The position numbers and the translations under genes were made by a program. From Streptomyces sp. NBC_00335 (GTDB lineage Bacteria > Actinomycetota > Actinomycetes > Streptomycetales > Streptomycetaceae), in NCBI RefSeq assembly GCF_036127095.1, contig NZ_CP108006.1, forward strand, positions 62,001 through 126,000: a stretch of 64,000 bases of DNA, in the 5' to 3' direction. The notes below the pieces were generated by a model, which was not told the DNA's origin, searched no databases, and saw nothing but the letters and a program-made list of their open reading frames with translations. Below, piece by piece: positions 1-64,000 of this stretch. Positions within the stretch are counted from its first letter, which is position 1. Every line of letters begins with the position of its first letter.

Positions 1-27
1 GCGAAAGCATAACGCCGATTTCCCCAT

Positions 28-43
28 GGGAAACAGTGGGTTC
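28..43. promoter_or_regulatory. Weak operator-like site at left edge
   Basis: GGGAAACAGTGGGTTC resembles the GGAAACACTGTTCC palindrome found upstream of four units in this window, but the right half-site is degraded. It lies 65 bases upstream of the full operator at 93-120, so it may be an auxiliary site or belong to a gene outside the window. No gene is seen in bases 1-119. Confidence 0.3.
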
Positions 44-92
44 GCGAGCGCCGATTTCGTTGACACCCCGAAGGAGCCGTCGTTACGCTGAT

Positions 93-120
93 GGAGACAG
101 TGTTCCACTAAGGGAAACAA
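93..120 (+). promoter_or_regulatory. Regulon operator upstream of the flavin reductase operon
   Basis: The left part (93-106, GGAGACAGTGTTCC) is a near-palindrome. After a 6-base spacer comes a third half-site (113-118, GGAAAC), which abuts the ATG at 120. The same arrangement occurs at 7335, 21323 and 27970, which suggests one shared regulator. The inverted GGAA half-sites resemble IclR-type operators, but the regulator is not in the window. The third half-site also serves as the ribosome-binding sequence if translation starts at 120. Confidence 0.65.
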
Positions 121-1481
121 TGACATGCGGGGGTGCGATGGCCGTCGTCATCGATGAGACGACCTTCCGTCAAGTACTGTCCCGGTGGCCCAGCGGCGTG
201 GGGATCGTGACCACGGCCGGCGAAGACGGCTGGCACGGCATGACGGCGAGCTCGTTCAGCAGCGTCAGCCTCGCACCGCCTCTCGTCCTGGTCTGCCTGG
301 ACCAGAGGATTCGCTCCCACGATCTCCTCCTGCGCAACGGCGTGTTCGCCGTCAACGTCCTCGGCCGGGACCACCTCGCCCTGGGCCGCAGGTTCGCGGG
401 CATGGAGCCAGGCGTCACCGACCGCTTCGCGTCGGGAGACTGGCTCCCCGGCGCCACCGGCAGCCCCGTGCTCACGGACTCGGCCGCATGGGTCGACTGC
501 CGCGTGCTGCACCGCTACCCCGGCGGCGACCACACCATCTTCCTCGGCGAGGTGGTGGCGGCGGGAGTACCGCGCATCACCTCTCCGCTGCTGTTCCACT
601 CGCGCTCCTGGGGCCAGCTCGCCGATCCGCTTCCCGACCGGGTCGATCTGGCCGACTCCGGGCTGACCGACTCCGGGCTGACCGGCTCCGGGCTGGCCGG
701 TGCGGCCGCGGGGCCCCGGGACGCCCGCCTGACCCAGGTACTGCGACGGGCAGGCATCAGGGTGCGCCTCGGGCACCTCGGCGGCGAACGCGGACAAGGT
801 GCCGCGGCCGAGGGCGGGGGCGACGGCCTCGGCTGCACCTCGGTCCACGTCGCCGACGCCGCGGCGGCCGTCCGCGCGGCCGCAGCCGGCTCGCCCGCGG
901 TCGAGCTCACCATCACGGCGGACGGCCACGGCACCGCCGCCGCCGACACGGTCCGGGCGATACGCGGGGCCGGGCATCCGGACACCCTTGTCGTGGCCCG
1001 GGTACGCGATGCGCTGCAGCCGGGGCTGGCCCGGGCCTGCCTGCTGACGGTGCAGCGGCTGGCCGCCGCCGGCTGCGGTGAGATCGTCCTCGAAGAGCCG
1101 GCCGAGGGCTGCCACGACACGGACGGCGCCTCGCCCCTGGAGCTGCGCCGGCTGCTCCAGGACGCGATCCCCGAGGCGGGCCCGGTCCCCCTGCGCCTCG
1201 CGTTGCGCGACCACCACGGCCTCGGCCTGGTCAACGCCCTGACCGGGATGAAGAGCGGGGTCCGCTGCTTCGACACCCACTTCGGCGGCCACGGCGGCCT
1301 GTTGTCCACCGAACGGCTGGTGCTGCTCTGCTCCCGCATGAACGTGGCCGCCCCACTCGACATCGCGGCCCTGCGCGCCCTGCGCGGCGGACCGGGCGTC
1401 CTGCGCAGGCAGCAGCGCCCGGCACCCGTGCCCCACTCCCCTGCCCAGACGGTCTCCTCCCGTGTCCCGGAATCCCAGTAA
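120..1481 (+). CDS. Flavin reductase domain fused to a degenerate HMGL-like domain
   Basis: The 453-residue protein begins with a flavin reductase (HpaC/FMN-binding split-barrel) domain at about residues 13-170, recognisable from FRQVLSRWPSGVGIVTT and the following MTASSFSSVS. Such domains use NAD(P)H to supply reduced flavin to a partner monooxygenase. A repetitive linker (DSGLT units) leads to a C-terminal region resembling HMG-CoA lyase/isopropylmalate synthase TIM barrels, ending in a GV-CFDTHFGGHGG motif. The usual N-terminal RDG motif is not visible and the metal-binding HxHD is replaced by ALRDHHG, so this half may be non-catalytic. The start could be ATG 120 or ATG 138. I chose 120 because GGGAAA precedes it at good spacing. 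It is first in an operon with the acyl-CoA-dehydrogenase-fold protein, a plausible flavin-consuming partner. Confidence 0.75.
   Translation: MTCGGAMAVVIDETTFRQVLSRWPSGVGIVTTAGEDGWHGMTASSFSSVSLAPPLVLVCLDQRIRSHDLLLRNGVFAVNVLGRDHLALGRRFAGMEPGVTDRFASGDWLPGATGSPVLTDSAAWVDCRVLHRYPGGDHTIFLGEVVAAGVPRITSPLLFHSRSWGQLADPLPDRVDLADSGLTDSGLTGSGLAGAAAGPRDARLTQVLRRAGIRVRLGHLGGERGQGAAAEGGGDGLGCTSVHVADAAAAVRAAAAGSPAVELTITADGHGTAAADTVRAIRGAGHPDTLVVARVRDALQPGLARACLLTVQRLAAAGCGEIVLEEPAEGCHDTDGASPLELRRLLQDAIPEAGPVPLRLALRDHHGLGLVNALTGMKSGVRCFDTHFGGHGGLLSTERLVLLCSRMNVAAPLDIAALRALRGGPGVLRRQQRPAPVPHSPAQTVSSRVPESQ
651..698 (+). repeat. Three 15-bp tandem repeats coding a domain linker
   Basis: About three copies of a unit close to GACTCCGGGCTGACC encode repeated DSGLT/GSGLA pentapeptides. 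They sit exactly between the flavin reductase domain and the HMGL-like domain of the fusion protein, so they act as an expandable linker. Confidence 0.7.
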
Positions 1482-1494
1482 GGAGTCACCGCCG

Positions 1495-2778
1495 ATGACC
1501 ACGCACCAGCTCACGGGCGCGCAGCTCGTCGACCGTATGACGGCCGCCGAGCGGGCCCGCGCCGAGCGCGTCGAATCCGTGCTGCCCGCCCTTCGCGAGG
1601 CGGCCGAGGAGGCCGACGCGAAGGCCGCCTTCCCGGCGGGCCACACCGCGCTGCTGAGGGAGGCGGGGCTGCTCGGCCTCGTCGTACCCGAGGAGTTCGG
1701 CGGTCTCGGCGGAGGTCTGCGCGACCTCGCGGCGGCCACCTTCGCCATGGGGACGGCCTGCCCGTCCACGGCGCTCGCCTTCTTCTTCCACAACACCAGC
1801 GCCTCGCGCGGTCTCCTGCCCCTGGAGGCCATCCGCGCGGGCCTGTTCACCAAGGAGGAGATCCCGGTCGTCACGGCCTTCGCCGAGCGCGTGCTGACGA
1901 CGATGGCGGGGGGCTCCTGGCTCGCCAACTTCGCCAGCGAGTCCGTCAAGAGCTCGGCGGCGAACATCTCCATCGCGACCACCGCCACGCGCGGCGAGGG
2001 CGGCTGGGTCCTGTCCGGTGAGAAGTCCTTCGGCTGCGCCACCGGAGTCGCCGACCTCTATCTGGTCACCGCCCGGCTCGACAAGACGACGACCGCGGAC
2101 GGGCTGGCCATGTTCCTCGTCCCGCGGGACGAGGCCGGGGTCTCCTCCCGCCCGCCGTGGAACGGGCTCGGCATGCGCGGCAGTGCCAACCACGGCATCC
2201 GGCTCGACGAGGTCTTCGTGGCCGACCGGGACGCGCTGACCGTGCCGGGGGCCTTCACCCGCATGCTGCAGGTGAGCCGCGGCAGCTTCGTCGGCAACCA
2301 GCTCGCCATCGCCGCCGTCTACACCGGCGCGGCGCAGGCCGCGTACGACTACACGCTCGGCCAGTTGACGCGCAAGACCTTCGCCGACACGGGCAGGCCC
2401 ATCGCCTCCTCGCCCATGCACCAGGTCCTCATCGGCGAGATGACGCAGAACCTGGCGACCGCCTACCAGTGGCTGCGGCGCCAGCTGGAACTGGAGACCT
2501 CCGAGCCGCCCATCAGACCCAAGTCCGAGGTCTTCAGCCAGTGGCGGCTGGGCAAGGGTGCGGTCACCGAAGCCTGCTTCGCCGTCGCTCTCGGCGCCCT
2601 GAAGGCATCGGGTACCTCCGAAGCACGCCTGGACGGAGTCATCGGCCGGACCCTGCGCGACCTGGCCATGGGACTGGTCATGACCTTCCCCGCGGAGCGC
2701 GGTCGGCTGGAGGCGGCGAAGATCGCCACCGAGGCCCAGGAGAACGCGCTGTTCGCGACCTTGGGGGAAACCCAGTGA
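1495..2778 (+). CDS. Acyl-CoA-dehydrogenase-fold flavoprotein, possibly a monooxygenase
   Basis: The 427-residue protein has the acyl-CoA dehydrogenase fold: an N-terminal helical part with LLREAGLLGLVVPEEFGG, a middle barrel with GWVLSGEKSFGCATGVADLY, and a C-terminal helical bundle. Dehydrogenases of this family oxidise acyl-CoA thioesters, while group D flavin monooxygenases (HpaB/DszC type) share the fold and need free reduced flavin. The typical GTSE-type motif near the C-terminus is absent (PAERGRLEAAK instead), and the gene follows a flavin reductase, so a two-component monooxygenase is a serious alternative. ATG 1495 has AAGGAG upstream. The next gene overlaps its stop codon (GTGA). 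Confidence 0.75.
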   Translation: MTTHQLTGAQLVDRMTAAERARAERVESVLPALREAAEEADAKAAFPAGHTALLREAGLLGLVVPEEFGGLGGGLRDLAAATFAMGTACPSTALAFFFHNTSASRGLLPLEAIRAGLFTKEEIPVVTAFAERVLTTMAGGSWLANFASESVKSSAANISIATTATRGEGGWVLSGEKSFGCATGVADLYLVTARLDKTTTADGLAMFLVPRDEAGVSSRPPWNGLGMRGSANHGIRLDEVFVADRDALTVPGAFTRMLQVSRGSFVGNQLAIAAVYTGAAQAAYDYTLGQLTRKTFADTGRPIASSPMHQVLIGEMTQNLATAYQWLRRQLELETSEPPIRPKSEVFSQWRLGKGAVTEACFAVALGALKASGTSEARLDGVIGRTLRDLAMGLVMTFPAERGRLEAAKIATEAQENALFATLGETQ

Positions 2779-4304
2779 CCTCCCCGAGCCGTCTTCCCGA
2801 GGCTGCCGGCCACGACGTCCCGCTGCCGGTCACGAGCGACTTCGTCAACGGCGTGTGGCGGCCGTGCACGGTGCGCCTCGGCTTCGATCTGGAGAACCCC
2901 GACACGGGCGAGCAGGTCCGCCCGGCATTCGGCAGCGCCGCCGACCGCATCGACGCGGCGCTGACGGCGGCGGCCGCACTGCACCGTTCGGGTGCGTGGG
3001 CCGGTCTCCCGGACGAGGAGCGAGCCGACGCGCTGGAGGCCGCGGCCGCGGCCGTCGAGCAGGCCGCGGAGCGCATCGTGACGGTGGAGGCCTTCGGCAC
3101 CGGCGTGCCGCTCACCCAGACCGCCGGGCTGGGCGTCATCCTCTCCGGGGCCTTCCGGATCGCGGCCGCCCAGTTGCGCGGCGGACTGCTGGAACGCACG
3201 GCCACCGCCCCGGGCGGCCGCCCCGTGCGCGTACGGCGCGCCGCGCTCGGACCGGCCCTGTGCGTGCTCCCCTACAACGCCCCGGCGCCCATGGCGGCCC
3301 ACAAGGCGGCCAGCGCGCTCGCCGCGGGCTGCCCGGTCGTCATCAAGGCGCCCGAACTCGTGCCGTACGGAACCCAGTTGCTGGTGGAGGCCGCCGCGCG
3401 GGGGCTGGCGGCGGCGGGAGCACCCCCAGCCGTCCTGCAACTGCTGCACGGGGACGCCGGGACGGGGGCCCTCCTCGTGTCCGACGAGCGCATCCGGGTC
3501 GTCTCCTTCACCGGCGGCACCGAGGCCGGCCGGAAGATCGGCGCCGCCTGCGGCCTGGCGCTCAAGCCCGCCCAACTGGAACTGGGCGGCAACAATCCGC
3601 TCCTCGTGCTGCCGGGCGCCGACCCCGAGGTCGCCGGGCGGATGGCCGCCGAACTGCTCACCACCCTCAACGGTCAGTGGTGCCGGGCGATGGGCAGGCT
3701 CGTCCTGCCCGCGGAGCTGGCACAGGACGTCCTGGATGCCACCGGCCGCGAACTCGCCGCGCTGCGGGCGGGCGACCCGCTGCTCGCCGGCACCGGCTAC
3801 GGACCACTGGCGCACTCCCGCCACCACGCCGCACTGAGCGCGGGTGTGAAGGCCCTGACCTCGGCCGGCGCCACGGCACACGCCTGGACCGGGATACCGG
3901 AGCGCGGCAGCTTCTTCACCCCGCTGCTGATCACCGGGGCCGCCGAGGAGTCCACCCGTCGCGAGCTGTTCGGCCCCGTGGCCGCCGTACACACCTACGA
4001 CCGGGAGGAAGAAGCCCTCTACCTGGCCAATTCCACCGGCTACGGGCTCGAGGGGTACGTGTGCGCCGCCGACCCCGATGACGGGTTGCGCGTGGCCGCC
4101 GGCATCTCCGCCGGGGAGGTCAAGGTGAACGGCTCCTCGGTGATGAGCCTGCATCTGGACACGCCCCGTCCGGCCTGGGGCCTGTCGGGTCTGGTGGACG
4201 AGGGAGGGGCCGAGACGCTGCTGCACTTCACCGGTACCCGGGTGACGGGCGTGGAGGCGGGCTTCGCCCTGCACACGGCACGCGGGCACGGGGAGCAGCG
4301 GTGA
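2775..4304 (+). CDS. Aldehyde dehydrogenase
   Basis: The 509-residue protein is an NAD(P)-dependent aldehyde dehydrogenase, the family that oxidises aldehydes to carboxylates. The Rossmann segment around PYNAPAPMAAHKAASALAAG, the FTGGTEAG turn, the ELGGNNP motif with the general-base glutamate, and the nucleophilic cysteine in NGQWCRAMGR are all present. A GTG start overlaps the preceding stop codon, so it is translationally coupled. In the context of this island it could oxidise an aldehyde released by ring or side-chain cleavage, or phytenal from phytol. The substrate cannot be read from sequence. Confidence 0.88.
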   Translation: MTSPSRLPEAAGHDVPLPVTSDFVNGVWRPCTVRLGFDLENPDTGEQVRPAFGSAADRIDAALTAAAALHRSGAWAGLPDEERADALEAAAAAVEQAAERIVTVEAFGTGVPLTQTAGLGVILSGAFRIAAAQLRGGLLERTATAPGGRPVRVRRAALGPALCVLPYNAPAPMAAHKAASALAAGCPVVIKAPELVPYGTQLLVEAAARGLAAAGAPPAVLQLLHGDAGTGALLVSDERIRVVSFTGGTEAGRKIGAACGLALKPAQLELGGNNPLLVLPGADPEVAGRMAAELLTTLNGQWCRAMGRLVLPAELAQDVLDATGRELAALRAGDPLLAGTGYGPLAHSRHHAALSAGVKALTSAGATAHAWTGIPERGSFFTPLLITGAAEESTRRELFGPVAAVHTYDREEEALYLANSTGYGLEGYVCAADPDDGLRVAAGISAGEVKVNGSSVMSLHLDTPRPAWGLSGLVDEGGAETLLHFTGTRVTGVEAGFALHTARGHGEQR

Positions 4305-5497
4305 CGGCCTCCCCGAAGGCACCTCCCGCCGACCGGGTGCTGGTGGTGGGGGCGGGCCCGGTCGGCCTGACGGCCGCGCTGGTTCTGGCGCGGCAAGGAG
4401 TGCCCGTCACCGTCCTCGAGGCGGGGTCGGAGCTCGCGGCCGAGTCGCGTGCCTCCACGTTCCATCCGCCCACGCTGGAGATGCTCACCGCACTGGGTGT
4501 GGGGGACGCACTGCTCGCGCGCGGTCTGGTGGCGGACTCCTTCCAGTTCCGTGACCGGCACGAGGGGGCCCTGGCGACGCTGGACCTGTCGCTCCTGGCC
4601 GCGGACACCCGTTTTCCGTTCCGGCTCCAGTGCGAGCAGAACAAGCTGACGCCCCTCCTCCTGGACGCGCTGGAACGCTTCCCGGGCACCGAGGTGCGCT
4701 TCGGGGCGCGCGTGGCCGGAGTGGAGCGGACCTCCCGGGGCATCTACGCGGTGCTCGGCGACGGGAGCCGGGTTCAGGGGTCCTGGCTCGTGGGCGCCGA
4801 CGGGGCGCACTCCGCCGTACGGCAGTCGGTCGGCGCCGAGTTCCACGGGATGACCTACCCGGAGCGGTTCCTCGTCGCCTCGCTGGACGAGGATCCGGGG
4901 ACCGTGCTGCACGATCTGGCTCCCATCGCCTACGTGCTGGATCCCGACGAGTGGATGGTGCTGCTGCGGACCCCCGACCACTGGCGGGTCCTGCTGCCCA
5001 CCCCGGAGGGCACGTCCGATGCGGCCGAGCTGCTGCGGCTGCCCCGCAGGCTGCTCGACATCACGAGGGACGTACGGGGGCCGGCCATCGCCCATGCCAG
5101 CCTCTACCGCGTCCACCAGAGGGTGGCCGGCACCTTCCGCAGCGGACGGGTCCTGCTGTGCGGCGACGCCGCACACGTCAACAATCCGCTGGGCGGCATG
5201 GGCATGAACAGCGGCATCCACGACGCGGTCCTGATCGGCCGCGCTCTGGCGGACCTCCTGACGGGCGAGGGGTCCGAGGACGAGCTCACCGACTGCGCCG
5301 AGGCACGCCGCGCCTGCGCACTGCGCTACGTCGGGGCGGAAACGCACGCGAACTGGACGCGGCTGCGCACCCGGGATCCGGCGGAGCGGGCCCGGCTCGT
5401 GGCGGAGCTGCGGGCCACGGCGGCGGATCCCGTGGCGGCCCGGCGGTCGCTGCTGCGCAGCTCGATGATCGATTCGCTGCGCGGTGTCCGGTGGTAG
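4301..5497 (+). CDS. FAD-dependent aromatic-hydroxylase-type monooxygenase
   Basis: This 398-residue protein belongs to the PHBH-like FAD monooxygenases (class A), which hydroxylate aromatic or heteroaromatic substrates using NAD(P)H and oxygen. The N-terminal FAD-binding VVGAGPVGLTAALVLARQG, the middle VGADGAHSAVRQ (DG motif) and the C-terminal LLCGDAAHVNNPLGGMGMN (GD motif) are all intact. The GTG start overlaps the aldehyde dehydrogenase stop by four bases. It may act on pyrrole-derived or bilin intermediates of the proposed pathway, which is inference from neighbours. Confidence 0.85.
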   Translation: MTASPKAPPADRVLVVGAGPVGLTAALVLARQGVPVTVLEAGSELAAESRASTFHPPTLEMLTALGVGDALLARGLVADSFQFRDRHEGALATLDLSLLAADTRFPFRLQCEQNKLTPLLLDALERFPGTEVRFGARVAGVERTSRGIYAVLGDGSRVQGSWLVGADGAHSAVRQSVGAEFHGMTYPERFLVASLDEDPGTVLHDLAPIAYVLDPDEWMVLLRTPDHWRVLLPTPEGTSDAAELLRLPRRLLDITRDVRGPAIAHASLYRVHQRVAGTFRSGRVLLCGDAAHVNNPLGGMGMNSGIHDAVLIGRALADLLTGEGSEDELTDCAEARRACALRYVGAETHANWTRLRTRDPAERARLVAELRATAADPVAARRSLLRSSMIDSLRGVRW

Positions 5498-6978
5498 CGG
5501 CGCCGCGGGCGGACGGGAGCGGGCCGGACATCACCGTGGCCGATCCGGCCTTCACCTCCCGCACCGTGGGAAGCGTCCGGTCCCACACGGCGGCGGAGGT
5601 GGACTCCGCTGTGGCGGCCGCGTCCACCGCGGCGCCCGGCTGGTCCGGTACGTCCGCGGTGGCCAGGGCCGCGGCGCTGGCCAGGATCGCCGACGGCCTC
5701 GAAGCCGCGGCGGCGGAGCTCTCGGAGCTGCTCGCGCGGGAGTCCGGAAAGCCGCTCGCGGACTGCCGGGGAGAGGTGGGGTACGCGTGTGCGGTGCTGC
5801 GCTGGTACGCCGCCGAGGCCCCGCGGCTGCTGGCGCCGCACGTGGTCGATGACACCCGGGGCCGGCTGGAGCGGCGGTACCGGCCGTTCGGGGTGGTGGC
5901 CGCGCTGACCCCGTGGAACGCCCCCGTGATCCTGACCGCCGTGAAGCTCGCCCCCGCCCTCGCCGCGGGCAACACCGTGGTCGTCAAACCTTCGCCGTTG
6001 GCCCCTCTGGCCGTCTCCGCCTTCCTGGAAGGCGCGGCCCGGGAGCTCCCCGAGGGTGTGGTCCGGGTGTGCCACGGACACGCCGAGGTCGCGTTGCGGC
6101 TGGCGGGTCACGGGGAGGTGGGCAAGCTCTCGTTCACCGGCGGGGCAGTGGCCGGCCGCGCGGTCGGCGCGGCGGCCGCCGCGGCGCTGACGCCGACCAC
6201 GATGGAGCTCGGCGGCAACGATGCCGCGGTGCTGCTGGACGACGCCCCGCTGACCGAGGCGGACATGGACCGGCTGGTCATGGCGAGCTTCGCCACGGCC
6301 GGTCAGGTGTGCATGGCCGCCAAGCGGGTCTATGTGCCGCGGGCCCGGCTGGGGCAGTTCGTGGAGCGCTATGTGGCGGCGGCCGCCCGGGTGCTGCGGC
6401 TCGGCGACCCCCTGGCCCCGGGTACCACGGTGGGGCCGGTGATCTCCGCACGGGCCGCGGTCCGCGTCCGCGGCCTGATCCGCGACGCCCGGAAGCGCGG
6501 CGGCAGCGCCGTCGAGCTGGGGACCGTACAGCCCGGCCTGGATGTGGAGGGTGGGCATTTCGTGCGACCGACGCTGCTGCTGGGGCTGCGGGAGGATGCC
6601 CCTCTGGTGTGCGAGGAGCAGTTCGGACCGGCGCTTCCGGTGCTGGCGTACGAGGGCGTCGACGAGCTCGTGGAGCGCGTCAACGCGGGGCCGTACGGTC
6701 TGGCGGCATCCGTGTGGAGCGCCGACGAGACACGGGCCTTCGAGCTGGCGGCGCGGCTGGACGCCGGCTTCCGCTTCGTCAACACCCACAACCGGACGGG
6801 GATGGCGCTGCGGGCCGCTTTCGGCGGGGTCAAGGGCAGTGGGCACGGCCGCGAGTACGGGGCCGAGGGCTTGATGGAGTACGTGCAACCGGTGCTCTCT
6901 CACGCACCCGCCGCCTTCCGGGCGGGGGGCGCGGGCATGGCTCCGGGCGCCTATCCGGGCGGTGGTCCGGGGACCTGA
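5491..6978 (+). CDS. Aldehyde dehydrogenase (vanillin/salicylaldehyde dehydrogenase type)
   Basis: The 495-residue protein is a second aldehyde dehydrogenase, distinct from the one at 2775. It shows the WNAPVILTAVKLAPALAAGN substrate/NAD region, LSFTGGAVAGRAVG, MELGGNDAAV with the catalytic glutamate, and ATAGQVCMAAKRVYV with the nucleophilic cysteine. The GTG at 5491 overlaps the end of the monooxygenase gene, making it the fifth gene of the operon. It ends four bases before the convergent Dabb gene. The tail after about residue 460 is glycine- and proline-rich and probably disordered. Confidence 0.87.
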   Translation: MVAAPRADGSGPDITVADPAFTSRTVGSVRSHTAAEVDSAVAAASTAAPGWSGTSAVARAAALARIADGLEAAAAELSELLARESGKPLADCRGEVGYACAVLRWYAAEAPRLLAPHVVDDTRGRLERRYRPFGVVAALTPWNAPVILTAVKLAPALAAGNTVVVKPSPLAPLAVSAFLEGAARELPEGVVRVCHGHAEVALRLAGHGEVGKLSFTGGAVAGRAVGAAAAAALTPTTMELGGNDAAVLLDDAPLTEADMDRLVMASFATAGQVCMAAKRVYVPRARLGQFVERYVAAAARVLRLGDPLAPGTTVGPVISARAAVRVRGLIRDARKRGGSAVELGTVQPGLDVEGGHFVRPTLLLGLREDAPLVCEEQFGPALPVLAYEGVDELVERVNAGPYGLAASVWSADETRAFELAARLDAGFRFVNTHNRTGMALRAAFGGVKGSGHGREYGAEGLMEYVQPVLSHAPAAFRAGGAGMAPGAYPGGGPGT

Positions 6979-6982
6979 GGCC

Positions 6983-7267
6983 TCAGGGCTCCAGGTGGTC
7001 GACCACGGCACGGTCGGCGAGCAACGGGCCCAGCCACGAGGCCAGTCGACGGTGTTCGGGGTGGCTCTGGTAGGCGACGAGTTCCCCGGCGTCCGCGTGG
7101 CGGGTCGTGAGGACGAGGTCGTACGAGAGGTCCGAGCCGGTGACGTCGAGGCCGACGCTCAGGGACCGGATCTGCGGCACGGAGCCGTCCAGACGCCGCA
7201 ACCGTTCGGCTGCCTCGGGGGCATGGGCGGGATCGGTGAACCGCATGAGAACTACGTGCACCAGCAC
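6983..7267 (-). CDS. Dabb (stress-responsive dimeric alpha/beta-barrel) domain protein
   Basis: This is a 94-residue protein starting at GTG 7267 behind AAGGAG. The start VLVHVVLMRF and the internal SYDLVLTTRHADAGELVAYQSHPEH are typical of Dabb proteins, small ferredoxin-like folds that dimerise into a barrel. The same general fold is used by IsdG-type haem-degrading monooxygenases, EthD proteins and cyclases, so a role in handling a small ring product is possible but unproven. It diverges from the nitrilase gene across the operator at 7335 and converges with the aldehyde dehydrogenase gene. Confidence 0.8.
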   Translation of the reverse strand: MLVHVVLMRFTDPAHAPEAAERLRRLDGSVPQIRSLSVGLDVTGSDLSYDLVLTTRHADAGELVAYQSHPEHRRLASWLGPLLADRAVVDHLEP

Positions 7268-7334
7268 GGCATTTGCTCCTTCCGGTCGACGACTTCTCCC
7301 CCTGTCGCGGGAGGGCTCGGCGAGTGTATGTTCG

Positions 7335-7362
7335 GGAAACACTGTTCCGCTAGAGGAACCAA
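7335..7362. promoter_or_regulatory. Regulon operator between the divergent Dabb and nitrilase units
   Basis: GGAAACACTGTTCC (7335-7348) is a near-perfect palindrome. It is followed by a 6-base spacer and a third half-site GGAACC ending just before the ATG at 7362. It is the best-conserved copy of the motif shared with 93, 21323 and 27970. Its place between divergent genes suggests that both are controlled by it. Confidence 0.75.
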
Positions 7363-9119
7363 TGGAGTTCGCCATGGACGAAGCGCGCACGTTCCGTGTC
7401 GCGGCTGCCCAGTTCGAAGTGGGCCGGGACCGCAAGGCCAATCTGGCCGCCTGTGTCAGGGCGATCGACGCCGCAGCGGAGCAGGGCGCGATTCTCGTGG
7501 TCCTGCCGGAGTTCTGCAATCACCTTTCCTGGTACGACGACCGCGAGCAGGCCCTCACGGCCGCGTGCCGGCCGGAGGACGACTTCCTGGCGCCTGTGGC
7601 GGAACGCGCCGCGCACCACGGCATCTACGTCAAACTGCACGTCACCCTGGCCTCCGGGGTTCCGGGAGCCGAGCGCATCACGGCCGCGAGCCTGCTCTAC
7701 GGGCCGGACGGCGTGCTGGCCGGGGCGGCGGACAAGCAGGTCCTGATGGGCAGCGAGAACGACCACCTGGACCCCGCCGCCGATGTCGGCCCCGTCATCG
7801 ACACCGCTCTGGGTCCGGTGGGCCTGTACTCCTGCATGGAGGGGGTCATCCACGAGGTGTGCCGCGGACTCGCCCTGCGCGGCGCCCACGTACTGCTCAA
7901 CAGCCTCAACTCCTTCGCCCTGGACGAGGCCGCGCTGCACATCCCGGTGCGCGCCGCGGAGAACAAGGTGTGGGTGATCGCGGCCAACAAGGTGGGCCCG
8001 CTGCTCCCGGCGGACCGGATCGGCACGATCAGTGCCGCCATGGGGGTGCCGCCCGAGGCCCTCGACGGTGCGGGCGAAAGTCAGATCGTCGCCCCCGACG
8101 GAAGGGTCGTCGCCAAGGGGCCTCGGCGGGGGGAGGCCCTGGTGGTCGCCGACATCCGGCCGGCCGACGCCGCCGACAAGCGTCGCCGGGACGGCACCGA
8201 CGCGTTCGCGGTGCGCCGGCCCGCGCTCTACTTGCCGATCGCCTCCCCGCCCACCCCCGCCCCCGCCTTCGCCGGGTCCCGCGCCGAAGAGGTCGTGGCC
8301 GCGGTCGTCCGGCCCGCCGGCAGCGGCCGCCCGGCCGTCGAGGACGCCGCGCGGCTGGTCCGTCTGGCCGCGGGACAGGGGGCGCGCCTGATCGTGCTGC
8401 CCGAACTCTTCTGGCACGCGGGTGGCGTCCTGCCCGATCGGCAGCGCCCGGACCCGCAGGACGCCCAGGACGTTCTCGGGACCCTGCGCACCTCCCTGGA
8501 GGGCAGCGGCGCACACCTCGCCTTCACCCTCCCCCTGCCTACGGGCCACGCCGGCGTGCTGCTCGACCGGCACGGCCCGGTGCTGACGCAGCACCAGCTG
8601 CATGACGGCGTCCGCCACCGGGGCTGGGCCCGGGCGGGCACGGCACCGGCGCTGCTCACCCACGACACACCATGGGGTCGCGTCGCGGTCGTCCTGGGCG
8701 ACGACTCCGTCCACCCGGAAATCCTGCGCCTCGCCGCGCTCCGGGGAGTCGACACCGTGGCCGTCTGCCTCGGTGCGACCGAGCCCTGGGAGCCGGCCCT
8801 CGGCCTGCCCGAACGGGCGGCGGAGAACCGGATGAATCTCGTGGCCGCGGGCCACGGCTGCGGCGCCCTGCACGCGCTGCCGGTGGAGTTCGGCCTGTGG
8901 CGCTCCCGCGACGCCGCCTTCGACGGCACCATCAGCACGCCCGCCAGCACCCCGGCGGGCCCCGGCCTGACCCTCGCTCCCGTCCGCCCCCGCCAGGCCG
9001 AGAAGCGCCTGGTCTCGCGCGGGACGGACCTGGTCGACGGCCGCCCCTGGAAGCTGCTGGGCGCCCTGGTGGCGCCCCGGCCCTCCGCCCCCGTAGCGCA
9101 CCCCCGCCCCGGTCAGTGA
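7362..9119 (+). CDS. Tandem nitrilase-superfamily amidohydrolase, second domain degenerate
   Basis: The 585-residue protein contains two carbon-nitrogen hydrolase domains. The first (about 11-280) has a full Glu-Lys-Cys triad: LPEF (Glu50), ADKQVL (Lys125) and GLYSCMEG (Cys158). The second (about 295-560) keeps LPELFWHAG but has VVLGDDSVHPE where the nucleophilic cysteine should be, so it should be inactive and may be regulatory or structural. Members hydrolyse nitriles, amides or carbamoyl groups. In the proposed pathway an amidase could open maleimide-derived amides from pyrrole rings. ATG 7362 abuts the operator, and ATG 7374 is an alternative. It opens a ten-gene operon. Confidence 0.8.
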   Translation: MEFAMDEARTFRVAAAQFEVGRDRKANLAACVRAIDAAAEQGAILVVLPEFCNHLSWYDDREQALTAACRPEDDFLAPVAERAAHHGIYVKLHVTLASGVPGAERITAASLLYGPDGVLAGAADKQVLMGSENDHLDPAADVGPVIDTALGPVGLYSCMEGVIHEVCRGLALRGAHVLLNSLNSFALDEAALHIPVRAAENKVWVIAANKVGPLLPADRIGTISAAMGVPPEALDGAGESQIVAPDGRVVAKGPRRGEALVVADIRPADAADKRRRDGTDAFAVRRPALYLPIASPPTPAPAFAGSRAEEVVAAVVRPAGSGRPAVEDAARLVRLAAGQGARLIVLPELFWHAGGVLPDRQRPDPQDAQDVLGTLRTSLEGSGAHLAFTLPLPTGHAGVLLDRHGPVLTQHQLHDGVRHRGWARAGTAPALLTHDTPWGRVAVVLGDDSVHPEILRLAALRGVDTVAVCLGATEPWEPALGLPERAAENRMNLVAAGHGCGALHALPVEFGLWRSRDAAFDGTISTPASTPAGPGLTLAPVRPRQAEKRLVSRGTDLVDGRPWKLLGALVAPRPSAPVAHPRPGQ

Positions 9120-9128
9120 AGGAGTGAC

Positions 9129-9932
9129 GTGTCAGAGACACTCAAGGCCGTACAGGACATGACGGACGAGGCTCCCGTCACCGATGTGACCGAGACCTTC
9201 GTCCAGTGGCAGGACCTGCTGAACGAGCTCAAGGCGAAGATCGCCGCCCGCTTCGAGCTGAACCCCGATCCGTCCACCGGGGAGTTGGAATCCTTCGGTG
9301 CGGACGACGGCCCACGGGGTTCACTGGCCGGTTTCAGCGGCCCCGAGGTCGACTGGATGATCCACTCCTGGGTCGGGGACCCCGAGCACGGCTTCGTCAA
9401 CCTCCACCTCACCGTCTGGCTGGGACCGCAGGTCCGCGTCCCCCACCTGGGCCTCGCCCTGCTGTGCTGGCCGGGCGGCTGGTTCTACCTCGACTCCGTG
9501 CCCCGTACCAGCCTGGTGGCCGACGGAGACTACTACGACCGCTACTACGCCCCCGCGGAGGAGGAGTGGCTCGCGGTGCGCGAGGAGTACGAGGACCTTT
9601 CGTGGTTCACCAGCCGCAGCGGCTTCATCCGGGGCAGCCTCTCCCCCACCGCGTACTGCTACTCGATGCCCCGCGACGAGCGGCACGTCGAGTTGGTGCG
9701 GCGCCTGATGCACCAGCAGGTCGACCGCTGGCTGACCTGGGTGGACGCTGCGGAGCCGGTACCGGCTGACGAGCGGGATGCGCTGGCCGCCGCCGACCTG
9801 GCGATCCGCCGCAACATCGTGGAGCGCGACCCGGCGAACGTGATGGCCGTCCGGTACTTCGGCCATCAGGTCACCGACCGGCTGGTGCGTGCGCTGTGGG
9901 GCGGCGACCGCGTCCTGCCGAGGCCCTCGTGA
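9129..9932 (+). CDS. Red chlorophyll catabolite reductase-like protein
   Basis: The 267-residue protein matches plant RCCR in order and spacing along most of its length. It has a VDWMIHSWVG segment, VPHLGLALL, then LDSVPRTSLVADGDYYDRYY (plant: LDLPHRKDLVLNPDYLKEYY from memory), a GFIRGSLSPTA motif and a C-terminal IRRNIVERDP followed by YFGHQVTDRLVRAL. RCCR reduces the C20/C1 bond of red chlorophyll catabolite using ferredoxin and is structurally related to bilin reductases. A C-terminal acidic cluster like the plant catalytic aspartate region is present. GTG 9129 has GAAGGAG upstream. The next gene, a chlorophyllase-like hydrolase, overlaps its stop, which supports a chlorophyll role. Enzyme activity is inferred. 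Confidence 0.75.
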   Translation: MSETLKAVQDMTDEAPVTDVTETFVQWQDLLNELKAKIAARFELNPDPSTGELESFGADDGPRGSLAGFSGPEVDWMIHSWVGDPEHGFVNLHLTVWLGPQVRVPHLGLALLCWPGGWFYLDSVPRTSLVADGDYYDRYYAPAEEEWLAVREEYEDLSWFTSRSGFIRGSLSPTAYCYSMPRDERHVELVRRLMHQQVDRWLTWVDAAEPVPADERDALAAADLAIRRNIVERDPANVMAVRYFGHQVTDRLVRALWGGDRVLPRPS

Positions 9933-10939
9933 AGCAGGTCCGCTCCCTGTGGTGGGCCTGCCGGGTCCCCGGCCTCGAGGAGCCCTTCGACACCGCGCAC
10001 CTGAGGGTCTTCCATCCGGCCCGGGCCACCGGCTCCGCCGCCGAGCGGCTCACCGGCGTGGTGGCGGCCGATGCCGAGTACGGCCCGTTCCCGGTCGTGC
10101 TCCTGCTGCCCGGGATCAACGTGCCCGCCGACTCCTACCGGTGGCTCGCGGTACTGCTGGCGGCCCGGGGCTTCGTCGCGGTGACGCCCGAGCTGGTCGG
10201 AGAGCTGTTCGGCGGGAGCCACGGGGTGACGCCGGGCATCGATCTGGAGGCCTGCGGTCCGGGCACCTACGGCACCCGTGCGACGACTCCGCTGATCGGC
10301 GCGGTGCTCACCGCCCTGGCCGAACTCGCCCCGGGCTCTCCCTTGGCGGGGCTCCTGGACACGGAGCGGGTGGTCGTGGGCGGCCACTCGGCCGGCGGCA
10401 CCGTGGCCCTGCAATCCGCCGCCCACGTGCCGGGCCTGCGCGGTGTCTTCACCTACGGCGCCCACACGCTGGTGGCCTCGGCCCTCGGCCATCCGCCGGG
10501 CACCGTCCTGCCGATCGGGGGTGACGTGCCCGTCCTGCTGATGTCCGGCGAGGACGACGGTGTGATCGCCGCGAGTGCGGACCGCTACGCGGCCACGGCG
10601 GATGCGGGCAGGGGCGCCGGCCCCGCGGACGCGAGCACCGACCCCGTCGCCCGCACCTTCCACGACGCCCTGGGCGACCGCGGCGGCGCGCACGCCTGGG
10701 TCAAGGTCGCCGGGGCCGGCCATTTCACGCTCTGCGACCCCGTGGACCCGACGAGCGCCCGGGGCTTCCTGGAGACGCCGGGAGCGGGTGAAGGCGACGC
10801 GCGCGCCCTCATCGGGCTCCTCGTCGCGGCCTTCTGCGCGGCGGCCCTGCCGGAGCGGCGGCCCCCGGCGGACACCCGGGCGTACGGGGCGCTGCTGTCG
10901 CCGCCGCACCCGGGGCTGGTCTCCGTACTGCGCCGCTGA
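9929..10939 (+). CDS. Chlorophyllase-like alpha/beta hydrolase (cytoplasmic)
   Basis: The 336-residue alpha/beta hydrolase has the chlorophyllase layout: FPVVLLLPGINVPADSYRWL near the oxyanion hole, then LAARGFVAVTPEL, the nucleophile elbow GGHSAGGTVAL, an aspartate in VLLMSGEDDGV and a histidine in GAGHFTLCDP. Chlorophyllases hydrolyse the phytyl ester of chlorophyll or pheophytin. No signal peptide is visible, unlike the two hydrolases at 17700 and 20290. The GTG start overlaps the RCCR-like stop. Dienelactone hydrolase or cutinase-like activities remain possible, but the neighbours favour a tetrapyrrole ester. Confidence 0.72.
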   Translation: MKQVRSLWWACRVPGLEEPFDTAHLRVFHPARATGSAAERLTGVVAADAEYGPFPVVLLLPGINVPADSYRWLAVLLAARGFVAVTPELVGELFGGSHGVTPGIDLEACGPGTYGTRATTPLIGAVLTALAELAPGSPLAGLLDTERVVVGGHSAGGTVALQSAAHVPGLRGVFTYGAHTLVASALGHPPGTVLPIGGDVPVLLMSGEDDGVIAASADRYAATADAGRGAGPADASTDPVARTFHDALGDRGGAHAWVKVAGAGHFTLCDPVDPTSARGFLETPGAGEGDARALIGLLVAAFCAAALPERRPPADTRAYGALLSPPHPGLVSVLRR

Positions 10940-10988
10940 TCTCCGCCCCTTCTTGCCGAACCGTCATGAACCGCGAGGTGCCCCACCG

Positions 10989-12173
10989 ATGCTGAAGAAC
11001 TTCTGGTACGCGGTCGAGTTCTCCGACCGTGTCGTCCGCAAGCCCCTGAAGGCCGTCTGTCTCGGCCAGTCCCTCGTCCTGTACCGCACCGCGGCCGGCC
11101 TGCCGGTCGCGCTCTCCGACCTGTGCGCGCACCGCGGGGCCGCCCTGTCCGCCGGCACCCTCAAGGACGACTGCGTGGTGTGTCCCTACCACGGCTGGCG
11201 CTTCGACCCCGAGGGCACGTGCACCACCATTCCCGCCAACCAGCCCGGCCGGGGCATCCCTAGGAAGGCGCGGGTGGACTCGTACCCCGTCCAGGAGCGG
11301 TACGGCTTCGTCTGGGTGTTCCTGGGCGATCTTCCCGAGGAGGAGAGGCCGCCGATCCCCCTCTGGCCGGAGTTCGACGACCTGGTCCAGGACGGCGGCC
11401 GGTTCAAGGCGGTGACCGGCGAGTACCTCTGGCACTCCAACTACGAGCGGATCCTGGAGAACGGCTGCGACATCGCGCACACCCCCTTCGTGCACGCGGG
11501 AGCCTTCGGCAACCCGGACCGGCCGGAGGTGGAGGAATACACGGTCGAGCAGCCGGACGAGTGGTCCGCCTTCGCCACCGTGGCTCTCAACCCGCCGGCC
11601 GCCAGGGGCTTGTGGAGCAAGCTGTACACGGACCGCCGCTCGCAGGGCAAGGACCGGCCGCCGGTGGTGACCACCGCCGGCTGGATGCTGCCCAACCTGA
11701 TCAAACTGCACGTACGGCTGCCCCTCGGCAACATGATCATCTACGACACCAACATTCCCGTCGACGAGACCACCACCCTGGTGAAGTGGGTGGCGCTGCG
11801 CGACTTCTTCACCGGTGACTGGGCCGACGGCAACGCCCGCAAGCGGGTCCTGGGGATCTTCGACCAGGACGCCCCGGTCGTGGACGGAACCCGTCCCGAA
11901 CTGCTGCCGGCCGACCTCGGCGCCGAGCTGCACCTGCGCTCGGACATGATCTCCGTCGCCTACCGACGGCGCCGCCAGGAGCTCGCCGCGAAGGGATGGG
12001 CGGTGAGCGACGCCGATCGCATCATCGGCGATGTCCCGGCGCGCAGCGCCACCGTGATCGCCTCCCCGGGCCGGCGCGCCGTACCCGAGCTGGCACGCGC
12101 CTGGGAACAGAAGGCCCAGGGGTTCCACCCGACCGTCGAAGGGGCGCAGTCCCCGGCCAGTGAGAAGGAGTAG
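10989..12173 (+). CDS. Rieske non-haem iron oxygenase, pheophorbide a oxygenase-like
   Basis: The 394-residue protein has an N-terminal Rieske [2Fe-2S] site, C46-A-H48 with 16 residues to C65-PY-H68 (CPYHGWRFD). The mononuclear iron site follows at D161-IAH164-TPFV-H169 after NYERILENGC. The PEGTCTTIP segment after the Rieske site resembles the PAO/TIC55/CAO group, where PAO opens the pheophorbide macrocycle. It is shorter than plant PAO and lacks that enzyme's C-terminal CxxC and membrane segment, so VanA-like demethylases are the alternative. It needs a reductase/ferredoxin, none of which is in the window. Position between chlorophyllase-like and RCCR-like genes supports the PAO reading. 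Confidence 0.7.
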   Translation: MLKNFWYAVEFSDRVVRKPLKAVCLGQSLVLYRTAAGLPVALSDLCAHRGAALSAGTLKDDCVVCPYHGWRFDPEGTCTTIPANQPGRGIPRKARVDSYPVQERYGFVWVFLGDLPEEERPPIPLWPEFDDLVQDGGRFKAVTGEYLWHSNYERILENGCDIAHTPFVHAGAFGNPDRPEVEEYTVEQPDEWSAFATVALNPPAARGLWSKLYTDRRSQGKDRPPVVTTAGWMLPNLIKLHVRLPLGNMIIYDTNIPVDETTTLVKWVALRDFFTGDWADGNARKRVLGIFDQDAPVVDGTRPELLPADLGAELHLRSDMISVAYRRRRQELAAKGWAVSDADRIIGDVPARSATVIASPGRRAVPELARAWEQKAQGFHPTVEGAQSPASEKE

Positions 12174-12177
12174 GCAC

Positions 12178-12969
12178 GTGACATCCTCCGCATCCCCACC
12201 CGACGACTCCAGCGGCAGCACGACTCCCGCCGCCCGCTTGTCCCGGACGATCCTGGACGCCCTGCTCGCCGGTACGGCGCTCGAAGAGCGGCCCACGCCC
12301 TGGGCCGTGCTGACCACCCCCGCCACCCCCGATCCGGTGGGCTCCGTACGCTACTTCCGCGGCGCGGGACACCACGGCGTCGACGCCGTCGTCACCATCT
12401 CCCTGGTGGTGCCGGCCTTCGGCCTCGACAGCCACATGGTGTTCGCGTTCGGCGCCGCGGACTCGCCGCTGCCGCACTTCACCCTCGACTCCGTCCAGGC
12501 CGGCGGCGGGTACGCCTTCCACCTGGACCTGGTCCAGCGCGTCGACCTCGCCGTGAACCCTGCCTACGCGGACCTCGTGTACGGGCCGCTGACGCAGGCG
12601 TTCGCCCGGGCCTCGGAGATACCGGGTCTGACACCGGCGGCCATCAGCCCCCGACAGCGTTCCCTGATGTCACCGTGGATGCTCGTACACCGCGCCGACG
12701 AGAGCGCGTTGCACGCCATCACTCCGATCGCGGAGGGATACCTGCGGCACTGGCTGGAGCTGACCCGGGCGTTTCCGGCCGACGCCGCCGGCGAGGCCAA
12801 GGAGGCGGACGCCCCTCTGCGCGACCGGCGGCTGCGCCAGGCCCTGTTCAGCCGGGAGATCGACCCCGTCTGGGCCCAGGTGGACCGACTGCTGGGCACG
12901 GCCGTCACCGACGGCCTGCGCGGACTGCTGACCACCGGCAGACTGCCCGACGGGGAGGCCGCGTCATGA
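12178..12969 (+). CDS. Second RCCR/ferredoxin-dependent bilin reductase-like protein
   Basis: The 263-residue protein aligns by eye with the RCCR-like protein at 9129. Matching parts are LPHFTLDSVQAGGGYAFHLD, then VDLAVNPAYADLVYGP, the SPWMLVHRADES motif, and a C-terminal FSREIDPVWAQV plus LLGTAVTDGLRGLL. The SPWMLVHR stretch also recalls ferredoxin-dependent bilin reductases. An aspartate (HFTLD) sits where plant RCCR, as I recall it, has a catalytic glutamate (VVEL). Two diverged members in one operon could reduce different positions or successive bilin intermediates. GTG 12178 has GAAGGAG upstream. The ATGA overlap couples it to the next gene. Confidence 0.62.
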   Translation: MTSSASPPDDSSGSTTPAARLSRTILDALLAGTALEERPTPWAVLTTPATPDPVGSVRYFRGAGHHGVDAVVTISLVVPAFGLDSHMVFAFGAADSPLPHFTLDSVQAGGGYAFHLDLVQRVDLAVNPAYADLVYGPLTQAFARASEIPGLTPAAISPRQRSLMSPWMLVHRADESALHAITPIAEGYLRHWLELTRAFPADAAGEAKEADAPLRDRRLRQALFSREIDPVWAQVDRLLGTAVTDGLRGLLTTGRLPDGEAAS

Positions 12970-13940
12970 GCGACGCCTCCGCGCCCGGGCCGAGCGAGTG
13001 GCAGCAGCGCATCGCGGGCGAATGGCACGGCCGTCCTTCGCTGTTCGACGCGCAGGGAACCTGGTGCGGATACGAGGACATCCGCCGCTCCTCGGAGTTC
13101 ACCGACGGGGGGACGGTGTACCGGATGGACGGCGGCCTGCGCCAGGGCGGCCCGCTCGCCGGCCGGTTCCAGCTCGCAGCGCCGTTCGCCTTCGCGGTCA
13201 CCGACGCCGACGACAACCGCCTCTACACGGGCCCGGACTTCCACGGCAGCGGGCAGCCCTACGGCGCCTTCGTCGACGCCCACTACTACGGACCGGGCTG
13301 GCAGGTCGCGCTGAACACCTGGAACCACGTCCTGCCCGACGGGGCCACCCAGGTCTACTCCTCGGTGCTGCACCAGGGCTGGACCGTGATCGGCTGCTTC
13401 AACGGCGTGTACGTGCGCACCACCGACCACGACGTCAACGAGGGCACCCGCGACCGCGTCGCACGGCACCTGGCGGCCGAGACGGACGCCGGCCCCGTGC
13501 CGTGGATCCTGCCCACCAAGCAGAACGGCAGCTTCACGGGTTCGTGCGAGCTGTGGAGCGCCGAGCAGAAGCACCTGGGCGATGTGGAGGTGGAGATCGC
13601 CGTCCGTCCGGTGGACCTGTTGCGCACCCGCCACCACGTCACCTGGCGGGGGGCCGGCCTGGACCGGTCCTTCTCGGTGGAGCGGCGGCGCGACGGCGCC
13701 CGCGAGTTCTGGGAGGGACCGGACGCGTGGGGCAACGCGCAGGCCTTCGGCCGGGCCAATTTCCCCCTGTGGCACTTCACCGGCGGAGACGTGCACCGCG
13801 TGCGCGGGCGGGAGTTCGTGCTCGACGCACGTCCCGCGATGGCGGCGGGCGGCCGCCTGGCCGTGACGTACGAGTTGTTCGGCGGGAACGCACTGGCGGC
13901 GGTCCTGCACGGCGTACTCGACTGGGAGGCCGCGTCATGA
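12966..13940 (+). CDS. Calycin-like two-domain protein of unknown function
   Basis: I do not recognise a named enzyme. The 324-residue protein starts WQQRIAGEWHGRPSLFDAQG, the type of opening seen in lipocalin/CpeT/DUF3598-like beta barrels. A second similar start follows at about residue 180 (NGSFTGSCELWSAEQKHLG), suggesting two barrels. It is rich in aromatic residues (HYYGPGWQVALNTWNHVL) suited to binding a hydrophobic ligand. Calycins bind haem or bilins in several systems, so a carrier or modifying role for a tetrapyrrole is plausible from context only. No signal peptide is seen. It overlaps both neighbours by four bases. Confidence 0.5.
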   Translation: MSDASAPGPSEWQQRIAGEWHGRPSLFDAQGTWCGYEDIRRSSEFTDGGTVYRMDGGLRQGGPLAGRFQLAAPFAFAVTDADDNRLYTGPDFHGSGQPYGAFVDAHYYGPGWQVALNTWNHVLPDGATQVYSSVLHQGWTVIGCFNGVYVRTTDHDVNEGTRDRVARHLAAETDAGPVPWILPTKQNGSFTGSCELWSAEQKHLGDVEVEIAVRPVDLLRTRHHVTWRGAGLDRSFSVERRRDGAREFWEGPDAWGNAQAFGRANFPLWHFTGGDVHRVRGREFVLDARPAMAAGGRLAVTYELFGGNALAAVLHGVLDWEAAS

Positions 13941-14773
13941 CCCCGACCGTGGTGGTCACCGGCGGCACCCGGGGCATCGGGTTCGGCCTGGCCCGCGCGT
14001 TCCTCGACCGCGGCTGCCGGGTTGCCGTCTGCGGGCGGGACGCGGCGGGCGTCGAGGCCGCCCTCACGCGTCTCGGCGGTGGGCCGCAGGCCATCGGCCA
14101 CGTGGCGGACGTGACGGACCGGCAGCAGGTGGCCGCGCTGTGGACGGCGGCCGAGGAGGCCTTCGGGCCGGCGGACATCTGGATCAACAACGCCGGGGCG
14201 ACCACGGCCCGCAAGCCGCTGTGGAGCCTGGACGCACGACAGGCCGACGCCGTGACGGAGGTCAATCTGCGCGGAGTCGTCAACGGCAGCGCCGTCGCGG
14301 CGGAGCACTTCCTGCGTCTGGGCCGCGGCCGGCTGTGGAACATGGAGGGCTTCGGTTCCGACGGCCGGATCATGCCCGGGCTGAGCGTCTACGGCGCGAG
14401 CAAACGAGCCGTCACCTACCTCACCCAGGCTCTGGCCGCCGACCTGCGCAAGGAGCAGGACACCCGGACCCACGACGTCAGGGCGCAGCTCCTGTCGCCC
14501 GGGATCGTCGTCACGGACCTGCTGCTGCACGACTACACCCCCGCCGAGTACGCGAAGGCGCGGGCCGTGCTCAACATCCTGGCCGACCGGGTGGAAACCG
14601 TCACCCCGTGGCTGGCGGACCGGGTCCTGGCCGACCGTACGGCCAACGGCGGCCGGGTCGCATGGCTGACGCGCCGCAAGGCGGCCGCCCGGTTCGCGAC
14701 GGCCGCGCTGCGCAAGCGGTCCGTGCTCCCGGAGACCCTGCCCGGTGCCCCCGAGCGGGAGGGTGCCTCATGA
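13937..14773 (+). CDS. Chlorophyll b reductase-like short-chain dehydrogenase (NYC1/NOL type)
   Basis: The 278-residue SDR has the NAD(P) motif TGGTRGIG (8-15), DIWINNAG (80-87), a serine in GFGSDGR (138-144) and the YxxxK pair Y152/K156 in VYGASKRAVTYLTQAL. The DIWINNAG, NMEGFGSDGR, YGASKR and LLSPGIVVTDLLL run, followed by NILADRVETVTPWLADRVL, closely tracks plant NOL/NYC1 as I remember them. Those reduce the C7 formyl group of chlorophyll b to hydroxymethyl. Ordinary SDRs rarely share the GSDGR and NILAxxxExV segments. Its place in an operon with RCCR-, PAO- and chlorophyllase-like genes strengthens the call. The acceptor in this organism is inferred. Confidence 0.72.
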   Translation: MTPTVVVTGGTRGIGFGLARAFLDRGCRVAVCGRDAAGVEAALTRLGGGPQAIGHVADVTDRQQVAALWTAAEEAFGPADIWINNAGATTARKPLWSLDARQADAVTEVNLRGVVNGSAVAAEHFLRLGRGRLWNMEGFGSDGRIMPGLSVYGASKRAVTYLTQALAADLRKEQDTRTHDVRAQLLSPGIVVTDLLLHDYTPAEYAKARAVLNILADRVETVTPWLADRVLADRTANGGRVAWLTRRKAAARFATAALRKRSVLPETLPGAPEREGAS

Positions 14774-15471
14774 GCGCGGCCTTGGACTATCCGTTGTCGC
14801 TCGCGGTCGAGGACTTCGTCCCCGTCCTCCTGACGGGCGCGGGCGCGGCCCTGCTGATCGGGCCGCTGCGCACCCTGCGTCCGCGCACCGGCCGCACCGC
14901 GGCGGCAGGCACGGCGCTGATCCTCCTCGGCGGCCTCTCCAAGGCCGTCTGGAAGCTGCTGGTGGCCCTGGACGGCCCCGACGTACAGGCCATGAACAAG
15001 GCGCTCTTCCCGTGCCTGTCCTTCGGCTTCCTCCTCCTGGCCCACGCGCTCCTCACGCTCCCGTCGAACGGGCCGGGCGATCCGGCACGGCGTACGCCTC
15101 CGCCGCTGTGGGGGTTCGCCGCGCTGTGGTCGGCCACCGGGGCCGCGGGGCTGGCCCTGAGGTCGACGGCGCCCCACATGGTGCTGACCATCGTGGCCGT
15201 CACCGTGTGCGGTGTCCGCCTCATCCTGCTCGCCCGCGCACACGGCGACACCGCGGCCGCCGCCGCCGGTGGACTGTGGCTCACCGGCATGTACGTACTG
15301 GGGCCGCTGGCGGCCCGCCCCGACCAGAGCGTGGCACTGCAATGGGTGGAGCAGTCGGCCAACACCCTCACACAAGGCGCCTTCGTCCTGCTCGCCTGGA
15401 GGCTGGAGAAGCGCCTGCGCGCCGCTTCCTCCCTCTCTTCCTCCCCCACCTCCGACCGATCGGCGGCGTGA
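14770..15471 (+). CDS. Polytopic membrane protein
   Basis: The 233-residue protein has about six or seven hydrophobic segments (for example LLTGAGAALLIGPL, ALFPCLSFGFLLLAHALLTL, MVLTIVAVTVCGVRLILLA) and a basic C-terminal end (RLEKRLRAA). I cannot name a family. It is embedded in the operon with four-base and zero-base junctions to its neighbours, so it probably serves the same pathway, perhaps in uptake or membrane placement of the hydrophobic substrate. Confidence 0.6.
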   Translation: MSAALDYPLSLAVEDFVPVLLTGAGAALLIGPLRTLRPRTGRTAAAGTALILLGGLSKAVWKLLVALDGPDVQAMNKALFPCLSFGFLLLAHALLTLPSNGPGDPARRTPPPLWGFAALWSATGAAGLALRSTAPHMVLTIVAVTVCGVRLILLARAHGDTAAAAAGGLWLTGMYVLGPLAARPDQSVALQWVEQSANTLTQGAFVLLAWRLEKRLRAASSLSSSPTSDRSAA

Positions 15472-16218
15472 ATGACGGACAGTCTCGGCTGGAGGCGCAA
15501 GTTCGGTGTCATCGCCCCCAGCACCAACACCATCGTGGAACCCGACTTCTACCGGATGGCCGTACCCGGTGTGACGGCGCACTTCTCCCGCATCCACATC
15601 CGCGATCAGAACATGGCCCACGACGCCGGCATGGAACGGCTTCTGGAGCAGATCCGCGACGAGATCGGCGCTGCCTGCGAGCGGGTGCTGACCTGCGAGC
15701 CGGACTACATGGTCATGGGCATGAGCGCGGAGACGTTCTGGGGCGGCGTCGAAGGCAACCGGGCCTTCGTCCGGCAGATCCACGACATCACGGGACTGCG
15801 GGTGGCCACCGGCGCCGAGGCCTGCGAGCGGGCCCTGCACCTGTTCGGGGCCCGGCGCATCGCCGTGGTGACCCCGTACCAGCCGGTCGGCGATGCCAAC
15901 GTCGACCGGTTCTTCACCGAGCTCGGGTTCGAGGTGGCCGGCATCAGGGGCCTGCGCTGTCCGACGGCCGTTTCGATCGCGCACGTACCGGAGGCCGAAC
16001 TGCGCTCCGCGCTGGTCGAGCTGGCGGCGCTGCCGGGGGTGGAGGCCATCGTGCAGTGCGGGACGAACCTGTCGATGGTCTCCCTCGCGGACGAGGCGGA
16101 GCGGTGGCTCGGGCTACCGGTGATCGCCATCAACGCCGCCACCTGGTGGATGGCCCTGCGGGACAACGGCCTGCATGAGCCGCTGTACGGCCACGGCACC
16201 CTGCTGCGCGAGCACTGA
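15472..16218 (+). CDS. Maleate isomerase/Asp-Glu racemase-family protein lacking the catalytic cysteines
   Basis: The 247-248-residue protein has the maleate cis-trans isomerase/arylmalonate decarboxylase layout: FGVIAPSTNTIVEPDFYRMA, a central MGMSAETFWGG, then GARRIAVVTPYQPVGDANVDRFF, an IVQCGTNLS segment and LPVIAINAATWWMALRDNG. Maleate isomerase uses two cysteines in CTSGS- and CTNL-type motifs. Here these read MSAET and GTNL, so the pair is missing, although a cysteine lies one residue before GTNL. A paralogue at 28020 has the same changes. An activity on substituted maleates or malonates fits the proposed pyrrole breakdown, but the reaction is open. ATG 15472 directly follows the previous stop. 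Confidence 0.72.
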   Translation: MTDSLGWRRKFGVIAPSTNTIVEPDFYRMAVPGVTAHFSRIHIRDQNMAHDAGMERLLEQIRDEIGAACERVLTCEPDYMVMGMSAETFWGGVEGNRAFVRQIHDITGLRVATGAEACERALHLFGARRIAVVTPYQPVGDANVDRFFTELGFEVAGIRGLRCPTAVSIAHVPEAELRSALVELAALPGVEAIVQCGTNLSMVSLADEAERWLGLPVIAINAATWWMALRDNGLHEPLYGHGTLLREH

Positions 16219-16261
16219 CTCCACCACGACACGGCATGTCTACCAACAGAGGGGGTACCTC

Positions 16262-17608
16262 GTGCCTGCACTGATCCGTCCGGCCCTGGCCGTGCTCATG
16301 GCCCTGTCGCCCCTGGCGGCGGCTCCTCCCGCGGGGGCTCCGCCCACGGCTCCCCCGCCCGCCTCCTTCTCGCCGCACACGGTCGACCCGGACCTGCCCG
16401 GCGCTGCCTTCGCCGTGACGGGCAACGTCGTGGGCGACGTCCGGCAGGAGATCGTGGCCACGGGCTTCGGCCGCTTCACGACCGTTCCGGGCGGCCCGCC
16501 GATTCCCCCGTCGGCCGGCCAGCTCGCCGTCTACCGGCAGAGCGGGCACGGTCTCGACACCTGGTCGAAGCAGCTGGTCTTCGACACCGACGCCGCGATT
16601 CCCTTTCCGAACGAACCGGCCGTGTCCGACGTCGACCGCGACGGCGACCGCGACATCGTGGTGCCGGGGGGCTTCTTCCGCTGCGCGACCGCGTGCGGAT
16701 CCCTCACCTGGTGGGAGCAGCGCAGGGGATCCTGGAAGCGTCATGACATCGTGCCGCCGGGCAGTTCGCCGTTGTTCTACCACCGGGCCCTCCTGGTCGA
16801 CTTCGACCGCGACGGCCGGCGCGATCTGGTGACGGTCGGCGAGTCCTCCCAGCCCGTCACCCGGATCGCGGGCCGGCCGGCGGCCAACGCCTGGATCCAG
16901 GTCTTCCGCGGCACGGCCGGACCCGAGCGCTTCAGCAGCGAACCGGTCGACGTCGCGGCCGGCGGTGGCGCCCTCCCCGTCGTGGAGGACGTCGACTCCG
17001 ACGGGGACCTGGACCTCGCTTCCCCGCAGTACTTCGAGCCCGGAGCCGGATACGTCTGGCTGGAACGCACCGCGGCGCCGAGCCGGGAGCACCCGATGGG
17101 CCGGTTCGCGCGGCATGTGGTCGACACCACGCAGGGCAAGGCCATCGCCCTGCGGCCGGTACGCAACCTCTACGGCGACGGCCGAACGACATGGGTGGGC
17201 TCCAACCACACCAATACGGCCTTCCCTCCGGGCTCGACCGACCCGACCTCGCAGGTGGTCGTCTTCTCGGTGCCCGCGGACCCGCGCTCCGCTTGGACCG
17301 CGACCGCCGTTTCGAACGGCATCACCTCGCGCGGGCGGGCCGGCCAGGCCGCGCCCGGGGTGTTCGGCAGCGGCGACCTGGACGGGGACCGTGACGTCGA
17401 TCTCCTGGTGTCCGGCGACGGTGACGACCGGCTGTTCTGGCTGGAGCAGAAGGCCGATCACACGTTCGCGACGCACGTCCTGGCGAGCGGTGCGGGTCAG
17501 GCCGGAGGCGCCGTGGTGACCGATCTCGATCGCACCCGGCCCCGGCGCAACGAGGCCGTGTTCACCGTCTTCGAGTCCAACAGCGTCATGTTCTGGACCC
17601 GCGACTGA
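16262..17608 (+). CDS. Secreted FG-GAP/VCBS repeat protein
   Basis: The 448-residue protein starts at GTG 16262 (AGAGGGGG upstream). It has a signal peptide (LIRPALAVLMALSPLAAAPP) and a proline-rich linker. The body contains FG-GAP type calcium-binding blades: DVDRDGDRDIVVPGG, DFDRDGRRDLVTVGE, DVDSDGDLDLASPQ and DLDGDRDVDLLVSGD, implying a beta-propeller folded outside the cell. Such propellers bind ligands or cofactor-bearing partners and are rarely catalytic alone. It is the last gene of the operon, 43 bases after the isomerase-like gene, and is followed by a strong terminator. A role in binding extracellular pigment or plant debris is a guess. Confidence 0.75.
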   Translation: MPALIRPALAVLMALSPLAAAPPAGAPPTAPPPASFSPHTVDPDLPGAAFAVTGNVVGDVRQEIVATGFGRFTTVPGGPPIPPSAGQLAVYRQSGHGLDTWSKQLVFDTDAAIPFPNEPAVSDVDRDGDRDIVVPGGFFRCATACGSLTWWEQRRGSWKRHDIVPPGSSPLFYHRALLVDFDRDGRRDLVTVGESSQPVTRIAGRPAANAWIQVFRGTAGPERFSSEPVDVAAGGGALPVVEDVDSDGDLDLASPQYFEPGAGYVWLERTAAPSREHPMGRFARHVVDTTQGKAIALRPVRNLYGDGRTTWVGSNHTNTAFPPGSTDPTSQVVVFSVPADPRSAWTATAVSNGITSRGRAGQAAPGVFGSGDLDGDRDVDLLVSGDGDDRLFWLEQKADHTFATHVLASGAGQAGGAVVTDLDRTRPRRNEAVFTVFESNSVMFWTRD

Positions 17609-17640
17609 GTCGTCGCGGGGACGTTCTCCCTCGCATACGA

Positions 17641-17679
17641 AACGGCATCCTCCCGGCCGCGTGCCGGGAGGATGCCGTT
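17641..17679. terminator. Bidirectional intrinsic hairpin
   Basis: A perfect 17-base stem (left arm 17641-17657, right arm 17663-17679, 5-base loop CGCGT) lies between the convergent ends of the FG-GAP gene and the secreted hydrolase. No long T-run follows, as is common in Streptomyces terminators. Confidence 0.85.
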
Positions 17680-17699
17680 CTGTTGGACAGGTCCTGGCC

Positions 17700-18677
17700 T
17701 CAGTAGGACTGCTGGACCGTGACCGCGGAGTCGGCGGAGTCTCCCCAGTAGCGGACGTAGGACCGGGCGAAGGAATCGCCGAGCGAGGCCTTCAGGAAGA
17801 GGGCCGACCATCGGGCGGAGGTACGTATGCCGTCGACCTGGCCGGTGGTCTGGGCCGAGGGGTCGGGGGCCGCGCCGGCGGGGTTCTGGACGTTGGTGAT
17901 GCCGTAGTGGTTGACCCCGGCCACGGTCACGAGGGCCTTCGGCTTGAGCTGGAGTGCCTCGTACGTGGCGTGGGCGGCTGCCGGGGCGGCGACGCCGTCG
18001 GCGGCTCCCTGGATCAGCGCGACGGGCACCGTGTTGGCGATCGGGGCGACGGGGCCGCCGCCGGGCGGGGCGTTGTTGGTGCCGAAGAAGGCGGCCGCCT
18101 TCAGTTCCGCGGGCTTGACGGCGCCCGGCGGGAGGCCGAAGCAGAAGGGCGGTGCGCACTGGCCCTGGACGGTCGCGACGCCGGCGGCGCCGCCGAAGGA
18201 GTGACCGAGGAGAGCGAAGGAGGCGGGGTCCAGCCGGCCGGCGAGGGGGCTGTCGGCCCTGGTGTTCTCGGCCTTCGACCAGGCGACGGTGGTCAGGCTC
18301 TGGTCGGCGGAGGCCCACAGACCGGGGATGCCGAACACCGCGCGGAGGTGGTTGGGCACCACGACGACGAAGCCGAACGCGGCCACGGTGCGGGCGTATC
18401 CCTCGTAGTGGCTCTTGTCGACGTTGGCGCCCTGCTGGAGCAGGACGACCGGAAGCCGGCCGCCCGTTTCGGGGTAGTAGACGTCGGCGGCGTCCGGCCC
18501 GACGGTTGCCGTGTAGACGAGGGTGGGGAAGGTGGTGGGGCTCTCGGGGGTCTCGGCCGCGGCCGCCGTGCCGGCGGTGGAAGCGGCGGTCAGGAGGGCG
18601 AATCCGAGCAGGCCCGCCGCGATGCCGCGGCTGGTGCGGCTGGTGCGGCGCCGTGCGTGGTGCGTGGTGTGTGCCAT
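17700..18677 (-). CDS. Secreted chlorophyllase-like alpha/beta hydrolase
   Basis: The 325-residue protein has a twin-arginine-rich N-terminus (RRRTSRTSRG) and a hydrophobic signal core ending in GTAAAAETP. The fold follows chlorophyllase: LPVVLLQQGANVDKSHYEGY, then VAAFGFVVVVPNHLRAVFG, the elbow ALLGHSFGGAAGVA, an aspartate in VALIQGAADGVAAP and a histidine in VAGVNHYGI. Four cysteines or fewer suggest a simple secreted enzyme. It could dephytylate chlorophyll outside the cell. A generic secreted esterase is the alternative. ATG 18677 follows a TTG in frame, and the ATG is preferred although the ribosome-binding site is weak. It lies 115 bases after the MFS gene. Confidence 0.72.
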   Translation of the reverse strand: MAHTTHHARRRTSRTSRGIAAGLLGFALLTAASTAGTAAAAETPESPTTFPTLVYTATVGPDAADVYYPETGGRLPVVLLQQGANVDKSHYEGYARTVAAFGFVVVVPNHLRAVFGIPGLWASADQSLTTVAWSKAENTRADSPLAGRLDPASFALLGHSFGGAAGVATVQGQCAPPFCFGLPPGAVKPAELKAAAFFGTNNAPPGGGPVAPIANTVPVALIQGAADGVAAPAAAHATYEALQLKPKALVTVAGVNHYGITNVQNPAGAAPDPSAQTTGQVDGIRTSARWSALFLKASLGDSFARSYVRYWGDSADSAVTVQQSY

Positions 18678-18719
18678 CAAGCAGTCCGTTCTTCTTGGCC
18701 GTCTTCGGCGAGTACTGGC

Positions 18720-18750
18720 TTGTCTGTACTGGCTTGTCTTGCGGGAACGT
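18720..18750. repeat. Short tandem duplication upstream of the secreted hydrolase
   Basis: The 14-base sequence TACTGGCTTGTCTG is repeated almost exactly in the 115-base gap between the MFS and hydrolase genes. It may be a regulatory half-site pair or a simple duplication. Confidence 0.4.
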
Positions 18751-18794
18751 CCTTGCCCGGAGCGCGAGTCGACCGCGTCGGGGTGTGGCTCGGG

Positions 18795-20219
18795 TCAGAC
18801 CGACCGGCGGGCTGCCTCGGCCGCGTCGGCCTCGTAGGAGCCCCGGCCGCTCAGGACGACCGCGGATCCGACGAGGAGGGGGAGGAGGACCACGAGGAAG
18901 GCGGTGCGCAGCGATCCCGTGGCATCGGAGGCGAGGCCGATGAGCCAGGGGCCGAGGGATCCGCCGAGCGTGACGAGCAGTTGGAGGACGGCGAAGCCGA
19001 GGCCCCGGCGTTCGGCCGCGACGACGTCGGCGTTCGCGGCGGTGAGGTTGGCGAGCGCGGCGGCGAAGCCGAAGTTGGCAAGGGTGAAGCACAGGGCCTG
19101 GGGAATGAGGACCTGCAGGGTGACGGCTCCGGCCAGGGCAAGGGTGCCGAGGAGGAGTCCGGCGCCGCCGATGGCGATACGGCGGCCCTTGCGCGGGCCG
19201 CGGTCCCGGTCTCCGAGCCAGCTGCCCGTCACGATTCCCGCGACGATGCCGACCAGCCCGCTCCCGCCCGCCACCGCGGCCGCCTCCGCCTCGCCGAGGC
19301 CGAAGAAGCGGTCGTAGTAGGAGGGCATCCAGTAGAAGAGGCCTCCCAGGCCGAAGAAGAGGATGCTCAGGCCGGTGACGACCTTGCGCAGGGTGCGGAT
19401 GCGCAGGAGTTCGCGCAGCTGGGTGAGCAGCGGGGGCGGTACGGGACGGCCGCCGCTCGGTGCGGGGACCGGATCCGGGGTGCCGGGTTCGGTGGTGGGC
19501 TCGGTGGCGGGGTCGGGGTCGCCGCCCTCGCGCCGGTACCACAGGGTGAGGCGGTCGCCGGTGCCCCGGACCGGTTCGCGCAGGGTGAGGACGAGGAGGG
19601 CTACGAGGAGGCCGGGTACGGCGACCAGGAAGAATCCCGTGCGCCAGCCGACGCTCTCCGCGAGGGCCCCGCCCGCGATGACGCCGATGGGCAGGCCGCC
19701 GAAGTAGGCCATGCGTTCGTAGCCGAAGGCCCGGGTACGTCCGGGGCCGGGGTAGCAGTCGGCGAGGAGGCTGGAGGCGGGTGGGTTGTAGAGCTGCCCG
19801 GCGGCCCCGAGGAAGACGCGGACGGTGAAGAGGGCGAGGTAGCTGCCGACCAGCCCGGTGCCGACGGTGAGGAGCGACCAGACCGCGACGACGGCGGCCA
19901 CGGTCCAGTTGCGGCGGGCGGTGTCGGCGAGACGGCCGGCGGGGAGCAGCAGGATCACGGCGGCGAGCGATCCGGCGGTGGCGATGGCGCCGCCGGCGGC
20001 GTCTCCGAATCCGAACTCCTCCTGGATCTTGGGCAGGGCGCCTGCGAGGAGGTTGTACTCGATGCGGTCGATCGCCGCGACGAGGGCGATGCATACGGCC
20101 GGCCACCATCCGAACGGGGCGGGTGCGCCCCGCCGGACGGTGACCGGGGGCCGCCCGGGGAACACGGTGAACGCGCGCCGCTCACGATCGGGGTCGAGGT
20201 GGGGAACGGGTGCGCTCAC
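18795..20219 (-). CDS. MFS transporter
   Basis: The 474-residue protein is a 12-helix major facilitator. Helix 1 carries WWPAVCIALVAAIDRIEYN, the loop 2-3 region has GRLADTARRNW, and motifs such as GLPIGVIAGGALAESVGWR and a long central loop rich in Pro/Thr/Glu follow. The layout resembles the spinster/ACS-type branch, which moves lipids, organic anions or drugs. The GTG start has GGAGGAG upstream. Lying between two secreted chlorophyllase/cutinase-like hydrolase genes, it may import a hydrolysis product (pheophorbide-like acid, phytol or diacid). The substrate is not readable. Confidence 0.82.
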   Translation of the reverse strand: MSAPVPHLDPDRERRAFTVFPGRPPVTVRRGAPAPFGWWPAVCIALVAAIDRIEYNLLAGALPKIQEEFGFGDAAGGAIATAGSLAAVILLLPAGRLADTARRNWTVAAVVAVWSLLTVGTGLVGSYLALFTVRVFLGAAGQLYNPPASSLLADCYPGPGRTRAFGYERMAYFGGLPIGVIAGGALAESVGWRTGFFLVAVPGLLVALLVLTLREPVRGTGDRLTLWYRREGGDPDPATEPTTEPGTPDPVPAPSGGRPVPPPLLTQLRELLRIRTLRKVVTGLSILFFGLGGLFYWMPSYYDRFFGLGEAEAAAVAGGSGLVGIVAGIVTGSWLGDRDRGPRKGRRIAIGGAGLLLGTLALAGAVTLQVLIPQALCFTLANFGFAAALANLTAANADVVAAERRGLGFAVLQLLVTLGGSLGPWLIGLASDATGSLRTAFLVVLLPLLVGSAVVLSGRGSYEADAAEAARRSV

Positions 20220-20289
20220 GGTGCTCCTCCGGGCTCCCCCGGGATCCTCCGGGCAGGGATCGGCACCGAAGCCGATCAGCGGGGCGGGG

Positions 20290-21225
20290 TCAGGGCTTGG
20301 CGGTGTACACGACGCCCGGCAGGGTCTGGGCGGCCGCGCCCCACACCTGGTCGCGCAGGGAGGCGTCGAGGCCGAGGGTGTGGAGCAGGTAGGTCGTGGT
20401 GACCGAGCGGGTGAGGCGCTGCTGTTCGGCGCGGGTGACCGATCCGCTGTCGCAGCCGAAGCCGTTGCTGTCGGTGAAGCCGCAGTGGAAGCCGCCGGTG
20501 ATGACGCGGAGCTGGGTGGGGGCGGGCTTCGCGTCGTACATCTTGCGCTGGTTGCCCTCGACGCCGGCGATGGTGTCCTTGCTGCCGCCGACGTACTGGG
20601 CCGGGACGGTGAGGGCGGCGGAGGCGGTGACCGCGGAGGGGTTGGTCTCGGCGGCGGCGAGGGTGGTGACGGTCTTGACGGCCGGGTTGCGGGACGCGGC
20701 GAGCAGGGCCGCGCCGCCGCCCATGGAGTGGCCGGACACGGCGTAGCGGCCGGTGTCGACGGTGCCCGCGAAGCGGGATCCGGTGGTGGAGTTCTGGGTG
20801 GTCAGCCAGGTGAGGCCGGCGTTGAGGTCGTCCGCGAAGCCGGTGTGGCTGGGTGCCAGGCCGCCCTGGGATTTGGGAGTGACCGTGATGAAGCCCCACG
20901 AGGCGTAGTGGCGCAGGGTGCTCTCGTACTTGGAGATGTCCTGGAAGAAGCCGTGGCCGAAGGCGAGGCCGGGGTGGAGGCCCTGGGCGACGGGTGCGTT
21001 GGCGCCGGCGGTCGTGCCGGGGTACCAGACGCGGGCGCTGTAGGAGCGGCCGGCGGCGGAGACGCTGACGTCCGTGTAGGCGACGGGGTAGGCCCCGGGC
21101 GAGGCGGGGTCGGCCGCCGCCGCGGCGGCGGTGTGGGGGGTGGCCGCCAGGGCGGTGGGGGCGGACAGCGTCGCGGCGACGGCCAGCATGATGGCTGGGA
21201 CGGCGCGCTTGAGGGTGCGTAGCAC
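20290..21225 (-). CDS. Secreted cutinase/polyester-hydrolase-like alpha/beta hydrolase
   Basis: The 311-residue protein has a signal peptide (VPAIMLAVAATLSAPTALA), then the dienelactone/PET-hydrolase type fold with AQGLHPGLAFGHGFFQDIS, the elbow AVSGHSMGGGAALLAAS, the acid residue region VPAQYVGGSKDTIAG, and GGFHCGFTDSNGFGCDSG with the catalytic histidine and a likely disulfide. Close relatives include chlorophyllase-like and PET-degrading enzymes. Control by the island operator (21323-21348) ties it to the catabolic regulon. It may act on phytyl esters or on cutin, which sits with chlorophyll in leaf litter. GTG 21225 has AGGAGGG upstream. Confidence 0.75.
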   Translation of the reverse strand: MLRTLKRAVPAIMLAVAATLSAPTALAATPHTAAAAAADPASPGAYPVAYTDVSVSAAGRSYSARVWYPGTTAGANAPVAQGLHPGLAFGHGFFQDISKYESTLRHYASWGFITVTPKSQGGLAPSHTGFADDLNAGLTWLTTQNSTTGSRFAGTVDTGRYAVSGHSMGGGAALLAASRNPAVKTVTTLAAAETNPSAVTASAALTVPAQYVGGSKDTIAGVEGNQRKMYDAKPAPTQLRVITGGFHCGFTDSNGFGCDSGSVTRAEQQRLTRSVTTTYLLHTLGLDASLRDQVWGAAAQTLPGVVYTAKP

Positions 21226-21322
21226 GGTGGTGCCCTCCTGTGGGGGTATCGGAGAGGGAAACGCTGTGTGCTACTTCAGCATATTGACGCGCACACGCCA
21301 ATAGTCCGGGTGTTTCTTTCTA

Positions 21323-21348
21323 CGAAACACTGTTGACCCTGAGGGAAC
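21323..21348 (-). promoter_or_regulatory. Regulon operator upstream of the secreted hydrolase/MFS unit
   Basis: CGAAACACTGTTGA (21323-21336) matches the left two half-sites of the island operator and a GGGAAC half-site follows at 21343-21348. It lies just beyond the stop of the upstream membrane-protein gene and about 100 bases before the hydrolase start, giving the 20290-18795-17700 group its own promoter. Confidence 0.6.
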
Positions 21349-21351
21349 GTC

Positions 21352-21972
21352 TCAGGCGTGCAGGGCAGGCCGTGCCTGGTCACGCCGCACAGCGGCGAGC
21401 AGACCCGCCAGCATCATGGCCTCCCCCAGGTTCCCCAGCGGCGGCGCCGCGAAGGCCGCGGCCGAGGCCGCGAACACGGCGAAGGCGCCGAGGGCGATCG
21501 CGGGTGTCCCTCCGCGGATCCATGCGGCAGCCCCGATCAACAGGAGCAGCACGATCGCCAGGACGGCGGCCACCGGGAAGCCTCCCGGCTCGGCGTCCGC
21601 GTAGCGCAGGGTGTCCGCCCAGTGGCGGGGCAGCAGATGCAGGCCCGGCAGGGTGGTGACCGTACCGAGCACGGCCAGCGCGCCGGCGGCGGCCCACGCG
21701 GCGCCGAGGGCGTTGCGGCCGGCGCGCAGGGCGAGGGCGGCGCACGGCACGACGAGCGGGGTGCCCAGGGCGTGGACGACGAAGCGGCCGGCGCTCAGTG
21801 CCTCCAGCAGCCGACCCTCACCCAGCAGGGAGCCTGCTGCCACGACGGCGGAGTCGTAGGCGAGGGCGCAGCCGAGGAGGCCGGTGAGCCGGCCGGCCGG
21901 GCCCGTACGCCATGCGGCGGCGGCGAGCAGGATCTGGAGGGTGGCCAGCAGGGCCAGCCCGGCGGAGATCAC
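21352..21972 (-). CDS. Polytopic membrane protein
   Basis: The 206-residue protein has about six hydrophobic helices (GLALLATLQILLAAAA, PLVVPCAALAL, AVLAIVLLLLIGAAAWI, LGAFAVFAASAAAFAA) and short loops. The family is not recognised. Its GTG start overlaps the stop of the acyl-CoA ligase gene by four bases, so the two are co-translated. It is similar in size and helix number to the membrane protein at 14770 but I see no clear sequence match. Confidence 0.6.
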   Translation of the reverse strand: MISAGLALLATLQILLAAAAWRTGPAGRLTGLLGCALAYDSAVVAAGSLLGEGRLLEALSAGRFVVHALGTPLVVPCAALALRAGRNALGAAWAAAGALAVLGTVTTLPGLHLLPRHWADTLRYADAEPGGFPVAAVLAIVLLLLIGAAAWIRGGTPAIALGAFAVFAASAAAFAAPPLGNLGEAMMLAGLLAAVRRDQARPALHA

Positions 21973-23771
21973 CGGGCTGCCTCACCGCGCCGGTAGAGCG
22001 CCTCGATCCGTTCGGCGTACCGGGCGGTGACCGCGGCGCGCCGGACCTTGAGCGTCACGGTGAGCTCGGGTCCGCCGGGCGTCCACGGCTCCGCGATCAC
22101 CTCGTGGACACGGATCCGTTCGGGCCGTGAGAGGCGGGTGTTGGCGTCGGCCACGGCTCGTGCGACGGCTTCCGCGAGGGCGGCGGCGAGTTCGGGGTGC
22201 ACGTCGAAGGGCTCGGCGGGGGTGATGCCCTCGCGGCGGGCCCAGGCGGCGACCGCTTCCGGGTCGGGGACGAGGAGGGCGACGTTGAAGGGCCTCGCGT
22301 CGCCGATGACGACGGCGTGGGCGATCAGGGGCGAGGATTCCTTCAGGACCCCTTCGATGCGGGCGGGGGCCATGTTCTTGCCGCCGGTGCTGATGATGAG
22401 GTCCTTCTTGCGGTCGACGATGCGGACGTCTCCGTCGGCGTCGAGGGCGGCGATGTCCCCGGTGTGCAGCCAGCCCTCCGCGTCGATGGTCCGCGCGGTG
22501 AGCTCGGGCTCTCCGCGGTAGCCGCGCATCAGGAAGGGGGCCCGTACGAGGAGCTCGCCGTCGGCGGCGATCTTGACCTCGGCACCGGGGACGGGTCGGC
22601 CGACCGTTCCGGGCCGCTGTCCGCCGGGGGGTGCGATCAGGGCGATGCCGCTGAGCTCGGACATGCCCCAGGCGTCGGTGAGGGGCAGTCCGAGCGCCTG
22701 GAAGAACTCCTGGAGCCCCTCGGGCGCGGGCGCGGCTCCGGTGATGCAGATCCGGGCACGATCGAGTCCGATGCGCCGGCGCAGTGCGCCGAGGACGCCG
22801 TCGGCCTCCTCCAGTTCCTTGTGCTCCGGCGCGGTCATGGTGCCGGCGGACCGGCGGTGGGCGAGGCGGCGGCCGGTGGCGAGTGCGTTCTCCACGAGTT
22901 CGCGAAGTGCCGGGTCGGTGTCCGCGAGCGCGCTCTCCAGGGCGGCGCGCGTGCGCTGCCAGACGGCCGGGACGGCCCCGAAGAGGGTGGGCCGCACGAA
23001 GGTGAGGGCCTCGGGCAGCCGGGACATGTCGTCCAGACAGGTCAGACGGGTTCCGCAGAGGAGGTGGGTGTAGTGCGAGCCCCACCGGTCGGCGATGTGC
23101 GCGGCGGGCAGGAAGGAAATGTGACTGTCCCGGCTGCTGACCTCCAGCACCTGCTGGGTGCCGGCGAGTTGGCTCATCATGGCGCGGTGGGTGATCTCGA
23201 CGGCCTTCGGGCGGCCTGTGGTGCCCGAGGTGTGGATCAGGGTCACGAGGTCGTCGGGCCCTACGTCGCCGAGGGCCGAGGCGAGTTCGAACGGGCCGGG
23301 CGCGCTCGCCTCGACGTCGCCCAGCACGAGCACGTCGTCCTGCTCGGGGTGTCCATCGCCGTCGACGGTGACCAGGTACATGACGGCCGTGCCGGTGACG
23401 GCGACGCGCAGCACGGGCAGGAAGCGGCGTTCGGTGACGACCACACGGGCAGCGGTACCGGCCAGCAGGTCGTGTATCTGGTCCGCGGGCAGGCTGTTGT
23501 AGAGGGAGAACGGCACGGCACCCAGGTGGAGGGCCGCGCAGTCGGTGACGTGGAATTCGGGCCGGTTGGTGAGCATGAGGGCGACCGGTTCGCCCCGCCG
23601 GACGTCGAGGTGGCGCAGCGCGGCGGCGACGGAGGCGACGCGGTCGGCGTACTGGGCCCAGGTCAACGCGGTGCCGGTGAGGGTGAGCAGGGCGGGTTCC
23701 TGCGGCTGGGCTGCCACGGTCCGCTGGAAGGCCTCGCAGAGGGTGGCGGGCGGATCGGTCGCGGGCGTCAT
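21969..23771 (-). CDS. Long-chain fatty acid-CoA ligase (AMP-forming)
   Basis: The 600-residue protein is an ANL-superfamily ligase. It shows the P-loop LIHTSGTTGRPKAVEIT, the FLPAAHIADRWG segment typical of long-chain (FadD15-like) members, DAWGMSELSGIAL, GWLHTGDIAALDADGDVRIV, and DRKKDLIISTGGKNMAPARIE. It activates a long-chain acid with ATP and CoA. In this island the obvious substrate is phytanic/phytenic acid from the phytol tail. ATG 23771 has GAGGAG upstream. The ORF stays open further upstream but the sequence there is out-of-family shadow. Confidence 0.87.
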   Translation of the reverse strand: MTPATDPPATLCEAFQRTVAAQPQEPALLTLTGTALTWAQYADRVASVAAALRHLDVRRGEPVALMLTNRPEFHVTDCAALHLGAVPFSLYNSLPADQIHDLLAGTAARVVVTERRFLPVLRVAVTGTAVMYLVTVDGDGHPEQDDVLVLGDVEASAPGPFELASALGDVGPDDLVTLIHTSGTTGRPKAVEITHRAMMSQLAGTQQVLEVSSRDSHISFLPAAHIADRWGSHYTHLLCGTRLTCLDDMSRLPEALTFVRPTLFGAVPAVWQRTRAALESALADTDPALRELVENALATGRRLAHRRSAGTMTAPEHKELEEADGVLGALRRRIGLDRARICITGAAPAPEGLQEFFQALGLPLTDAWGMSELSGIALIAPPGGQRPGTVGRPVPGAEVKIAADGELLVRAPFLMRGYRGEPELTARTIDAEGWLHTGDIAALDADGDVRIVDRKKDLIISTGGKNMAPARIEGVLKESSPLIAHAVVIGDARPFNVALLVPDPEAVAAWARREGITPAEPFDVHPELAAALAEAVARAVADANTRLSRPERIRVHEVIAEPWTPGGPELTVTLKVRRAAVTARYAERIEALYRRGEAAR

Positions 23772-23821
23772 GAGGGCTCCTCGGGAGGGGAAGAAGGGCC
23801 GCCGGGGCCCTCGTAGGGGTC

Positions 23822-24472
23822 TCAGGCCTTGGGGGTTGACGTTTCCCGGGCGGCGCTGCCGAAGGTGAGGCCGAAGTCGTGCAGGGTCAGGCTGAACAGT
23901 GGCGGCCCGTCGACCGGGAGCCTGAGCGTGCCGCGGGGCGGGATCCGCCAGGTGGCCCGGGCCAGGCCGACAGCGCTGCGGCTGCGCACGCGGCTGGTCT
24001 TCAGGCGTCCGTCGAGTTGCTGGGCGAGGCGGTAGGACACCGGCCAGCGTCCCGGCAGCCTGGTTGCGGGCCGGAAGGACGCGGAGCACAGGGTGGCGCC
24101 CCCGGTCCGGGCCGTGGCCTCGATGCCCCCGCGGCCCTCGCCGCGGATGAGGTCGAAGTCGGCCAACTCCTTCGGGATACCCCAGAGTTCACGGCCTCCG
24201 GCCATGGACGGCGGGCTGTCCACCCAGATGTCGGTGATGGTGACCCGGGGCCGCAGGCCGTCGCGGACCAGCACGGCGGAGAGGAGCTCGTTGTAGTGCA
24301 GGACGCTGTCGTTCTCGTAGACGACCCAGGCCGCGCCCATGAGGGCCCGGCCCGCGAGGGTCACGGGCCGGACACCGTACGGCAGCGGTGGCAGCGACCG
24401 GCGCGGTACGAGCCACAGGGAGAGGTGCATCTGCCCCGCGAGGTGCCAGGGCTCAGGCGGGTACGTCGGCAT
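23822..24472 (-). CDS. Acetoacetate decarboxylase-superfamily protein
   Basis: The 216-residue protein has the ADC-like fold signature WVVYENDSVLHYNELLSAVL, then VDSPPSMAGGRELWGIPKEL. Acetoacetate decarboxylase uses the first lysine of a PKK pair for a Schiff base, with the second lowering its pKa. Here the pair is PKE, so the Schiff-base lysine may remain but ordinary decarboxylase chemistry is doubtful. Family relatives act as aldolase-dehydratases or cyclases on keto acids. Its start lies inside the end of the GMC oxidoreductase gene (20-base overlap) and it is followed after 50 bases by the acyl-CoA ligase. Confidence 0.72.
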   Translation of the reverse strand: MPTYPPEPWHLAGQMHLSLWLVPRRSLPPLPYGVRPVTLAGRALMGAAWVVYENDSVLHYNELLSAVLVRDGLRPRVTITDIWVDSPPSMAGGRELWGIPKELADFDLIRGEGRGGIEATARTGGATLCSASFRPATRLPGRWPVSYRLAQQLDGRLKTSRVRSRSAVGLARATWRIPPRGTLRLPVDGPPLFSLTLHDFGLTFGSAARETSTPKA

Positions 24473-26327
24473 CGGGGTCCTGCCCTTCGGGCGATCGGGG
24501 CCCGAACCGCAGCGCGGCGGGGGCGTGTGCGGGGACGGCGGGGCGGCGCGGCGGTACGGGATCCACCCCGCGGTAGGGCGCGCCGGGCCGGGGTCGGGGG
24601 TCGGGGTCGCCGCTGTTGGGCCACAGGGCGGTCGCGCGTTCGGCGAGTGCGGTGATGGTCAGGGAGGGGTTGACTCCGAGGTTGGCGGAGATGGTGGAGC
24701 CGTCGACGATGTGGAGTCCGGGGTGCCCGTGGACCCGGTGGTAGGGATCGACGACTCCGTGCGCGGGGTCGGCGGCGACGGTGCACCCGCCGATGAGGTG
24801 GCCGGTGGTGGGAATGTCGAACAGGTCTCCCCAGGTTCCGCACGCCAGGGCGTCGTTCTGCCGTGCGGCGGTGCGGGCGAGGCGGTGACCGGCCGGTATC
24901 CAGGTGGGGTTGGGGGCGCCTTCGCCGGGCTCGCTCGTCAGGCGCGGCCCCAGCAGGCCTCGGCGCAGCCGGGTGGTGAGGGAGTTGTCGGCCGACTGCA
25001 TGACCAGCAGGACCACCGATTGCTTGGCCCAGTTCCGCGGGCGGTGCAGTGCGAGCAGGCTGCGGGCGTTCGCGGCCATCGCGGCGAGGCCGGCCAGGAG
25101 CCGTGGACGGCCGGGGACCGGGTCCGTGAGGATCGCGCCGAGCAGGGCGAGGAGATTGCTGCCGGGCCCGTACCGGACGGGCTCCACGTGGGTGGCGTCG
25201 TCGAGGTGCACGGAGGACGTGATGGCCACGCCCTGGGTGAAGTCGGCGCCGGGATCCTTGGAGCGTACGGCGAGGATCGCCTCGGAGTTCGTCCGCGTCA
25301 GGTGTCCCAGGCGCGGTGAGAGGCCGGGCAGGGTGCCGGCGGCGCGGAGCCGGTGGAGCAGGCGCTGCGTGCCGAGGGCTCCGGCGGCGAAGACGACGTG
25401 CCGCGCGGTGGTGGTGCGCGGGTCGGGGCGCAGGGTGCGTCCGGTGCGGACGGAGGTGACGGTCCAGCCCGCACCGGCGCCGTCGGCGGTGTTCGGGCGG
25501 GCATCGGCGTTCGGGCCGGCATCGGTGTTCGGGCGGCCGTCGGTGTTCGGGCGGGCATCGGCGTTCGGGCGGACCTCGGTGACGGTACGGTCGGCGACGA
25601 CCCTCGCACCGGCCGCTTCGGCCAGTCCGAGATAGTTCTTGGGCAGGGTGTTCTTGGCGTTGTGCCGGCACCCGGTCATGCACGCCCCGCAGTGCAGGCA
25701 GCCGGCACGGGCGGGACCGGCGCCACCGAAGTAGGGGTCGGGAAAGGTCGTTCCGGATGCGGTGCCGGGCTTCCCGAAGTGCACGCCCACGGGGGTGGGC
25801 CGGAAGGTGTCCTCGCGGCCCATCTCCCGGGCGGCCTCCTTCAGCACCCGGTCGGACGGGGTGAAGCGGGGGTTCGGCGTGACCCCGAGCATGCGCCGGG
25901 CCTGGTCGTAATAGGGGGCCAGCTCGGTGCGCCAGTCGGTGAGGGATGCCCAGTGGGTGCCCTCGTAGAACGGCGGGGGTGGATCGTAGAGGGTGTTCGC
26001 ATAGCCGAGGGATCCCCCGCCGACGCCCGCACCGGTCAGTACGAGCACCCTGCCCAGGAGGGTCATCCGCAGGATTCCACGGCAGCCGAGGCGCGGGGCG
26101 AAGAGGTAGTCGCGCACCCGCCAGGAGGTCCGGGGGAAGTCCTCGTCGGCGAAGCGACGGCCGGCTTCGAGGACGGCGACGCGGTATCCCTTCTCGGTCA
26201 GGCGCAGGGCGGTGACGCTGCCCCCGAAGCCGGACCCGATGACGAGCACGTCGACGTCGTCGGGTGGCAGGGACCCTTGGGCAGCAGCCCCCGGTGGAAC
26301 GTCCTGGGGTGGCGAAGAGGTTGGCAT
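24453..26327 (-). CDS. GMC-type oxidoreductase (cholesterol oxidase-like)
   Basis: The 624-residue FAD enzyme has VDVLVIGSGFGGSVTALRL at its N-terminus, GAGVGGGSLGYANTLYDPP, a cysteine-rich CLHCGACMTGCRHNAKN segment, and C-terminal GHLIGGCTVAADPAHGVVD and NLGVNPSLTITALAERA motifs. GMC enzymes of this type oxidise alcohols, including sterols and long-chain alcohols, so phytol to phytenal is an attractive role. The cysteine cluster could bind an Fe-S centre. An 18-bp tandem repeat inserts a PNTDAG-like linker mid-protein. GTG 26330 is immediately followed by ATG 26327; the ATG has better spacing from GGGAG. It heads a four-gene minus-strand operon. Confidence 0.82.
   Translation of the reverse strand: MPTSSPPQDVPPGAAAQGSLPPDDVDVLVIGSGFGGSVTALRLTEKGYRVAVLEAGRRFADEDFPRTSWRVRDYLFAPRLGCRGILRMTLLGRVLVLTGAGVGGGSLGYANTLYDPPPPFYEGTHWASLTDWRTELAPYYDQARRMLGVTPNPRFTPSDRVLKEAAREMGREDTFRPTPVGVHFGKPGTASGTTFPDPYFGGAGPARAGCLHCGACMTGCRHNAKNTLPKNYLGLAEAAGARVVADRTVTEVRPNADARPNTDGRPNTDAGPNADARPNTADGAGAGWTVTSVRTGRTLRPDPRTTTARHVVFAAGALGTQRLLHRLRAAGTLPGLSPRLGHLTRTNSEAILAVRSKDPGADFTQGVAITSSVHLDDATHVEPVRYGPGSNLLALLGAILTDPVPGRPRLLAGLAAMAANARSLLALHRPRNWAKQSVVLLVMQSADNSLTTRLRRGLLGPRLTSEPGEGAPNPTWIPAGHRLARTAARQNDALACGTWGDLFDIPTTGHLIGGCTVAADPAHGVVDPYHRVHGHPGLHIVDGSTISANLGVNPSLTITALAERATALWPNSGDPDPRPRPGAPYRGVDPVPPRRPAVPAHAPAALRFGPRSPEGQDPDADVPA
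25491..25580 (-). repeat. Five 18-bp tandem repeats inside the GMC oxidoreductase gene
   Basis: Five consecutive units near GTTCGGGCGGGCATCGGC encode hexapeptides such as RPNTDG and GPNADA on the minus strand. The reading frame is kept, so the array adds a flexible loop of about 30 residues after the TVTEVRP strand. Copy number may vary between strains. Confidence 0.85.
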
Positions 26328-26347
26328 CACGGCTCCCGCACGGCGAC

Positions 26348-26361
26348 AGACCGGACGGTCA
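26348..26361. promoter_or_regulatory. Third, weaker TetR-type operator half
   Basis: AGACCGGACGGTCA matches the 14-mer TGACCGSSCGGTCA with a single end mismatch. It lies 20 bases upstream of the GMC oxidoreductase start and could tune that gene. Confidence 0.45.
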
Positions 26362-26391
26362 CACCTGGCTGGCGGGCATCGACCCGCGGCG

Positions 26392-26421
26392 TGACCGGGC
26401 GGTCATGTGACCGCCCGGTCA
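26392..26421. promoter_or_regulatory. Double palindromic operator, GMC oxidoreductase side
   Basis: Two 14-mers, TGACCGGGCGGTCA (26392-26405) and TGACCGCCCGGTCA (26408-26421), are each palindromic. They repeat at 16-base spacing and together form a larger inverted repeat. Tandem palindromes of this kind suit TetR-family dimers binding as a pair. It is one of two such sites between the divergent genes. Confidence 0.75.
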
Positions 26422-26540
26422 TAGTGAGTGGCACCTGGACCCGTGTCAATGAATCCGGCAGCACCAGCGGCGGCGAATCCATTCGCCAACTGAGCTCTCG
26501 TGCAAGCTGGTTGACAATGCGCGGACCGGCCAGCAGCCTG

Positions 26541-26570
26541 TGACCACCCGGTCACATGACCGGGTGGTCA
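26541..26570. promoter_or_regulatory. Double palindromic operator, flavin monooxygenase side
   Basis: TGACCACCCGGTCA (26541-26554) and TGACCGGGTGGTCA (26557-26570) repeat the arrangement at 26392 with the same 16-base step, and end 26 bases before the ATG at 26597. The paired sites on both sides of the intergenic region suggest looping or symmetrical repression of both divergent genes. Confidence 0.75.
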
Positions 26571-26596
26571 CAGCGGGTGGTCGCAGCGGAGGTCCG

Positions 26597-27964
26597 ATGG
26601 AACGTGTCTGTGTGATCGGGGCCGGCTCGTCCGGCATAGCCGCCTGCCAGGTGCTCACCGAGCGGGGCATCCCCTACGACTGCTACGAGAGCGGCTCCGA
26701 GGTCGGCGGCAACTGGCGTTACCAGAACGACAACGGCATGTCCTCGGCCTACCGGTCCCTGCACATCAACACGTCCCGCCAGGTGATGGAGTACGCCTGC
26801 TTCCCCATGTCGGACGCCTATCCGGTCTACCCGAGCCACTTCCACATCGCCCGCTACTTCGACGCGTTCGTCGACCACTTCGGCCTGCGGCCTTCGATCG
26901 CGTTCCGCACCGAGGTGACGGACGTCGCCGGGACCCCCGACGGCCGGTGGGCCGTCACGGCCCGCGGACGCGATGACGGCGTCACCACCAGCCGCGTCTA
27001 CGATGCCGTCCTCGTCGCCAACGGCCACCACTGGAAGCCCCGCATGCCGCGACCGGAGCTGCCCGGAACGGGCACCTTCACCGGCACCCAGACCCACTCG
27101 CACCACTACCGCACGCCCGAACCCTTCGCCGGCGCACGGGTCCTGGTCCTGGGCATCGGCAATTCGGCGTGCGACATCGCCGTCGAGACCTCCCGCGCCT
27201 CCGCCCGCACCTTCCTGGCGATGCGCCGCGGCGCGCACATCCTGCCCAAGTACCTCTTCGGAACCCCTACGGACCACCTCACCGGGTCGTGGCTCGCCCG
27301 GGCGCCCCTGGCAGTTCAAGCCCGCGGCCTGGATCTGCTCCTGCGGCTCAGCCGCGGCCGGCTGTCCGACTACGGCTTGCCCGAGCCGCGCCACGGGGTA
27401 CTCGGCGCCCACCCCACCATCTCCGACGACCTCCTCTCGCGCCTGGGTCACGGCGACATCACCGTCACGCCGATGGTCGAAGCGCTCGACGAGGGGCACG
27501 CCGTCTTCGAGGACGGCAGCCGGGAGGAGATCGACGCCATCGTCTACTGCACGGGCTACGACATCGAGTTCCCCTTCCTGCCGAAGGAGCTGATCGACCC
27601 GGCCGACAACGCGGTGAACCTCTACCGCCGGGTCGTCTCCCCCGACCACCGCGGCCTGTACTTCATCGGCCTCGTCCAGCCGCTCGGCGCGATCATGCCC
27701 CTGGCGGAAGCACAGTCCCACTGGGTGGCCGACCTGCTCCAAGGCCGCTGCGTCCTGCCCTCGTACGGCCTGATGCATCGCGAGATCACCGACTACCACG
27801 CCCGCACGGCACGGCGGTACGTCACGTCCAGCCGCCACACCATCCAGGTCGACGCCCAGAGATACCTCAAGGAATTGCGCGACGAGCGGGTCCGCTCGAC
27901 GCCCCGCGCAGCCAGAACCCGGCGACGCCTGGCAGCGGTTGACGGTCGGGTGACGCCGCTCTAG
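26597..27964 (+). CDS. Flavin-containing (FMO/Baeyer-Villiger-type) monooxygenase
   Basis: The 455-residue protein shows ERVCVIGAGSSGIAACQVL for FAD binding, EVGGNWRY, the FMO fingerprint FTGTQTHSHHY (FxGxxxHxxxY), and VLVLGIGNSACDIAVE for NADPH. Such enzymes oxygenate soft nucleophiles or ketones. ATG 26597 has GGAGG at ideal distance; upstream codons are in the operator. It is divergent from the GMC oxidoreductase and 55 bases ahead of the isomerase-like gene. It could cleave a carbonyl intermediate in the island pathway. The substrate is unknown. Confidence 0.85.
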   Translation: MERVCVIGAGSSGIAACQVLTERGIPYDCYESGSEVGGNWRYQNDNGMSSAYRSLHINTSRQVMEYACFPMSDAYPVYPSHFHIARYFDAFVDHFGLRPSIAFRTEVTDVAGTPDGRWAVTARGRDDGVTTSRVYDAVLVANGHHWKPRMPRPELPGTGTFTGTQTHSHHYRTPEPFAGARVLVLGIGNSACDIAVETSRASARTFLAMRRGAHILPKYLFGTPTDHLTGSWLARAPLAVQARGLDLLLRLSRGRLSDYGLPEPRHGVLGAHPTISDDLLSRLGHGDITVTPMVEALDEGHAVFEDGSREEIDAIVYCTGYDIEFPFLPKELIDPADNAVNLYRRVVSPDHRGLYFIGLVQPLGAIMPLAEAQSHWVADLLQGRCVLPSYGLMHREITDYHARTARRYVTSSRHTIQVDAQRYLKELRDERVRSTPRAARTRRRLAAVDGRVTPL

Positions 27965-27969
27965 GTTTG

Positions 27970-27995
27970 CGGAACACTGTTTCACAGAACGGAAC
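27970..27995 (+). promoter_or_regulatory. Regulon operator upstream of the second isomerase-like gene
   Basis: CGGAACACTGTTTC (27970-27983) followed by a GGAAC half-site at 27991-27995 repeats the island operator. It lies right after the flavin monooxygenase stop and 25 bases before the ATG at 28020, so the last gene has its own regulated promoter. This copy marks the right edge of the regulon. Confidence 0.65.
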
Positions 27996-28019
27996 GAGCC
28001 TGCGGACTGGAGTATCCGA

Positions 28020-28763
28020 ATGACCAACGCCGTGGGACCACGGGCCGTATTCGGGGTCATCGTGCCGAGTACGAACACCGTGGTGGAGCACGACTACTGG
28101 GGCGCACGGGTCCCCGGCATCGCCTTCCGGGCCGGGTCCATGCACATCCCGCACCCGGCCATGGACAACGACCGCGACTTCGAGGCCCTCCTCCTCCAGA
28201 TCAGAGCCTCCATCGACGTCGCGGTTCGCGACGTCCTGACCGCGGAGCCGGACCGGATGGTCATGGGGATGTCCGCGGAAACGTTCTGGGGCGGGGTCGC
28301 CGGCAATGCCGATTTCGAACGCCGCCTGCGCGAACGCACCGGCCTGCCGGTCACGACCGGCGCCACTTCCTGCCGCGCCGCCCTTCGTACGCTGGGATGC
28401 CGGCGCATCGCGGTGTTCTCCCCCTACCAGCCGATCGCCGACCGCGAGGTGCACCGCTTCTTCACGGAAGCCGGTTTCGACGTGGCGGCCGTATCGGGAC
28501 TGCGCTGCTCGACCGCCATGGACATCGCCCGGGTGGGACCGCAACGCATCTTGGAGATGGTCAGCGAACTGGACGACCCCTCCGTCGAGGCGATCGTGCA
28601 GGTCGGAACGAACCTCTCTTTCGTCTCCCAGGCCGACACCCTCGAATCCGAGCTAGGCAAACCCGTCGTCGCCATCAACGCGGCGACGCTTTGGCACGCA
28701 CTGCGCGAGCACGGTTTCGACGACCGGATCACGGGCGCGGGTCGCCTGCTGAGGGAACACTGA
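28020..28763 (+). CDS. Second maleate isomerase-family protein lacking the catalytic cysteines
   Basis: The 247-residue paralogue of the protein at 15472 shares FGVIVPSTNTVVEHDYWG, VMGMSAETFWGGVAGN, RRIAVFSPYQPIADREVHRFF and KPVVAINAATLWHALREHG. The second motif reads VQVGTNLS, so even the nearby cysteine of the first copy is gone. Both copies therefore share a cysteine-independent chemistry or bind rather than isomerise. CTGGAG precedes the ATG. The two genes are probably paralogues that diverged to handle differently substituted pyrrole fragments. Confidence 0.72.
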   Translation: MTNAVGPRAVFGVIVPSTNTVVEHDYWGARVPGIAFRAGSMHIPHPAMDNDRDFEALLLQIRASIDVAVRDVLTAEPDRMVMGMSAETFWGGVAGNADFERRLRERTGLPVTTGATSCRAALRTLGCRRIAVFSPYQPIADREVHRFFTEAGFDVAAVSGLRCSTAMDIARVGPQRILEMVSELDDPSVEAIVQVGTNLSFVSQADTLESELGKPVVAINAATLWHALREHGFDDRITGAGRLLREH

Positions 28764-28918
28764 CGGGCACGGCAGACCTGATTCCCCGTCCCCAGGCTGG
28801 GGCAGTACCGGCCGCTCACCTCGTCCGGGCGCCACCCGATGCCCGGGCCTTGGCGTACAGGGCCGGCTAGGACTTGTCCGGCCGATCACGGCGCCGACTG
28901 TTGAGGCATGGCGGGGGG

Positions 28919-29640
28919 CTGCAGCTCGTCGAGGGCATGGAGCCGTGGAAGACCGTCTGTGAACGCTCCACCGGCGTCCGTGAGCATCAGCATGCCGCCG
29001 GCGCCCGCACCGTCCCCCTTCGGCCCCGGAATCAAAGGGGGCCGCAAGGATGGAACACCAGGCCGAGACGCCGTGGCAGAGTCCCGTCGCCCGCCTGGGG
29101 AGGTGGTGCCGGAGGTGAGGGTCTGGGCCGCTCGCGGGGCGGGTTCACCGGCAAGCTCCACCTGAGGGCGGACGGCCGCTGCCGTCCGCTGTCTCTGGTC
29201 GTCACTCCAGGTCAGTGAGCGAACTGCACCCAGTTCAAGGCGGTCCCGGATAAGACCCGAATGCCCAGACCGGGCCTGGGACGACCACGCAAGAAGCCAG
29301 ACAGCCTTGCGGCCGACAGGGCCTACGGCAACGGCCGCGTCCGCGTCCGCGAGTACCTGCGGCGGCGGGCAATCCGCCACACGATCCCGGGGAAGACCGA
29401 CAGTCAGGTAGCCCACCTGCGCAAAGGCTCACGCGGTGGACGGCCGCCCGGCTTCGGCGAGGACCGCTATAAGCAGCGCAACACCTTCGAGCGGGCGATC
29501 AACCGCCTGACACAGTCCCGAGCGGTCGCGACTCGATACGACAAGCGCGGCTACGTCTTCCTCGCCACCGCCGCGGCCATCGCGATCCGGCTCCGAACGC
29601 GCGCTCCTACGCGACCCAGCAGTAGACGCTGTGGTTCTGG
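28919..29640 (+). pseudogene. IS5-type transposase relic
   Basis: Transposase pieces run in one frame: GMEPWKTVCERS, then VREHQHAAGA (from the DSTxVRAHQHAAGA region) after an internal deletion, then GGFTGKLHLRADGRCRPLSL. An in-frame TGA at 29216-29218 follows, and after it GRPRKKPDSLAADRAYGNGR, RPPGFGEDRYKQRNTFERAI and a C-terminal ATAAAIAIRL. The deletion and stop codon make it inactive. No clear inverted repeats are visible. It marks the right border of the catabolic island. Confidence 0.8.
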
Positions 29641-30041
29641 CGCCTGGCGCTGCTGACGAGAGCAGCCAGATCACCCACGATCGCGTCGGCGATCTCAGCG
29701 TCGATCACCTCGCCGTCCTCCGCACGCAGCTGAGTCCACGAGGCGGCGACGTCACTCAACCGGGAGTGCGTGGCGTCCGCGAGCGCAGTGGACAGACGAG
29801 GCGAGATGGCGAAGACGACGCATCCGCCGGTGTCCTGGCCGGCCACGATGCGAGGCTCACCAGCCTCGACGAGTTCTTCGAAGCTGCCGCCGGCCAGAAG
29901 GCACTCCCACTCGACGACGGCCTCTTCGGAATCGAAGTTACCGAAGGAGAGCGACTCGAATGCCCGCCCCGGCCCGGTCTGGAGGGCCAGGCTCGCTGAC
30001 GTGTCGTCCGGCGCGGCGAAGAACTTCACGATGATGCTCAC
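29607..30041 (-). CDS. Hypothetical protein
   Basis: The 144-residue protein starts at GTG 30041 (VSIIVKFFAAPDD) and contains FGNFDSEEAVVEWECLLAGG and a C-terminal NHSVYCWVA. Acidic and lacking membrane segments, it looks like a small cytoplasmic protein of the kind often found scattered in Streptomyces. I do not know a function. Its 3' end overlaps the end of the IS relic by about 30 bases. Confidence 0.6.
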   Translation of the reverse strand: MSIIVKFFAAPDDTSASLALQTGPGRAFESLSFGNFDSEEAVVEWECLLAGGSFEELVEAGEPRIVAGQDTGGCVVFAISPRLSTALADATHSRLSDVAASWTQLRAEDGEVIDAEIADAIVGDLAALVSSARRQNHSVYCWVA

Positions 30042-30418
30042 CTGGGCATCATGCCAGCCGGTCCGCGTCCATGATCGCCCGGACAAGTTCGGCATTGAGT
30101 CCACACTTCGTGCTCGACGGAGTTCACTCAGCCGATGCGGAGAGACTTCGGATTGTTCCAGACCGAGGTCAAAGCGTGCGACGCGGCGGCGGCCGGGCAC
30201 GACCTCGACGAGACCTTCCACGTCTTCCCCCGGAGTTTGCCTCAGCCTGCGCTGGGTCTACGTGTTGATGATCCAGGAGTACGCCCCGGGAGGACGCTGA
30301 CCGTTGATGGTGCTCGTGACAAAAAGCTGCCGGAGTAAAGCCGAGATGATCTGGCACCCCGCCCGACCGCGAGGAAAACCCGTTGGCTATCGGTGTTCCC
30401 TGCTGGAACGATCCTGAG
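30042..30418. other. Intergenic stretch
   Basis: This region separates the divergent hypothetical and HEAT-repeat genes. Short frames exist, but none has a family match or a good ribosome-binding site. I see no repeat or terminator. Confidence 0.5.
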
Positions 30419-31573
30419 ATGACCGACCACCGTGACGCCGTCATCTGCCTGTGGGGTCGCCAGCTCTACGAGCGCCAGGGCGAGCCGCTCGCCTGGGCGG
30501 AGGCGGTCCTGGAGGCCACCGGTCGCCCGCCGACCGCCGTCACCGCGGCGATGTCCGGCCGATTCGACGCCCTCGCTGATTCCCCATCGGACCGCGCATG
30601 GCTGCTGTTCCGTACGGTCGCCAAGCTGGCCGCGAACCTGCGGGGCGACGGCCACTACGACGCGGACGTCGGCACCCGAATCGGCCCGTTGGCCCTGTGG
30701 TTGGGCGAGCTCGAACCGCCGCTCGCCGGCCCGCTCGGGGACGCACTCGGCCACCCACCGGACGGGCCGACATCCCTCGTCACCGTCCACGCCGCCGACT
30801 TGAGCAGGAACCGCACGATCCGGCTGCGGGCGATCGACGCCCTGCTGGAGTGGGCCGAGCTCGACCATCCGCAGGCCCGGGCGACCCTGTCCGAGGTCGC
30901 CTCCGACCACCGGACGCAGGATGTCACCGTCTGGACCAAGGCACTCAACCGGATCGCCCTGTTCGGCGACGCGAGCGTCGAACCGGGCCTTCTGCGCGCG
31001 CTCGCCGACACCGGGCACCGCGGGGTGCGGTGGTCGGCGCTCGCCTGTGCCGAACTCGGCTTCCGCCGGGCCGTTCCGCTGATCACAGCCCTGCTGGAGC
31101 ATCCCGATCCGATGGTCCGCGAGGGTGCCTGCGAGGCGCTCGGCCTCCTTGAGGAACACACCGCCGTACCCGCCCTGACAGCCCGCCTGAACGACGAGAC
31201 CCGCTGGGTACGCAGCAGGGCCGCCCTGGCGCTCGGCCAAATCGGCGGCGACCGGGCACTCGCTGCGCTCTGGCAGGCCATGATGGAACGCCGGAACCCG
31301 AAGGCCAGTCATCTCGCCTCAGCGATCGCTGCCTTCGGCCCGCCAGTGGTGCACGACCTGATCGCCCTCACCGCCGATCCCGACCCGGACCTCCGAGCAC
31401 TGGCCTGCCGCGCTCTCGGCTCCACCGCCGACGACCGGGCCCTGCCGGCACTGGAGCACCTCGCCGCCCACGACCTCGCCAGAACCACCCTCGGCGGCCT
31501 CGTGGCAACCGCCGCCAAGCAGGGACTGCGGACCGCGCACCGCATTCGCGCGCGCACCGCGTCTGACGTGTGA
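30419..31573 (+). CDS. HEAT-repeat protein
   Basis: The 384-residue protein begins MTDHRDAVICLWG and is built mainly of helical repeats, clearest at about 190-340: RWSALACAELGFRRAVPLI, MVREGACEALGLLEEHTAVP, RWVRSRAALALGQIGGDRAL and LRALACRALGSTADDRAL. HEAT solenoids serve as protein-binding scaffolds. An upstream TTG in frame (30383) exists, but the ATG at 30419 is favoured. The partner is unknown. Confidence 0.75.
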   Translation: MTDHRDAVICLWGRQLYERQGEPLAWAEAVLEATGRPPTAVTAAMSGRFDALADSPSDRAWLLFRTVAKLAANLRGDGHYDADVGTRIGPLALWLGELEPPLAGPLGDALGHPPDGPTSLVTVHAADLSRNRTIRLRAIDALLEWAELDHPQARATLSEVASDHRTQDVTVWTKALNRIALFGDASVEPGLLRALADTGHRGVRWSALACAELGFRRAVPLITALLEHPDPMVREGACEALGLLEEHTAVPALTARLNDETRWVRSRAALALGQIGGDRALAALWQAMMERRNPKASHLASAIAAFGPPVVHDLIALTADPDPDLRALACRALGSTADDRALPALEHLAAHDLARTTLGGLVATAAKQGLRTAHRIRARTASDV

Positions 31574-31805
31574 TTTGGGGACGACTCCGACAGCTTCACC
31601 CCGGCCGGTATCCCCACCGCGCCCCTCTCACCGGCCTTGTACCCCGCCGCTTCCTTCGGGGAGGAGGTGACCGACACGATAGGGGCCTCCGCCTTGTCGG
31701 ACGGGGACGAGGTCGGCAAGGGCACCGGCTTGTTGGCGTTGACGGAGAAGGTGGCGGCCGGCGGCGACGGATATGGCTGATATGGCGCAAGCCTTGCGCA
31801 TGCGG
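31574..31805 (-). pseudogene. Truncated, frameshifted secreted-protein remnant
   Basis: On the minus strand GGAGG precedes ATG near 31805, reading MRKACAISAISVAAG like a signal peptide. Continuing in that frame is nonsense, but the adjacent frame reads ATFSVNANKPVPLPTSS and KEAAGYKAGERGAVGIPAG, a plausible mature sequence. It runs into the end of the HEAT gene. This looks like a broken 5' end of a secreted protein gene. Confidence 0.4.
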
Positions 31806-32019
31806 AACCTCCTTGCGTGACCCGGCATCTGCCGCGGCCCACTTGGCATGAGCGCTATCCTGCACAGTCGATTTCGATCCCGACTCCCGAGAATTCCCGC
31901 GGCCCCCGGCATGCCGGAAAAGACCTTGCCCCTCCGAACGGGATTCTCGGGAAATCCAAGAGTTGATAGGTGCGCGTATTTCAGAGACCCGCGCACCGGC
32001 ATTCATTCATTCCGTCGGG

Positions 32020-34173
32020 CTACGGAAGCGCGTGGACGCGGAAGGCGATCATGGCCGTGTCGTCGCGGTGGTCGGAGACCTCTTGGAGCCGGCGCAGCAG
32101 TGCGGCCAGTGGTTCGTCGCGGTGCCGGGAGGCCGCGTGGGCGAGCCGGTTCTGGCCGTCGGTGAGGGGGGCGGTGGGGGTTTCGACGAGGCCGTCGGTG
32201 TACAGCAGGAGGGTGTCGCCCGGGGTCAGGTCGTGGGTGTGGGTGGTGCGGGGGACCTTTGGGTCGACGCACAGGGGCGGGTCTTCGCCGGTGCCGGTGA
32301 GGAAGGCGGGGTCTCCGTGGGCGGGGATCAGCAACGGGGGCGGGTGGCCGGCGTTGGACCAGGTCATCGACCACTGTCCTCCGGGGCGGCGGCGCAGGTG
32401 GGCGTGGATGGCGGTGGTGAGGGGGGCGGCTTCGAGGCCTTCGGCGACCTCGTCGAGGCGGGCCAGGACGTGCGCGGGGCCGTGGTCCGCTGCCTGTGTG
32501 TAGGCCAGGGCGCGGAGCATGCTGCGCATCTGGCCCATGGCGGTGGCCGCGTCGATGTCGTGGCCGGCGACGTCGCCGACGTCCAGGACAAGGGTGTCGT
32601 CGGGGAGGGTGAAGGCGTCATACCAGTCCCCGCCGATCTCGTTCACGCAGCTGGCCGGCTGGTAGCAAGCCGCGAGATCCGCGCCGCGCACCGGCGGCGG
32701 CTCGGTGAGGTGGGCGCGCTGGAGGCTCAGGGCGGTGCGGCGGGCACGCTGGAGGTCGAGGGCCTTTCGGATGGGCCGGTGGGCGTGGTGGAGGAGTTCG
32801 CGCAGCAGGTCGGTCTCGGCGGGGCCGGGCACGGGGGTGTCGCCGTTGCTGCTGGTGGCGGCGTAACCGAGGACGATGTCGTCGACGATCAGGGGGATGA
32901 GGGTCAGGCTGGTCGCGCCGGCCGCGGCGAGCCATCGCTCGGTGACCGCCGGAACCAGGCCCGCCGGAATGGGGCCGCCGGCGGGGAAGCGGAGGGTGCG
33001 GGGGGTGCGCTGATCGAGGACTTCGCGGATGGCCGGGGAGACCACGACCTGCTGGTTGCGCAGGGCAGGCGGCGCGGGCAGTCCCGGACGGGTCGCGGAA
33101 GCCACCCGGCGGGCGGTGACGCGGGCGTGGTCGGGCAGCGGCCACTGGTCGTGGGACAGCAGCAGGATCAGGCAGGCATCGGCCAGTTCGGGGACGACGA
33201 CGTTGACGACCTCGGCGAACGCCTCGTCGAGGCTGGCTCCCGAGACGGCTGCCACCTGCGCGAGGAGGCGTTCGCGCAGCCGGGCACCCCAGGTGGCCTC
33301 GATGTCGGCGGTCGCCGCGATCCACTCGGCGACCCGCCCCTCGCGCATGACGGGGACGCCCCGCGTGCTCATGTGCCGGTAGGAGCCGTCGGCTGTCCGT
33401 ACGCGGAAGGAGGCCTGGAAGACGCTCGGGGTTCCCTCCTCGGCGGCGCTCTGCCAAGCGCGGAGCAGGCCTTCGCGGTCGCGGGGGTGGATGCGCTCGT
33501 ACCAGCTCTCGTCAGCACGGGGGTGCCACGGTGTGCCGGTCAGTTGCTCCCAGCCGGAGACGATCTCGTCCATGGCGCCGTCCGGATGCATCACCCACAC
33601 CATCTGCGTGACGGCCGACACCAGCGCCTCGTAGCGCTGCAGGGCGCGGGTCTCGGCGGTGGTGTCCATCGTGACGACGAGGATCCCCGGACCTGCGGGA
33701 GTGGTGACGGGGCTGCAGGAGTAGACGAAGTGCCGGGCCTGGTCGGGGGCCCCGGGGTCGGGCTCGCGGGAGTCGGTGAGCTGACGGGGGCGCCCGGTGG
33801 CGCGGACCTCGTCCAGGACGGTGAGGAAATGGGCCGCGTCCGGCTCGGCGAACGCCTCCCGGGCCGGCGCACCCAGACGCCGGGCACCGAGCATCCTGGT
33901 GCAGGCGGCGTTGGTGTACAGGAGCTGGTGATGGGGGCCCGCCAGCAGGGCGACCGCCGCGACGGTGTCGTCGAACATCCTCGGGTCCAGGCCCCGCGAG
34001 GCACCGCTCACCGAGAGGACATCCAGAGCCGGGCTCGGAGCGGGAACCGTCGCATGGCGCCATCTTCTCGACTGGCACGGCGAGTGCGCGGTAGGCGCGC
34101 TTGTCAGGCGCGGCGGCTGCCGAGGGGAGGAGGTATTGGCACCGGAACCTTGGGCCAGGCCGTTGCGGATCAC
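32020..34173 (-). CDS. PAS/GAF/PP2C (SpoIIE-type) phosphatase
   Basis: The 717-residue regulator has two PAS-like domains (MFDDTVAAVALLAGPHHQLL from 66, and MVWVMHPDGAMDEIVSGW), a GAF-like domain (about 295-450) and a C-terminal PP2C domain with ACYQPASCVNEIGGDWYDAF, DVGDVAGHDIDAATAMGQ, SNAGHPPPLL and LLLYTDGLVE. These dephosphorylate anti-sigma-factor antagonists in stress or development pathways. The GTG start at 34173 lacks a clear ribosome-binding site, so a downstream start (to 33978) is possible. No sigma or anti-sigma gene is adjacent. Confidence 0.85.
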   Translation of the reverse strand: MIRNGLAQGSGANTSSPRQPPRLTSAPTAHSPCQSRRWRHATVPAPSPALDVLSVSGASRGLDPRMFDDTVAAVALLAGPHHQLLYTNAACTRMLGARRLGAPAREAFAEPDAAHFLTVLDEVRATGRPRQLTDSREPDPGAPDQARHFVYSCSPVTTPAGPGILVVTMDTTAETRALQRYEALVSAVTQMVWVMHPDGAMDEIVSGWEQLTGTPWHPRADESWYERIHPRDREGLLRAWQSAAEEGTPSVFQASFRVRTADGSYRHMSTRGVPVMREGRVAEWIAATADIEATWGARLRERLLAQVAAVSGASLDEAFAEVVNVVVPELADACLILLLSHDQWPLPDHARVTARRVASATRPGLPAPPALRNQQVVVSPAIREVLDQRTPRTLRFPAGGPIPAGLVPAVTERWLAAAGATSLTLIPLIVDDIVLGYAATSSNGDTPVPGPAETDLLRELLHHAHRPIRKALDLQRARRTALSLQRAHLTEPPPVRGADLAACYQPASCVNEIGGDWYDAFTLPDDTLVLDVGDVAGHDIDAATAMGQMRSMLRALAYTQAADHGPAHVLARLDEVAEGLEAAPLTTAIHAHLRRRPGGQWSMTWSNAGHPPPLLIPAHGDPAFLTGTGEDPPLCVDPKVPRTTHTHDLTPGDTLLLYTDGLVETPTAPLTDGQNRLAHAASRHRDEPLAALLRRLQEVSDHRDDTAMIAFRVHALP

Positions 34174-34570
34174 AGCGGCGCCCCTGCCAAGAGTGCCGTC
34201 CCCGCAGCCGGGGCGCGCAGACCACGGAAGTCCGCGGGAGTCAGGACCAGGCGGCCCTGTTCGGTGGCCGCTGCTCCGCTCTTGAGAGGTCGGTGCCCCA
34301 CGTGCCTGCCGTAGGCCGTGCGGACGGTCCTGGCCACGCGCCCCCGGGACCGACGCGGCTCATCGTCGCGGCCAGGTGTACGGGCCTGGAGGAGACATGA
34401 TCCGGTGACAGCGGCGGCATTCACCATGGCCACGGGGCGAATGAGTCGTCGGCGGGTGGGCGGGGTGTGGTGCGAATTCAACGGGGGTCCTTGCTGTCCG
34501 CGACGCCCGGGGGAACGAAAGGCAGGGCGCCGGTGGTGGGCGTGAGAAGGCGGGCTGAGCCCGACACCGG
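34174..34570. other. Intergenic stretch
   Basis: About 400 bases upstream of the phosphatase gene. No convincing coding frame, repeat or hairpin was found. Confidence 0.45.
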
Positions 34571-34897
34571 TCAGTTCCGGCCGGCGCGCACCTCGGCCAT
34601 ACGGCCGGTGCCACGGGGTGTCCGCCCACCGTCGGGGTGGTGGAGGCGGGGGTGGTGAAGGCGGGAGTGGCCTGGGGGCCGGGAACCCTGACCAGGGTGG
34701 CGCGAAAGCATGGGGACGCCTGCGGCCCTCGTGCCACCAGCACAGATCACCTCGATGGAGTGCGAGGCCGCATCCCGCTGATGCGCGGCGGCCGCCGGCT
34801 TGACCGCGGAAGCCGGCGGGGCGACCCCTCCCACCGCGGTGACGCAGAGGACTGCGACGGTGCTGGTGGCGGTCACGGACATGCAGCGCACGGACAC
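34571..34897 (-). CDS. Possible small secreted protein
   Basis: GTG 34897 has GGAGGGAG at five bases and starts VSVRCMSVTATSTVAVLCVTAVGGVAPPASA-like sequence (shown in part), a good signal peptide. The following 75 residues are His/Pro/Arg-rich without a recognised domain. The 3' half may be out of frame, so this could be a real short exported protein or a decayed one. Confidence 0.35.
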   Translation of the reverse strand: MSVRCMSVTATSTVAVLCVTAVGGVAPPASAVKPAAAAHQRDAASHSIEVICAGGTRAAGVPMLSRHPGQGSRPPGHSRLHHPRLHHPDGGRTPRGTGRMAEVRAGRN

Positions 34898-35324
34898 GAC
34901 GGCTCCCTCCAGGTGTGCTGCCCATCGGCGCACCCCGAGGCCACCGCATGGCAATTCAACCCAAAAAGCAGACAAGTACCTCATTTGGGCCTTACGTCCC
35001 AACCGTACGGGCCGTCCGCCTCCCGCAGAGAGCCCCTGGGTCACAGCCTGTCCATGGAACGCAGCCCGCAGGACACTCTGCGCACCAGGTGGAACGGCAA
35101 CATCATTACCGTCAGTCACCGACCACGCGGAGTAGCGGACCCAGCCTCGTCGGGCCCTGCCTCGTCAGGTCCTGCCTCGCCACCCGGCGGCAGGCGCGTA
35201 CCACCCGCACGTACACCCGCCTGCCGGGTGCCCTTGCTCGCCCGCGCATGCGCCCGCAGGATCGGATCAGCTGAACCCCACCGGCCGGCGCCCGGCGGCA
35301 ACCGAGCAGCGAGGACCAGCAACC
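34898..35324. other. Intergenic stretch between divergent genes
   Basis: This region lies between the possible secreted protein and the AraC regulator. It contains a lower-GC patch near 34960-35000, likely promoter DNA, but no site that I can assign. Confidence 0.4.
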
Positions 35325-36362
35325 GTGCATCCGTACAACCTGCCCGCCGGCCCACCCGCGGCCGATGCCGACGCAGGCCCGCCCTCCCCCCGGCACCTGA
35401 CGGCGGACGGGCCCGATCAGGCCGAGGATCTGATGCACCAGGTCTTCGGTCACCAGAACATGACCCTGCGATTCGAACGGCACGAACCGGTCCACATCGA
35501 CGTCCGCGAACTGGACACCGGCCCGGGACACCTCGCCCGCGTCGAGATGTCATGCGACCTGAACCTCGGCACCTCAGCACTCGGCCTCTACTACACCGGC
35601 ATCGCCCACCAGGGCATGCTCTCCCTGCACCAGCACGGACAAGAGGCCATCGCCGCCCCCTGCCACGACAGCCCGTACCTGCTACGCCCCCACGCGCACA
35701 CCACCATCCACCACGCCCCCGGCACGACCTTCTGCGTCCTGGGCATCGACCCGGCCGCCCTCGAAAGCACCCTGGCCGGCCTCTTGGAACACCCCGTCAA
35801 ACCCCTGCGTACCGACAACACCGCCAACGCCGGGGCCGGCCGAGGCCTGGTCCCCGAACACCTGATGACCCTCCTGGAGGCCGAACTCACCGGCCCCACC
35901 GGACTCCTGCACCCAGGCCCCGTCGCCGACCGCCTCTGGGACGCCATCGTCACGGCCCTGCTGTACGGAGCACGCCACCAGTACAGCGAGGAACTACACG
36001 CCCCCACCGCCCGGCTCAGCCCCCGCACCCTGACCCGGGCCATCACCGCGATGGAGGCCGATCCCGCGCACCCGTTCACCATCGCCGAGCTCGCCGCCAT
36101 CGCCGGAGTCGGCCCCCGAGCCCTGCAGAACGCTTTCCGTGAACACCGCGGCACCACACCACTCGCCTACCTGCGCCATCTCCGCCTCAAAGCGGCCCAC
36201 GCGGAGCTCCTGAACACCGAACCGCCCGCCACCGTCACCGAAGTCGCCACCCACTGGGGCTTCACCCATCCCGGACGCTTCGCCACGCTCTACAAGCAGC
36301 ACTACGCCCAGACGCCCTCGCAGACCCTGCGCCAACGCCCCAACAACCTCACCCAGCACTGA
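35325..36362 (+). CDS. AraC-family transcriptional regulator
   Basis: The 345-residue regulator has a ligand-sensing N-terminus (an AraC-binding-like domain with LGLYYTGIAHQGMLSLHQHG) and a C-terminal double helix-turn-helix: PFTIAELAAIAGVGPRALQN and ATVTEVATHWGFTHPGRFAT, with RGTTPLAYLRHLRLKAAHAEL between them. Its target is not evident. The flanking DNA is non-coding on both sides. Confidence 0.85.
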   Translation: MHPYNLPAGPPAADADAGPPSPRHLTADGPDQAEDLMHQVFGHQNMTLRFERHEPVHIDVRELDTGPGHLARVEMSCDLNLGTSALGLYYTGIAHQGMLSLHQHGQEAIAAPCHDSPYLLRPHAHTTIHHAPGTTFCVLGIDPAALESTLAGLLEHPVKPLRTDNTANAGAGRGLVPEHLMTLLEAELTGPTGLLHPGPVADRLWDAIVTALLYGARHQYSEELHAPTARLSPRTLTRAITAMEADPAHPFTIAELAAIAGVGPRALQNAFREHRGTTPLAYLRHLRLKAAHAELLNTEPPATVTEVATHWGFTHPGRFATLYKQHYAQTPSQTLRQRPNNLTQH

Positions 36363-36741
36363 ACCACCGAAGAGGGGCGGAGAGCCGCCGCGGATACGTC
36401 CGCCGGTGCGGGCTTCACGGACCGGACCGGGCTACGCGCAGGGCCCGTAGCGATGCCCGACCACTCCCCTGGATGGTTTGGGGTGTATCGGGCAGACGGT
36501 GCGGCGATACCAGAAGGGGAAACGATTCACTTCCTGCTGGACAGCATCGTGGCAGGACGGATTCCCGCCCCTGGGCCCCGCCCCGACACGTGCCCTCCCT
36601 CGCCGCTCCCCGCTACCAGCCGCACACCGGGCCGGCGGCGCGGCGGGCCGCAGCCCGTCCGCACAGATCCGGCACGGAACGCGGTACATCCCCGCGGCCC
36701 ACGCCCGGTGGCGTTCTGGACCCTGTGAAAGACGGTGAACT
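36363..36741. other. Intergenic stretch
   Basis: About 380 bases between the AraC regulator and the cold-shock-like gene. Small frames on both strands lack family features. Confidence 0.45.
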
Positions 36742-36948
36742 GTGACCCAGCGCTGCACCGGGTTCATCCAGCACTACAACCGCCAGGCCGGCTACGGCTT
36801 CCTCATCCCCCTGGGCCACAAGGAACCGCTCTACTTCGAGGAAGCCGACCTCGAAGGCGGGTACAGGGGCCTCTCCGTCGACCAGCAGGTCACCTTCGTC
36901 TTCGCGCTCGGAGAAGGACGCTTCGTCGCCAAGGAAATCCGCACCTGA
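36742..36948 (+). CDS. Diverged cold-shock-domain protein
   Basis: The 68-residue protein has the length and order of a cold-shock domain: TGFIQHYNRQAGYGFLIPLG, LYFEEADLEGGYRGLSVDQQ and VTFVFALGEGRFVAKEIR. The nucleic-acid-binding RNP1 (KGFGFI) reads AGYGFL and RNP2 (VFVH) reads LYFE, so binding may be altered. GTG 36742 is used; the ribosome-binding site is weak. Confidence 0.7.
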   Translation: MTQRCTGFIQHYNRQAGYGFLIPLGHKEPLYFEEADLEGGYRGLSVDQQVTFVFALGEGRFVAKEIRT

Positions 36949-37083
36949 CAGCCGGCCGGCGTCCCGGGCCCACCGGGCACCCTGCGGGCCCGGTCCAGCC
37001 GGCCGGTAGTCACCCACGATGGGCGCACCGGGCGCCCGTCTCGTGGCCCGATGGGTCGAACAACGGGACCGGGCGGCTCCGCG

Positions 37084-37280
37084 TCAGACGCCGGAGCTCA
37101 CTCCGAGCCGCTTGGCGACCTTGGCCACCGAGAAGCCCGCCTGGCCGGACTCGGCGAGGACCTCGAAAGTGGCCTCGATCAGTGCCGCCCGCAGGTCCCC
37201 GTGGTGATACGGACGTCTGGCCTCGGGGGGTCTGCGACCGCGGCTCCATGATGATCTCCGGGGACACGGTTCCGCCCGTG
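37084..37280 (-). pseudogene. TetR regulator N-terminal stub
   Basis: The minus strand encodes RRPYHHGDLRAALIEATFEV and LAESGQAGFSVAKVAKRLGV, the classic first helix and helix-turn-helix of TetR proteins, and then meets a stop right after SSGV. No proper start codon is in frame nearby. The ligand-binding domain is missing, so the gene is dead. Confidence 0.75.
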
Positions 37281-37414
37281 GGAACCGGCCTGTTGCGCCT
37301 CCTGGCTTCCGCTGTCGGGCGTCACCCTGCCGCACCCGGCCCGTAATGCGACTCTGGAAGGGCCAACCGGGCCTGTTCGACCCCGCGGCGGCCCGGCCGA
37401 TCAGGGATACCGCC

Positions 37415-38047
37415 ATGCCCCAGCGCGCCTTCCTTGGGTCCCATGCCGTGTCGGCGGTGGTCACCAGCGCCGCCCTCGCCCTCCTCCTGACGACGCCCGG
37501 CACGCCCGCGGCGGCGACCGGGCCGGCCGCGGTGCCACTCCCGCAGTCGGCCGTACTGTCGATTCCGGCCATCGGTGTGTCCGGGCTGCCCGTCGTGCCG
37601 TACCGCGGAAGCCCCGACGACTCGCCGGGCACTCGAATCCAGGACCGGGGCATGGCCGCCAGCCCGCACGGTCCCGCCGGTGGCGTCGGCCCCGGCGATG
37701 TGGGCAACTACATCGTCACTGGACACCGCATCGTGGCGGGCGGGCCGCTGCGGGCGCTGCCGTCCCTGCCGACGGGCGCGTCCGTCGTCGTGACCTCCGG
37801 CGGCGTCACGTACGAGTACACGATCACCACGACCCGGACGACCTCCTTCCGCTCCCAGTCCTCCATGGCCGCACAGCGCGCCGCCGTCCCCGGCTTCCCC
37901 GGCGCCGCCCCTACCCGCGCGATGATCACCGTGACCACCTGTCTCACGCCCGAGGACGATGCTGCAGGCAATCACTGGCGGGACGCGCAGAACAACCCCG
38001 AACACCGCATCGACAAGATCGGCGTCCTCACGGCAACCACGTCCTGA
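37415..38047 (+). CDS. Secreted sortase-like protein 1
   Basis: The 210-residue protein has a signal sequence (VSAVVTSAALALLLTTPG) and a sortase fold: LSIPAIGVSGLPVVPYRG, IVTGHRIVAGGPLRALP with the catalytic histidine, MITVTTCLTPEDDAAGN with the catalytic cysteine, and PEHRIDKIGVL with the arginine. Sortases (class E/F-like) link proteins to the cell wall. There is no C-terminal anchor. ATG 37415 is chosen; the frame opens earlier. A paralogue follows at 38270. Confidence 0.8.
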   Translation: MPQRAFLGSHAVSAVVTSAALALLLTTPGTPAAATGPAAVPLPQSAVLSIPAIGVSGLPVVPYRGSPDDSPGTRIQDRGMAASPHGPAGGVGPGDVGNYIVTGHRIVAGGPLRALPSLPTGASVVVTSGGVTYEYTITTTRTTSFRSQSSMAAQRAAVPGFPGAAPTRAMITVTTCLTPEDDAAGNHWRDAQNNPEHRIDKIGVLTATTS

Positions 38048-38094
38048 CCACCGTCACCACGTCCTGCCCCGTCCACACCGCGCCCCGCTCCGCT

Positions 38095-38130
38095 CCGCCC
38101 CGCCCCGCCCCGCCCCGCCCCGCCCCGTCC
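38095..38130. repeat. CCCCG pentanucleotide tract
   Basis: Several consecutive CCCCG units lie in the gap between the two sortase-like genes. It is low-complexity sequence prone to slippage. Confidence 0.8.
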
Positions 38131-38269
38131 CCGGGAGGGCGAAGGTCACAGGGCCAGCCCTTATGAACCTCTTGCTCCGTATGCCACTCTGGCGGGCAAA
38201 CCGGCTCGCGCCCCTGCCCCGACGACCGCGCCGACCCTGCCGGCCCCGCCGACCAGTACGGAAACGCCC

Positions 38270-39004
38270 ATGCCCCTGCAGTTCCCGTCCCGAGCCGCAT
38301 CCGCCGCGGCGGCCGGCGCCATGGTCGTCCTGCTGGCGGCCTGCAGCACCACTCAGGCTGCCGCCGGCGCGGCGGCTCCCGCACCGCCGACGACGGTAGC
38401 GGCACCCGCTTCGGCACCCGCTTCGGCGCCGGCCGCCGCCACCGCCGCGCGGCCCTCCGCGCCGCCGGTTGCCTCCGTGCAGACCTTGGCCTCCGTCCTG
38501 TCCATACCCTCGGTGGGCATCATCGGCCTGCGCGTGATGCCGTACGAGGGCACCACCGACGATGCGCCCGGCACCCGTATCCAGGACAAGGGTCTGGCGG
38601 CCAGCCCGTACGGGAAGCGTGGCGGAGTCGGGCCCGGCCAGGCGGGCAACTTCCTGGTCACCGCGCACCGCCTGTCGGCGGGCGGCCCGCTGCGCGCCCT
38701 GCCCGCCGTGGCGAAGGGCGACTCGGTGCTCGTGACCGTCGGCGATGTGGTGTACACGTACGAGATCATCGCGAGCCGCAAGACGTCCTTCCGGTCCGAA
38801 CGCTCGCTCAGCGAGCAGCGCGCCGCGGTCCCCGGAATGCCGGGTGTGGCCCCGACCCAGGCCATGATCACGATCTCGACCTGCGCCACCCCGGAAGACC
38901 ATGCCGAAGGCAACTTCTGGAGCGACGCCCAGGGCAATCCCGAGCACCGCATCGACAAGATAGGCGTTCTCCGCAAGACGACCGCAGCGCCGCCTGCGGG
39001 ATAG
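38270..39004 (+). CDS. Sortase-like protein 2 (lipoprotein)
   Basis: The 244-residue paralogue of the protein at 37415 has a lipobox-like MVVLLAACSTT signal, an Ala/Pro linker, then LSIPSVGIIGLRVMPYEG, LVTAHRLSAGGPLRALP (His), MITISTCATPEDHAEGN (Cys) and PEHRIDKIGVL (Arg). The gene order and shared sequence show a tandem duplication. Lipid anchoring would hold this copy at the membrane while the first is released or signal-anchored. Confidence 0.8.
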   Translation: MPLQFPSRAASAAAAGAMVVLLAACSTTQAAAGAAAPAPPTTVAAPASAPASAPAAATAARPSAPPVASVQTLASVLSIPSVGIIGLRVMPYEGTTDDAPGTRIQDKGLAASPYGKRGGVGPGQAGNFLVTAHRLSAGGPLRALPAVAKGDSVLVTVGDVVYTYEIIASRKTSFRSERSLSEQRAAVPGMPGVAPTQAMITISTCATPEDHAEGNFWSDAQGNPEHRIDKIGVLRKTTAAPPAG

Positions 39005-39071
39005 CCGGATAGCGCCGCCCAACTCTCGCCGGGGCGCGGGCGGGTCCCTGCGCGTGCCCGGGGGGCGTTTT

Positions 39072-39377
39072 TCACCGGCCGCGCGACCGTGCCCGTACGC
39101 CGTCGGGAACTGCGCGGCCTGCGCAGACGCCGACATCACGCAGCAACGTGTCCAAGAGCTCGAAGAGCAGCCGGTCGACAACGGCCATCGTCAGACGGTG
39201 TTCGGGCACCTTGGCCAGGCGGAAGGCGTTGTGGACGCCAGTGGGGCTCTTGCCGACCGGCTCGGCCAGCTCCCGGATGCTGTCACTGTGGCTCTGCGAC
39301 TGGGGTGTGGCATCTGCCAAGCGACCGGTATCGACCGGTATCGAGAAGACCCTCCGTCGGTCGAACGGCTTTGGCAC
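39072..39377 (-). pseudogene. Helix-turn-helix protein fragment
   Basis: The minus strand reads SDSIRELAEPVGKSPTGVHN, like a helix-turn-helix, followed by helical sequence (MAVVDRLLFELLDTLLRDVG). There is no clear start or domain around it. Further right, 39400-39500 holds a short VVDRTHGSLQWG stretch that may be another transposase scrap. The whole 39005-39652 gap looks like decayed sequence. Confidence 0.35.
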
Positions 39378-39652
39378 CAGGCCGAGACAAGGCCGATCCG
39401 GACATGGCAGCGACCCCGTACGCCCTCAACCACGGGGAGATCGTGGTCGACCGCACCCACGGTTCCCTCCAGTGGGGACACCACCCGTGCGAAGACGATC
39501 ACTAGCACGGGCGGCCTTCCGGGAGGCTCGTCCCAGAAGGCCGCCTGCCTGCGCGGGCACCCCACGGGTGCTCGCGAGGAGGCGCCGAGCATCGCGAAGA
39601 AGGGGTCTCGACCAGTCCGACGTCTCATAGGCAACCGGCCCGACGAGCGCTA

Positions 39653-39967
39653 TCAGAGGCGCGCCAGGACTCGGTGCAGATCGTCTCGGTCGAAGGCATG
39701 GCCGGAGGCCAGCAGAGTTCGGGTGTAGGCGTCCAGAGCAGAGATGAGACCTTCCGAAAATCCTGCTACCGCGGGGAGATCCCAGGCACCGGTGAGCAGG
39801 TCGTCCAGGCGACTGGGGTCCGCCGGCAGGTGGATGTAGATCTCCCATGCCGGGACACCCTTGAGTCTGGCCCGCTCGGAGCGCGGGAACATCCGGTTTC
39901 CCGCTCGCTCCAGCGCCCGCAGCACTGCCAGTTCCGGTGCAGCCGTCGCGTCCAGTGCTGTCGCCAT
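39653..39967 (-). CDS. Small hypothetical protein
   Basis: The 104-residue protein begins MATALDATAAPELAVLRALE and has WEIYIHLPADPSRLDDLLTG. It is mostly helical with no membrane segment. I do not recognise the family. It has a good ATG start and coding bias. Confidence 0.55.
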   Translation of the reverse strand: MATALDATAAPELAVLRALERAGNRMFPRSERARLKGVPAWEIYIHLPADPSRLDDLLTGAWDLPAVAGFSEGLISALDAYTRTLLASGHAFDRDDLHRVLARL

Positions 39968-40404
39968 CGCAGTCCGGTCCCTTCGTCCGAGTGCAGCCTC
40001 AGCAGCGCCATCCCTCAAGCACTGCCGACCTGGTTGATCCAGGCCTGACGCTAGGCCGCGGGCCGAGGCGGACGGGTGGGTTGCATCGGATTTTGACTCG
40101 ATCGAGTGGAGGTACGACTCCCCCGGGCCACGCACCCTCGGGCCCCTCCGCGTCCCCACGGGGGAAGCACGGATGAGTGTGCCACCCCGATCTGCGTGAC
40201 CGTCCCGCAGCCCGCCCTCAAGCCAGGCCGGCCCCTCATCACGGACCTCGCCCGCACGGCATTCTGCGGCTCCAGCGGCATCAGCGCACCGATCGCCGCC
40301 CGCCCACGTACGGGACGCCCGGGCCGATCGCGAGTGGGCGGCGGCCACCCCGCTGGCTGACCAACCGGGGCCCGTCCGGCGGATCAGCGCTCAGAGCAGG
40401 ATGA
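39968..40404. other. Intergenic stretch
   Basis: About 440 bases between two minus-strand genes. Only short frames without features were seen. Confidence 0.4.
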
Positions 40405-40836
40405 TCAACTCCCTTGCATCAAGCGGTACATGCCGATCGAGTCATGCCCAGCGGTATCGGCAAAGCCGAACTTCTCATAGAGGAAGCGCGCGGGCCCGTC
40501 CGCAATCAGCGAGACATAGGCGGTGGCGGGTGCCCGACGCTCCAACTCCTCGGTGAGCGCGGTCATGATGCGCTTGCCGAGGCCGCGTCCCTGGTGGGCG
40601 GGGTTCACGCAGATGTCGACGATCTGGAACGCGGTACCGCCGTCACCGATGATTCGCCCCATGCCGATGGGCTCGCCCTCGTGGTGGAGGACGACGCCGT
40701 ACCACGTGTTGGGCAGGCCGAGGGCGACCGCCTCGGGGGCTTTGTCCGACAGACCGGCATCGGCACGCAGACGGCGGAAGACATCGACGGAGGGCACACC
40801 TTCACGCAAGCAGTAAGGGTCATTCACTTGATTCAT
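40405..40836 (-). CDS. GNAT-family acetyltransferase
   Basis: The 143-residue protein has IGMGRIIGDGGTAFQIVDIC followed by VNPAHQGRGLGKRIM, the acetyl-CoA-binding motif A, and the closing FLYEKFGFADTAG. It transfers acetyl groups to small molecules or proteins; the acceptor is unknown. It diverges from the lipase gene. Confidence 0.85.
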   Translation of the reverse strand: MNQVNDPYCLREGVPSVDVFRRLRADAGLSDKAPEAVALGLPNTWYGVVLHHEGEPIGMGRIIGDGGTAFQIVDICVNPAHQGRGLGKRIMTALTEELERRAPATAYVSLIADGPARFLYEKFGFADTAGHDSIGMYRLMQGS

Positions 40837-40939
40837 GGATTACATCCTACGGAGTGCACGCCCAGTCCGGCCATACACGGCTTCACCGGCACATCCCGCA
40901 AGCGTTGCGCAGAGCCGTGCCACAGGCCTGTTCAAGCCT

Positions 40940-40980
40940 TTTACCTGCTGGTAACTTACAGCGCTGTTACCACTGGTAAC
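40940..40980. promoter_or_regulatory. Twin palindromic operators upstream of the lipase
   Basis: TTACCTGCTGGTAAC (40941-40955) and GTTACCACTGGTAAC (40966-40980) are two palindromes of the same family, 25 bases apart, in the divergent GNAT-lipase gap and 44 bases ahead of the lipase ATG. The symmetrical GTTACCN3GGTAAC core suits a TetR- or MarR-type dimer. Confidence 0.7.
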
Positions 40981-41023
40981 GCACGCCTGGCCCGGTGATC
41001 CACGAGACGAATCCGAGGGAACC

Positions 41024-42361
41024 ATGCACCGCATCGCCATGGGGAAGCTGGCAGCCGCAGTTGCCACCGCTCTGGCCGTCACCGCTGTTCCGGCGGCCGC
41101 GGCCGCTCCGTCCGACTCGTCGACGGTCGCAGCGGGCGACTCCTTCTACACCTACGACGGCAGCACGCCCTTGTCCTCGTACGCACCGGGCGCCGTGCTC
41201 AAAACGCGGACGCTGAAGTACCACGTCCTCGGCATCCCGACTCCGGTCACGGCGATCCAGCTGCTGTTCCGCACCGTCGACGCGCAGGGCCGCCCGTCCG
41301 CCGGGGTCACGTCGATCGTGCGCAGCCCCAACGGAGACGGCAGCAAGGCCGTTTCGTACCAGTCGTTCTACGACTCCCTCAACCCCGCGGACTCCCCCTC
41401 CCGGGCCATCGCGGGCGACGTCTCGCTCGGCGGCCTGATCGCGAACGGCGAGTCCCTCCTTCTGGTGCCGCTCCTGCTCTCGGGCTACAACGTGATCATC
41501 CCGGACAGTGAGGGCCAGAACGCCGACTTCGCGGCCGGCCCGGAGTACGGAACGAACACGCTGGACTCGATCCGGGCCGCGAGCCAGTCCCCGCAGACGG
41601 GCCTGAACTCCAACACCCGCATCGGTCTGGCCGGCTACTCGGGCGGAGCCATCGCCACCCACTGGGCGGCCGCACTCGCGCCGGGCTACGCGCCGGACGT
41701 GGACAGAAGGCTGGTCGGATACGCGGAAGGCGGTCTGCTCGTCGATCCGGCGCACAACCTCAAGTACGTCAGCGGCAGTTCCATCTGGGCCGGCGTCGCA
41801 CCCATGGCCGTCATCGGGGCCGCGCGTTCCTACGACATCGACTTCGCGCCCTACCTCAACGACTACGGTCGACGGGTGTTCAAGGAGCTCGAACACGGGT
41901 CGATCATCAACGCGCTGGGCCAGTACCCGGGACTGACCTGGAAGAAGATGGTGAAGCCGGAGTACGCGAACCCGAACTCGGTTCCTCCCTTCGTCGAGGC
42001 GGTCAACAAGCTCAACCTCGGCTCGGCCGCCACACCCAGCGCTCCCGGGTTCATCGTCCAGGGCAACGGAGGCTTCCTGGAGGGCACCCTGAGCAACCTC
42101 CCGGGCATCGGAACGGGTGACGGGGTCATGGTTGCCGGAGACGTGCGCGCGCTGGTCCGGCAGTACTGCGACAAGGGCAACACCGCGATCAAGTACCAGC
42201 AGTACGAGCTGCTCAGCCATGTCGGCGCCGCCGTTCCGTGGGCACCCGCCGCCCTGAGCTGGCTGGGCGACAGGTTCGCGGGCAAGACGCCCCCGTCCGA
42301 CTGCGGCCGGATCCCCGCGGGCAACTCACTCGCACCGGAAGTACCGACGACAAGGCCCTGA
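41024..42361 (+). CDS. Secreted LIP-family lipase
   Basis: The 445-residue protein has a signal peptide (LAAAVATALAVTAVPAAAAA) and the secretory lipase fold: YHVLGIPTPVTAIQLLFRT, YNVIIPDSEGQNADFAAGPE, the nucleophile elbow GLAGYSGGAIATHWAA, an aspartate around GTGDGVM and a histidine in LLSHVGAAVPW. Such enzymes hydrolyse triacylglycerols. The two palindromes upstream suggest substrate- or fatty-acid-controlled expression. Confidence 0.83.
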   Translation: MHRIAMGKLAAAVATALAVTAVPAAAAAPSDSSTVAAGDSFYTYDGSTPLSSYAPGAVLKTRTLKYHVLGIPTPVTAIQLLFRTVDAQGRPSAGVTSIVRSPNGDGSKAVSYQSFYDSLNPADSPSRAIAGDVSLGGLIANGESLLLVPLLLSGYNVIIPDSEGQNADFAAGPEYGTNTLDSIRAASQSPQTGLNSNTRIGLAGYSGGAIATHWAAALAPGYAPDVDRRLVGYAEGGLLVDPAHNLKYVSGSSIWAGVAPMAVIGAARSYDIDFAPYLNDYGRRVFKELEHGSIINALGQYPGLTWKKMVKPEYANPNSVPPFVEAVNKLNLGSAATPSAPGFIVQGNGGFLEGTLSNLPGIGTGDGVMVAGDVRALVRQYCDKGNTAIKYQQYELLSHVGAAVPWAPAALSWLGDRFAGKTPPSDCGRIPAGNSLAPEVPTTRP

Positions 42362-42503
42362 CACCAGAGGGCGCAGCCACGGACCCACCTGCCGGAACCC
42401 GGTCACTCTCACAGATCACGAGGGTGACCGGCCGGCCGGACCGCTCCGAACAGATGCCGCTCACGCGGTGAGGGCGATCCGTCCCCCGCTGCTGCAGCCT
42501 GAT

Positions 42504-42827
42504 CTACCGCGCGGCCTGCAACGCCGCCGCGATCTGGACGACGTCCAGGTCGATGACGACCTCCTCGCCGTCCCACACGCCGCGCGAGGAGATCGCCAGG
42601 CCGATGAAAGCCAGCTCGGCGGCATCGTCACGCAGTTCGTACTCTTCGCGGCTCTCCTCGCCGATCCGACCCGGTTCCTCGCGATCCCAGGCAGCGACTG
42701 CCGACTCAGCCACGGACCGAGGCAACCGCACGCTGACCCGACTGACCTGGGGATCAAGATGAGCCCCGATCGATGCCAGCACGGTCCGATCCTGCTGATA
42801 CCTCACATACTGCTCGCCACGTTCCAC
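42504..42827 (-). CDS. Hypothetical protein
   Basis: The 107-residue protein (GTG start) has DRTVLASIGAHLDPQVSRVS and an acidic ELRDDAAELAFIGLAISSRG. It is soluble with no motif I recognise. It looks like the small Streptomyces proteins often sited near regulatory genes. Confidence 0.6.
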   Translation of the reverse strand: MERGEQYVRYQQDRTVLASIGAHLDPQVSRVSVRLPRSVAESAVAAWDREEPGRIGEESREEYELRDDAAELAFIGLAISSRGVWDGEEVVIDLDVVQIAAALQAAR

Positions 42828-42949
42828 GAGCCGAGAGTACTCAGGCCCAACCGAGCCCCCGACACCATAGCCGGTGAACGTCTGCGGTCACAGCACTAGG
42901 GCCTGCCCGGCGGATCTTTGGCCAGGTCACGGCAGATGTGAGTCGTGTG

Positions 42950-43630
42950 CTACGTGGTGGGGTCAGCGTTTTCGGGGCACAAGGTGGCATTCACTGTGGG
43001 CCGGGTACCGGGGCCCGGCCTCGTGCGCGGGGTTGCCCCACCGGAGTCGTGGCGCTCGGCGAGCAGCTGCTTGCGATGGCGGCGGCGGCGGAAGGCGGTG
43101 ACGAGGGCGATGACCGCGCCGATGGTGATTCCGAGGATGGGGAGGGAGACGGCCAGTATCAGCCAGCCCGCAAGCGCGAAAAGGCCTCCGGAGTCCCCGA
43201 TGGCGTACGTGGAGGACGCGTGGGACGAACAGGTGATCTGATAGTCGCCCGTTCGTGGCACGTCGATGGCGTACAGCGGATTCCAGGTCTCCTCCCGGGA
43301 GAGGAACACGTCGACTCCCGGATAGGTGAGACTGGGTTCGTCCGGCCCTGTGATGCTGCACTTCGGGTTGGCGGACGGGCCGAGTTCCTCGTCCCTGATC
43401 CAGATGGTCGTCTCACTCCCCGGATCGAGCCGGAGGGTGACGATGTCGCCGTTGGCGAACCGATGGTCGGTGTCCACCGCATCGATCGCGTTGTTGAACC
43501 GGAAGACACCGATGGCCACGCCCATCACGATCAGCACGAAGGCGACCGCGCCCGCTGTGGCGTACCAGCGACGGCTGGGCCGGAGTTCGTTCGGCGGCAT
43601 CTGTACTGGTGGGAAGGGCTTCACGGGCAC
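42950..43630 (-). CDS. Two-helix membrane protein
   Basis: The 226-residue protein has an N-terminal membrane helix (WYATAGAVAFVLIVMGVAIG), an outside domain with SETTIWIRDEELG and DYQITCSSHASSTYAIG, and a second helix (LAGWLILAVSLPILGITIGA) followed by a basic tail. No named family is recognised. The external cysteine pair may form a disulfide. Confidence 0.65.
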   Translation of the reverse strand: MPVKPFPPVQMPPNELRPSRRWYATAGAVAFVLIVMGVAIGVFRFNNAIDAVDTDHRFANGDIVTLRLDPGSETTIWIRDEELGPSANPKCSITGPDEPSLTYPGVDVFLSREETWNPLYAIDVPRTGDYQITCSSHASSTYAIGDSGGLFALAGWLILAVSLPILGITIGAVIALVTAFRRRRHRKQLLAERHDSGGATPRTRPGPGTRPTVNATLCPENADPTT

Positions 43631-43719
43631 ACCCTAGATCGTCATGTCCCGCCGACGAGCCGCCGGGTCCTGCCCGGCCGATCATGTGACTGACTCACCC
43701 CTGGCTCGTTGGTCTGGGT

Positions 43720-44250
43720 ATGGGGCGGGATCAGCGTGGTGACTTGTCGGATGCCGAGCGGGAAACGGCTCTGACCGTTCCTGCCGATGGGTCATGGTCG
43801 TTGTGGCCGGAGGTGGTGCAGCAAGTGAGGGACTGGGCCGCTCGCGGGGGCGGCTTCACCAGCAAAATCCACCTAAGCGCCGACGGTCGCTGCCGCCCGC
43901 TGTCCCTGCTCATCACCGCCGGCCAGCGGAGTGACAGCCCCCAGTTCCGACCGGTGCTGGAGAAGATCCGCGTTCCCCGTCTCGGGCCGGGCAGGCCCCG
44001 CAACAAGCCGGACAGCGTCGCCGCTGACAAGGCCTACAGCAACCGGCCGTGCAGGGAGTACCTGCGACGCCGGGGCATCTCGCACACGATGCCGGAGAAG
44101 GCCGACAGCCGGGCCGCCCGCCTGCGAAGAGGCGCACAGGGCGGCCGACCACCGGGATTCGACGAGGACCGCTACAAGAAGCGCAACAGCGTCGAACGGG
44201 CCATCAACAAGCCGGCCAGCCGCGTCGATCCGCAGTCGAAGGGGGCGGCG
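43720..44250 (+). pseudogene. IS5-type transposase relic
   Basis: A start MGRDQRGDLSDAERE matches the transposase N-terminus. It then jumps to GGFTSKIHLSADGRCRPLSL, GRPRNKPDSVAADKAYSN, RPPGFDEDRYKKRNSVERAI and ends abnormally in SRVDPQSKGAARAK. The middle of the catalytic domain and the C-terminus are missing. It is closely related to the relic at 28919. Confidence 0.82.
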
Positions 44251-44408
44251 CGGGCGAAAGGGTCTGTCACGAGGTCCGACGTCGACGATGATCACCTCAT
44301 GACGACCAGAAAAGGGCCATGTCGTCTAGGCGCCCCGCTCGCGCGCCGCCGCCCGCCGCTCATCGCAGCGCCCGATGGCCGTGACCGCCCGCCCAGGAGA
44401 GGCCGCCC

Positions 44409-45275
44409 GTGCAGAAGACCGCCCTCACTCCCTACGCTCATCTCCCCCGAGCGCACCACGACCGCCACGTCCTGACCAGTAACGTCGACGTATTCGGTGT
44501 CGCCCACTGGCTGCTCGCCGAACACGCTCCGCAACCCGGCGGCGATGTCCTGCCCTTCGATGCCCTGGTCGTGTCCGTTGATCCGGGCGGCGACGTCGAA
44601 CTCACCGAGCTGAGCGCGGTGCGGGCCCGCTGGCCGCGCCTGGACCGCCTGCCCGACGGCGGATTCCTCGTCGCTGCCTCTCGCGCCCGTCGGTACGAGG
44701 ACGGGAACCAGGTCCAGGTCTTCGACGCGCTGGGCCGGGAGACCTCGTCCTTCTCCGTCGGAGACGCAATCGAGCACCTGCTCGTGGACGAGGCCGGCCT
44801 CATCTGGGTCGGGCACTTCGATGAGAACCCGTCCGGCATCCACCGCTGGAGCACTACGGGCCACCCCATTTGGACGTCGGATGGTGCCGACATCCCCGGT
44901 CTCTTCGACTGCTATGCCCTGAACGTGTCGGGGACCACCGCCTGGGCGTGCACCTACACGGACTTCCCGCTCGCTGAGATACGCACCAACCGACCCGAAC
45001 AGCCTGTGAGGGTCTGGACGAACCAGGTGCGGGGCGCCAAGGCAGTGGCTGTTCACAGAGATCAGGTGGCCTTCTACGGCGGCTACGGCGAGGAGCAGGA
45101 CCGACTCGCTCACGGCAAACTCACCGAAACATCGGTCGAGCCAACAGACGTCGGCCTGCTCACCCTGCCCGATGGCACCGCCCCGGGCCGCCGACGGGCC
45201 CTCGGCCGAGGAAGCAGGATCTACGTCCAGGCCGAGCCGTTCACCGCGTGGGGCATGCTCGACCTCAGCAGCTGA
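44409..45275 (+). CDS. Hypothetical beta-propeller-like protein
   Basis: The 288-residue protein (GTG start) reads as repeated short strands: FDALVVSVDPGGDVELTEL, GGFLVAASRARRYEDGNQVQ, IEHLLVDEAGLIWVGHFDEN and HPIWTSDGADIPGLFDCYAL. It resembles propeller proteins and has no signal peptide. The function is unknown. Confidence 0.6.
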   Translation: MQKTALTPYAHLPRAHHDRHVLTSNVDVFGVAHWLLAEHAPQPGGDVLPFDALVVSVDPGGDVELTELSAVRARWPRLDRLPDGGFLVAASRARRYEDGNQVQVFDALGRETSSFSVGDAIEHLLVDEAGLIWVGHFDENPSGIHRWSTTGHPIWTSDGADIPGLFDCYALNVSGTTAWACTYTDFPLAEIRTNRPEQPVRVWTNQVRGAKAVAVHRDQVAFYGGYGEEQDRLAHGKLTETSVEPTDVGLLTLPDGTAPGRRRALGRGSRIYVQAEPFTAWGMLDLSS

Positions 45276-45702
45276 TACCCGGCGCTGGCGGGGCGCACCA
45301 GCGAGGGTCAGACAGTCTTCGACCGGTTGATCGAAATCTCCGACGGGCAGGCACCCGGTGCTCCTCTGCTGCGCTAAGTCCTTGACGCCGCAGCGGGGCC
45401 CACGGTCGAGGCACCGTTCCACTGCTCGACACGAGCAAGCGGGCCAGCTTGCGCTCGGCGTCACCGTCGGGCCGAATCTGTGCATCGGAGTTGTCCATCC
45501 GGGCCAACTACAGTGCTAACCCACACGCGTGGCGATTGCCCTGTGTCATCGAACATTGAGCGCTTGTCATCGAACCTTGATGCCGGCAGGTGGTGTCATC
45601 GGGGAACGCGCCAGCCGGACCGGTGCCGCCCTTCGGGGCCCGACTGGCCGTGACAAGAGGGCCCGGCCGATCCGCACGTCGTCGATCTGGGATGATGCCC
45701 GG
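45276..45702. other. Intergenic stretch
   Basis: About 430 bases. A plus-strand frame near 45300-45380 ends in DRLIEISDGQAPGAPLLR followed by a stop and may be the tail of a lost gene. Nothing else was found. Confidence 0.35.
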
Positions 45703-45939
45703 ATGGAAATTGGTTTCCCCTGGGGGTCCAAGCCGACCGTAGACCTCCGCATGTGGCGTCCCGACGCGATCGTGCTGTTCGACTGGCTGATGAGCACCGA
45801 CCTCAATGCCGTACCGATCACGCACCCGGCTCAGAAGCAGGCCCTCGTAGACCTGCTGGCGCGCTTGGAGGATGTGGACGTCATGGAGTCCACCGAGGAA
45901 GAGATCGCCGCTGCCCAGGACGAGGTCATGGGCTTGTAG
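45703..45939 (+). CDS. Small acidic hypothetical protein
   Basis: The 78-residue protein begins MEIGFPWGSKPTVDLRMWRP and ends in an acidic MESTEEEIAAAQDEVMGL. The size and helical C-terminus would fit a small regulatory or antitoxin-like protein, but no partner toxin is next to it. The upstream in-frame sequence is not conserved-looking, so ATG 45703 is chosen. Confidence 0.6.
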   Translation: MEIGFPWGSKPTVDLRMWRPDAIVLFDWLMSTDLNAVPITHPAQKQALVDLLARLEDVDVMESTEEEIAAAQDEVMGL

Positions 45940-46175
45940 AAGATCAAAGTTCGGTGAGACGGAACAGTGACCGGGCGCTTCAGTTGGCGGATGAGCTTGC
46001 TACCTGGCGGGCAGTGCGGCGTAGATGGCGGACGACTGGTCGCAGGCCAGTGCCGCTACAAAGCGCGCGGAGGGAGCCGGGCCCTCGGCCGCAGGCCGCT
46101 CCCCCAGCCAGAGGCCAGGCTTGTCGATGTTGAGCCCGGTGAAGTGCTCGCTGTACCCGTCGTGCTCGTCGTCGA

Positions 46176-46673
46176 TCACGCACTCGGCTCTGGGTCTGAT
46201 CCTTGAAGGGGCTCTCTAGAGCGCTGTACGAGGACGCGGCGCACGTGCTTCACCGTCACCGCCGCCGGGAGACCGCCCAGGAGGAGCGACAGCCCCACCG
46301 GGAGCACCCCGGCCCACACCGTTGGTGAGACGTACGCGGTGCCGGACGTACCGTCCACCAGCCACGCACGGACCGGTTGCGAATCGAGGTCGCCGTCGAC
46401 GGGGACGACGAACGACGAGCCGCCGTCGTCCGGGGTGAAGGCACCCGAGCAGAACCTCGACGTACCCGCACTGGCCACGGTGTTGTCGTACGTCCGGCAG
46501 TCGGTTGCGGTCACGGTCCCGGGCTCGCCCCACAACGCCGTCCGCAACTCCCCGGTGAAGTTCGTCAGCACGACGTAGGCCAGAATCAACCCGCCCAGAC
46601 AGGCCAGCGCCAGCCACGGCGCGGGTCCGACCTGCTCCGACTGCCCGTCCAGAACGTCCCCACCCTCGCTCAT
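46176..46673 (-). CDS. Two-helix membrane protein
   Basis: The 165-residue protein has a helix near the N-terminus (LALACLGGLILAYVVL), an outside domain with two cysteines (TATDCRTYDN, SRFCSGAF) and a second helix (VWAGVLPVGLSLLLGGLPAA). The layout resembles the protein at 42950. ATG 46673 is preferred to the earlier in-frame start, which overlaps the IS relic. Confidence 0.6.
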   Translation of the reverse strand: MSEGGDVLDGQSEQVGPAPWLALACLGGLILAYVVLTNFTGELRTALWGEPGTVTATDCRTYDNTVASAGTSRFCSGAFTPDDGGSSFVVPVDGDLDSQPVRAWLVDGTSGTAYVSPTVWAGVLPVGLSLLLGGLPAAVTVKHVRRVLVQRSREPLQGSDPEPSA

Positions 46674-46679
46674 CCCCAC

Positions 46680-46920
46680 CCCTCGGATCGCCGACGGACC
46701 TCCATGGTGACCGCTCCGAAGCACCCTCGGAAGCCCTCCATGGCGTGCTGGTGGGCTCGCACGATCGTCGAGTCGACGGACACCAGCCAGTCGACTCGAC
46801 GTCGCCGGCCGTGTCCTTCTCCGCCCGGACCCCCGCGGTATCCGCGAGAACGCTGTCGGGACGTTTCGGCAACGCGGCGAGGCGCCGCGCCAGACGTCGC
46901 GGCCCCGGCCATGATCCGCC
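46680..46920 (-). pseudogene. IS5-type transposase fragment
   Basis: The minus strand reads VDWLVSVDSTIVRAHQHAME, the start of the IS5 catalytic domain (DST-VRAHQHA). A nearby frame has KRPDSVLADTAGVRAEKD, like the later KPDSVAADKAY segment. The pieces are out of order and frame, so only a scrambled remnant remains. Confidence 0.65.
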
Positions 46921-46932
46921 GCCGGGCAGGTC

Positions 46933-48066
46933 CTAGGTCGCCGTCCTCCCGGCCCGTACCCACGCGGCGAACTCCTCGATGCCGTCGATGAGCGCCTCGA
47001 AACGGAAGGAGTGGAAGAGGTCGAAGGCGTGGTGGCCGCCCGGGAGTTCGACGTACACGACCGGTGAGGTGGAGACGGAGCGCAGGGCCGTGACGAGGGC
47101 CTTGGGGTTCTCGGTCTCCACCAGCTCGTCCAGGTCGCCGTGCGCGATGAGGAACGGTGGCGCGTCCGCCCGGGCGAGGTTCACCGGTGAGGTCGCCGGA
47201 TCCCCGTCGAAGTACGTCCCGAGATAGCCGTTGAAAACGATGGCGGCGGTCACCGAGGTGTCCGCCTCTTCGAACCCGGGCTGATAGGCGGGTTGGTTGG
47301 GGCTGAGGGCGGCGAGCGCCGCCATGTGCCCACCCGCGGAACTTCCCGACACGAACACGCCCGCCGCGGGGTCCGCGCCGTACGTCTTGGCGTGCTCGCG
47401 GGCCCAGGCGATGACCTTCTTCGAGTCGATCAGATGGTCCGGGTGGGAGAAGGCCGGCCTCAGACGGTAGTTGGCGCTGATGCAGACCCAGCCCTGGCTC
47501 GCGAGCCGGTAGAGCAGGGGCAGTGACTGGGTGTTCTTACGGCCTTGGTCGTAGTGGCCGCCATGGAAGTGGATCAGTACGGGGCCGCCCTCGGGGCGCG
47601 AGCGGTGATGGTAGACGTCGAGGAGGTTGCGGCGGCCCGCGTCCCCGTAAACGAGGTTGCCCACCCGCTTGACGTCGCCGCGGCGGCGGAACACGGGCCT
47701 GAGCAAGATGCGCGCCAGGGGCGGCCTGCGGCGCGTGGCGGTTCCGGCGCCGAGCGCCTCGTCCAGGGCCCGCCTGACCACCGGCGCCGTCCGTATCCCG
47801 CGGCGGGCGACCACCACGAGACCGACGGCCGCAAGGGCAGCCAGAGCCACCGCCGCCCAGTCGGCAACCGTGGCAATGTCGCCCTCCACGAAGGCCAGCA
47901 CCGTCGAGGCCGTCAGCGCGTAGAGGACGATGTGCGGTATCTCGCTGAAGACCAGACCGAGCCGGTAGCTGAAGAAGAAGAGCGGCTTCGGCCCGCGGAT
48001 GCGCACCAGGCAGAACACCGTGATCAGCGCGGCCAGCACCGCGGTTGACGCATAGCCGACAGCCAT
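46933..48066 (-). CDS. Membrane-anchored hormone-sensitive-lipase-type esterase
   Basis: The 377-residue protein has three or four N-terminal membrane helices (VGYASTAVLAALITVFCLVR, IPHIVLYALTASTVLAFVEG, WAAVALAALAAVGLVVVA). A C-terminal alpha/beta hydrolase follows: VLIHFHGGHYDQG (oxyanion HGG), FVSGSSAGGHMAAL (nucleophile), LIAHGDLDELV (Asp) and LPGGHHAFDLF (His). ATG 48066 is chosen; the open frame extends upstream without signal. Joining HSL hydrolase to a membrane domain suggests action on membrane lipids or lipophilic esters. Confidence 0.8.
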   Translation of the reverse strand: MAVGYASTAVLAALITVFCLVRIRGPKPLFFFSYRLGLVFSEIPHIVLYALTASTVLAFVEGDIATVADWAAVALAALAAVGLVVVARRGIRTAPVVRRALDEALGAGTATRRRPPLARILLRPVFRRRGDVKRVGNLVYGDAGRRNLLDVYHHRSRPEGGPVLIHFHGGHYDQGRKNTQSLPLLYRLASQGWVCISANYRLRPAFSHPDHLIDSKKVIAWAREHAKTYGADPAAGVFVSGSSAGGHMAALAALSPNQPAYQPGFEEADTSVTAAIVFNGYLGTYFDGDPATSPVNLARADAPPFLIAHGDLDELVETENPKALVTALRSVSTSPVVYVELPGGHHAFDLFHSFRFEALIDGIEEFAAWVRAGRTAT

Positions 48067-48536
48067 CGGAACCACTCCCCCTTGACGCCTCTGCCGAAGT
48101 ACCCCATCTGTAGTTCCACGGATGGGGTACCAACGAAACCGCCTGGCGCCAAGACCGAAAGGCTGCCGGGTTCGCCGTCTCGATGACGCAGTCCTCGTCC
48201 TCAATGCCCATGCGGAACAGGTGTGTTCCTTCCACCAACTTCGACAGCGGCGTCGTCTTCCTCTCTGTCGTGGCGGCAGCGGGTCCGGCGCGAGTGTCCG
48301 GTGCGTGGCCGGTTGGCCGGGATCGGGTCGCGAGGGCCCGGTCACGGGCCGGTGTGGGCCCTCACCGGTTCGGGTGGTTCTCCGTACCGGGCGATTGTTC
48401 ACGGCACCCCCTCTCACCGGCTCTTATGCCCGTCGGGCAGGTCCGGGGCGTCAATCCGCGCGTTTGCTCCTGTTGTTGCCGAATGCGAGAAAAGGGCCGC
48501 AGGTGCGATTGCCTGGGGCAACGAGGGGAGCAGTAC
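48067..48536. other. Divergent intergenic region
   Basis: This region lies between the esterase and the MFS gene and must contain both promoters. I found no distinct operator. Open frames here are GC-driven. Confidence 0.4.
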
Positions 48537-51014
48537 GTGGGCGGTATCACTCTGGTGACGGACGAGCAGGCCGCCCCGCGGCCGGGTCCGGTCCACTTCG
48601 AGAAGAGGAGCCGTCCCGAGCCGGCCGGCCGGGACGTCGCGAGCGGGCCGCCGCCGCGCACCGCCGAAGTAGGTCCGGTACCAGTGGAGTTCAGCCCACG
48701 CCGTGTCCGGCTGGTGTTCTTCGGGCTGATGCTGGCGCTGCTGCTCGCCGCGCTGGAACAGATGATCGTCGCCACGGCGCTGCCGAAGATCGTCGGGGAA
48801 CTCCATGGCCTGGACCGGATGTCGTGGGCCATCACGGCCTATCTGCTCACCTCCACCATCGGCCTGCCGCTCTACGGCAAGCTGGGCGACCTCTTCGGCC
48901 GCAAGAGCGTCTTCCAGTTCGCCATCGTGGTCTTCATCATCGGTTCCGCGCTGGCCGGCTGGTCGCGCACCATGAACGAGCTCATCGCTTTCCGCGCGGT
49001 CCAGGGCATCGGCGCCGGCGGGCTCATGATCGGTGTGCAGGCGATCATTGCGGACATCGTGCCGCCCCGGCAGCGCGGCCGCTTCATGGGGCTGATCGGC
49101 GCAGCCTTCGGCCTCGCGTCCGTCGCCGGACCATTGCTCGGCGGGTTCTTCACCGACCACGCTTCGTGGCGCTGGTGCTTCTACATCAACGTCCCGTTCG
49201 GGCTGATCACCATGGCCGTCATCGCCGTCGTGCTGAAGCTCCCCAAGCCCACGGTCCGGCCCCGGCTCGACGTGATCGGCGCCGTACTCCTCGCTGCGGC
49301 CTCGACCTGCCTGGTACTGCTGACCAGCTGGGGCGGCACCGAGTACGCATGGGGCTCGCGGATGATCCTGGGGCTCGCCGTCGGCGCTGCCGGAACGTCC
49401 CTGCTCTTCGTGGTCGCCGAGCACCGCGCGGCCGAACCCATCATCCCGCTGAGGCTGTTCCGCGACCCGGTCTTCACGGTCACCGCCCTGGTCGGGGCTG
49501 TCGTCGGCATCGCGCTGTTCGGCGCCGCCAGTTATCTGCCGACCTACCTCCAGATGGTCGAGGGCGCCACCGCCACCGAGTCCGGGCTGCTGATGCTGCC
49601 GATGATGGGCGGGGTCGTCGTCGCTTCCATCGTCTCCGGCCAGCTGATCACCAGGACCGGCCGCTACAAGGTCTACCCGGTCCTCGGCGGGGCGCTGTCC
49701 ACCTTCGGCATGTGGCTGCTGTCCCGGCTGGAGACCGGCACCACCCAGCTCGCGTACAGCATGTGGATGGCCGTCCTCGGCGTCGGCATCGGGCTGGTGC
49801 TGCCGGTGCTGGTCCTCGCCGTACAGAACTCGGTGCGGCCCACCGACCTCGGCACCGCCACCAGCGCCAACAACTACTTCCGGCAGATGGGCGGCAGCAT
49901 CGGCGCCGCCGTCTTCGGCACCGTCTTCGCCGGCCGGCTGTCCGACGCCCTCTCCGACCGGCTGCCCGTCGGCACCGGGCTCCCGGCCTCCTCTTCCATC
50001 ACCCCGCAGCTGGTGCACTCCCTGCCTCCGGCCGTCAGGGACGCGTACATCGCGGCCTACGCCGAGGCGATGCCGCGGATCTTCCTCTACCTCGTGCCGG
50101 TGCTCGCCCTCGGCCTGCTCATCGCATGCTTCCTCAAGGAGAAACCGCTGGTGTCCCACAACGCCCCCGCAGCCGACTCGGTCTCCGAGGCCCTCCCGCA
50201 GTCGCTCCCCGGCGAGGTCCCCGCCGCCCGGAACTCGACCGACGCCTCCCGGCCGGGCGAACTGCCGGTCTGCGGAACCGTCCAGCACCCCGACGGCAGC
50301 ACGGTCCCCAGCGCTGCCCTGACCCTGATCGACGTGAGCGGCCATCAAGTCGGCCGGGGCGCCAGCGGAGCCGACGGACGCTACGCGCTGAGCGTGCGCG
50401 GCCCCGGTTCGTACGTCCTGATCGCGGCGGCCGGCGGTCATCAACCGCAGGCAGTCAGTGTGACCGTGGGAGAGCAGCCGGTCGAGCTGGACGTGGTGCT
50501 CGGCGGCGCCGGGCGGCTGGCCGGTACGGTCGTCACGGCCGACGGCACCCCGGTCCCCGACGCGGCCGTCACCCTCACCGACGTCCGGGGCGAGGTGGTC
50601 TCCTCCACCCGGACCGGCCGGGAGGGCACGTACGTCATGTCCAAGCTGGTGGCGGGCGAGTACACCCTCGCCGCGAGCGCCCCGGCGTTCCGGCCGGCCG
50701 CACTGCCGGTAAGCGTGCAGGCCTCCCGCGAGACCCGCCAGGACGTGGAGCTCGCAGGCGGCGCGGTCCTGCGCGGCACGGTGCGCGCCGGCTCAGGAAG
50801 GCCGGTCGAGGATGCCCGGGTGACCCTGCTCGACGCGGCCGGCAACGTGGTGGACACCCTGACCACCGGTTCGGACGGGACCTTCCGGTTCATCGACCTG
50901 CCGTCGGGCGAGTACACGGTCATCGGGGCCGGCTATCCGCCGGTGGCGACGGTCCTGCAGGTCGCGGGCGCCGGGCGCACCGAGCGGGACGTACGGCTCC
51001 GGCACGAAGACTGA
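48537..51014 (+). CDS. DHA2-type MFS transporter with three C-terminal carboxypeptidase-regulatory-like repeats
   Basis: The 825-residue protein starts at GTG 48537 (GAGGGGAG at seven bases). Fourteen helices form a DHA2 drug/proton antiporter with [33 protein letters not shown] (motif A) and [19 protein letters not shown]. After about residue 570 come three 80-residue repeats, each with a GxVxxxDGxPVPxAxVTLxD start and a DGxYxxxxLxxGxYTLxA end (for example [20 protein letters not shown]). These fold as Ig-like/transthyretin-like domains and may gate the exporter or bind the wall. The substrate is probably a drug. Confidence 0.85.
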
Positions 51015-51029
51015 CGAACAGACACGAAA

Positions 51030-51062
51030 CGGTGGGGCTGCTCCCTTGGGGGCAGCCCACCC
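51030..51062 (+). terminator. Hairpin after the MFS gene
   Basis: GGTGGGGCTGCTCCC pairs with GGGGGCAGCCCACC across a two-base loop with one bulge, 16 bases after the MFS stop codon. Confidence 0.7.
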
Positions 51063-51085
51063 GTCTCCGCTCCAGGGTCACGGCT

Positions 51086-51137
51086 CACCGGGTACGGGTA
51101 CGGGTATTGGTACGGGTGCGGGCGCGGGTACGAGTAT
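51086..51137. repeat. GGTACG hexanucleotide repeat
   Basis: About eight degenerate copies of GGTACG/GGTGCG occur head to tail in the non-coding gap after the MFS gene. It is a simple-sequence array; the rest of the 51015-51392 gap shows no gene. Confidence 0.75.
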
Positions 51138-51392
51138 GTGGCTGTACCCGAACTGCCCGGTGCTCCACGCCTCCGAGCCTGGGCGGACAGGGCTCCGGAG
51201 GCGTCGGCGTCCCCGCCGTGGCCCTGCTGAAGCTCAGGACGCCTCGCGACCCGACATCGCCCCTCACGATCACCCGTTCCATCGCGTAGATCCTCCCGAC
51301 ATCGACCCGAGCTGCACCCGGAATGGGAACCTGCCCGTGTGAACCGGCCCGTGGGTCCTGCGGCTACGGCACCTGGAAAGTACGATCAAGCA

Positions 51393-51929
51393 ATGTCTGA
51401 CATGACCGAAACCACGCCCGGCTGGCTGACCACGGATGAGCTTGAAGTGGCCAGAACCCAGATGCCGATCCTGTACGTGACAGCGGTTCCAGTGCGGGTG
51501 GACGATAGCGGCGAAGTCACCGGTATCGGGCTGCTGCTGCGCATGGGTCCGGACGGAACGGTCAGCCGGACCCTTGTGTCCGGACGCGTCCTGCACCACG
51601 AGCGGGTCCGTGACGCGCTGTTGCGCCATTTGGAGAAGGACCTCGGGCCGGTGGCTCTGCCCCGTGTCCCCGCATCCCTCCAGCCCTTCACCGTCGCCGA
51701 GTACTTCCCCACCGCCGGCATCACCGCCTATCACGACCCCCGCCAGCACGCGGTGTCGCTGGCCTACGTCGTGCCAGTGGCCGGTGACTGCCGGCCCCGG
51801 CAGGACGCGCTGAACCTGGTCTGGTTCAGTCCCCAGGAGGCCGCCGACCTGGCCGTGCACGACGAGATGCCCGGCGGCCACGGCGTACTGCTGAAGCAGG
51901 CTCTCGCACACACAGGACACACCTACTGA
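51393..51929 (+). CDS. DUF4916/NUDIX-like protein
   Basis: The 178-residue protein has ILYVTAVPVRVDDSGEVTGI, GLLLRMGPDGTVSRTLVSGR, then VSLAYVVPVAGDCRPRQDAL and NLVWFSPQEAADLAVHDEMP. This is the Streptomyces DUF4916 pattern, a NUDIX-like fold without the full NUDIX box, so hydrolase activity is doubtful. ATG 51393 is chosen over the upstream GTG. Confidence 0.7.
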   Translation: MSDMTETTPGWLTTDELEVARTQMPILYVTAVPVRVDDSGEVTGIGLLLRMGPDGTVSRTLVSGRVLHHERVRDALLRHLEKDLGPVALPRVPASLQPFTVAEYFPTAGITAYHDPRQHAVSLAYVVPVAGDCRPRQDALNLVWFSPQEAADLAVHDEMPGGHGVLLKQALAHTGHTY

Positions 51930-52047
51930 GAGCCCCGCAACGTGCGCGAAGGCACGCCGGGGTCTGCGGCAGAGCCGTGAGGGTGGGATCTTGTCGGGGC
52001 ACCGGAATTCGGGTCCTCAAGATCCCTCCGATGTCGGGTGCCGAGGG

Positions 52048-52178
52048 TCACTGAAGCAGGATCATCTTGCTTAGGAGCTCGGACCCGGACCGCCCGTAGA
52101 GCTGCCTCTTGATCTTCTTGATGCGGTGTGCGGCGCCTTCGACACTGCCGGAACTCCGGTCCAAAGTGAGGTCGGCCA
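52048..52178 (-). pseudogene. ISL3-type transposase C-terminal scrap
   Basis: Read on the minus strand, the sequence gives SSGSVEGAAHRIKKIKRQLY followed by GRSGSELLSKMILLQ and a stop. This matches the tail of ISL3-family transposases (VEGxNxRIKxLKRQMYGRA). The rest of the gene is gone, and the HEAT gene starts its stop codon just beyond. Confidence 0.75.
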
Positions 52179-52179
52179 A

Positions 52180-53355
52180 TCAGAGCAGGGCTCGGATGGC
52201 GTCGCGCTGCTCTGGCAGGCCGGCTTCCCTGAGCCAGCGGATTTTGTTGCCCATGTTTCCCCAGCAGTTGTCATTGGCGGTGAGGGCCTGCAGGAGCTCT
52301 CGTTGCGCGGCTGACAGTTGCAGGCCAGGGCTGTGGCCGACGGGGAAGGCTTTGACCAGCAGCGGACCCCAGTCGCGGTCGACGGAGTAGTCGCTGGCGA
52401 GCGGTATCAGGGCCATGGCCGCCGGGGCTAGGTCCTCGAAGGCCTCGACGCGGTCAAGGGCGGCCTGCAGGAGGGTGAAGCGGAGCCAGCCGTCGATCTG
52501 AGGGAGGGGGTCGGGGAACCAGTGATCTGCCTCGGCCGGGTTGTGCAGGGCTTCGAGCAGGACGGCGGTGGCGCGGGGCATGCGCGCGCATCCGGTGGCC
52601 AGAGCGGCACAGGCACGTACGGCTGGGTCAGGATCATCGAGAAGGCCAGCGGTGTCCTGGCCCCAGGCACCCATGGCCAGAACGGCGGAGGAGCGTTCTC
52701 GGCGGCTGCCGTCTGATGCAAGAACGCGACGCAGGCGGTGGGCGGCGCGGGGGACGAACTCGGCGAGTTCGGGTGCCTTCAGAAGGTGCGTGACCGTTCC
52801 GAGGGCTGCCTCTCGGGTGGCCGGATGCGGATCCTCGAGGAACGGTTCGACCGCGTCGTAGAGCTCGGATCGGATGTTCCGGCATGCGCGGATCGCTTCG
52901 AGCTCGTCTTCGTCCTCGCCGTCGCACTCACCCCCGTACTCGCCATCGCTGCCGGGGCCCTCGCCGTAGGAGGCCGAGTCGGCGATCTGACCGAGCCAGT
53001 CGAGAAGTGCGGCCCGCAGGGGCCGGTTCCGGTCGTCCCAGGGGAAGAAGCTCTCGTGCTCGGCCATAGTGTGGGGGTGGGGCAGGATCCGTGCGACGAA
53101 GAGTGCGGCGGGCGGGGTGGAGCTGTACAGGGAGCCCTGGTGCAGCACTGACATATCGAGCATTCCCAGCGCCTCGGCCTGCACCTCGGGATCCTCGTTC
53201 AGGAGCCGGCACAGGTACGGCGGGGTGTCCTCAGCGCTCCCGTATGCATGCTGAAGGGTGCCCCATGCGGTTGCCACGAGCAGTTCTCTGGCCATCGGAG
53301 GCAGTCCGGACCATTTGGAGGCGTCGCGGTCCTCGTGTCGATTCGTCACATGCAC
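52180..53355 (-). CDS. HEAT-repeat protein
   Basis: The 391-residue protein has helical repeats such as YLCRLLNEDPEVQAEALGML, HPATREAALGTVTHLLKAPE, RERSSAVLAMGAWGQDTAGL and DPAVRACAALATGCARMPRA, plus an acidic stretch (ECDGEDEDELEAI). It probably acts as a scaffold, as does the HEAT protein at 30419, to which it is only loosely alike. It may have lost its neighbour to the ISL3 insertion. Confidence 0.75.
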   Translation of the reverse strand: MHVTNRHEDRDASKWSGLPPMARELLVATAWGTLQHAYGSAEDTPPYLCRLLNEDPEVQAEALGMLDMSVLHQGSLYSSTPPAALFVARILPHPHTMAEHESFFPWDDRNRPLRAALLDWLGQIADSASYGEGPGSDGEYGGECDGEDEDELEAIRACRNIRSELYDAVEPFLEDPHPATREAALGTVTHLLKAPELAEFVPRAAHRLRRVLASDGSRRERSSAVLAMGAWGQDTAGLLDDPDPAVRACAALATGCARMPRATAVLLEALHNPAEADHWFPDPLPQIDGWLRFTLLQAALDRVEAFEDLAPAAMALIPLASDYSVDRDWGPLLVKAFPVGHSPGLQLSAAQRELLQALTANDNCWGNMGNKIRWLREAGLPEQRDAIRALL

Positions 53356-53564
53356 AGCCTGCCGAACAGCACTGACAACCGGTTGCGGCAGGCCAAAAAT
53401 CCGTTCTCGGTCACTCGATCACACTGTTACGCTCCGCTCGCGTCCTCGACCGCGAAAAGGGAGGTGGGAACCGTGAGCCAGCTGACTCTCGTGTGCTCCC
53501 ACCCCGTTCCGAGGACGCCGGGGATCTGAAGGGGAGCGCGTCGCTACCCGGAAGGACCCCTCAC

Positions 53565-54467
53565 GTGACCGATCTGGTCATCCGCGCCCTCGCCACAGGC
53601 GAGGAAGCACTTTTCGAATCCCTGCCCGATCCCGGTCTGGTCGGCTTCGCCGCCTTCGGCGACACCTACAGCGGGCTGGCCGCCGCCGGTGAGTACCGCC
53701 CCGAGTGGACCTGGGTGGCCCTGCGTGACGGTGTGGTCGTGGCGCGAGCGGCTTGGTGGGCAGGGCCAAAGGACGACAAGCCGCTCGCTCTGGACTGGTT
53801 CGACTTCACGGACGCCGGTGCCGCCGTACAACTACTCCGCGCTTCGCCGCTGCACGCCGAGTACTCACTCAAGCTGCCGCCCGGCTGGCGCGACGTCCCT
53901 GCGGTCCGGGAGCAGGCCCAGGCCCGGATCGACGCGGCCATCGCCGCAGGCATGGCTCCTCTGGTCGAGCGCTTCCGGTACCGCTGGACGCCGGACTGCG
54001 GTGTGCCCGCGCGCCCGGGCCGCCTCGAATTCCGTCCCGAGCCCGACGACGCGGCGATCCTCGACGTCTTCCGCCGTATCCACCAGGGCAGTCTCGACGC
54101 CCATGTGCGCCGCACCGTCGCCGCATCCGGGCTGGAGGCGGCCGCCCAGGAACAACTGGACTATCTGCGCTGGCTGCCGAGCCCGCGCGAGTGGTGGCGC
54201 CTTGCCTACAACCCTGCCGGGGAACTCGTCGGCCTGAGCGTCCCCGCCCGCCACTACGGAGACCCTCTCATCGGCTACATCGGCGTGGTGCCCGAGCACC
54301 GTGGCCACGGATACGCCTATGACCTGCTCGTCGAGGCCACGCACAAGCTCGCCGACGAGGGCGTGGACCGCATCGTGGCCGGGACTGACCAGACCAACGT
54401 TCCGATGGCCGCCCACTTCGCGAGGGCCGGCTACCCCATCGCCCAGGAACGCATCGACCTGATCTAG
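53565..54467 (+). CDS. Two-domain GNAT acetyltransferase
   Basis: The 300-residue protein (GTG start after GGAAGGA) has a degenerate N-terminal acetyltransferase half (TWVALRDGVVVARAAWW) and a functional-looking C-terminal half: GYIGVVPEHRGHGYAYDLLV (acetyl-CoA loop) and TDQTNVPMAAHFARAGY. The substrate is unknown. Confidence 0.82.
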   Translation: MTDLVIRALATGEEALFESLPDPGLVGFAAFGDTYSGLAAAGEYRPEWTWVALRDGVVVARAAWWAGPKDDKPLALDWFDFTDAGAAVQLLRASPLHAEYSLKLPPGWRDVPAVREQAQARIDAAIAAGMAPLVERFRYRWTPDCGVPARPGRLEFRPEPDDAAILDVFRRIHQGSLDAHVRRTVAASGLEAAAQEQLDYLRWLPSPREWWRLAYNPAGELVGLSVPARHYGDPLIGYIGVVPEHRGHGYAYDLLVEATHKLADEGVDRIVAGTDQTNVPMAAHFARAGYPIAQERIDLI

Positions 54468-54813
54468 CCCAGAGACAGGAAACGGTGTGGGACTCGGGGT
54501 GTGACAGCCGAGCCCCCCGCACCCGCTCCTGCGACTCCTGAGCCACCAGTAACCACATCCGTCGGAGCAGAAGCGTTCGCGGCGCCGTTCGTCCGCGACC
54601 GCGAGTACCGGGACCAGGAGCCGGAACGCCCTGCGGCGTTCGTCGACCGGGATGAGGTCGGCGAGCGTCCGATGGCTTTCGGGGCGTGGTCACGGTCAGA
54701 GCCTGACGGGCTTGGCTCCACTCTCGTCCTACGCCACAGGCCCCGATACCGCGGGCTCCCGATGAAGATCTGATGGTAGGTTCGCGGCCGCAGATGCCGA
54801 CGGGGGGAAGATC
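54468..54813. other. Intergenic stretch
   Basis: A GTG-initiated 90-codon frame (54501-54773) covers most of it, but it is Pro/Arg-rich with no domain and I do not call it. Confidence 0.35.
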
Positions 54814-55413
54814 ATGACGCCGACCACACTGCCGGAACCGTCCGGCCAGCCCTCGCACGGGCAGCGCAGGGCACGCCGCATCGTGGTTCGTACGGGTACC
54901 GGGGTCCTCCTGCTCCTGCTGCTCGGCACCCTTCTCGCCGGCCAGCCGTGGAACGCGCCCTGGTGGCCCGGCAGGACCGAGGTCACCGGCGTCCCCGACC
55001 CTTGTGAGGTCATCTCCGAACCGACCCGCAGGCTGCTGCCCGGAGTCGTCCCCGTGCGGGACCCGTGGGAGCGGGTGCTGGTGAAGCAGGAAGTGTGCGA
55101 GGCCAAGAACGACACGGGGTCCCTCAGGCTCGGCTATGAGCAGTGGCAGTGGAGACACCTCAAGTCCCCCCAAGCCGGAGAGGCGGCGGCCCACGACCGG
55201 CTCCAGAGCCTCATGGACCGCGGCCATGGCCGGAGCTGGGACCCGGTGCCGGGTCTCGGCGCCGAGGCGTACCGGGATGGTTCGACCGTGCTGGTACGCA
55301 AGGCCAATGTCATCGTCCGTGTCTCGTACAGCGAAACGCGGACGGAGTCGGCCAGCAGGGTGGCCGAAGCCGAGCACCTCGCCCGCTCAGCAGTGGCCGC
55401 ACTCCGTCGCTAG
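54814..55413 (+). CDS. Membrane-anchored extracytoplasmic hypothetical protein
   Basis: The 199-residue protein has one N-terminal helix (GTGVLLLLLLGTLLAGQPW) and an outside domain with a cysteine pair (VPDPCEVIS, KQEVCEAKN) and a helix-rich C-terminus (SASRVAEAEHLARSAVAALR). It resembles the DUF3558-like exported proteins of actinomycetes. The function is unknown. Confidence 0.65.
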   Translation: MTPTTLPEPSGQPSHGQRRARRIVVRTGTGVLLLLLLGTLLAGQPWNAPWWPGRTEVTGVPDPCEVISEPTRRLLPGVVPVRDPWERVLVKQEVCEAKNDTGSLRLGYEQWQWRHLKSPQAGEAAAHDRLQSLMDRGHGRSWDPVPGLGAEAYRDGSTVLVRKANVIVRVSYSETRTESASRVAEAEHLARSAVAALRR

Positions 55414-55496
55414 GGAGCGTCCGGCGGGCGTGAAATTGCGTGGGCTCAACGGATCGGTGCGGAGCTGGCATACCCCCTCCCCCTCGATTTACCCGC

Positions 55497-55520
55497 CCCG
55501 CCCTCGGCGCCGAGGGCGGG
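55497..55520. terminator. Perfect 24-base palindrome between convergent genes
   Basis: CCCGCCCTCGGC followed directly by its exact complement (55509-55520), then TCTATTA. It sits between the convergent genes ending at 55413 and 55683 and can stop transcription from both sides. Confidence 0.75.
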
Positions 55521-55682
55521 TCTATTACCGGGTCGATCAGGAAGTGCTCGTGGCGCTCTGGCCTCCTGGGATTACCCGTTCGCGGCTGGGGGCTGCTCCG
55601 TGAACGGCCAACGGTGCGTCGCTGAGCACCGGGTTGCCCGGAGCATCCGCGGAGAGCCAAGTGCAGTCTTCGATCGGGGCTG

Positions 55683-56552
55683 TTACAACAGGACGGCTCC
55701 CGCTACGGTCGTCACCGCGCCGAGGAGCAGGCCCTGGATGACAAAGACGATGTCCCGGATGGCGGAGCGGCGGGAGGCGGCAACGTCCAGGGTGAAGATC
55801 TCGGGGGCGTCGGGCACGTAGTGGACTGTCATTTCCTGGCCGTACGCGGTGGCCGGGTCCTTCGGCGGGGTGGGGAGGCGGGCAGTGACGGTCGTTCCCT
55901 CACGGGTCGTGAAGGCGATGATCGAGGCGTAGCTGGTCCAGGTCCCCTCGTTGTCGTCATGGATGGACTTGGTGACAGCGATCAGACGGCCCTGGACGCA
56001 GGTGGCTTCGGCCAGCCGCTCCGATTCCTGGCGCGCCAGACCAAGGTCGTGGCGCAGGACGAACAGCATGGCGACGGTCAGCGGGCCGCCGGCGCCGAGC
56101 AGTGCCCAGGGGTAGCCGTGGCGGATCGCGGTGTCGGTGACCAGCCCGGCATAGAGCAGAAAGACCGCGAAGTTCGGCCAGCCCCGCCCGCTCAGGCCGT
56201 CCTGGAGTGTGTAGGCGACCTCGAACCGCTGCGGGTTGCCCGGCGGGTGGAGCACCGCGACCTCGCGGCCGACCCAGACCGTGTCCAGTTGGATTCCGCG
56301 CTCGGCCTCGTACCGCAGGGTGTACTCGTGCCCTGTGGCGGTGTCGGTGTCGGTGTCGGGAAAGGCAATGACCACGGGTACTCCGGCCGTGCCGGGGGCG
56401 CCGTGTGCGGGAGCCTGCACCTCGACGATCCGCCCGGTCACCCGAACTGCACGCTGTCCACGAGTGGCCCCGGCTAGCGCCCATCCGTACCCCAGCAGCG
56501 CCCATAGTCCACATACCGCGCAGGCCAGCAGCCGCGTCACCTGCCAGTCCAT
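55683..56552 (-). CDS. DUF3592-like membrane protein
   Basis: The 289-residue protein has four membrane helices (LLACAVCGLWALLGYGWALA; FAVFLLYAGLV; GGPLTVAMLFVL; IQGLLLGAVTTVAGAVLL) alternating with two DUF3592-type soluble segments (RVTGRIVEVQAPAHG with VAVLHPPGNPQRFEV; CVQGRLIAV with MTVHYVPDAPEIFTLD). The function is unknown. Confidence 0.7.
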   Translation of the reverse strand: MDWQVTRLLACAVCGLWALLGYGWALAGATRGQRAVRVTGRIVEVQAPAHGAPGTAGVPVVIAFPDTDTDTATGHEYTLRYEAERGIQLDTVWVGREVAVLHPPGNPQRFEVAYTLQDGLSGRGWPNFAVFLLYAGLVTDTAIRHGYPWALLGAGGPLTVAMLFVLRHDLGLARQESERLAEATCVQGRLIAVTKSIHDDNEGTWTSYASIIAFTTREGTTVTARLPTPPKDPATAYGQEMTVHYVPDAPEIFTLDVAASRRSAIRDIVFVIQGLLLGAVTTVAGAVLL

Positions 56553-56786
56553 GCCCGGGCCCCCTGTTCGCCCCCTGTTCGTCGCCGAGCGCCAGATCTA
56601 CCACGCCCGGGCGGCAGCGGTAAGTGGTGCGGCCAACTGTCCATGCAGGCGGAGTCGGCTCTGGCGCGCACCCTCCTGAGAGGAGCTCGGTGGCCACCGG
56701 CCGTCTCGTGGGTTGTGATTCCGTGCGCATGCCTGGCCATTTCGTCGCGGCCGTGTGCCTGGCGTTCCTCGACACCCAGCCTCACC

Positions 56787-56815
56787 TTGAAACTCCGATT
56801 CCAGTTCTGTAATTC
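56787..56815 (+). promoter_or_regulatory. Candidate promoter for the terpene cyclase
   Basis: TTGAAA and TAATTC are separated by 17 bases and lie about 88 bases before the chosen start. This region is less GC-rich than its surroundings. The rest of the 56553-56902 gap has no gene. Confidence 0.35.
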
Positions 56816-56902
56816 GTATGGGGTCATTCGTGGTGTCACGGGTGTGCCGTGCACCCCGTAGGGAATTTTCTGATGCGGGCCGGCGTCCAGAACGAGGCAG
56901 GA

Positions 56903-58000
56903 ATGACCGTTATGGGAACCCAGACGTTCACCATCCCCCCAGTGCGGACCAGCTTTCGCTGGCGCATCAACCCGCACCACTCCACCGAGATGGACGCGGA
57001 TGCGAACGCGTGGGCGTTCGGCCTGTTCAGCGATGACCCGCGCGTGCCGGCGCCGGTTCATGCCGACAACTACACGACGTGGGCAGCGTTGTGTTTCCCT
57101 GACGTGGATGCCGACCTGCTGAGGCGTTGGTGCCGATTCAACGCGCTGTACACGGTCATTGAGAACAAGCAGGAGGCCCTGTACGAGACGAGCGGCGCCG
57201 GCAGCGCTGAACGGCTATGGGAACGTACGGTCACGCTGCTGTTCCGGCAGTCGCATGCTGACGACGTGTTCGTGGCATGCGACTGGGGCGAGGGACTGCC
57301 CTGGTACAACCTGACTGCGGCCATGGCGATCGCCGAGAGGCTCCCGGAGGCGCTGGCCAGGTACTTCCTGCGGCGCATCGCGTACATGGCGCAAGCGCAG
57401 TACCAGGAAGACCTCGTGATCCGCTCGCCCCGGATGGGGTGGGGCGAGTACCTGGAGTACCGCCACATCAACTTCGGTGTCCCGCTGTTCACCGCGACCA
57501 TTCCCGCACTGCTGGAGCGGAGCCTTTCCGCGGACGAGTGGGAGTCGACCGAGCGGGCGCAACTCGATCGACTGACGGCGCAGCACTGCTGCCTCGTCAA
57601 TGATCTGTATTCGTTCCGGAAGGAGTGGAACGACAGGCACGGTAAGAAGCGGCACGTGCAGGCCGTCTCGGTGCTGCAGCACATCTACGGCCCGGGTGTT
57701 CAGGAGGCCCTGACCAGGCTCGTCGAGACGATAGAGGAGACGGAACGCCAGTTTGTGGCGCTCCGTTCACGTTGGGCCCTCACACCAGAAGCTGATGAGT
57801 ACTGCGATCGCCTGGAGGACATCAGCGCGGGGAACCTCCGCTACCACCAGACTTCGCCACGATTCCATGGGAGCGGTTTTGAGGGCGTGTTCGCTGGTGG
57901 GCAGCTGCAGATGAACGGGGCGACCGGAGGCGAGTCCTCAACGCCCGCCCATGTACCTCCGCCAGGCAGGGGTTACGGCGCCTCAGGCCATCCCGCCTGA
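56903..58000 (+). CDS. Terpene cyclase with degenerate first metal motif
   Basis: The 365-residue protein has the bacterial class I terpene synthase fold: an FRWRINPHHSTEMDADANAW opening, the NSE triad NDLYSFRKE (complete N-D-L-Y-S-F-R-K-E), and the RYHQTSPRF pair near the end. The aspartate-rich DDxxD motif on helix C is replaced by YTVIENKQE, leaving no adjacent aspartates. Cyclases with altered first motifs exist, but magnesium binding would differ. ATG 56903 is chosen after GAGGCAGGA; ATG 56873 is an alternative. No prenyltransferase or P450 is adjacent, so the product is unknown. Confidence 0.8.
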   Translation: MTVMGTQTFTIPPVRTSFRWRINPHHSTEMDADANAWAFGLFSDDPRVPAPVHADNYTTWAALCFPDVDADLLRRWCRFNALYTVIENKQEALYETSGAGSAERLWERTVTLLFRQSHADDVFVACDWGEGLPWYNLTAAMAIAERLPEALARYFLRRIAYMAQAQYQEDLVIRSPRMGWGEYLEYRHINFGVPLFTATIPALLERSLSADEWESTERAQLDRLTAQHCCLVNDLYSFRKEWNDRHGKKRHVQAVSVLQHIYGPGVQEALTRLVETIEETERQFVALRSRWALTPEADEYCDRLEDISAGNLRYHQTSPRFHGSGFEGVFAGGQLQMNGATGGESSTPAHVPPPGRGYGASGHPA

Positions 58001-58050
58001 TGCCACGTCAGCCGCATGTCGCGGACCGCGGCCGGTGGGCCGCCCGCTGA

Positions 58051-58242
58051 TCAGCCGCGGCGGGTCTTGCGCCAGCCGAAGGGGCCGGGCAGGTCGATCG
58101 AGGTGGTGCGGCGGCCGGTGCTGCTGTGGGTGCGGCGGGGGCCGCGCTTGCCGCCGCCGGTGGTGATCGACCACGACTTGCGGTTGATGTTGAGCCGGAC
58201 ACCCGGCAGGATCCTGAAGCTCTTGCGGAATGTCAGAGGCAT
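58051..58242 (-). CDS. DUF4236 small protein
   Basis: The 63-residue protein reads MPLTFRKSFRILPGVRLNIN, then SWSITTGGGKRGPRRTHS and a closing DLPGPFGWRKT. This is the DUF4236 pattern (FRKSxxxxPGVRLNxS). It is basic and soluble, found widely in actinomycetes, with no known role. GAGGAAG precedes the ATG. Confidence 0.8.
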   Translation of the reverse strand: MPLTFRKSFRILPGVRLNINRKSWSITTGGGKRGPRRTHSSTGRRTTSIDLPGPFGWRKTRRG

Positions 58243-58804
58243 GTCGTCTCACTTCCTCGGTGGGCGTACGGTCGGGCAGCCGAACTGTGCGTGCATTCAG
58301 GCTGCTTGGCGTGCCGTTCGTATGTCCCGCGGTCCCCGTTCCATGCGCCGCTGTCCCCTCAGGCCGCAACGGAAGCCGAGTCCGCGAGACTGGGTCGGCG
58401 TTCTGACGGCAGCTCAGAGTCTTTTTTCAGGTGCGTGTTTGCCCGACCGGAAGCGGGTCAGACGCATGGAAGGCGGAGCACGCAGCCCGGACTGCAGCGA
58501 GGCTTCGCCGGCCGGAGACGTGTGGGAGAACGATGCCCACACGGCTCCGGCGGCCGGCACCACGACTGCCGCACGGGATCCGCGCGGCACCGGGACCTCC
58601 TACTCCCCCGACCATCTCCCCCGGTCGCGGCAGCGGAGCGGCTTCCCGGCAGCCCCCGACGACGGCGCTCAGACCACCGTCCCCGGGCCTCGGACCCCGG
58701 CGGCAGTCGCTCTCCCCGCGCAGGCCGTGGGCGAGGGTGCTTCGGGAGAACCCGACCGGGCGCGACCCCGAGCCCCGTTGGCTCCGTCACCTTGAGCCGA
58801 CGCC
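58243..58804. other. Intergenic stretch
   Basis: About 560 bases between two minus-strand genes. Open frames on both strands are Arg/Pro/Ala-rich and match nothing; no hairpin stands out. Confidence 0.4.
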
Positions 58805-59671
58805 CTATCGGCTGAAGTGGGCGTGGTGTTCGCGCAAGAAGGCATCGAGGGTACGGGGCGGGCGGCCGAGGATGTCGACGACGGTGGTGGTGGGGGTTTC
58901 GGGTCGGGTGACGGCGAGTTGCTGGATCTCCGTCACGTGGTCGGCGAGCCAGGTGGGCATGCGGGCGTTGTGGATGAGGTTGTCGCGCAGTTCGTCGGGG
59001 GTGAGGTCGACGTAGCGGATCTGATGGCCGGTCAGGGTGGTCAGTCGTGAGGCGAGTTCGGGGTAGGAGACGGCTTCGGATCCGGTCAAGGTGTAGGTGC
59101 CGCCGGCGATGTCGCGCCTGGTGAGGGCGGCGGCGGCGACGGCACCGATGTCGCGGCAGTCGACGTAGTTGCAAGGCGCGTCGCCCGTCGTGCCGAGGAT
59201 GACGCCCTGGGCGACGGTGGGGGCAAGGCGCAGGAGGTTCTGCATGAAGGCGTATGGGCGCAGGATCGTGTGGGTGAGGCCGCTGGCGCGGAGGTGTTCC
59301 TCGACGGCGCGGTGTCCACGGGATATGGCGACCGGGGAGTCGGGGTCGGCGGCGGGTGCGGAGATCTTGACGATGTGGCCGATGCCGGCGTCGGCGGCGA
59401 TGTCGACGACGCGGGTTTCGAGTTCGACTTGTGCGGGACCGTTGGCCATCGCGAGGAAGAGCTGGCCGGCGCCCTTGAAGGCCGCGTGCAGGGAGTGGGG
59501 ATCGGTGGCGTCGGCGTACTGAACCTCGACTGGCGGTTGGTGGGCGCCGGTTATGCCGGGGATCGGCCTGTGCGGGGTGCGGGTCAGTGCGCGGACGGGT
59601 GTGCCGAGCGTGAGCAGGCTGTGGAGCAGGGCGTTGCCGGTTGCTCCGGTCGCTCCCATGACAACGATCAT
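58805..59671 (-). CDS. NmrA-like NAD(P)-binding protein
   Basis: The 288-residue protein begins MIVVMGATGATGNALLHSLL, an atypical SDR with the GxxGxxG NAD(P) site, followed by VKISAPAADPDSPVAISRGH and LTHTILRPYAFMQNLLRLAP. These are features of NmrA/quinone-reductase-2-like proteins that sense or reduce quinones. It shares a MarR-flanked unit with the membrane protein at 59773, consistent with a redox or quinone stress response. Confidence 0.82.
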   Translation of the reverse strand: MIVVMGATGATGNALLHSLLTLGTPVRALTRTPHRPIPGITGAHQPPVEVQYADATDPHSLHAAFKGAGQLFLAMANGPAQVELETRVVDIAADAGIGHIVKISAPAADPDSPVAISRGHRAVEEHLRASGLTHTILRPYAFMQNLLRLAPTVAQGVILGTTGDAPCNYVDCRDIGAVAAAALTRRDIAGGTYTLTGSEAVSYPELASRLTTLTGHQIRYVDLTPDELRDNLIHNARMPTWLADHVTEIQQLAVTRPETPTTTVVDILGRPPRTLDAFLREHHAHFSR

Positions 59672-59772
59672 CTTGTGCTCATTCCTTGGCGACTTCCCGG
59701 CGGCGGGTGCTGCCGGGGTGGGCTCGGTCGGGCTTGGGCTCGTGGGGCGGGTGGACCCGGTGCCGCGGCGGG

Positions 59773-60252
59773 CTATGTCGGGGATGCCGTGGGAGTGGTG
59801 GTGCGCCAGCGCAGGGTGACGATGGTGGTGGCGAGGGCCGCGGAGACGGGCAGGTCGATGCGCAGACGCTCCAACCACGGGGTGGCGGGGACCAGGCTGT
59901 GGGCGGGTAGCCATTGGGCGGTGAACCATCCCAGCAGGGCCGCCGCGCCGGCGGCGGTGATGACGAGTGCGGCCGTGAGGGCGACGCGCGGCGTGGTGGT
60001 GGTCCACCGGCGGGGCTGCCCGCCGTGCCACAGCCAGGTGCCGACCAGGAACGCCACCACGGCGGAGGTGCCGGCGATGGAGGTGCAGGCGGCCACGGCC
60101 AGGTCCCGCTGCCCGGTGAAGACTCCGGCGGTACCGGCCGTCAGCGCGGGGGCGGCGTAGGCGGTCAGCACCTCGCGCCACAGGGTGAACGGCCGGGGTG
60201 GCCGGGAGCCCGCCGCCCGGTTTCGGCGCGTTCTGTCCTTTGTTGCGGGCAT
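59773..60252 (-). CDS. Small membrane protein
   Basis: The 159-residue protein has a basic N-terminus, then helices (LTAYAAPALTAGTAGVF, SIAGTSAVVAFLVGTWLW, VALTAALVITAAGAAALLGW, PVSAALATTIVTLRW). No family is recognised. It is preceded by a MarR-type operator and followed by the NmrA-like gene. Confidence 0.65.
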   Translation of the reverse strand: MPATKDRTRRNRAAGSRPPRPFTLWREVLTAYAAPALTAGTAGVFTGQRDLAVAACTSIAGTSAVVAFLVGTWLWHGGQPRRWTTTTPRVALTAALVITAAGAAALLGWFTAQWLPAHSLVPATPWLERLRIDLPVSAALATTIVTLRWRTTTPTASPT

Positions 60253-60320
60253 GCTGGCCTCTTTCTCGTTCGGGTGAGGGAAGCGAAGGGTTGCGGCGGG
60301 GGGAGGGTGAGTCCGCCAAT

Positions 60321-60340
60321 GTAATTAGGCGACTAACTAT
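60321..60340 (-). promoter_or_regulatory. MarR-type operator of the membrane protein/NmrA unit
   Basis: TTAGGCGACTAA (60325-60336) is a palindrome that recurs as ATGGCGGCTAA near 60925 beside the MarR gene start. The AT-rich flanks look like promoter DNA. Confidence 0.6.
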
Positions 60341-60346
60341 TGCCTC

Positions 60347-60377
60347 AAAAAAAGGGCCCTCCCCGGAGGGTGGGGCC
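60347..60377 (-). terminator. Intrinsic terminator of the MarR gene
   Basis: On the minus strand a GC-rich hairpin (CCCTCC-GG-GGAGGG core) is followed by CCC and seven T residues, 20 bases past the MarR stop codon. It is one of the few T-tailed terminators in the window. Confidence 0.8.
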
Positions 60378-60396
60378 AACCCAGCCGAGAGCCGGG

Positions 60397-60915
60397 TCAG
60401 TCGGCGGCCAGAGCCGCGCTGCCGCGCACGACGCGGGCGAGCAGGTCCAGGAACACCGCGCGCTCCTCGACGGAAAGCCCGCCCACCATCGCCTCAAGCC
60501 GCCCGAAATGCTCGGAGGCCATGTCACGCAGGCGCTGCGCCCCGCGCGCGGTCAGAACGGCCACCGTGCCCCGGCCGTCCTCCATGGACGGGCGGCGGGC
60601 GATCAGACCCTCGCGCTCAAGGCCGTCCAGCAGGCCGGTGACCGTGGCCCTGGAGACATCGAGGTCGACGGCAAGGCGCGAGGGGGACTTCTCCCCGCCA
60701 TGGTCTTCGAGGTCGGCGAGCAGTCGGTAGCGCCCTGTCGACAGGCCGAACCTGGCGAAGTGCGCCTCGGCCGCCCGGCCGACCCTCGCGCCCGCCGAGA
60801 TCAGCCGCACCGCGACCAGCACCGCCTGCGGATCGACCTCCAGGCCGTAGTGCTCGACCTGCCGCCTGGCCTGGTCCAGCGTGGGCGTCTCACCGTCGAT
60901 GCCGTCCCTCGTCAT
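60397..60915 (-). CDS. MarR-family regulator
   Basis: The 172-residue protein has a winged-helix core: LSTGRYRLLADLEDHGGEKS, PSRLAVDLDVSRATVTGLLD and GLIARRPSMEDGRGTVAVLT (wing with the DxR turn). MarR dimers repress and release on binding phenolic or redox ligands. It likely controls itself and the NmrA/membrane pair through matching palindromes on both sides. ATG 60915 is chosen over the upstream start in the promoter. Confidence 0.87.
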   Translation of the reverse strand: MTRDGIDGETPTLDQARRQVEHYGLEVDPQAVLVAVRLISAGARVGRAAEAHFARFGLSTGRYRLLADLEDHGGEKSPSRLAVDLDVSRATVTGLLDGLEREGLIARRPSMEDGRGTVAVLTARGAQRLRDMASEHFGRLEAMVGGLSVEERAVFLDLLARVVRGSAALAAD

Positions 60916-60918
60916 GCA

Positions 60919-60937
60919 AATAATATGGCGGCTAATC
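60919..60937 (-). promoter_or_regulatory. MarR autoregulatory operator
   Basis: AATATGGCGGCTAATC, just upstream of the MarR start, shares the AAT-N2-GGCG-R-CTAA core with the site at 60325, suggesting self-repression. Confidence 0.55.
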
Positions 60938-61059
60938 ACTTTGACTGTCAAGGCCCCCGAAGGGTCCGTCCCGGCCGCCTGGGGCCTACCGGCCGATGGG
61001 ACCGGCCGGGTGGCCTCCGGCCCGCACCGGCCGCGTACGACAGCGCCCGACCCCCGGGG

Positions 61060-61626
61060 TCACTTTCCGTCGGTGATGAAGTAGTCGTTCTTCAGGTACT
61101 CCAGGGTGTAGCTGCCCAGGTCTTCCTCGGTGAAGGTGGCGGAAGACCTGACCGCTTCGAGCGGCATCTCGATCTTGTCGAGGGTGTGGACGGAGACGCG
61201 CTGAGGATCCACCGTCGCGGTCCGGAGGGCCTTCTTCTGCTCGGGTGAGATCATCTGGAACACGATCACGTACGTCGACGTGCACGGACCGAACCCCTGA
61301 TCCTCTGCCTTCTTCGCACCCGGCCCGGCCACTTCGCAGACCGTGCCGATGTCCTCCCGCCCCAAGCCGTGGAGGTACTGCTCGTACCGCTGGATCGCGC
61401 GTTCCTTCGTCCTGGGCGCAGGCTGGTCAGCGCTCACCGTCGCCGACGGCTTCTCGGTTCCGGCGGACGCGGACGGCGTGCCCGACGGTGCTCTCGCCGG
61501 TGTGGACGCGGACGGCTGCGAAGGCTTTGCGTCAGGGTTCGCCTTCGACTTCTCCGGACCGCACCCGCACGCCACCACCGCCACGCATGCCGTCACCACC
61601 ACGCTCACCATCGTCCGCGTTCTCAT
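61060..61626 (-). CDS. Lipoprotein of unknown function
   Basis: The 188-residue protein has a signal peptide with VTACVAVVACGCGPEKSK (lipobox near VACGC), a long Ser/Pro/Ala/Thr linker and a folded C-terminal domain (ERAIQRYEQYLHGLGREDIG; CEVAGPGAKK; FGPCTSTYVIVFQ), two of whose cysteines may pair. The domain resembles small DUF4878/NTF2-like exported proteins. Confidence 0.7.
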   Translation of the reverse strand: MRTRTMVSVVVTACVAVVACGCGPEKSKANPDAKPSQPSASTPARAPSGTPSASAGTEKPSATVSADQPAPRTKERAIQRYEQYLHGLGREDIGTVCEVAGPGAKKAEDQGFGPCTSTYVIVFQMISPEQKKALRTATVDPQRVSVHTLDKIEMPLEAVRSSATFTEEDLGSYTLEYLKNDYFITDGK

Positions 61627-61815
61627 TCAGATCCCCTCCACCGGCCGGCTGCTGCCCATCAAGAGCTCACGCAGGATCCCACGGAACGGTTCCCGCCCCC
61701 GCGGCCTGGAGCCGGTGGCAGCCTCGGCCTTGGCCTTGGTGACCAGAGCATTCGCGGCGTCCGCGGCGGGCCGAGCCTGTTCGACCGGGGCCCGAGATTG
61801 AACGAAACTGGGCGG

Positions 61816-62325
61816 ATGCCGTCGACCGAAGCAGCAGCCAGCGAACTACAGGACCGCGCGACGCTCTGGAGCGTGGGCGAGATCCCAGCGAGCGATGTCG
61901 TCAGCGCGGCCTGTGACGCGCTCGTCGCCGGCCTGGACAGCCCCGGACTTCGGGTGCTGGCAGCCTGCACACGCGCCGAGGCGGACTACGAGGTGCACGA
62001 CTTGCTCCCCGAAGCGCTCGGTGAGCTCGGCCTCATCTTCCATCCGGCCGCCACCGAGGCCGGCCGAGAAGCCGCCGTGCGAGCGCTCGCACGACGCACG
62101 CTGGCCGGCGAGCTGAAGCCTTGGGAGCTCACCTTCCGGATCAACCAGCGTTACGGGCACGAGGTGCCCCTGACAGCACGGCTCGCCGAACTCGATGACG
62201 AGTACGCCTTCCTCGAAGACAGCGGCGACGAAGCAGCTCAGATCGATGCTGAGGTCATGGCCGAAGCCCGCCGCCTCGCCGCAGTCCACCCCCGCGTGAT
62301 CACGGATGATCGGGCGTCGGGCTGA
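61816..62325 (+). CDS. Hypothetical protein
   Basis: The 169-residue protein is helical and acidic (ATLWSVGEIPASDVVSAACD; TRAEADYEVHDLLPEALGEL; LIFHPAATEAGREAAVRALA). I do not recognise the family. ATG 61816 is chosen after GGGCGG. Confidence 0.55.
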   Translation: MPSTEAAASELQDRATLWSVGEIPASDVVSAACDALVAGLDSPGLRVLAACTRAEADYEVHDLLPEALGELGLIFHPAATEAGREAAVRALARRTLAGELKPWELTFRINQRYGHEVPLTARLAELDDEYAFLEDSGDEAAQIDAEVMAEARRLAAVHPRVITDDRASG

Positions 62326-62443
62326 CCACCCGTTCCTGCTCCTCGAAGCCGCAGGTCGGTGTCCCGTCTCAGTTGATCTTGCCGATGGAGCAGCCCGCCT
62401 CGGCAGTGCCTTCGCCTGCGCCCGATGCCCCGGTCGTGATCGG

Positions 62444-63088
62444 TCAGCGCGCGAGGGAGACGGCGAAGGGCTTGAAGCCGTGTCGGCGCAGGATGTGGGG
62501 CACGACCAGGATCATGGCCTCGGTGGCGCGGGCCGTGGTGATGCCGCCGAGGTCTTCGATCCGTTCGGGCTGCCAGCCCAGGTCGCCGAGCAGGCCGGCG
62601 ACGGTCTTCTTCACGTCCTCGTCGTCGCCCGAGAGGTAGGCGGTCGGTGGGGTGGTCAGGGTTTCGGGAGCGGTCATGACCGTGAAGAGCATGGTGTTGA
62701 GGGTCTTCACCACATGGGTGTCGGGGAGCGCGCCCTGGAGCTTCTCGGCGAGGCTGCTGCCGGGATAGCAGAGGTCGCCGGGCAGGCCGTCAGCGGCGTC
62801 GCGGGTGGCGTTGGAGACGTCGATGAGGATCTTGCCGGCGAGTTCGGTGCGCAGGTCGGTGAGGCGGTCCAGGGAGGTGTCGCCGGGCGTCGCGTTGATC
62901 ACGATGTCCGCGGTGCGGGCGGTGGTGCGCTGGTCGGCGAAGGAGACGTGCGGGTCGAGACCGGCGGTGCGGGTGGCAGTGTCCTCGGGGTTCTGGCTGC
63001 CAAGGATGACGTGGTGTCCGGCTGCGGAGAGCTTGCGGGCGAGGTTGGTGCCGACGCGGCCGGCGCCCAGGATGCCGATGTTGGTCAT
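62444..63088 (-). CDS. NADPH-dependent F420 reductase-like oxidoreductase
   Basis: The 214-residue protein opens with NIGILGAGRVGTNLARKLSA and has HHVILGSQNPEDTA, IVINATPGDTSLDRL and THVVKTLNTMLFTVM. This is the pattern of NADP-dependent F420 oxidoreductase/NADP-binding 2 proteins, which move hydride between NADPH and F420 or reduce small substrates. It is followed after 51 bases by the IMPase-like gene, and a short operon is likely. Confidence 0.78.
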   Translation of the reverse strand: MTNIGILGAGRVGTNLARKLSAAGHHVILGSQNPEDTATRTAGLDPHVSFADQRTTARTADIVINATPGDTSLDRLTDLRTELAGKILIDVSNATRDAADGLPGDLCYPGSSLAEKLQGALPDTHVVKTLNTMLFTVMTAPETLTTPPTAYLSGDDEDVKKTVAGLLGDLGWQPERIEDLGGITTARATEAMILVVPHILRRHGFKPFAVSLAR

Positions 63089-63139
63089 GGGGTGATGCTC
63101 CTTGGGATATCGGGTGGGGACGGGCGGAGACGACTGCGG

Positions 63140-63952
63140 TCAGGCGATCGGCGCAAGGACCTTGAGGGCGGCGGCGTGGACGCCGGGTGCAGCGGCCAGG
63201 AAGTCGCGGCTGGCGGTGTTCCAGGGTTCGCCCGTCAGGTCGGTGACGGCGCCGCCGGCTTCGGAGACGAGCAGGGCGCCGGCGACCAGGCCGGAGCGGA
63301 CGTCGGAGAACTGCCAGAACGCGTCCATGCGTCCGGCGGCGACGTGGATGAGCTGCATCGTGGCGGGCACGGAGACACGTACGACCAGTCCGTTGATGAG
63401 CATCGCGGTGACGGAGTCGCCGATCCGCCGGAAGGTGCGCTCGTCCTCGCCGGGCTTGGCCTGGCCGGTGCCGATGAGCGCGGCGCCCAGGTCGGTCTTG
63501 GCGGAAACCTTCAGGGGCCGGTCGTTCAGGCGGGCGCCGCCGCCGGCGGCCGCGGTGTAGGTGTCGCCGGTCAGCGGCAGGTGGACGACGGTGAGTACCG
63601 GCTGGTTGTCTCGGACGAGGGTGGCGGTGACGGCCCAGTCGTCCATGCCGTGGACGTGGTTGATGTTGCCCTCGGCGGGGTCGACGACCCACCACTCCCC
63701 CGGCGGGAGCGCGCCGCCGGCCAGCTCGTCCTCGGCCCACAGGGACCCCGGCCGGGCCCGCAGCAGTGGTTCCCGCAGCACGTCCAGCACCGCGTCGTCG
63801 TTGGCGTGGATCTCGCCGACGACCTCGTCCAGACTCACGCCCCGGGGGTGTGAGGTGTAGCGGTCGCGCAGTGTGACGCCGGCGGTCTTCACGGCGGCGG
63901 TCACCTCGGACAGGAGCGGCGTACCGGCGGCGAAAGGCATGGCTGTGCTCAT
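63140..63952 (-). CDS. Inositol monophosphatase-family protein with altered metal motif
   Basis: The 270-residue protein follows the IMPase order: SLWAEDELAGGALPPGEWWV, then DPAEGNINHVHGMDDWAVTA, LPLTGDTYTAAAGGGARLND and a C-terminal GALLVSEAGGAVTDLTGEPW. The standard DP(I/L)DGTxNF motif, whose aspartates bind magnesium, reads DPAEGNINH, so D becomes E, and the later WDVAAG motif reads SDVRSG. Phosphatase activity may be lost or shifted. It continues towards the window edge as the first gene of the pair. Confidence 0.78.
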   Translation of the reverse strand: MSTAMPFAAGTPLLSEVTAAVKTAGVTLRDRYTSHPRGVSLDEVVGEIHANDDAVLDVLREPLLRARPGSLWAEDELAGGALPPGEWWVVDPAEGNINHVHGMDDWAVTATLVRDNQPVLTVVHLPLTGDTYTAAAGGGARLNDRPLKVSAKTDLGAALIGTGQAKPGEDERTFRRIGDSVTAMLINGLVVRVSVPATMQLIHVAAGRMDAFWQFSDVRSGLVAGALLVSEAGGAVTDLTGEPWNTASRDFLAAAPGVHAAALKVLAPIA

Positions 63953-64000
63953 GACGGGCTCCCTGGGTTCGGTCGAAGCGGGGCGGTTGTCTCGCCCCCG

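Follow-up and report, generated by a model that had tools for sequence, protein, structure and literature searches.

Plants are thought to stop chlorophyll breakdown at phyllobilins, in the PAO/phyllobilin pathway, where a Rieske oxygenase and RCC reductase (RCCR) have an ester-type hydrolase alongside. PMC7318184 puts the chlorophyll made and destroyed in the order of 10^12 kg per year. FDBRs belong to the same protein superfamily as RCCR, and heterotrophic bacteria host pre-PcyA clusters, whose genes encode bilin-binding globins, V4R and iron-sulphur proteins (PMC10151467). Staygreen, a different protein family, likewise acts in plant chlorophyll breakdown and has members in heterotrophic bacteria; the available text of PMC8531759 reports homologues in non-photosynthetic bacteria and describes no cluster like the one presented here. 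A genome search for Staygreen (PF12638) gave no match, and no control responded either. Among open-access full texts, which include few subscription papers, I found no bacterial cluster of this composition, no paper joining RCC reductase with actinobacteria, and none that ties pheophorbide a oxygenase to an actinobacterial gene cluster, in agreement with the sequence-only reading, which knew of no such cluster. Nor did these texts describe bacterial genes for completing chlorophyll breakdown, a role for which this locus offers some 15 candidates.

The window (64,000 nucleotides of Streptomyces sp. NBC_00335) contains an island of genes (Table 1) with a core of g8, g10, g11 and g12, in which the Rieske gene g10 lies between two RCCR-superfamily genes, g8 and g11. 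Related loci were gathered with g8 as the query. Of 209 stretches confirmed in this way, the top 80 were used; this set under-samples distant contexts and spans 17 genera as counted from the titles. The order g8-g10-g11-g12 is kept in 76 of these 80, leaving out Planomonospora (L058, without g12), and monooxygenase, amidase and C-C-lyase genes flank it; the RCCR-containing catabolic island proposed earlier is supported. The ordered core is also present in two genomes from another class, and carriers include Streptomyces, Nonomuraea, Actinoplanes and Micromonospora. The gene order, the family and fold assignments and the conservation across genera are observations, and on this sequence evidence the island is a conserved actinobacterial set of catabolic-type genes. 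Locus gene calls come from a purpose-made GC-position caller, which places starts only approximately and fuses or overlooks some genes (g7-g8 merge in L012), and the 10 kb flanks are too short to reveal the outer genes. Spread by plasmid was set aside, tblastn with g8 and g12 having returned no plasmid record.

Table 1. Genes of the island, with window coordinates and the number of loci (among the best 80 of 209) in which each was found.
Gene	Position	Strand	Assignment	Loci of 80
g1	138..1481	+	flavin reductase, HpaC/RutF-like domain (PF01613, 147.7 bits)	30 (many flanks end short of g1)
g2	1495..2778	+	acyl-CoA-dehydrogenase-fold flavoprotein	51
g3	2775..4304	+	aldehyde dehydrogenase (PF00171, 295.7 bits)	70 (g3 and/or g5)
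g4	4337..5497	+	class A FAD monooxygenase (PF01494, 209.4 bits)	65
g5	5491..6978	+	aldehyde dehydrogenase (PF00171, 426.8 bits)	70 (g3 and/or g5)
g6	6983..7267	-	small Dabb-domain protein (PF07876, 65.4 bits)	52
g7	7362..9119	+	tandem carbon-nitrogen hydrolase, amidase/nitrilase superfamily (PF00795)	77
g8	9129..9932	+	RCC reductase homologue 1, core	80 (query, by construction)
g9	9929..10939	+	alpha/beta hydrolase, PETase/cutinase- and chlorophyllase-like	76
g10	10989..12173	+	Rieske non-haem iron oxygenase, VanA-type, core (PF00355, PF19112)	78
g11	12160..12969	+	RCC reductase homologue 2, diverged, core	
g12	12966..13940	+	double-calycin protein, DUF3598/BFA1 fold, core	
g13	13937..14773	+	short-chain dehydrogenase/reductase (PF00106, 127.7 bits)	78
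g14	14770..15471	+	probable membrane protein; no family over cut-off	54
g15	15472..16218	+	Asp/Glu racemase superfamily, AMDase/maleate isomerase-like (PF17645, 72.7 bits)	77
g17	17700..18680	-	PETase/chlorophyllase-like hydrolase, signal-like N-terminus (PF12740, 37.6 bits; PF07224, 31.1 bits)	30 (tblastn, some onto g9 homologues)
g18	18795..20165	-	MFS transporter (PF07690)	8 (flanks hardly extend to g18)
g21	21969..23771	-	acyl-CoA ligase, FadD11-like	8 (only L009 close, 64%)
g23	24453..26249	-	GMC oxidase nearest cholesterol oxidases, Streptomyces extension	
g25	28080..28763	+	second Asp/Glu racemase superfamily protein (PF17645, 90 bits)	

The two RCCR-like proteins reported earlier stand, by different routes. 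The suggested HMM check succeeds for g8 (PF06405, 55.3 bits) and fails for g11 (18.0 bits) against the Pfam cut-off of 24.9; a model of g11 built from 20 sequences has the RCCR/FDBR fold. The g8 profile (A1) matches plant RCCR at E 7.5e-17 and is closer to RCCR than to FDBRs, and g11 matches RCCR and bilin reductases equally by VIA. A protein search with A5, aimed at plant RCCRs, gave 454 matches, of which the best 120 all carry PF06405, the named organisms being actinobacterial. One acidic position compared is that of AtRCCR E154. There, g8 has an Ala, not an acidic residue (18/18 in A1, 11/11 in A5), and g11 has an Asp in 20/20; the equivalent GtPEBB residue is D99, whose role is described in PMC6755814. 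At the position of GtPEBB D219 / AtRCCR D291, g8 has D234, conserved in 18/18 (A1) and 11/11 (A5), and g11 has D235, conserved in 20/20, near this position in an alignment that is off by two.

The Rieske oxygenase g10 carries both the Rieske and the mononuclear iron motifs, and C46, H48, C65 and H68 as well as D161, H164 and H169, which I take to be the iron ligands, are invariant in the 19 sequences of A4. A PAO-like Rieske oxygenase had been proposed; the Rieske oxygenase is indeed in the core, but falls outside the PAO family, as VanA_C takes the place of the PaO C-terminal domain (PF08417), absent from g10 at E 0.1. A true PAO is therefore excluded for g10. The genome search also gave no PF08417, the same search having responded in 3 of 14 controls and exceeded the cut-off in one. 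Beside g11, the sequence of g12 matched no Pfam family at E 0.1 and no PDB sequence at E 5. Because the profile search against PDB sequences gave nothing, the structure route was taken, and a model built from 21 sequences has the double-calycin fold, with ∼8–10% identity to the DUF3598/BFA1 proteins of cyanobacteria and plastids. That g12 binds a tetrapyrrole is a guess.

The island thus resembles the plant pathway in its Rieske oxygenase, RCCR-superfamily reductases and accompanying ester-type hydrolase, but its Rieske enzyme is VanA-type without the PaO domain, it has two diverged RCCR homologues instead of one, and its extra cleavage and lyase genes suggest mineralisation. It differs from the pre-PcyA clusters in possessing a Rieske oxygenase, a calycin and catabolic-type enzymes.

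The accompanying flavin monooxygenase, amidase and isomerase-family genes expected from the sequence-only reading have candidates in g2, g4, g7, g15 and g25. The best PDB matches of g2 include the FAD-dependent oxidoreductase 3m9v, nitrososynthase and DszC, and it is therefore probably a monooxygenase; relatives of g2 (62%) and g4 (48%) occur in genome G540. The g3 and g5 proteins are homologous, and their shared count therefore covers either gene. The C-terminal stretch of g1 is faintly HMG-CoA lyase-like (NF004283, weak, E 0.0008). The N-terminal domain of g7, which was also found in G540 and G582, retains E50, K125 and C158; across 75 aligned homologues, g7 included, the E is present in 68 (7 gapped) and the K and C in all 75.

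Chlorophyllase-like hydrolases had likewise been proposed. Overlapping the g8 stop, g9 (47% to a relative near the G540 cluster) scores 24.4 bits against PF07224, under the cut-off of 26, and its best PDB matches are PET/polyester hydrolases and cutinases; g17 and g19 exceed this cut-off, yet for both the PETase score is higher. For g13, proposed as a chlorophyll b reductase, no NYC1/NOL model responded in Pfam or NCBIfam, and among the best 120 of 4200 homologues the names are generic SDR ones apart from two entries called 'chitin-binding protein'. Of the four proposed plant steps, only the RCCR one is thus backed at family level by these searches. The best PDB match of g15 is the putative maleate isomerase 2xed (E 4.4e-11). 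Both g15 (AMDase 66.5 vs 225, EutA 64.5 vs 318 bits) and g25 (81.2 and 82.3 bits) fall below the equivalog cut-offs, and relatives of g25 (76–82%) lie near Nocardia clusters. Related clusters encode maleate-isomerase-superfamily, isochorismatase-type amidase, mesaconate-type CoA-transferase, citramalyl-CoA-lyase-like and methylisocitrate-lyase-like enzymes, types shared with citraconate/mesaconate/itaconate and nicotinate-type (maleamate, maleate) catabolism but here paired with a tetrapyrrole-type front end. Of ten such proteins compared with NCBIfam, only the HMG-CoA-lyase-like one exceeds its model cut-off.

From these families I infer an order of reactions by which the island would catabolise a chlorophyll-derived tetrapyrrole in full, as a source of carbon and nitrogen, the leading reading, to which I give about an even chance. 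Ester side chains would be removed by g9, possibly also by g17/g19; the macrocycle would be attacked and opened by g10, taking the role of PAO in plants from another family; g11 and g8 would reduce the methine bridges of the ring-opened product, and g12 may bind or hand over a hydrophobic bilin-like intermediate. Its cleavage and oxidation by the flavin monooxygenases (g1/g2, g4), g13 and the aldehyde dehydrogenases (g3, g5) would then give monopyrrolic lactams or alkylmaleimides. The amidase g7, with hydantoinase- and isochorismatase-type hydrolases in distant clusters, would open the imides and release ammonia, g15/g25 would isomerise the substituted maleates, and the CoA-transferase and citramalyl-CoA-lyase-like, methylisocitrate-lyase-like or HMG-CoA-lyase-like enzymes of the relatives' clusters would cut these to central metabolites. 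The island would likely allow its carriers to use chlorophyll, or a ring pigment like it, as food. More tentative, at somewhat under even confidence, is the proposal that heterotrophic Actinobacteria evolved their own full chlorophyll mineralisation, with a non-PAO, VanA-type Rieske oxygenase that opens the chlorin, a diverged RCCR paralogue pair and a plastid-type calycin that process the ring-opened pigment, and pyrroles converted through alkylmaleates to central metabolites. If true, RCCR chemistry would serve as a nutritional pathway outside phototrophs. The island would also put homologues of RCCR, a protein known from plants, into a catabolic-type context in non-photosynthetic bacteria, which bears on the origin of RCCR.

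Instead of chlorophyll, the island could degrade linear tetrapyrroles that derive from haem or are of phycobilin type (biliverdin, bilirubin, urobilins), with the Rieske oxygenase acting on side chains or bridge carbons and no macrocycle being opened, which I consider unlikely. The RCCR fold is common to bilin reductases, and g11 is consistent with this in its equal matches and its two Asp residues; hematinic acid is a product of haem too. The genome has two haem-oxygenase matches, but these are at 3.15 and 6.09 Mb, and the island at 0.06–0.09 Mb. The preference of the g8 profile for RCCR also speaks against this reading, under which there would be less use for the conserved ester-type hydrolase or for another oxygenase.

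Catabolism of a non-tetrapyrrole (an N-heterocycle, a steroid-like compound or a plant aromatic), with the RCCR-fold proteins and the calycin co-opted for another ligand, is also rather improbable in my estimate. It would suit the generic aromatic-catabolism families of g1-g5 and g7, the missing acid in g8, the PDB relatives of g10 (SxtT/SxtDIOX, methylxanthine and dicamba demethylases) and the cholesterol-oxidase-like gene linked in Streptomyces. A biosynthetic or pigment-tailoring cluster acting on a host-made tetrapyrrole is very improbable: no core biosynthetic enzyme was seen, and C-C lyases, a CoA-transferase, amidases, aldehyde dehydrogenases and IclR regulators (in 35 of the best 80 of 209 loci) are of catabolic type, against which stand the position within 62–90 kb of the contig end in a Streptomyces-like genome and the scattered distribution, in 4 of 297 genomes of the host family.

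The sequence-only reading had assigned a GMC oxidase and an acyl-CoA ligase to phytol. In Streptomyces flavidovirens (L009), g20-g23 directly follow g15. The GMC oxidase g23, being nearest the cholesterol oxidases, is no more than a candidate for phytol; it scores 554 bits against NF058674 (cut-off 850). Among 15 of the 80 locus genomes, it lies 9–16 kb from g8 in all four Streptomyces and is unlinked or absent in all 11 others, so the proposed phytol genes, as represented by g23, are linked in Streptomyces only.

The window spans bases 62001–126000 of contig 1 in a 9.0 Mb genome of two contigs; genes were called by codon-position GC, and those from 138 to 28763 are numbered g1 to g25. Stop/start overlaps occur at g8–g9, g11–g12, g12–g13 and g13–g14, and g14 and g15 abut. 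Using the RCC reductase (RCCR) homologue g8 as query, I scanned the GTDB genome collection; of the 209 loci confirmed, the best 80, from 17 genera counted by title, were retained, and the closest of these 80 are from Streptomyces. The Rieske oxygenase g10 (78/80), the second RCCR homologue g11 (78/80) and the double-calycin protein g12 (77/80) are present in nearly all of them, as are g7 (77/80), g9 (76/80), g13 (78/80) and g15 (77/80). The complete core (g8, g10, g11 and g12) was found in 77 of the 80 loci, and in 76 it is ordered, on the same strand and within 6 kb. In L012 the core is out of order, with g10 and g12 a few kb away on the opposite strand; L058 lacks g12, and in L019 and L081 a g8 homologue (66% and 62%) is found with the rest of the core missing nearby. 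The L019 homologue adjoins an oligopeptide-type ABC transporter set, relatives of which also lie beside the complete cluster in L041.

Features of the window and their positions
Feature	Position	Description
g1–g25	138–28763	Genes as numbered here
g1–g15	about 138–16218	Island conserved across genera
g8	9129–9932	RCCR homologue 1
g11	12160–12969	RCCR homologue 2
GMC-oxidase block	21969–26249	Acyl-CoA ligase, acetoacetate-decarboxylase-like protein, cholesterol-oxidase-like GMC oxidase
Lipase and esterase	41024–42361 and 46933–48417	Secretory lipase (PF03583) and BD-FAE type esterase
MFS transporter	48183–51014	C-terminal part with three carboxypeptidase-regulatory-like stretches
Terpene synthase	56849–58000	Family 2 protein

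The island is rare among evenly drawn genomes, with 4/297 in the family and 3/396 in the phylum (source genome included in both). In another actinobacterial class the count is 2/247, these being once more G540 and G582, two genomes of 66–68% GC where the same four core genes lie side by side; the G540 region also encodes relatives of g2, g4, g7, g9 and g15. The sequence-only reading had proposed an RCCR-containing, catabolic-type island with a Rieske oxygenase in between, and this is borne out as a conserved and apparently undescribed arrangement. Full-text searches of an open-access library, which lacks most subscription papers, yielded no bacterial cluster of such composition. In two papers on bilin reductases (PMC10151467, PMC13193486), RCCRs and sequences akin to them serve as relatives or as the outgroup, and neither main text contains ‘actinobacter’ or ‘streptomyces’. 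For bacterial Staygreen homologues, PMC8531759 describes the physiological relevance as still unknown.

The two RCCR homologues differ at the acid pair of FDBRs, and therefore probably have separate roles or work jointly. Asp-99 of GtPEBB, described as essential there in PMC6755814, aligns with AtRCCR Glu-154; this position is Ala in g8 (18/18 and 11/11 rows of two alignments), whereas it is Asp in g11 (20/20 rows). The second acid, GtPEBB Asp-219, corresponds to D234 in all 18 and 11 rows of g8, and g11 possesses an invariant D235 close to this site, where the alignment is off by two. Judging from these residues, g8 cannot simply be labeled an RCC reductase.

The favoured reading of the island is tetrapyrrole catabolism, with chlorophyll-derived pigments as the most likely substrate. 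The Rieske oxygenase would open the tetrapyrrole, g11 and g8 would reduce the ring-opened product, and g12 may handle the intermediate; oxidative cutting, imide hydrolysis and lyases would follow. The main rival is catabolism of haem-derived bilins, and the genome does contain two haem-oxygenase matches, but both are megabases away from the island. Next comes co-option of these folds for an unrelated substrate. The plant families assigned earlier, namely PAO for the Rieske oxygenase, chlorophyllase for g9 and NYC1, are wrong or unproven, as is the phytol branch.

The enzyme types in the window and in relatives' clusters would fit, by family chemistry, the breakdown of methyl-substituted maleimides, through hydrolysis to maleamate, ammonia release, isomerisation, CoA activation and C–C cleavage. 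According to PMC7318184, chlorophyll yields hematinic acid both in vitro and in leaves; maleimides were not detected in leaves there, and older reports of them from senescent leaves are cited. The window encodes a flavin reductase and a flavoprotein closest to monooxygenases and acyl-CoA dehydrogenases (g1/g2), a class A FAD monooxygenase (g4), two aldehyde dehydrogenases, one SDR, two proteins of the AMDase/maleate-isomerase superfamily, and a tandem CN-hydrolase retaining the N-terminal Glu-Lys-Cys set. Among the 80 loci, an IclR regulator occurs in 35, a methylisocitrate-lyase-like PEP-mutase-family gene in 20, HMGL in 9 and HpcH/HpaI, so named from homologues, in 8. In five of the 24 loci drawn, the PEP-mutase-family gene separates g3 from g4, and in one it is far off. 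The G540 cluster (L089–L092) is apparently a richer version of the pathway, with CoA-transferase III, cyclase, MmgE/PrpD, hydantoinases A and B, isochorismatase and a luciferase-like oxygenase upstream of the core. The best NCBIfam matches in relatives' clusters fall far short of their cut-offs: methylisocitrate lyase (218.6 vs 354.4 bits), succinate-glutarate and mesaconate CoA-transferases (290.8 vs 750 and 262.1 vs 700) and C–C lyase RipC (161.9 vs 375). The HMGL of G582 exceeds that of its subfamily model (302.3 vs 246 bits).

The flanks of the 80 loci stop 10 kb from g8, so that g19–g25 at the window's spacing are not visible there; in L009 (Streptomyces flavidovirens), g20–g23 directly follow g15. 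I searched for g23, the GMC oxidase, and g8 in 15 of the 80 locus genomes. In all four Streptomyces tried, g23 pieces 78–92% identical lie on the same contig, 9–16 kb from g8, whereas in ten of eleven genomes from other genera the best match (about 55–70%) is on a different contig or megabases off, and the eleventh yielded none. The GMC-oxidase block is thus part of the Streptomyces version, where its earlier proposed place in the island holds. Among curated models, that of cholesterol oxidase comes closest to g23 (554 bits against a cut-off of 850), and phytol, sterol or something else are candidate targets of the block.
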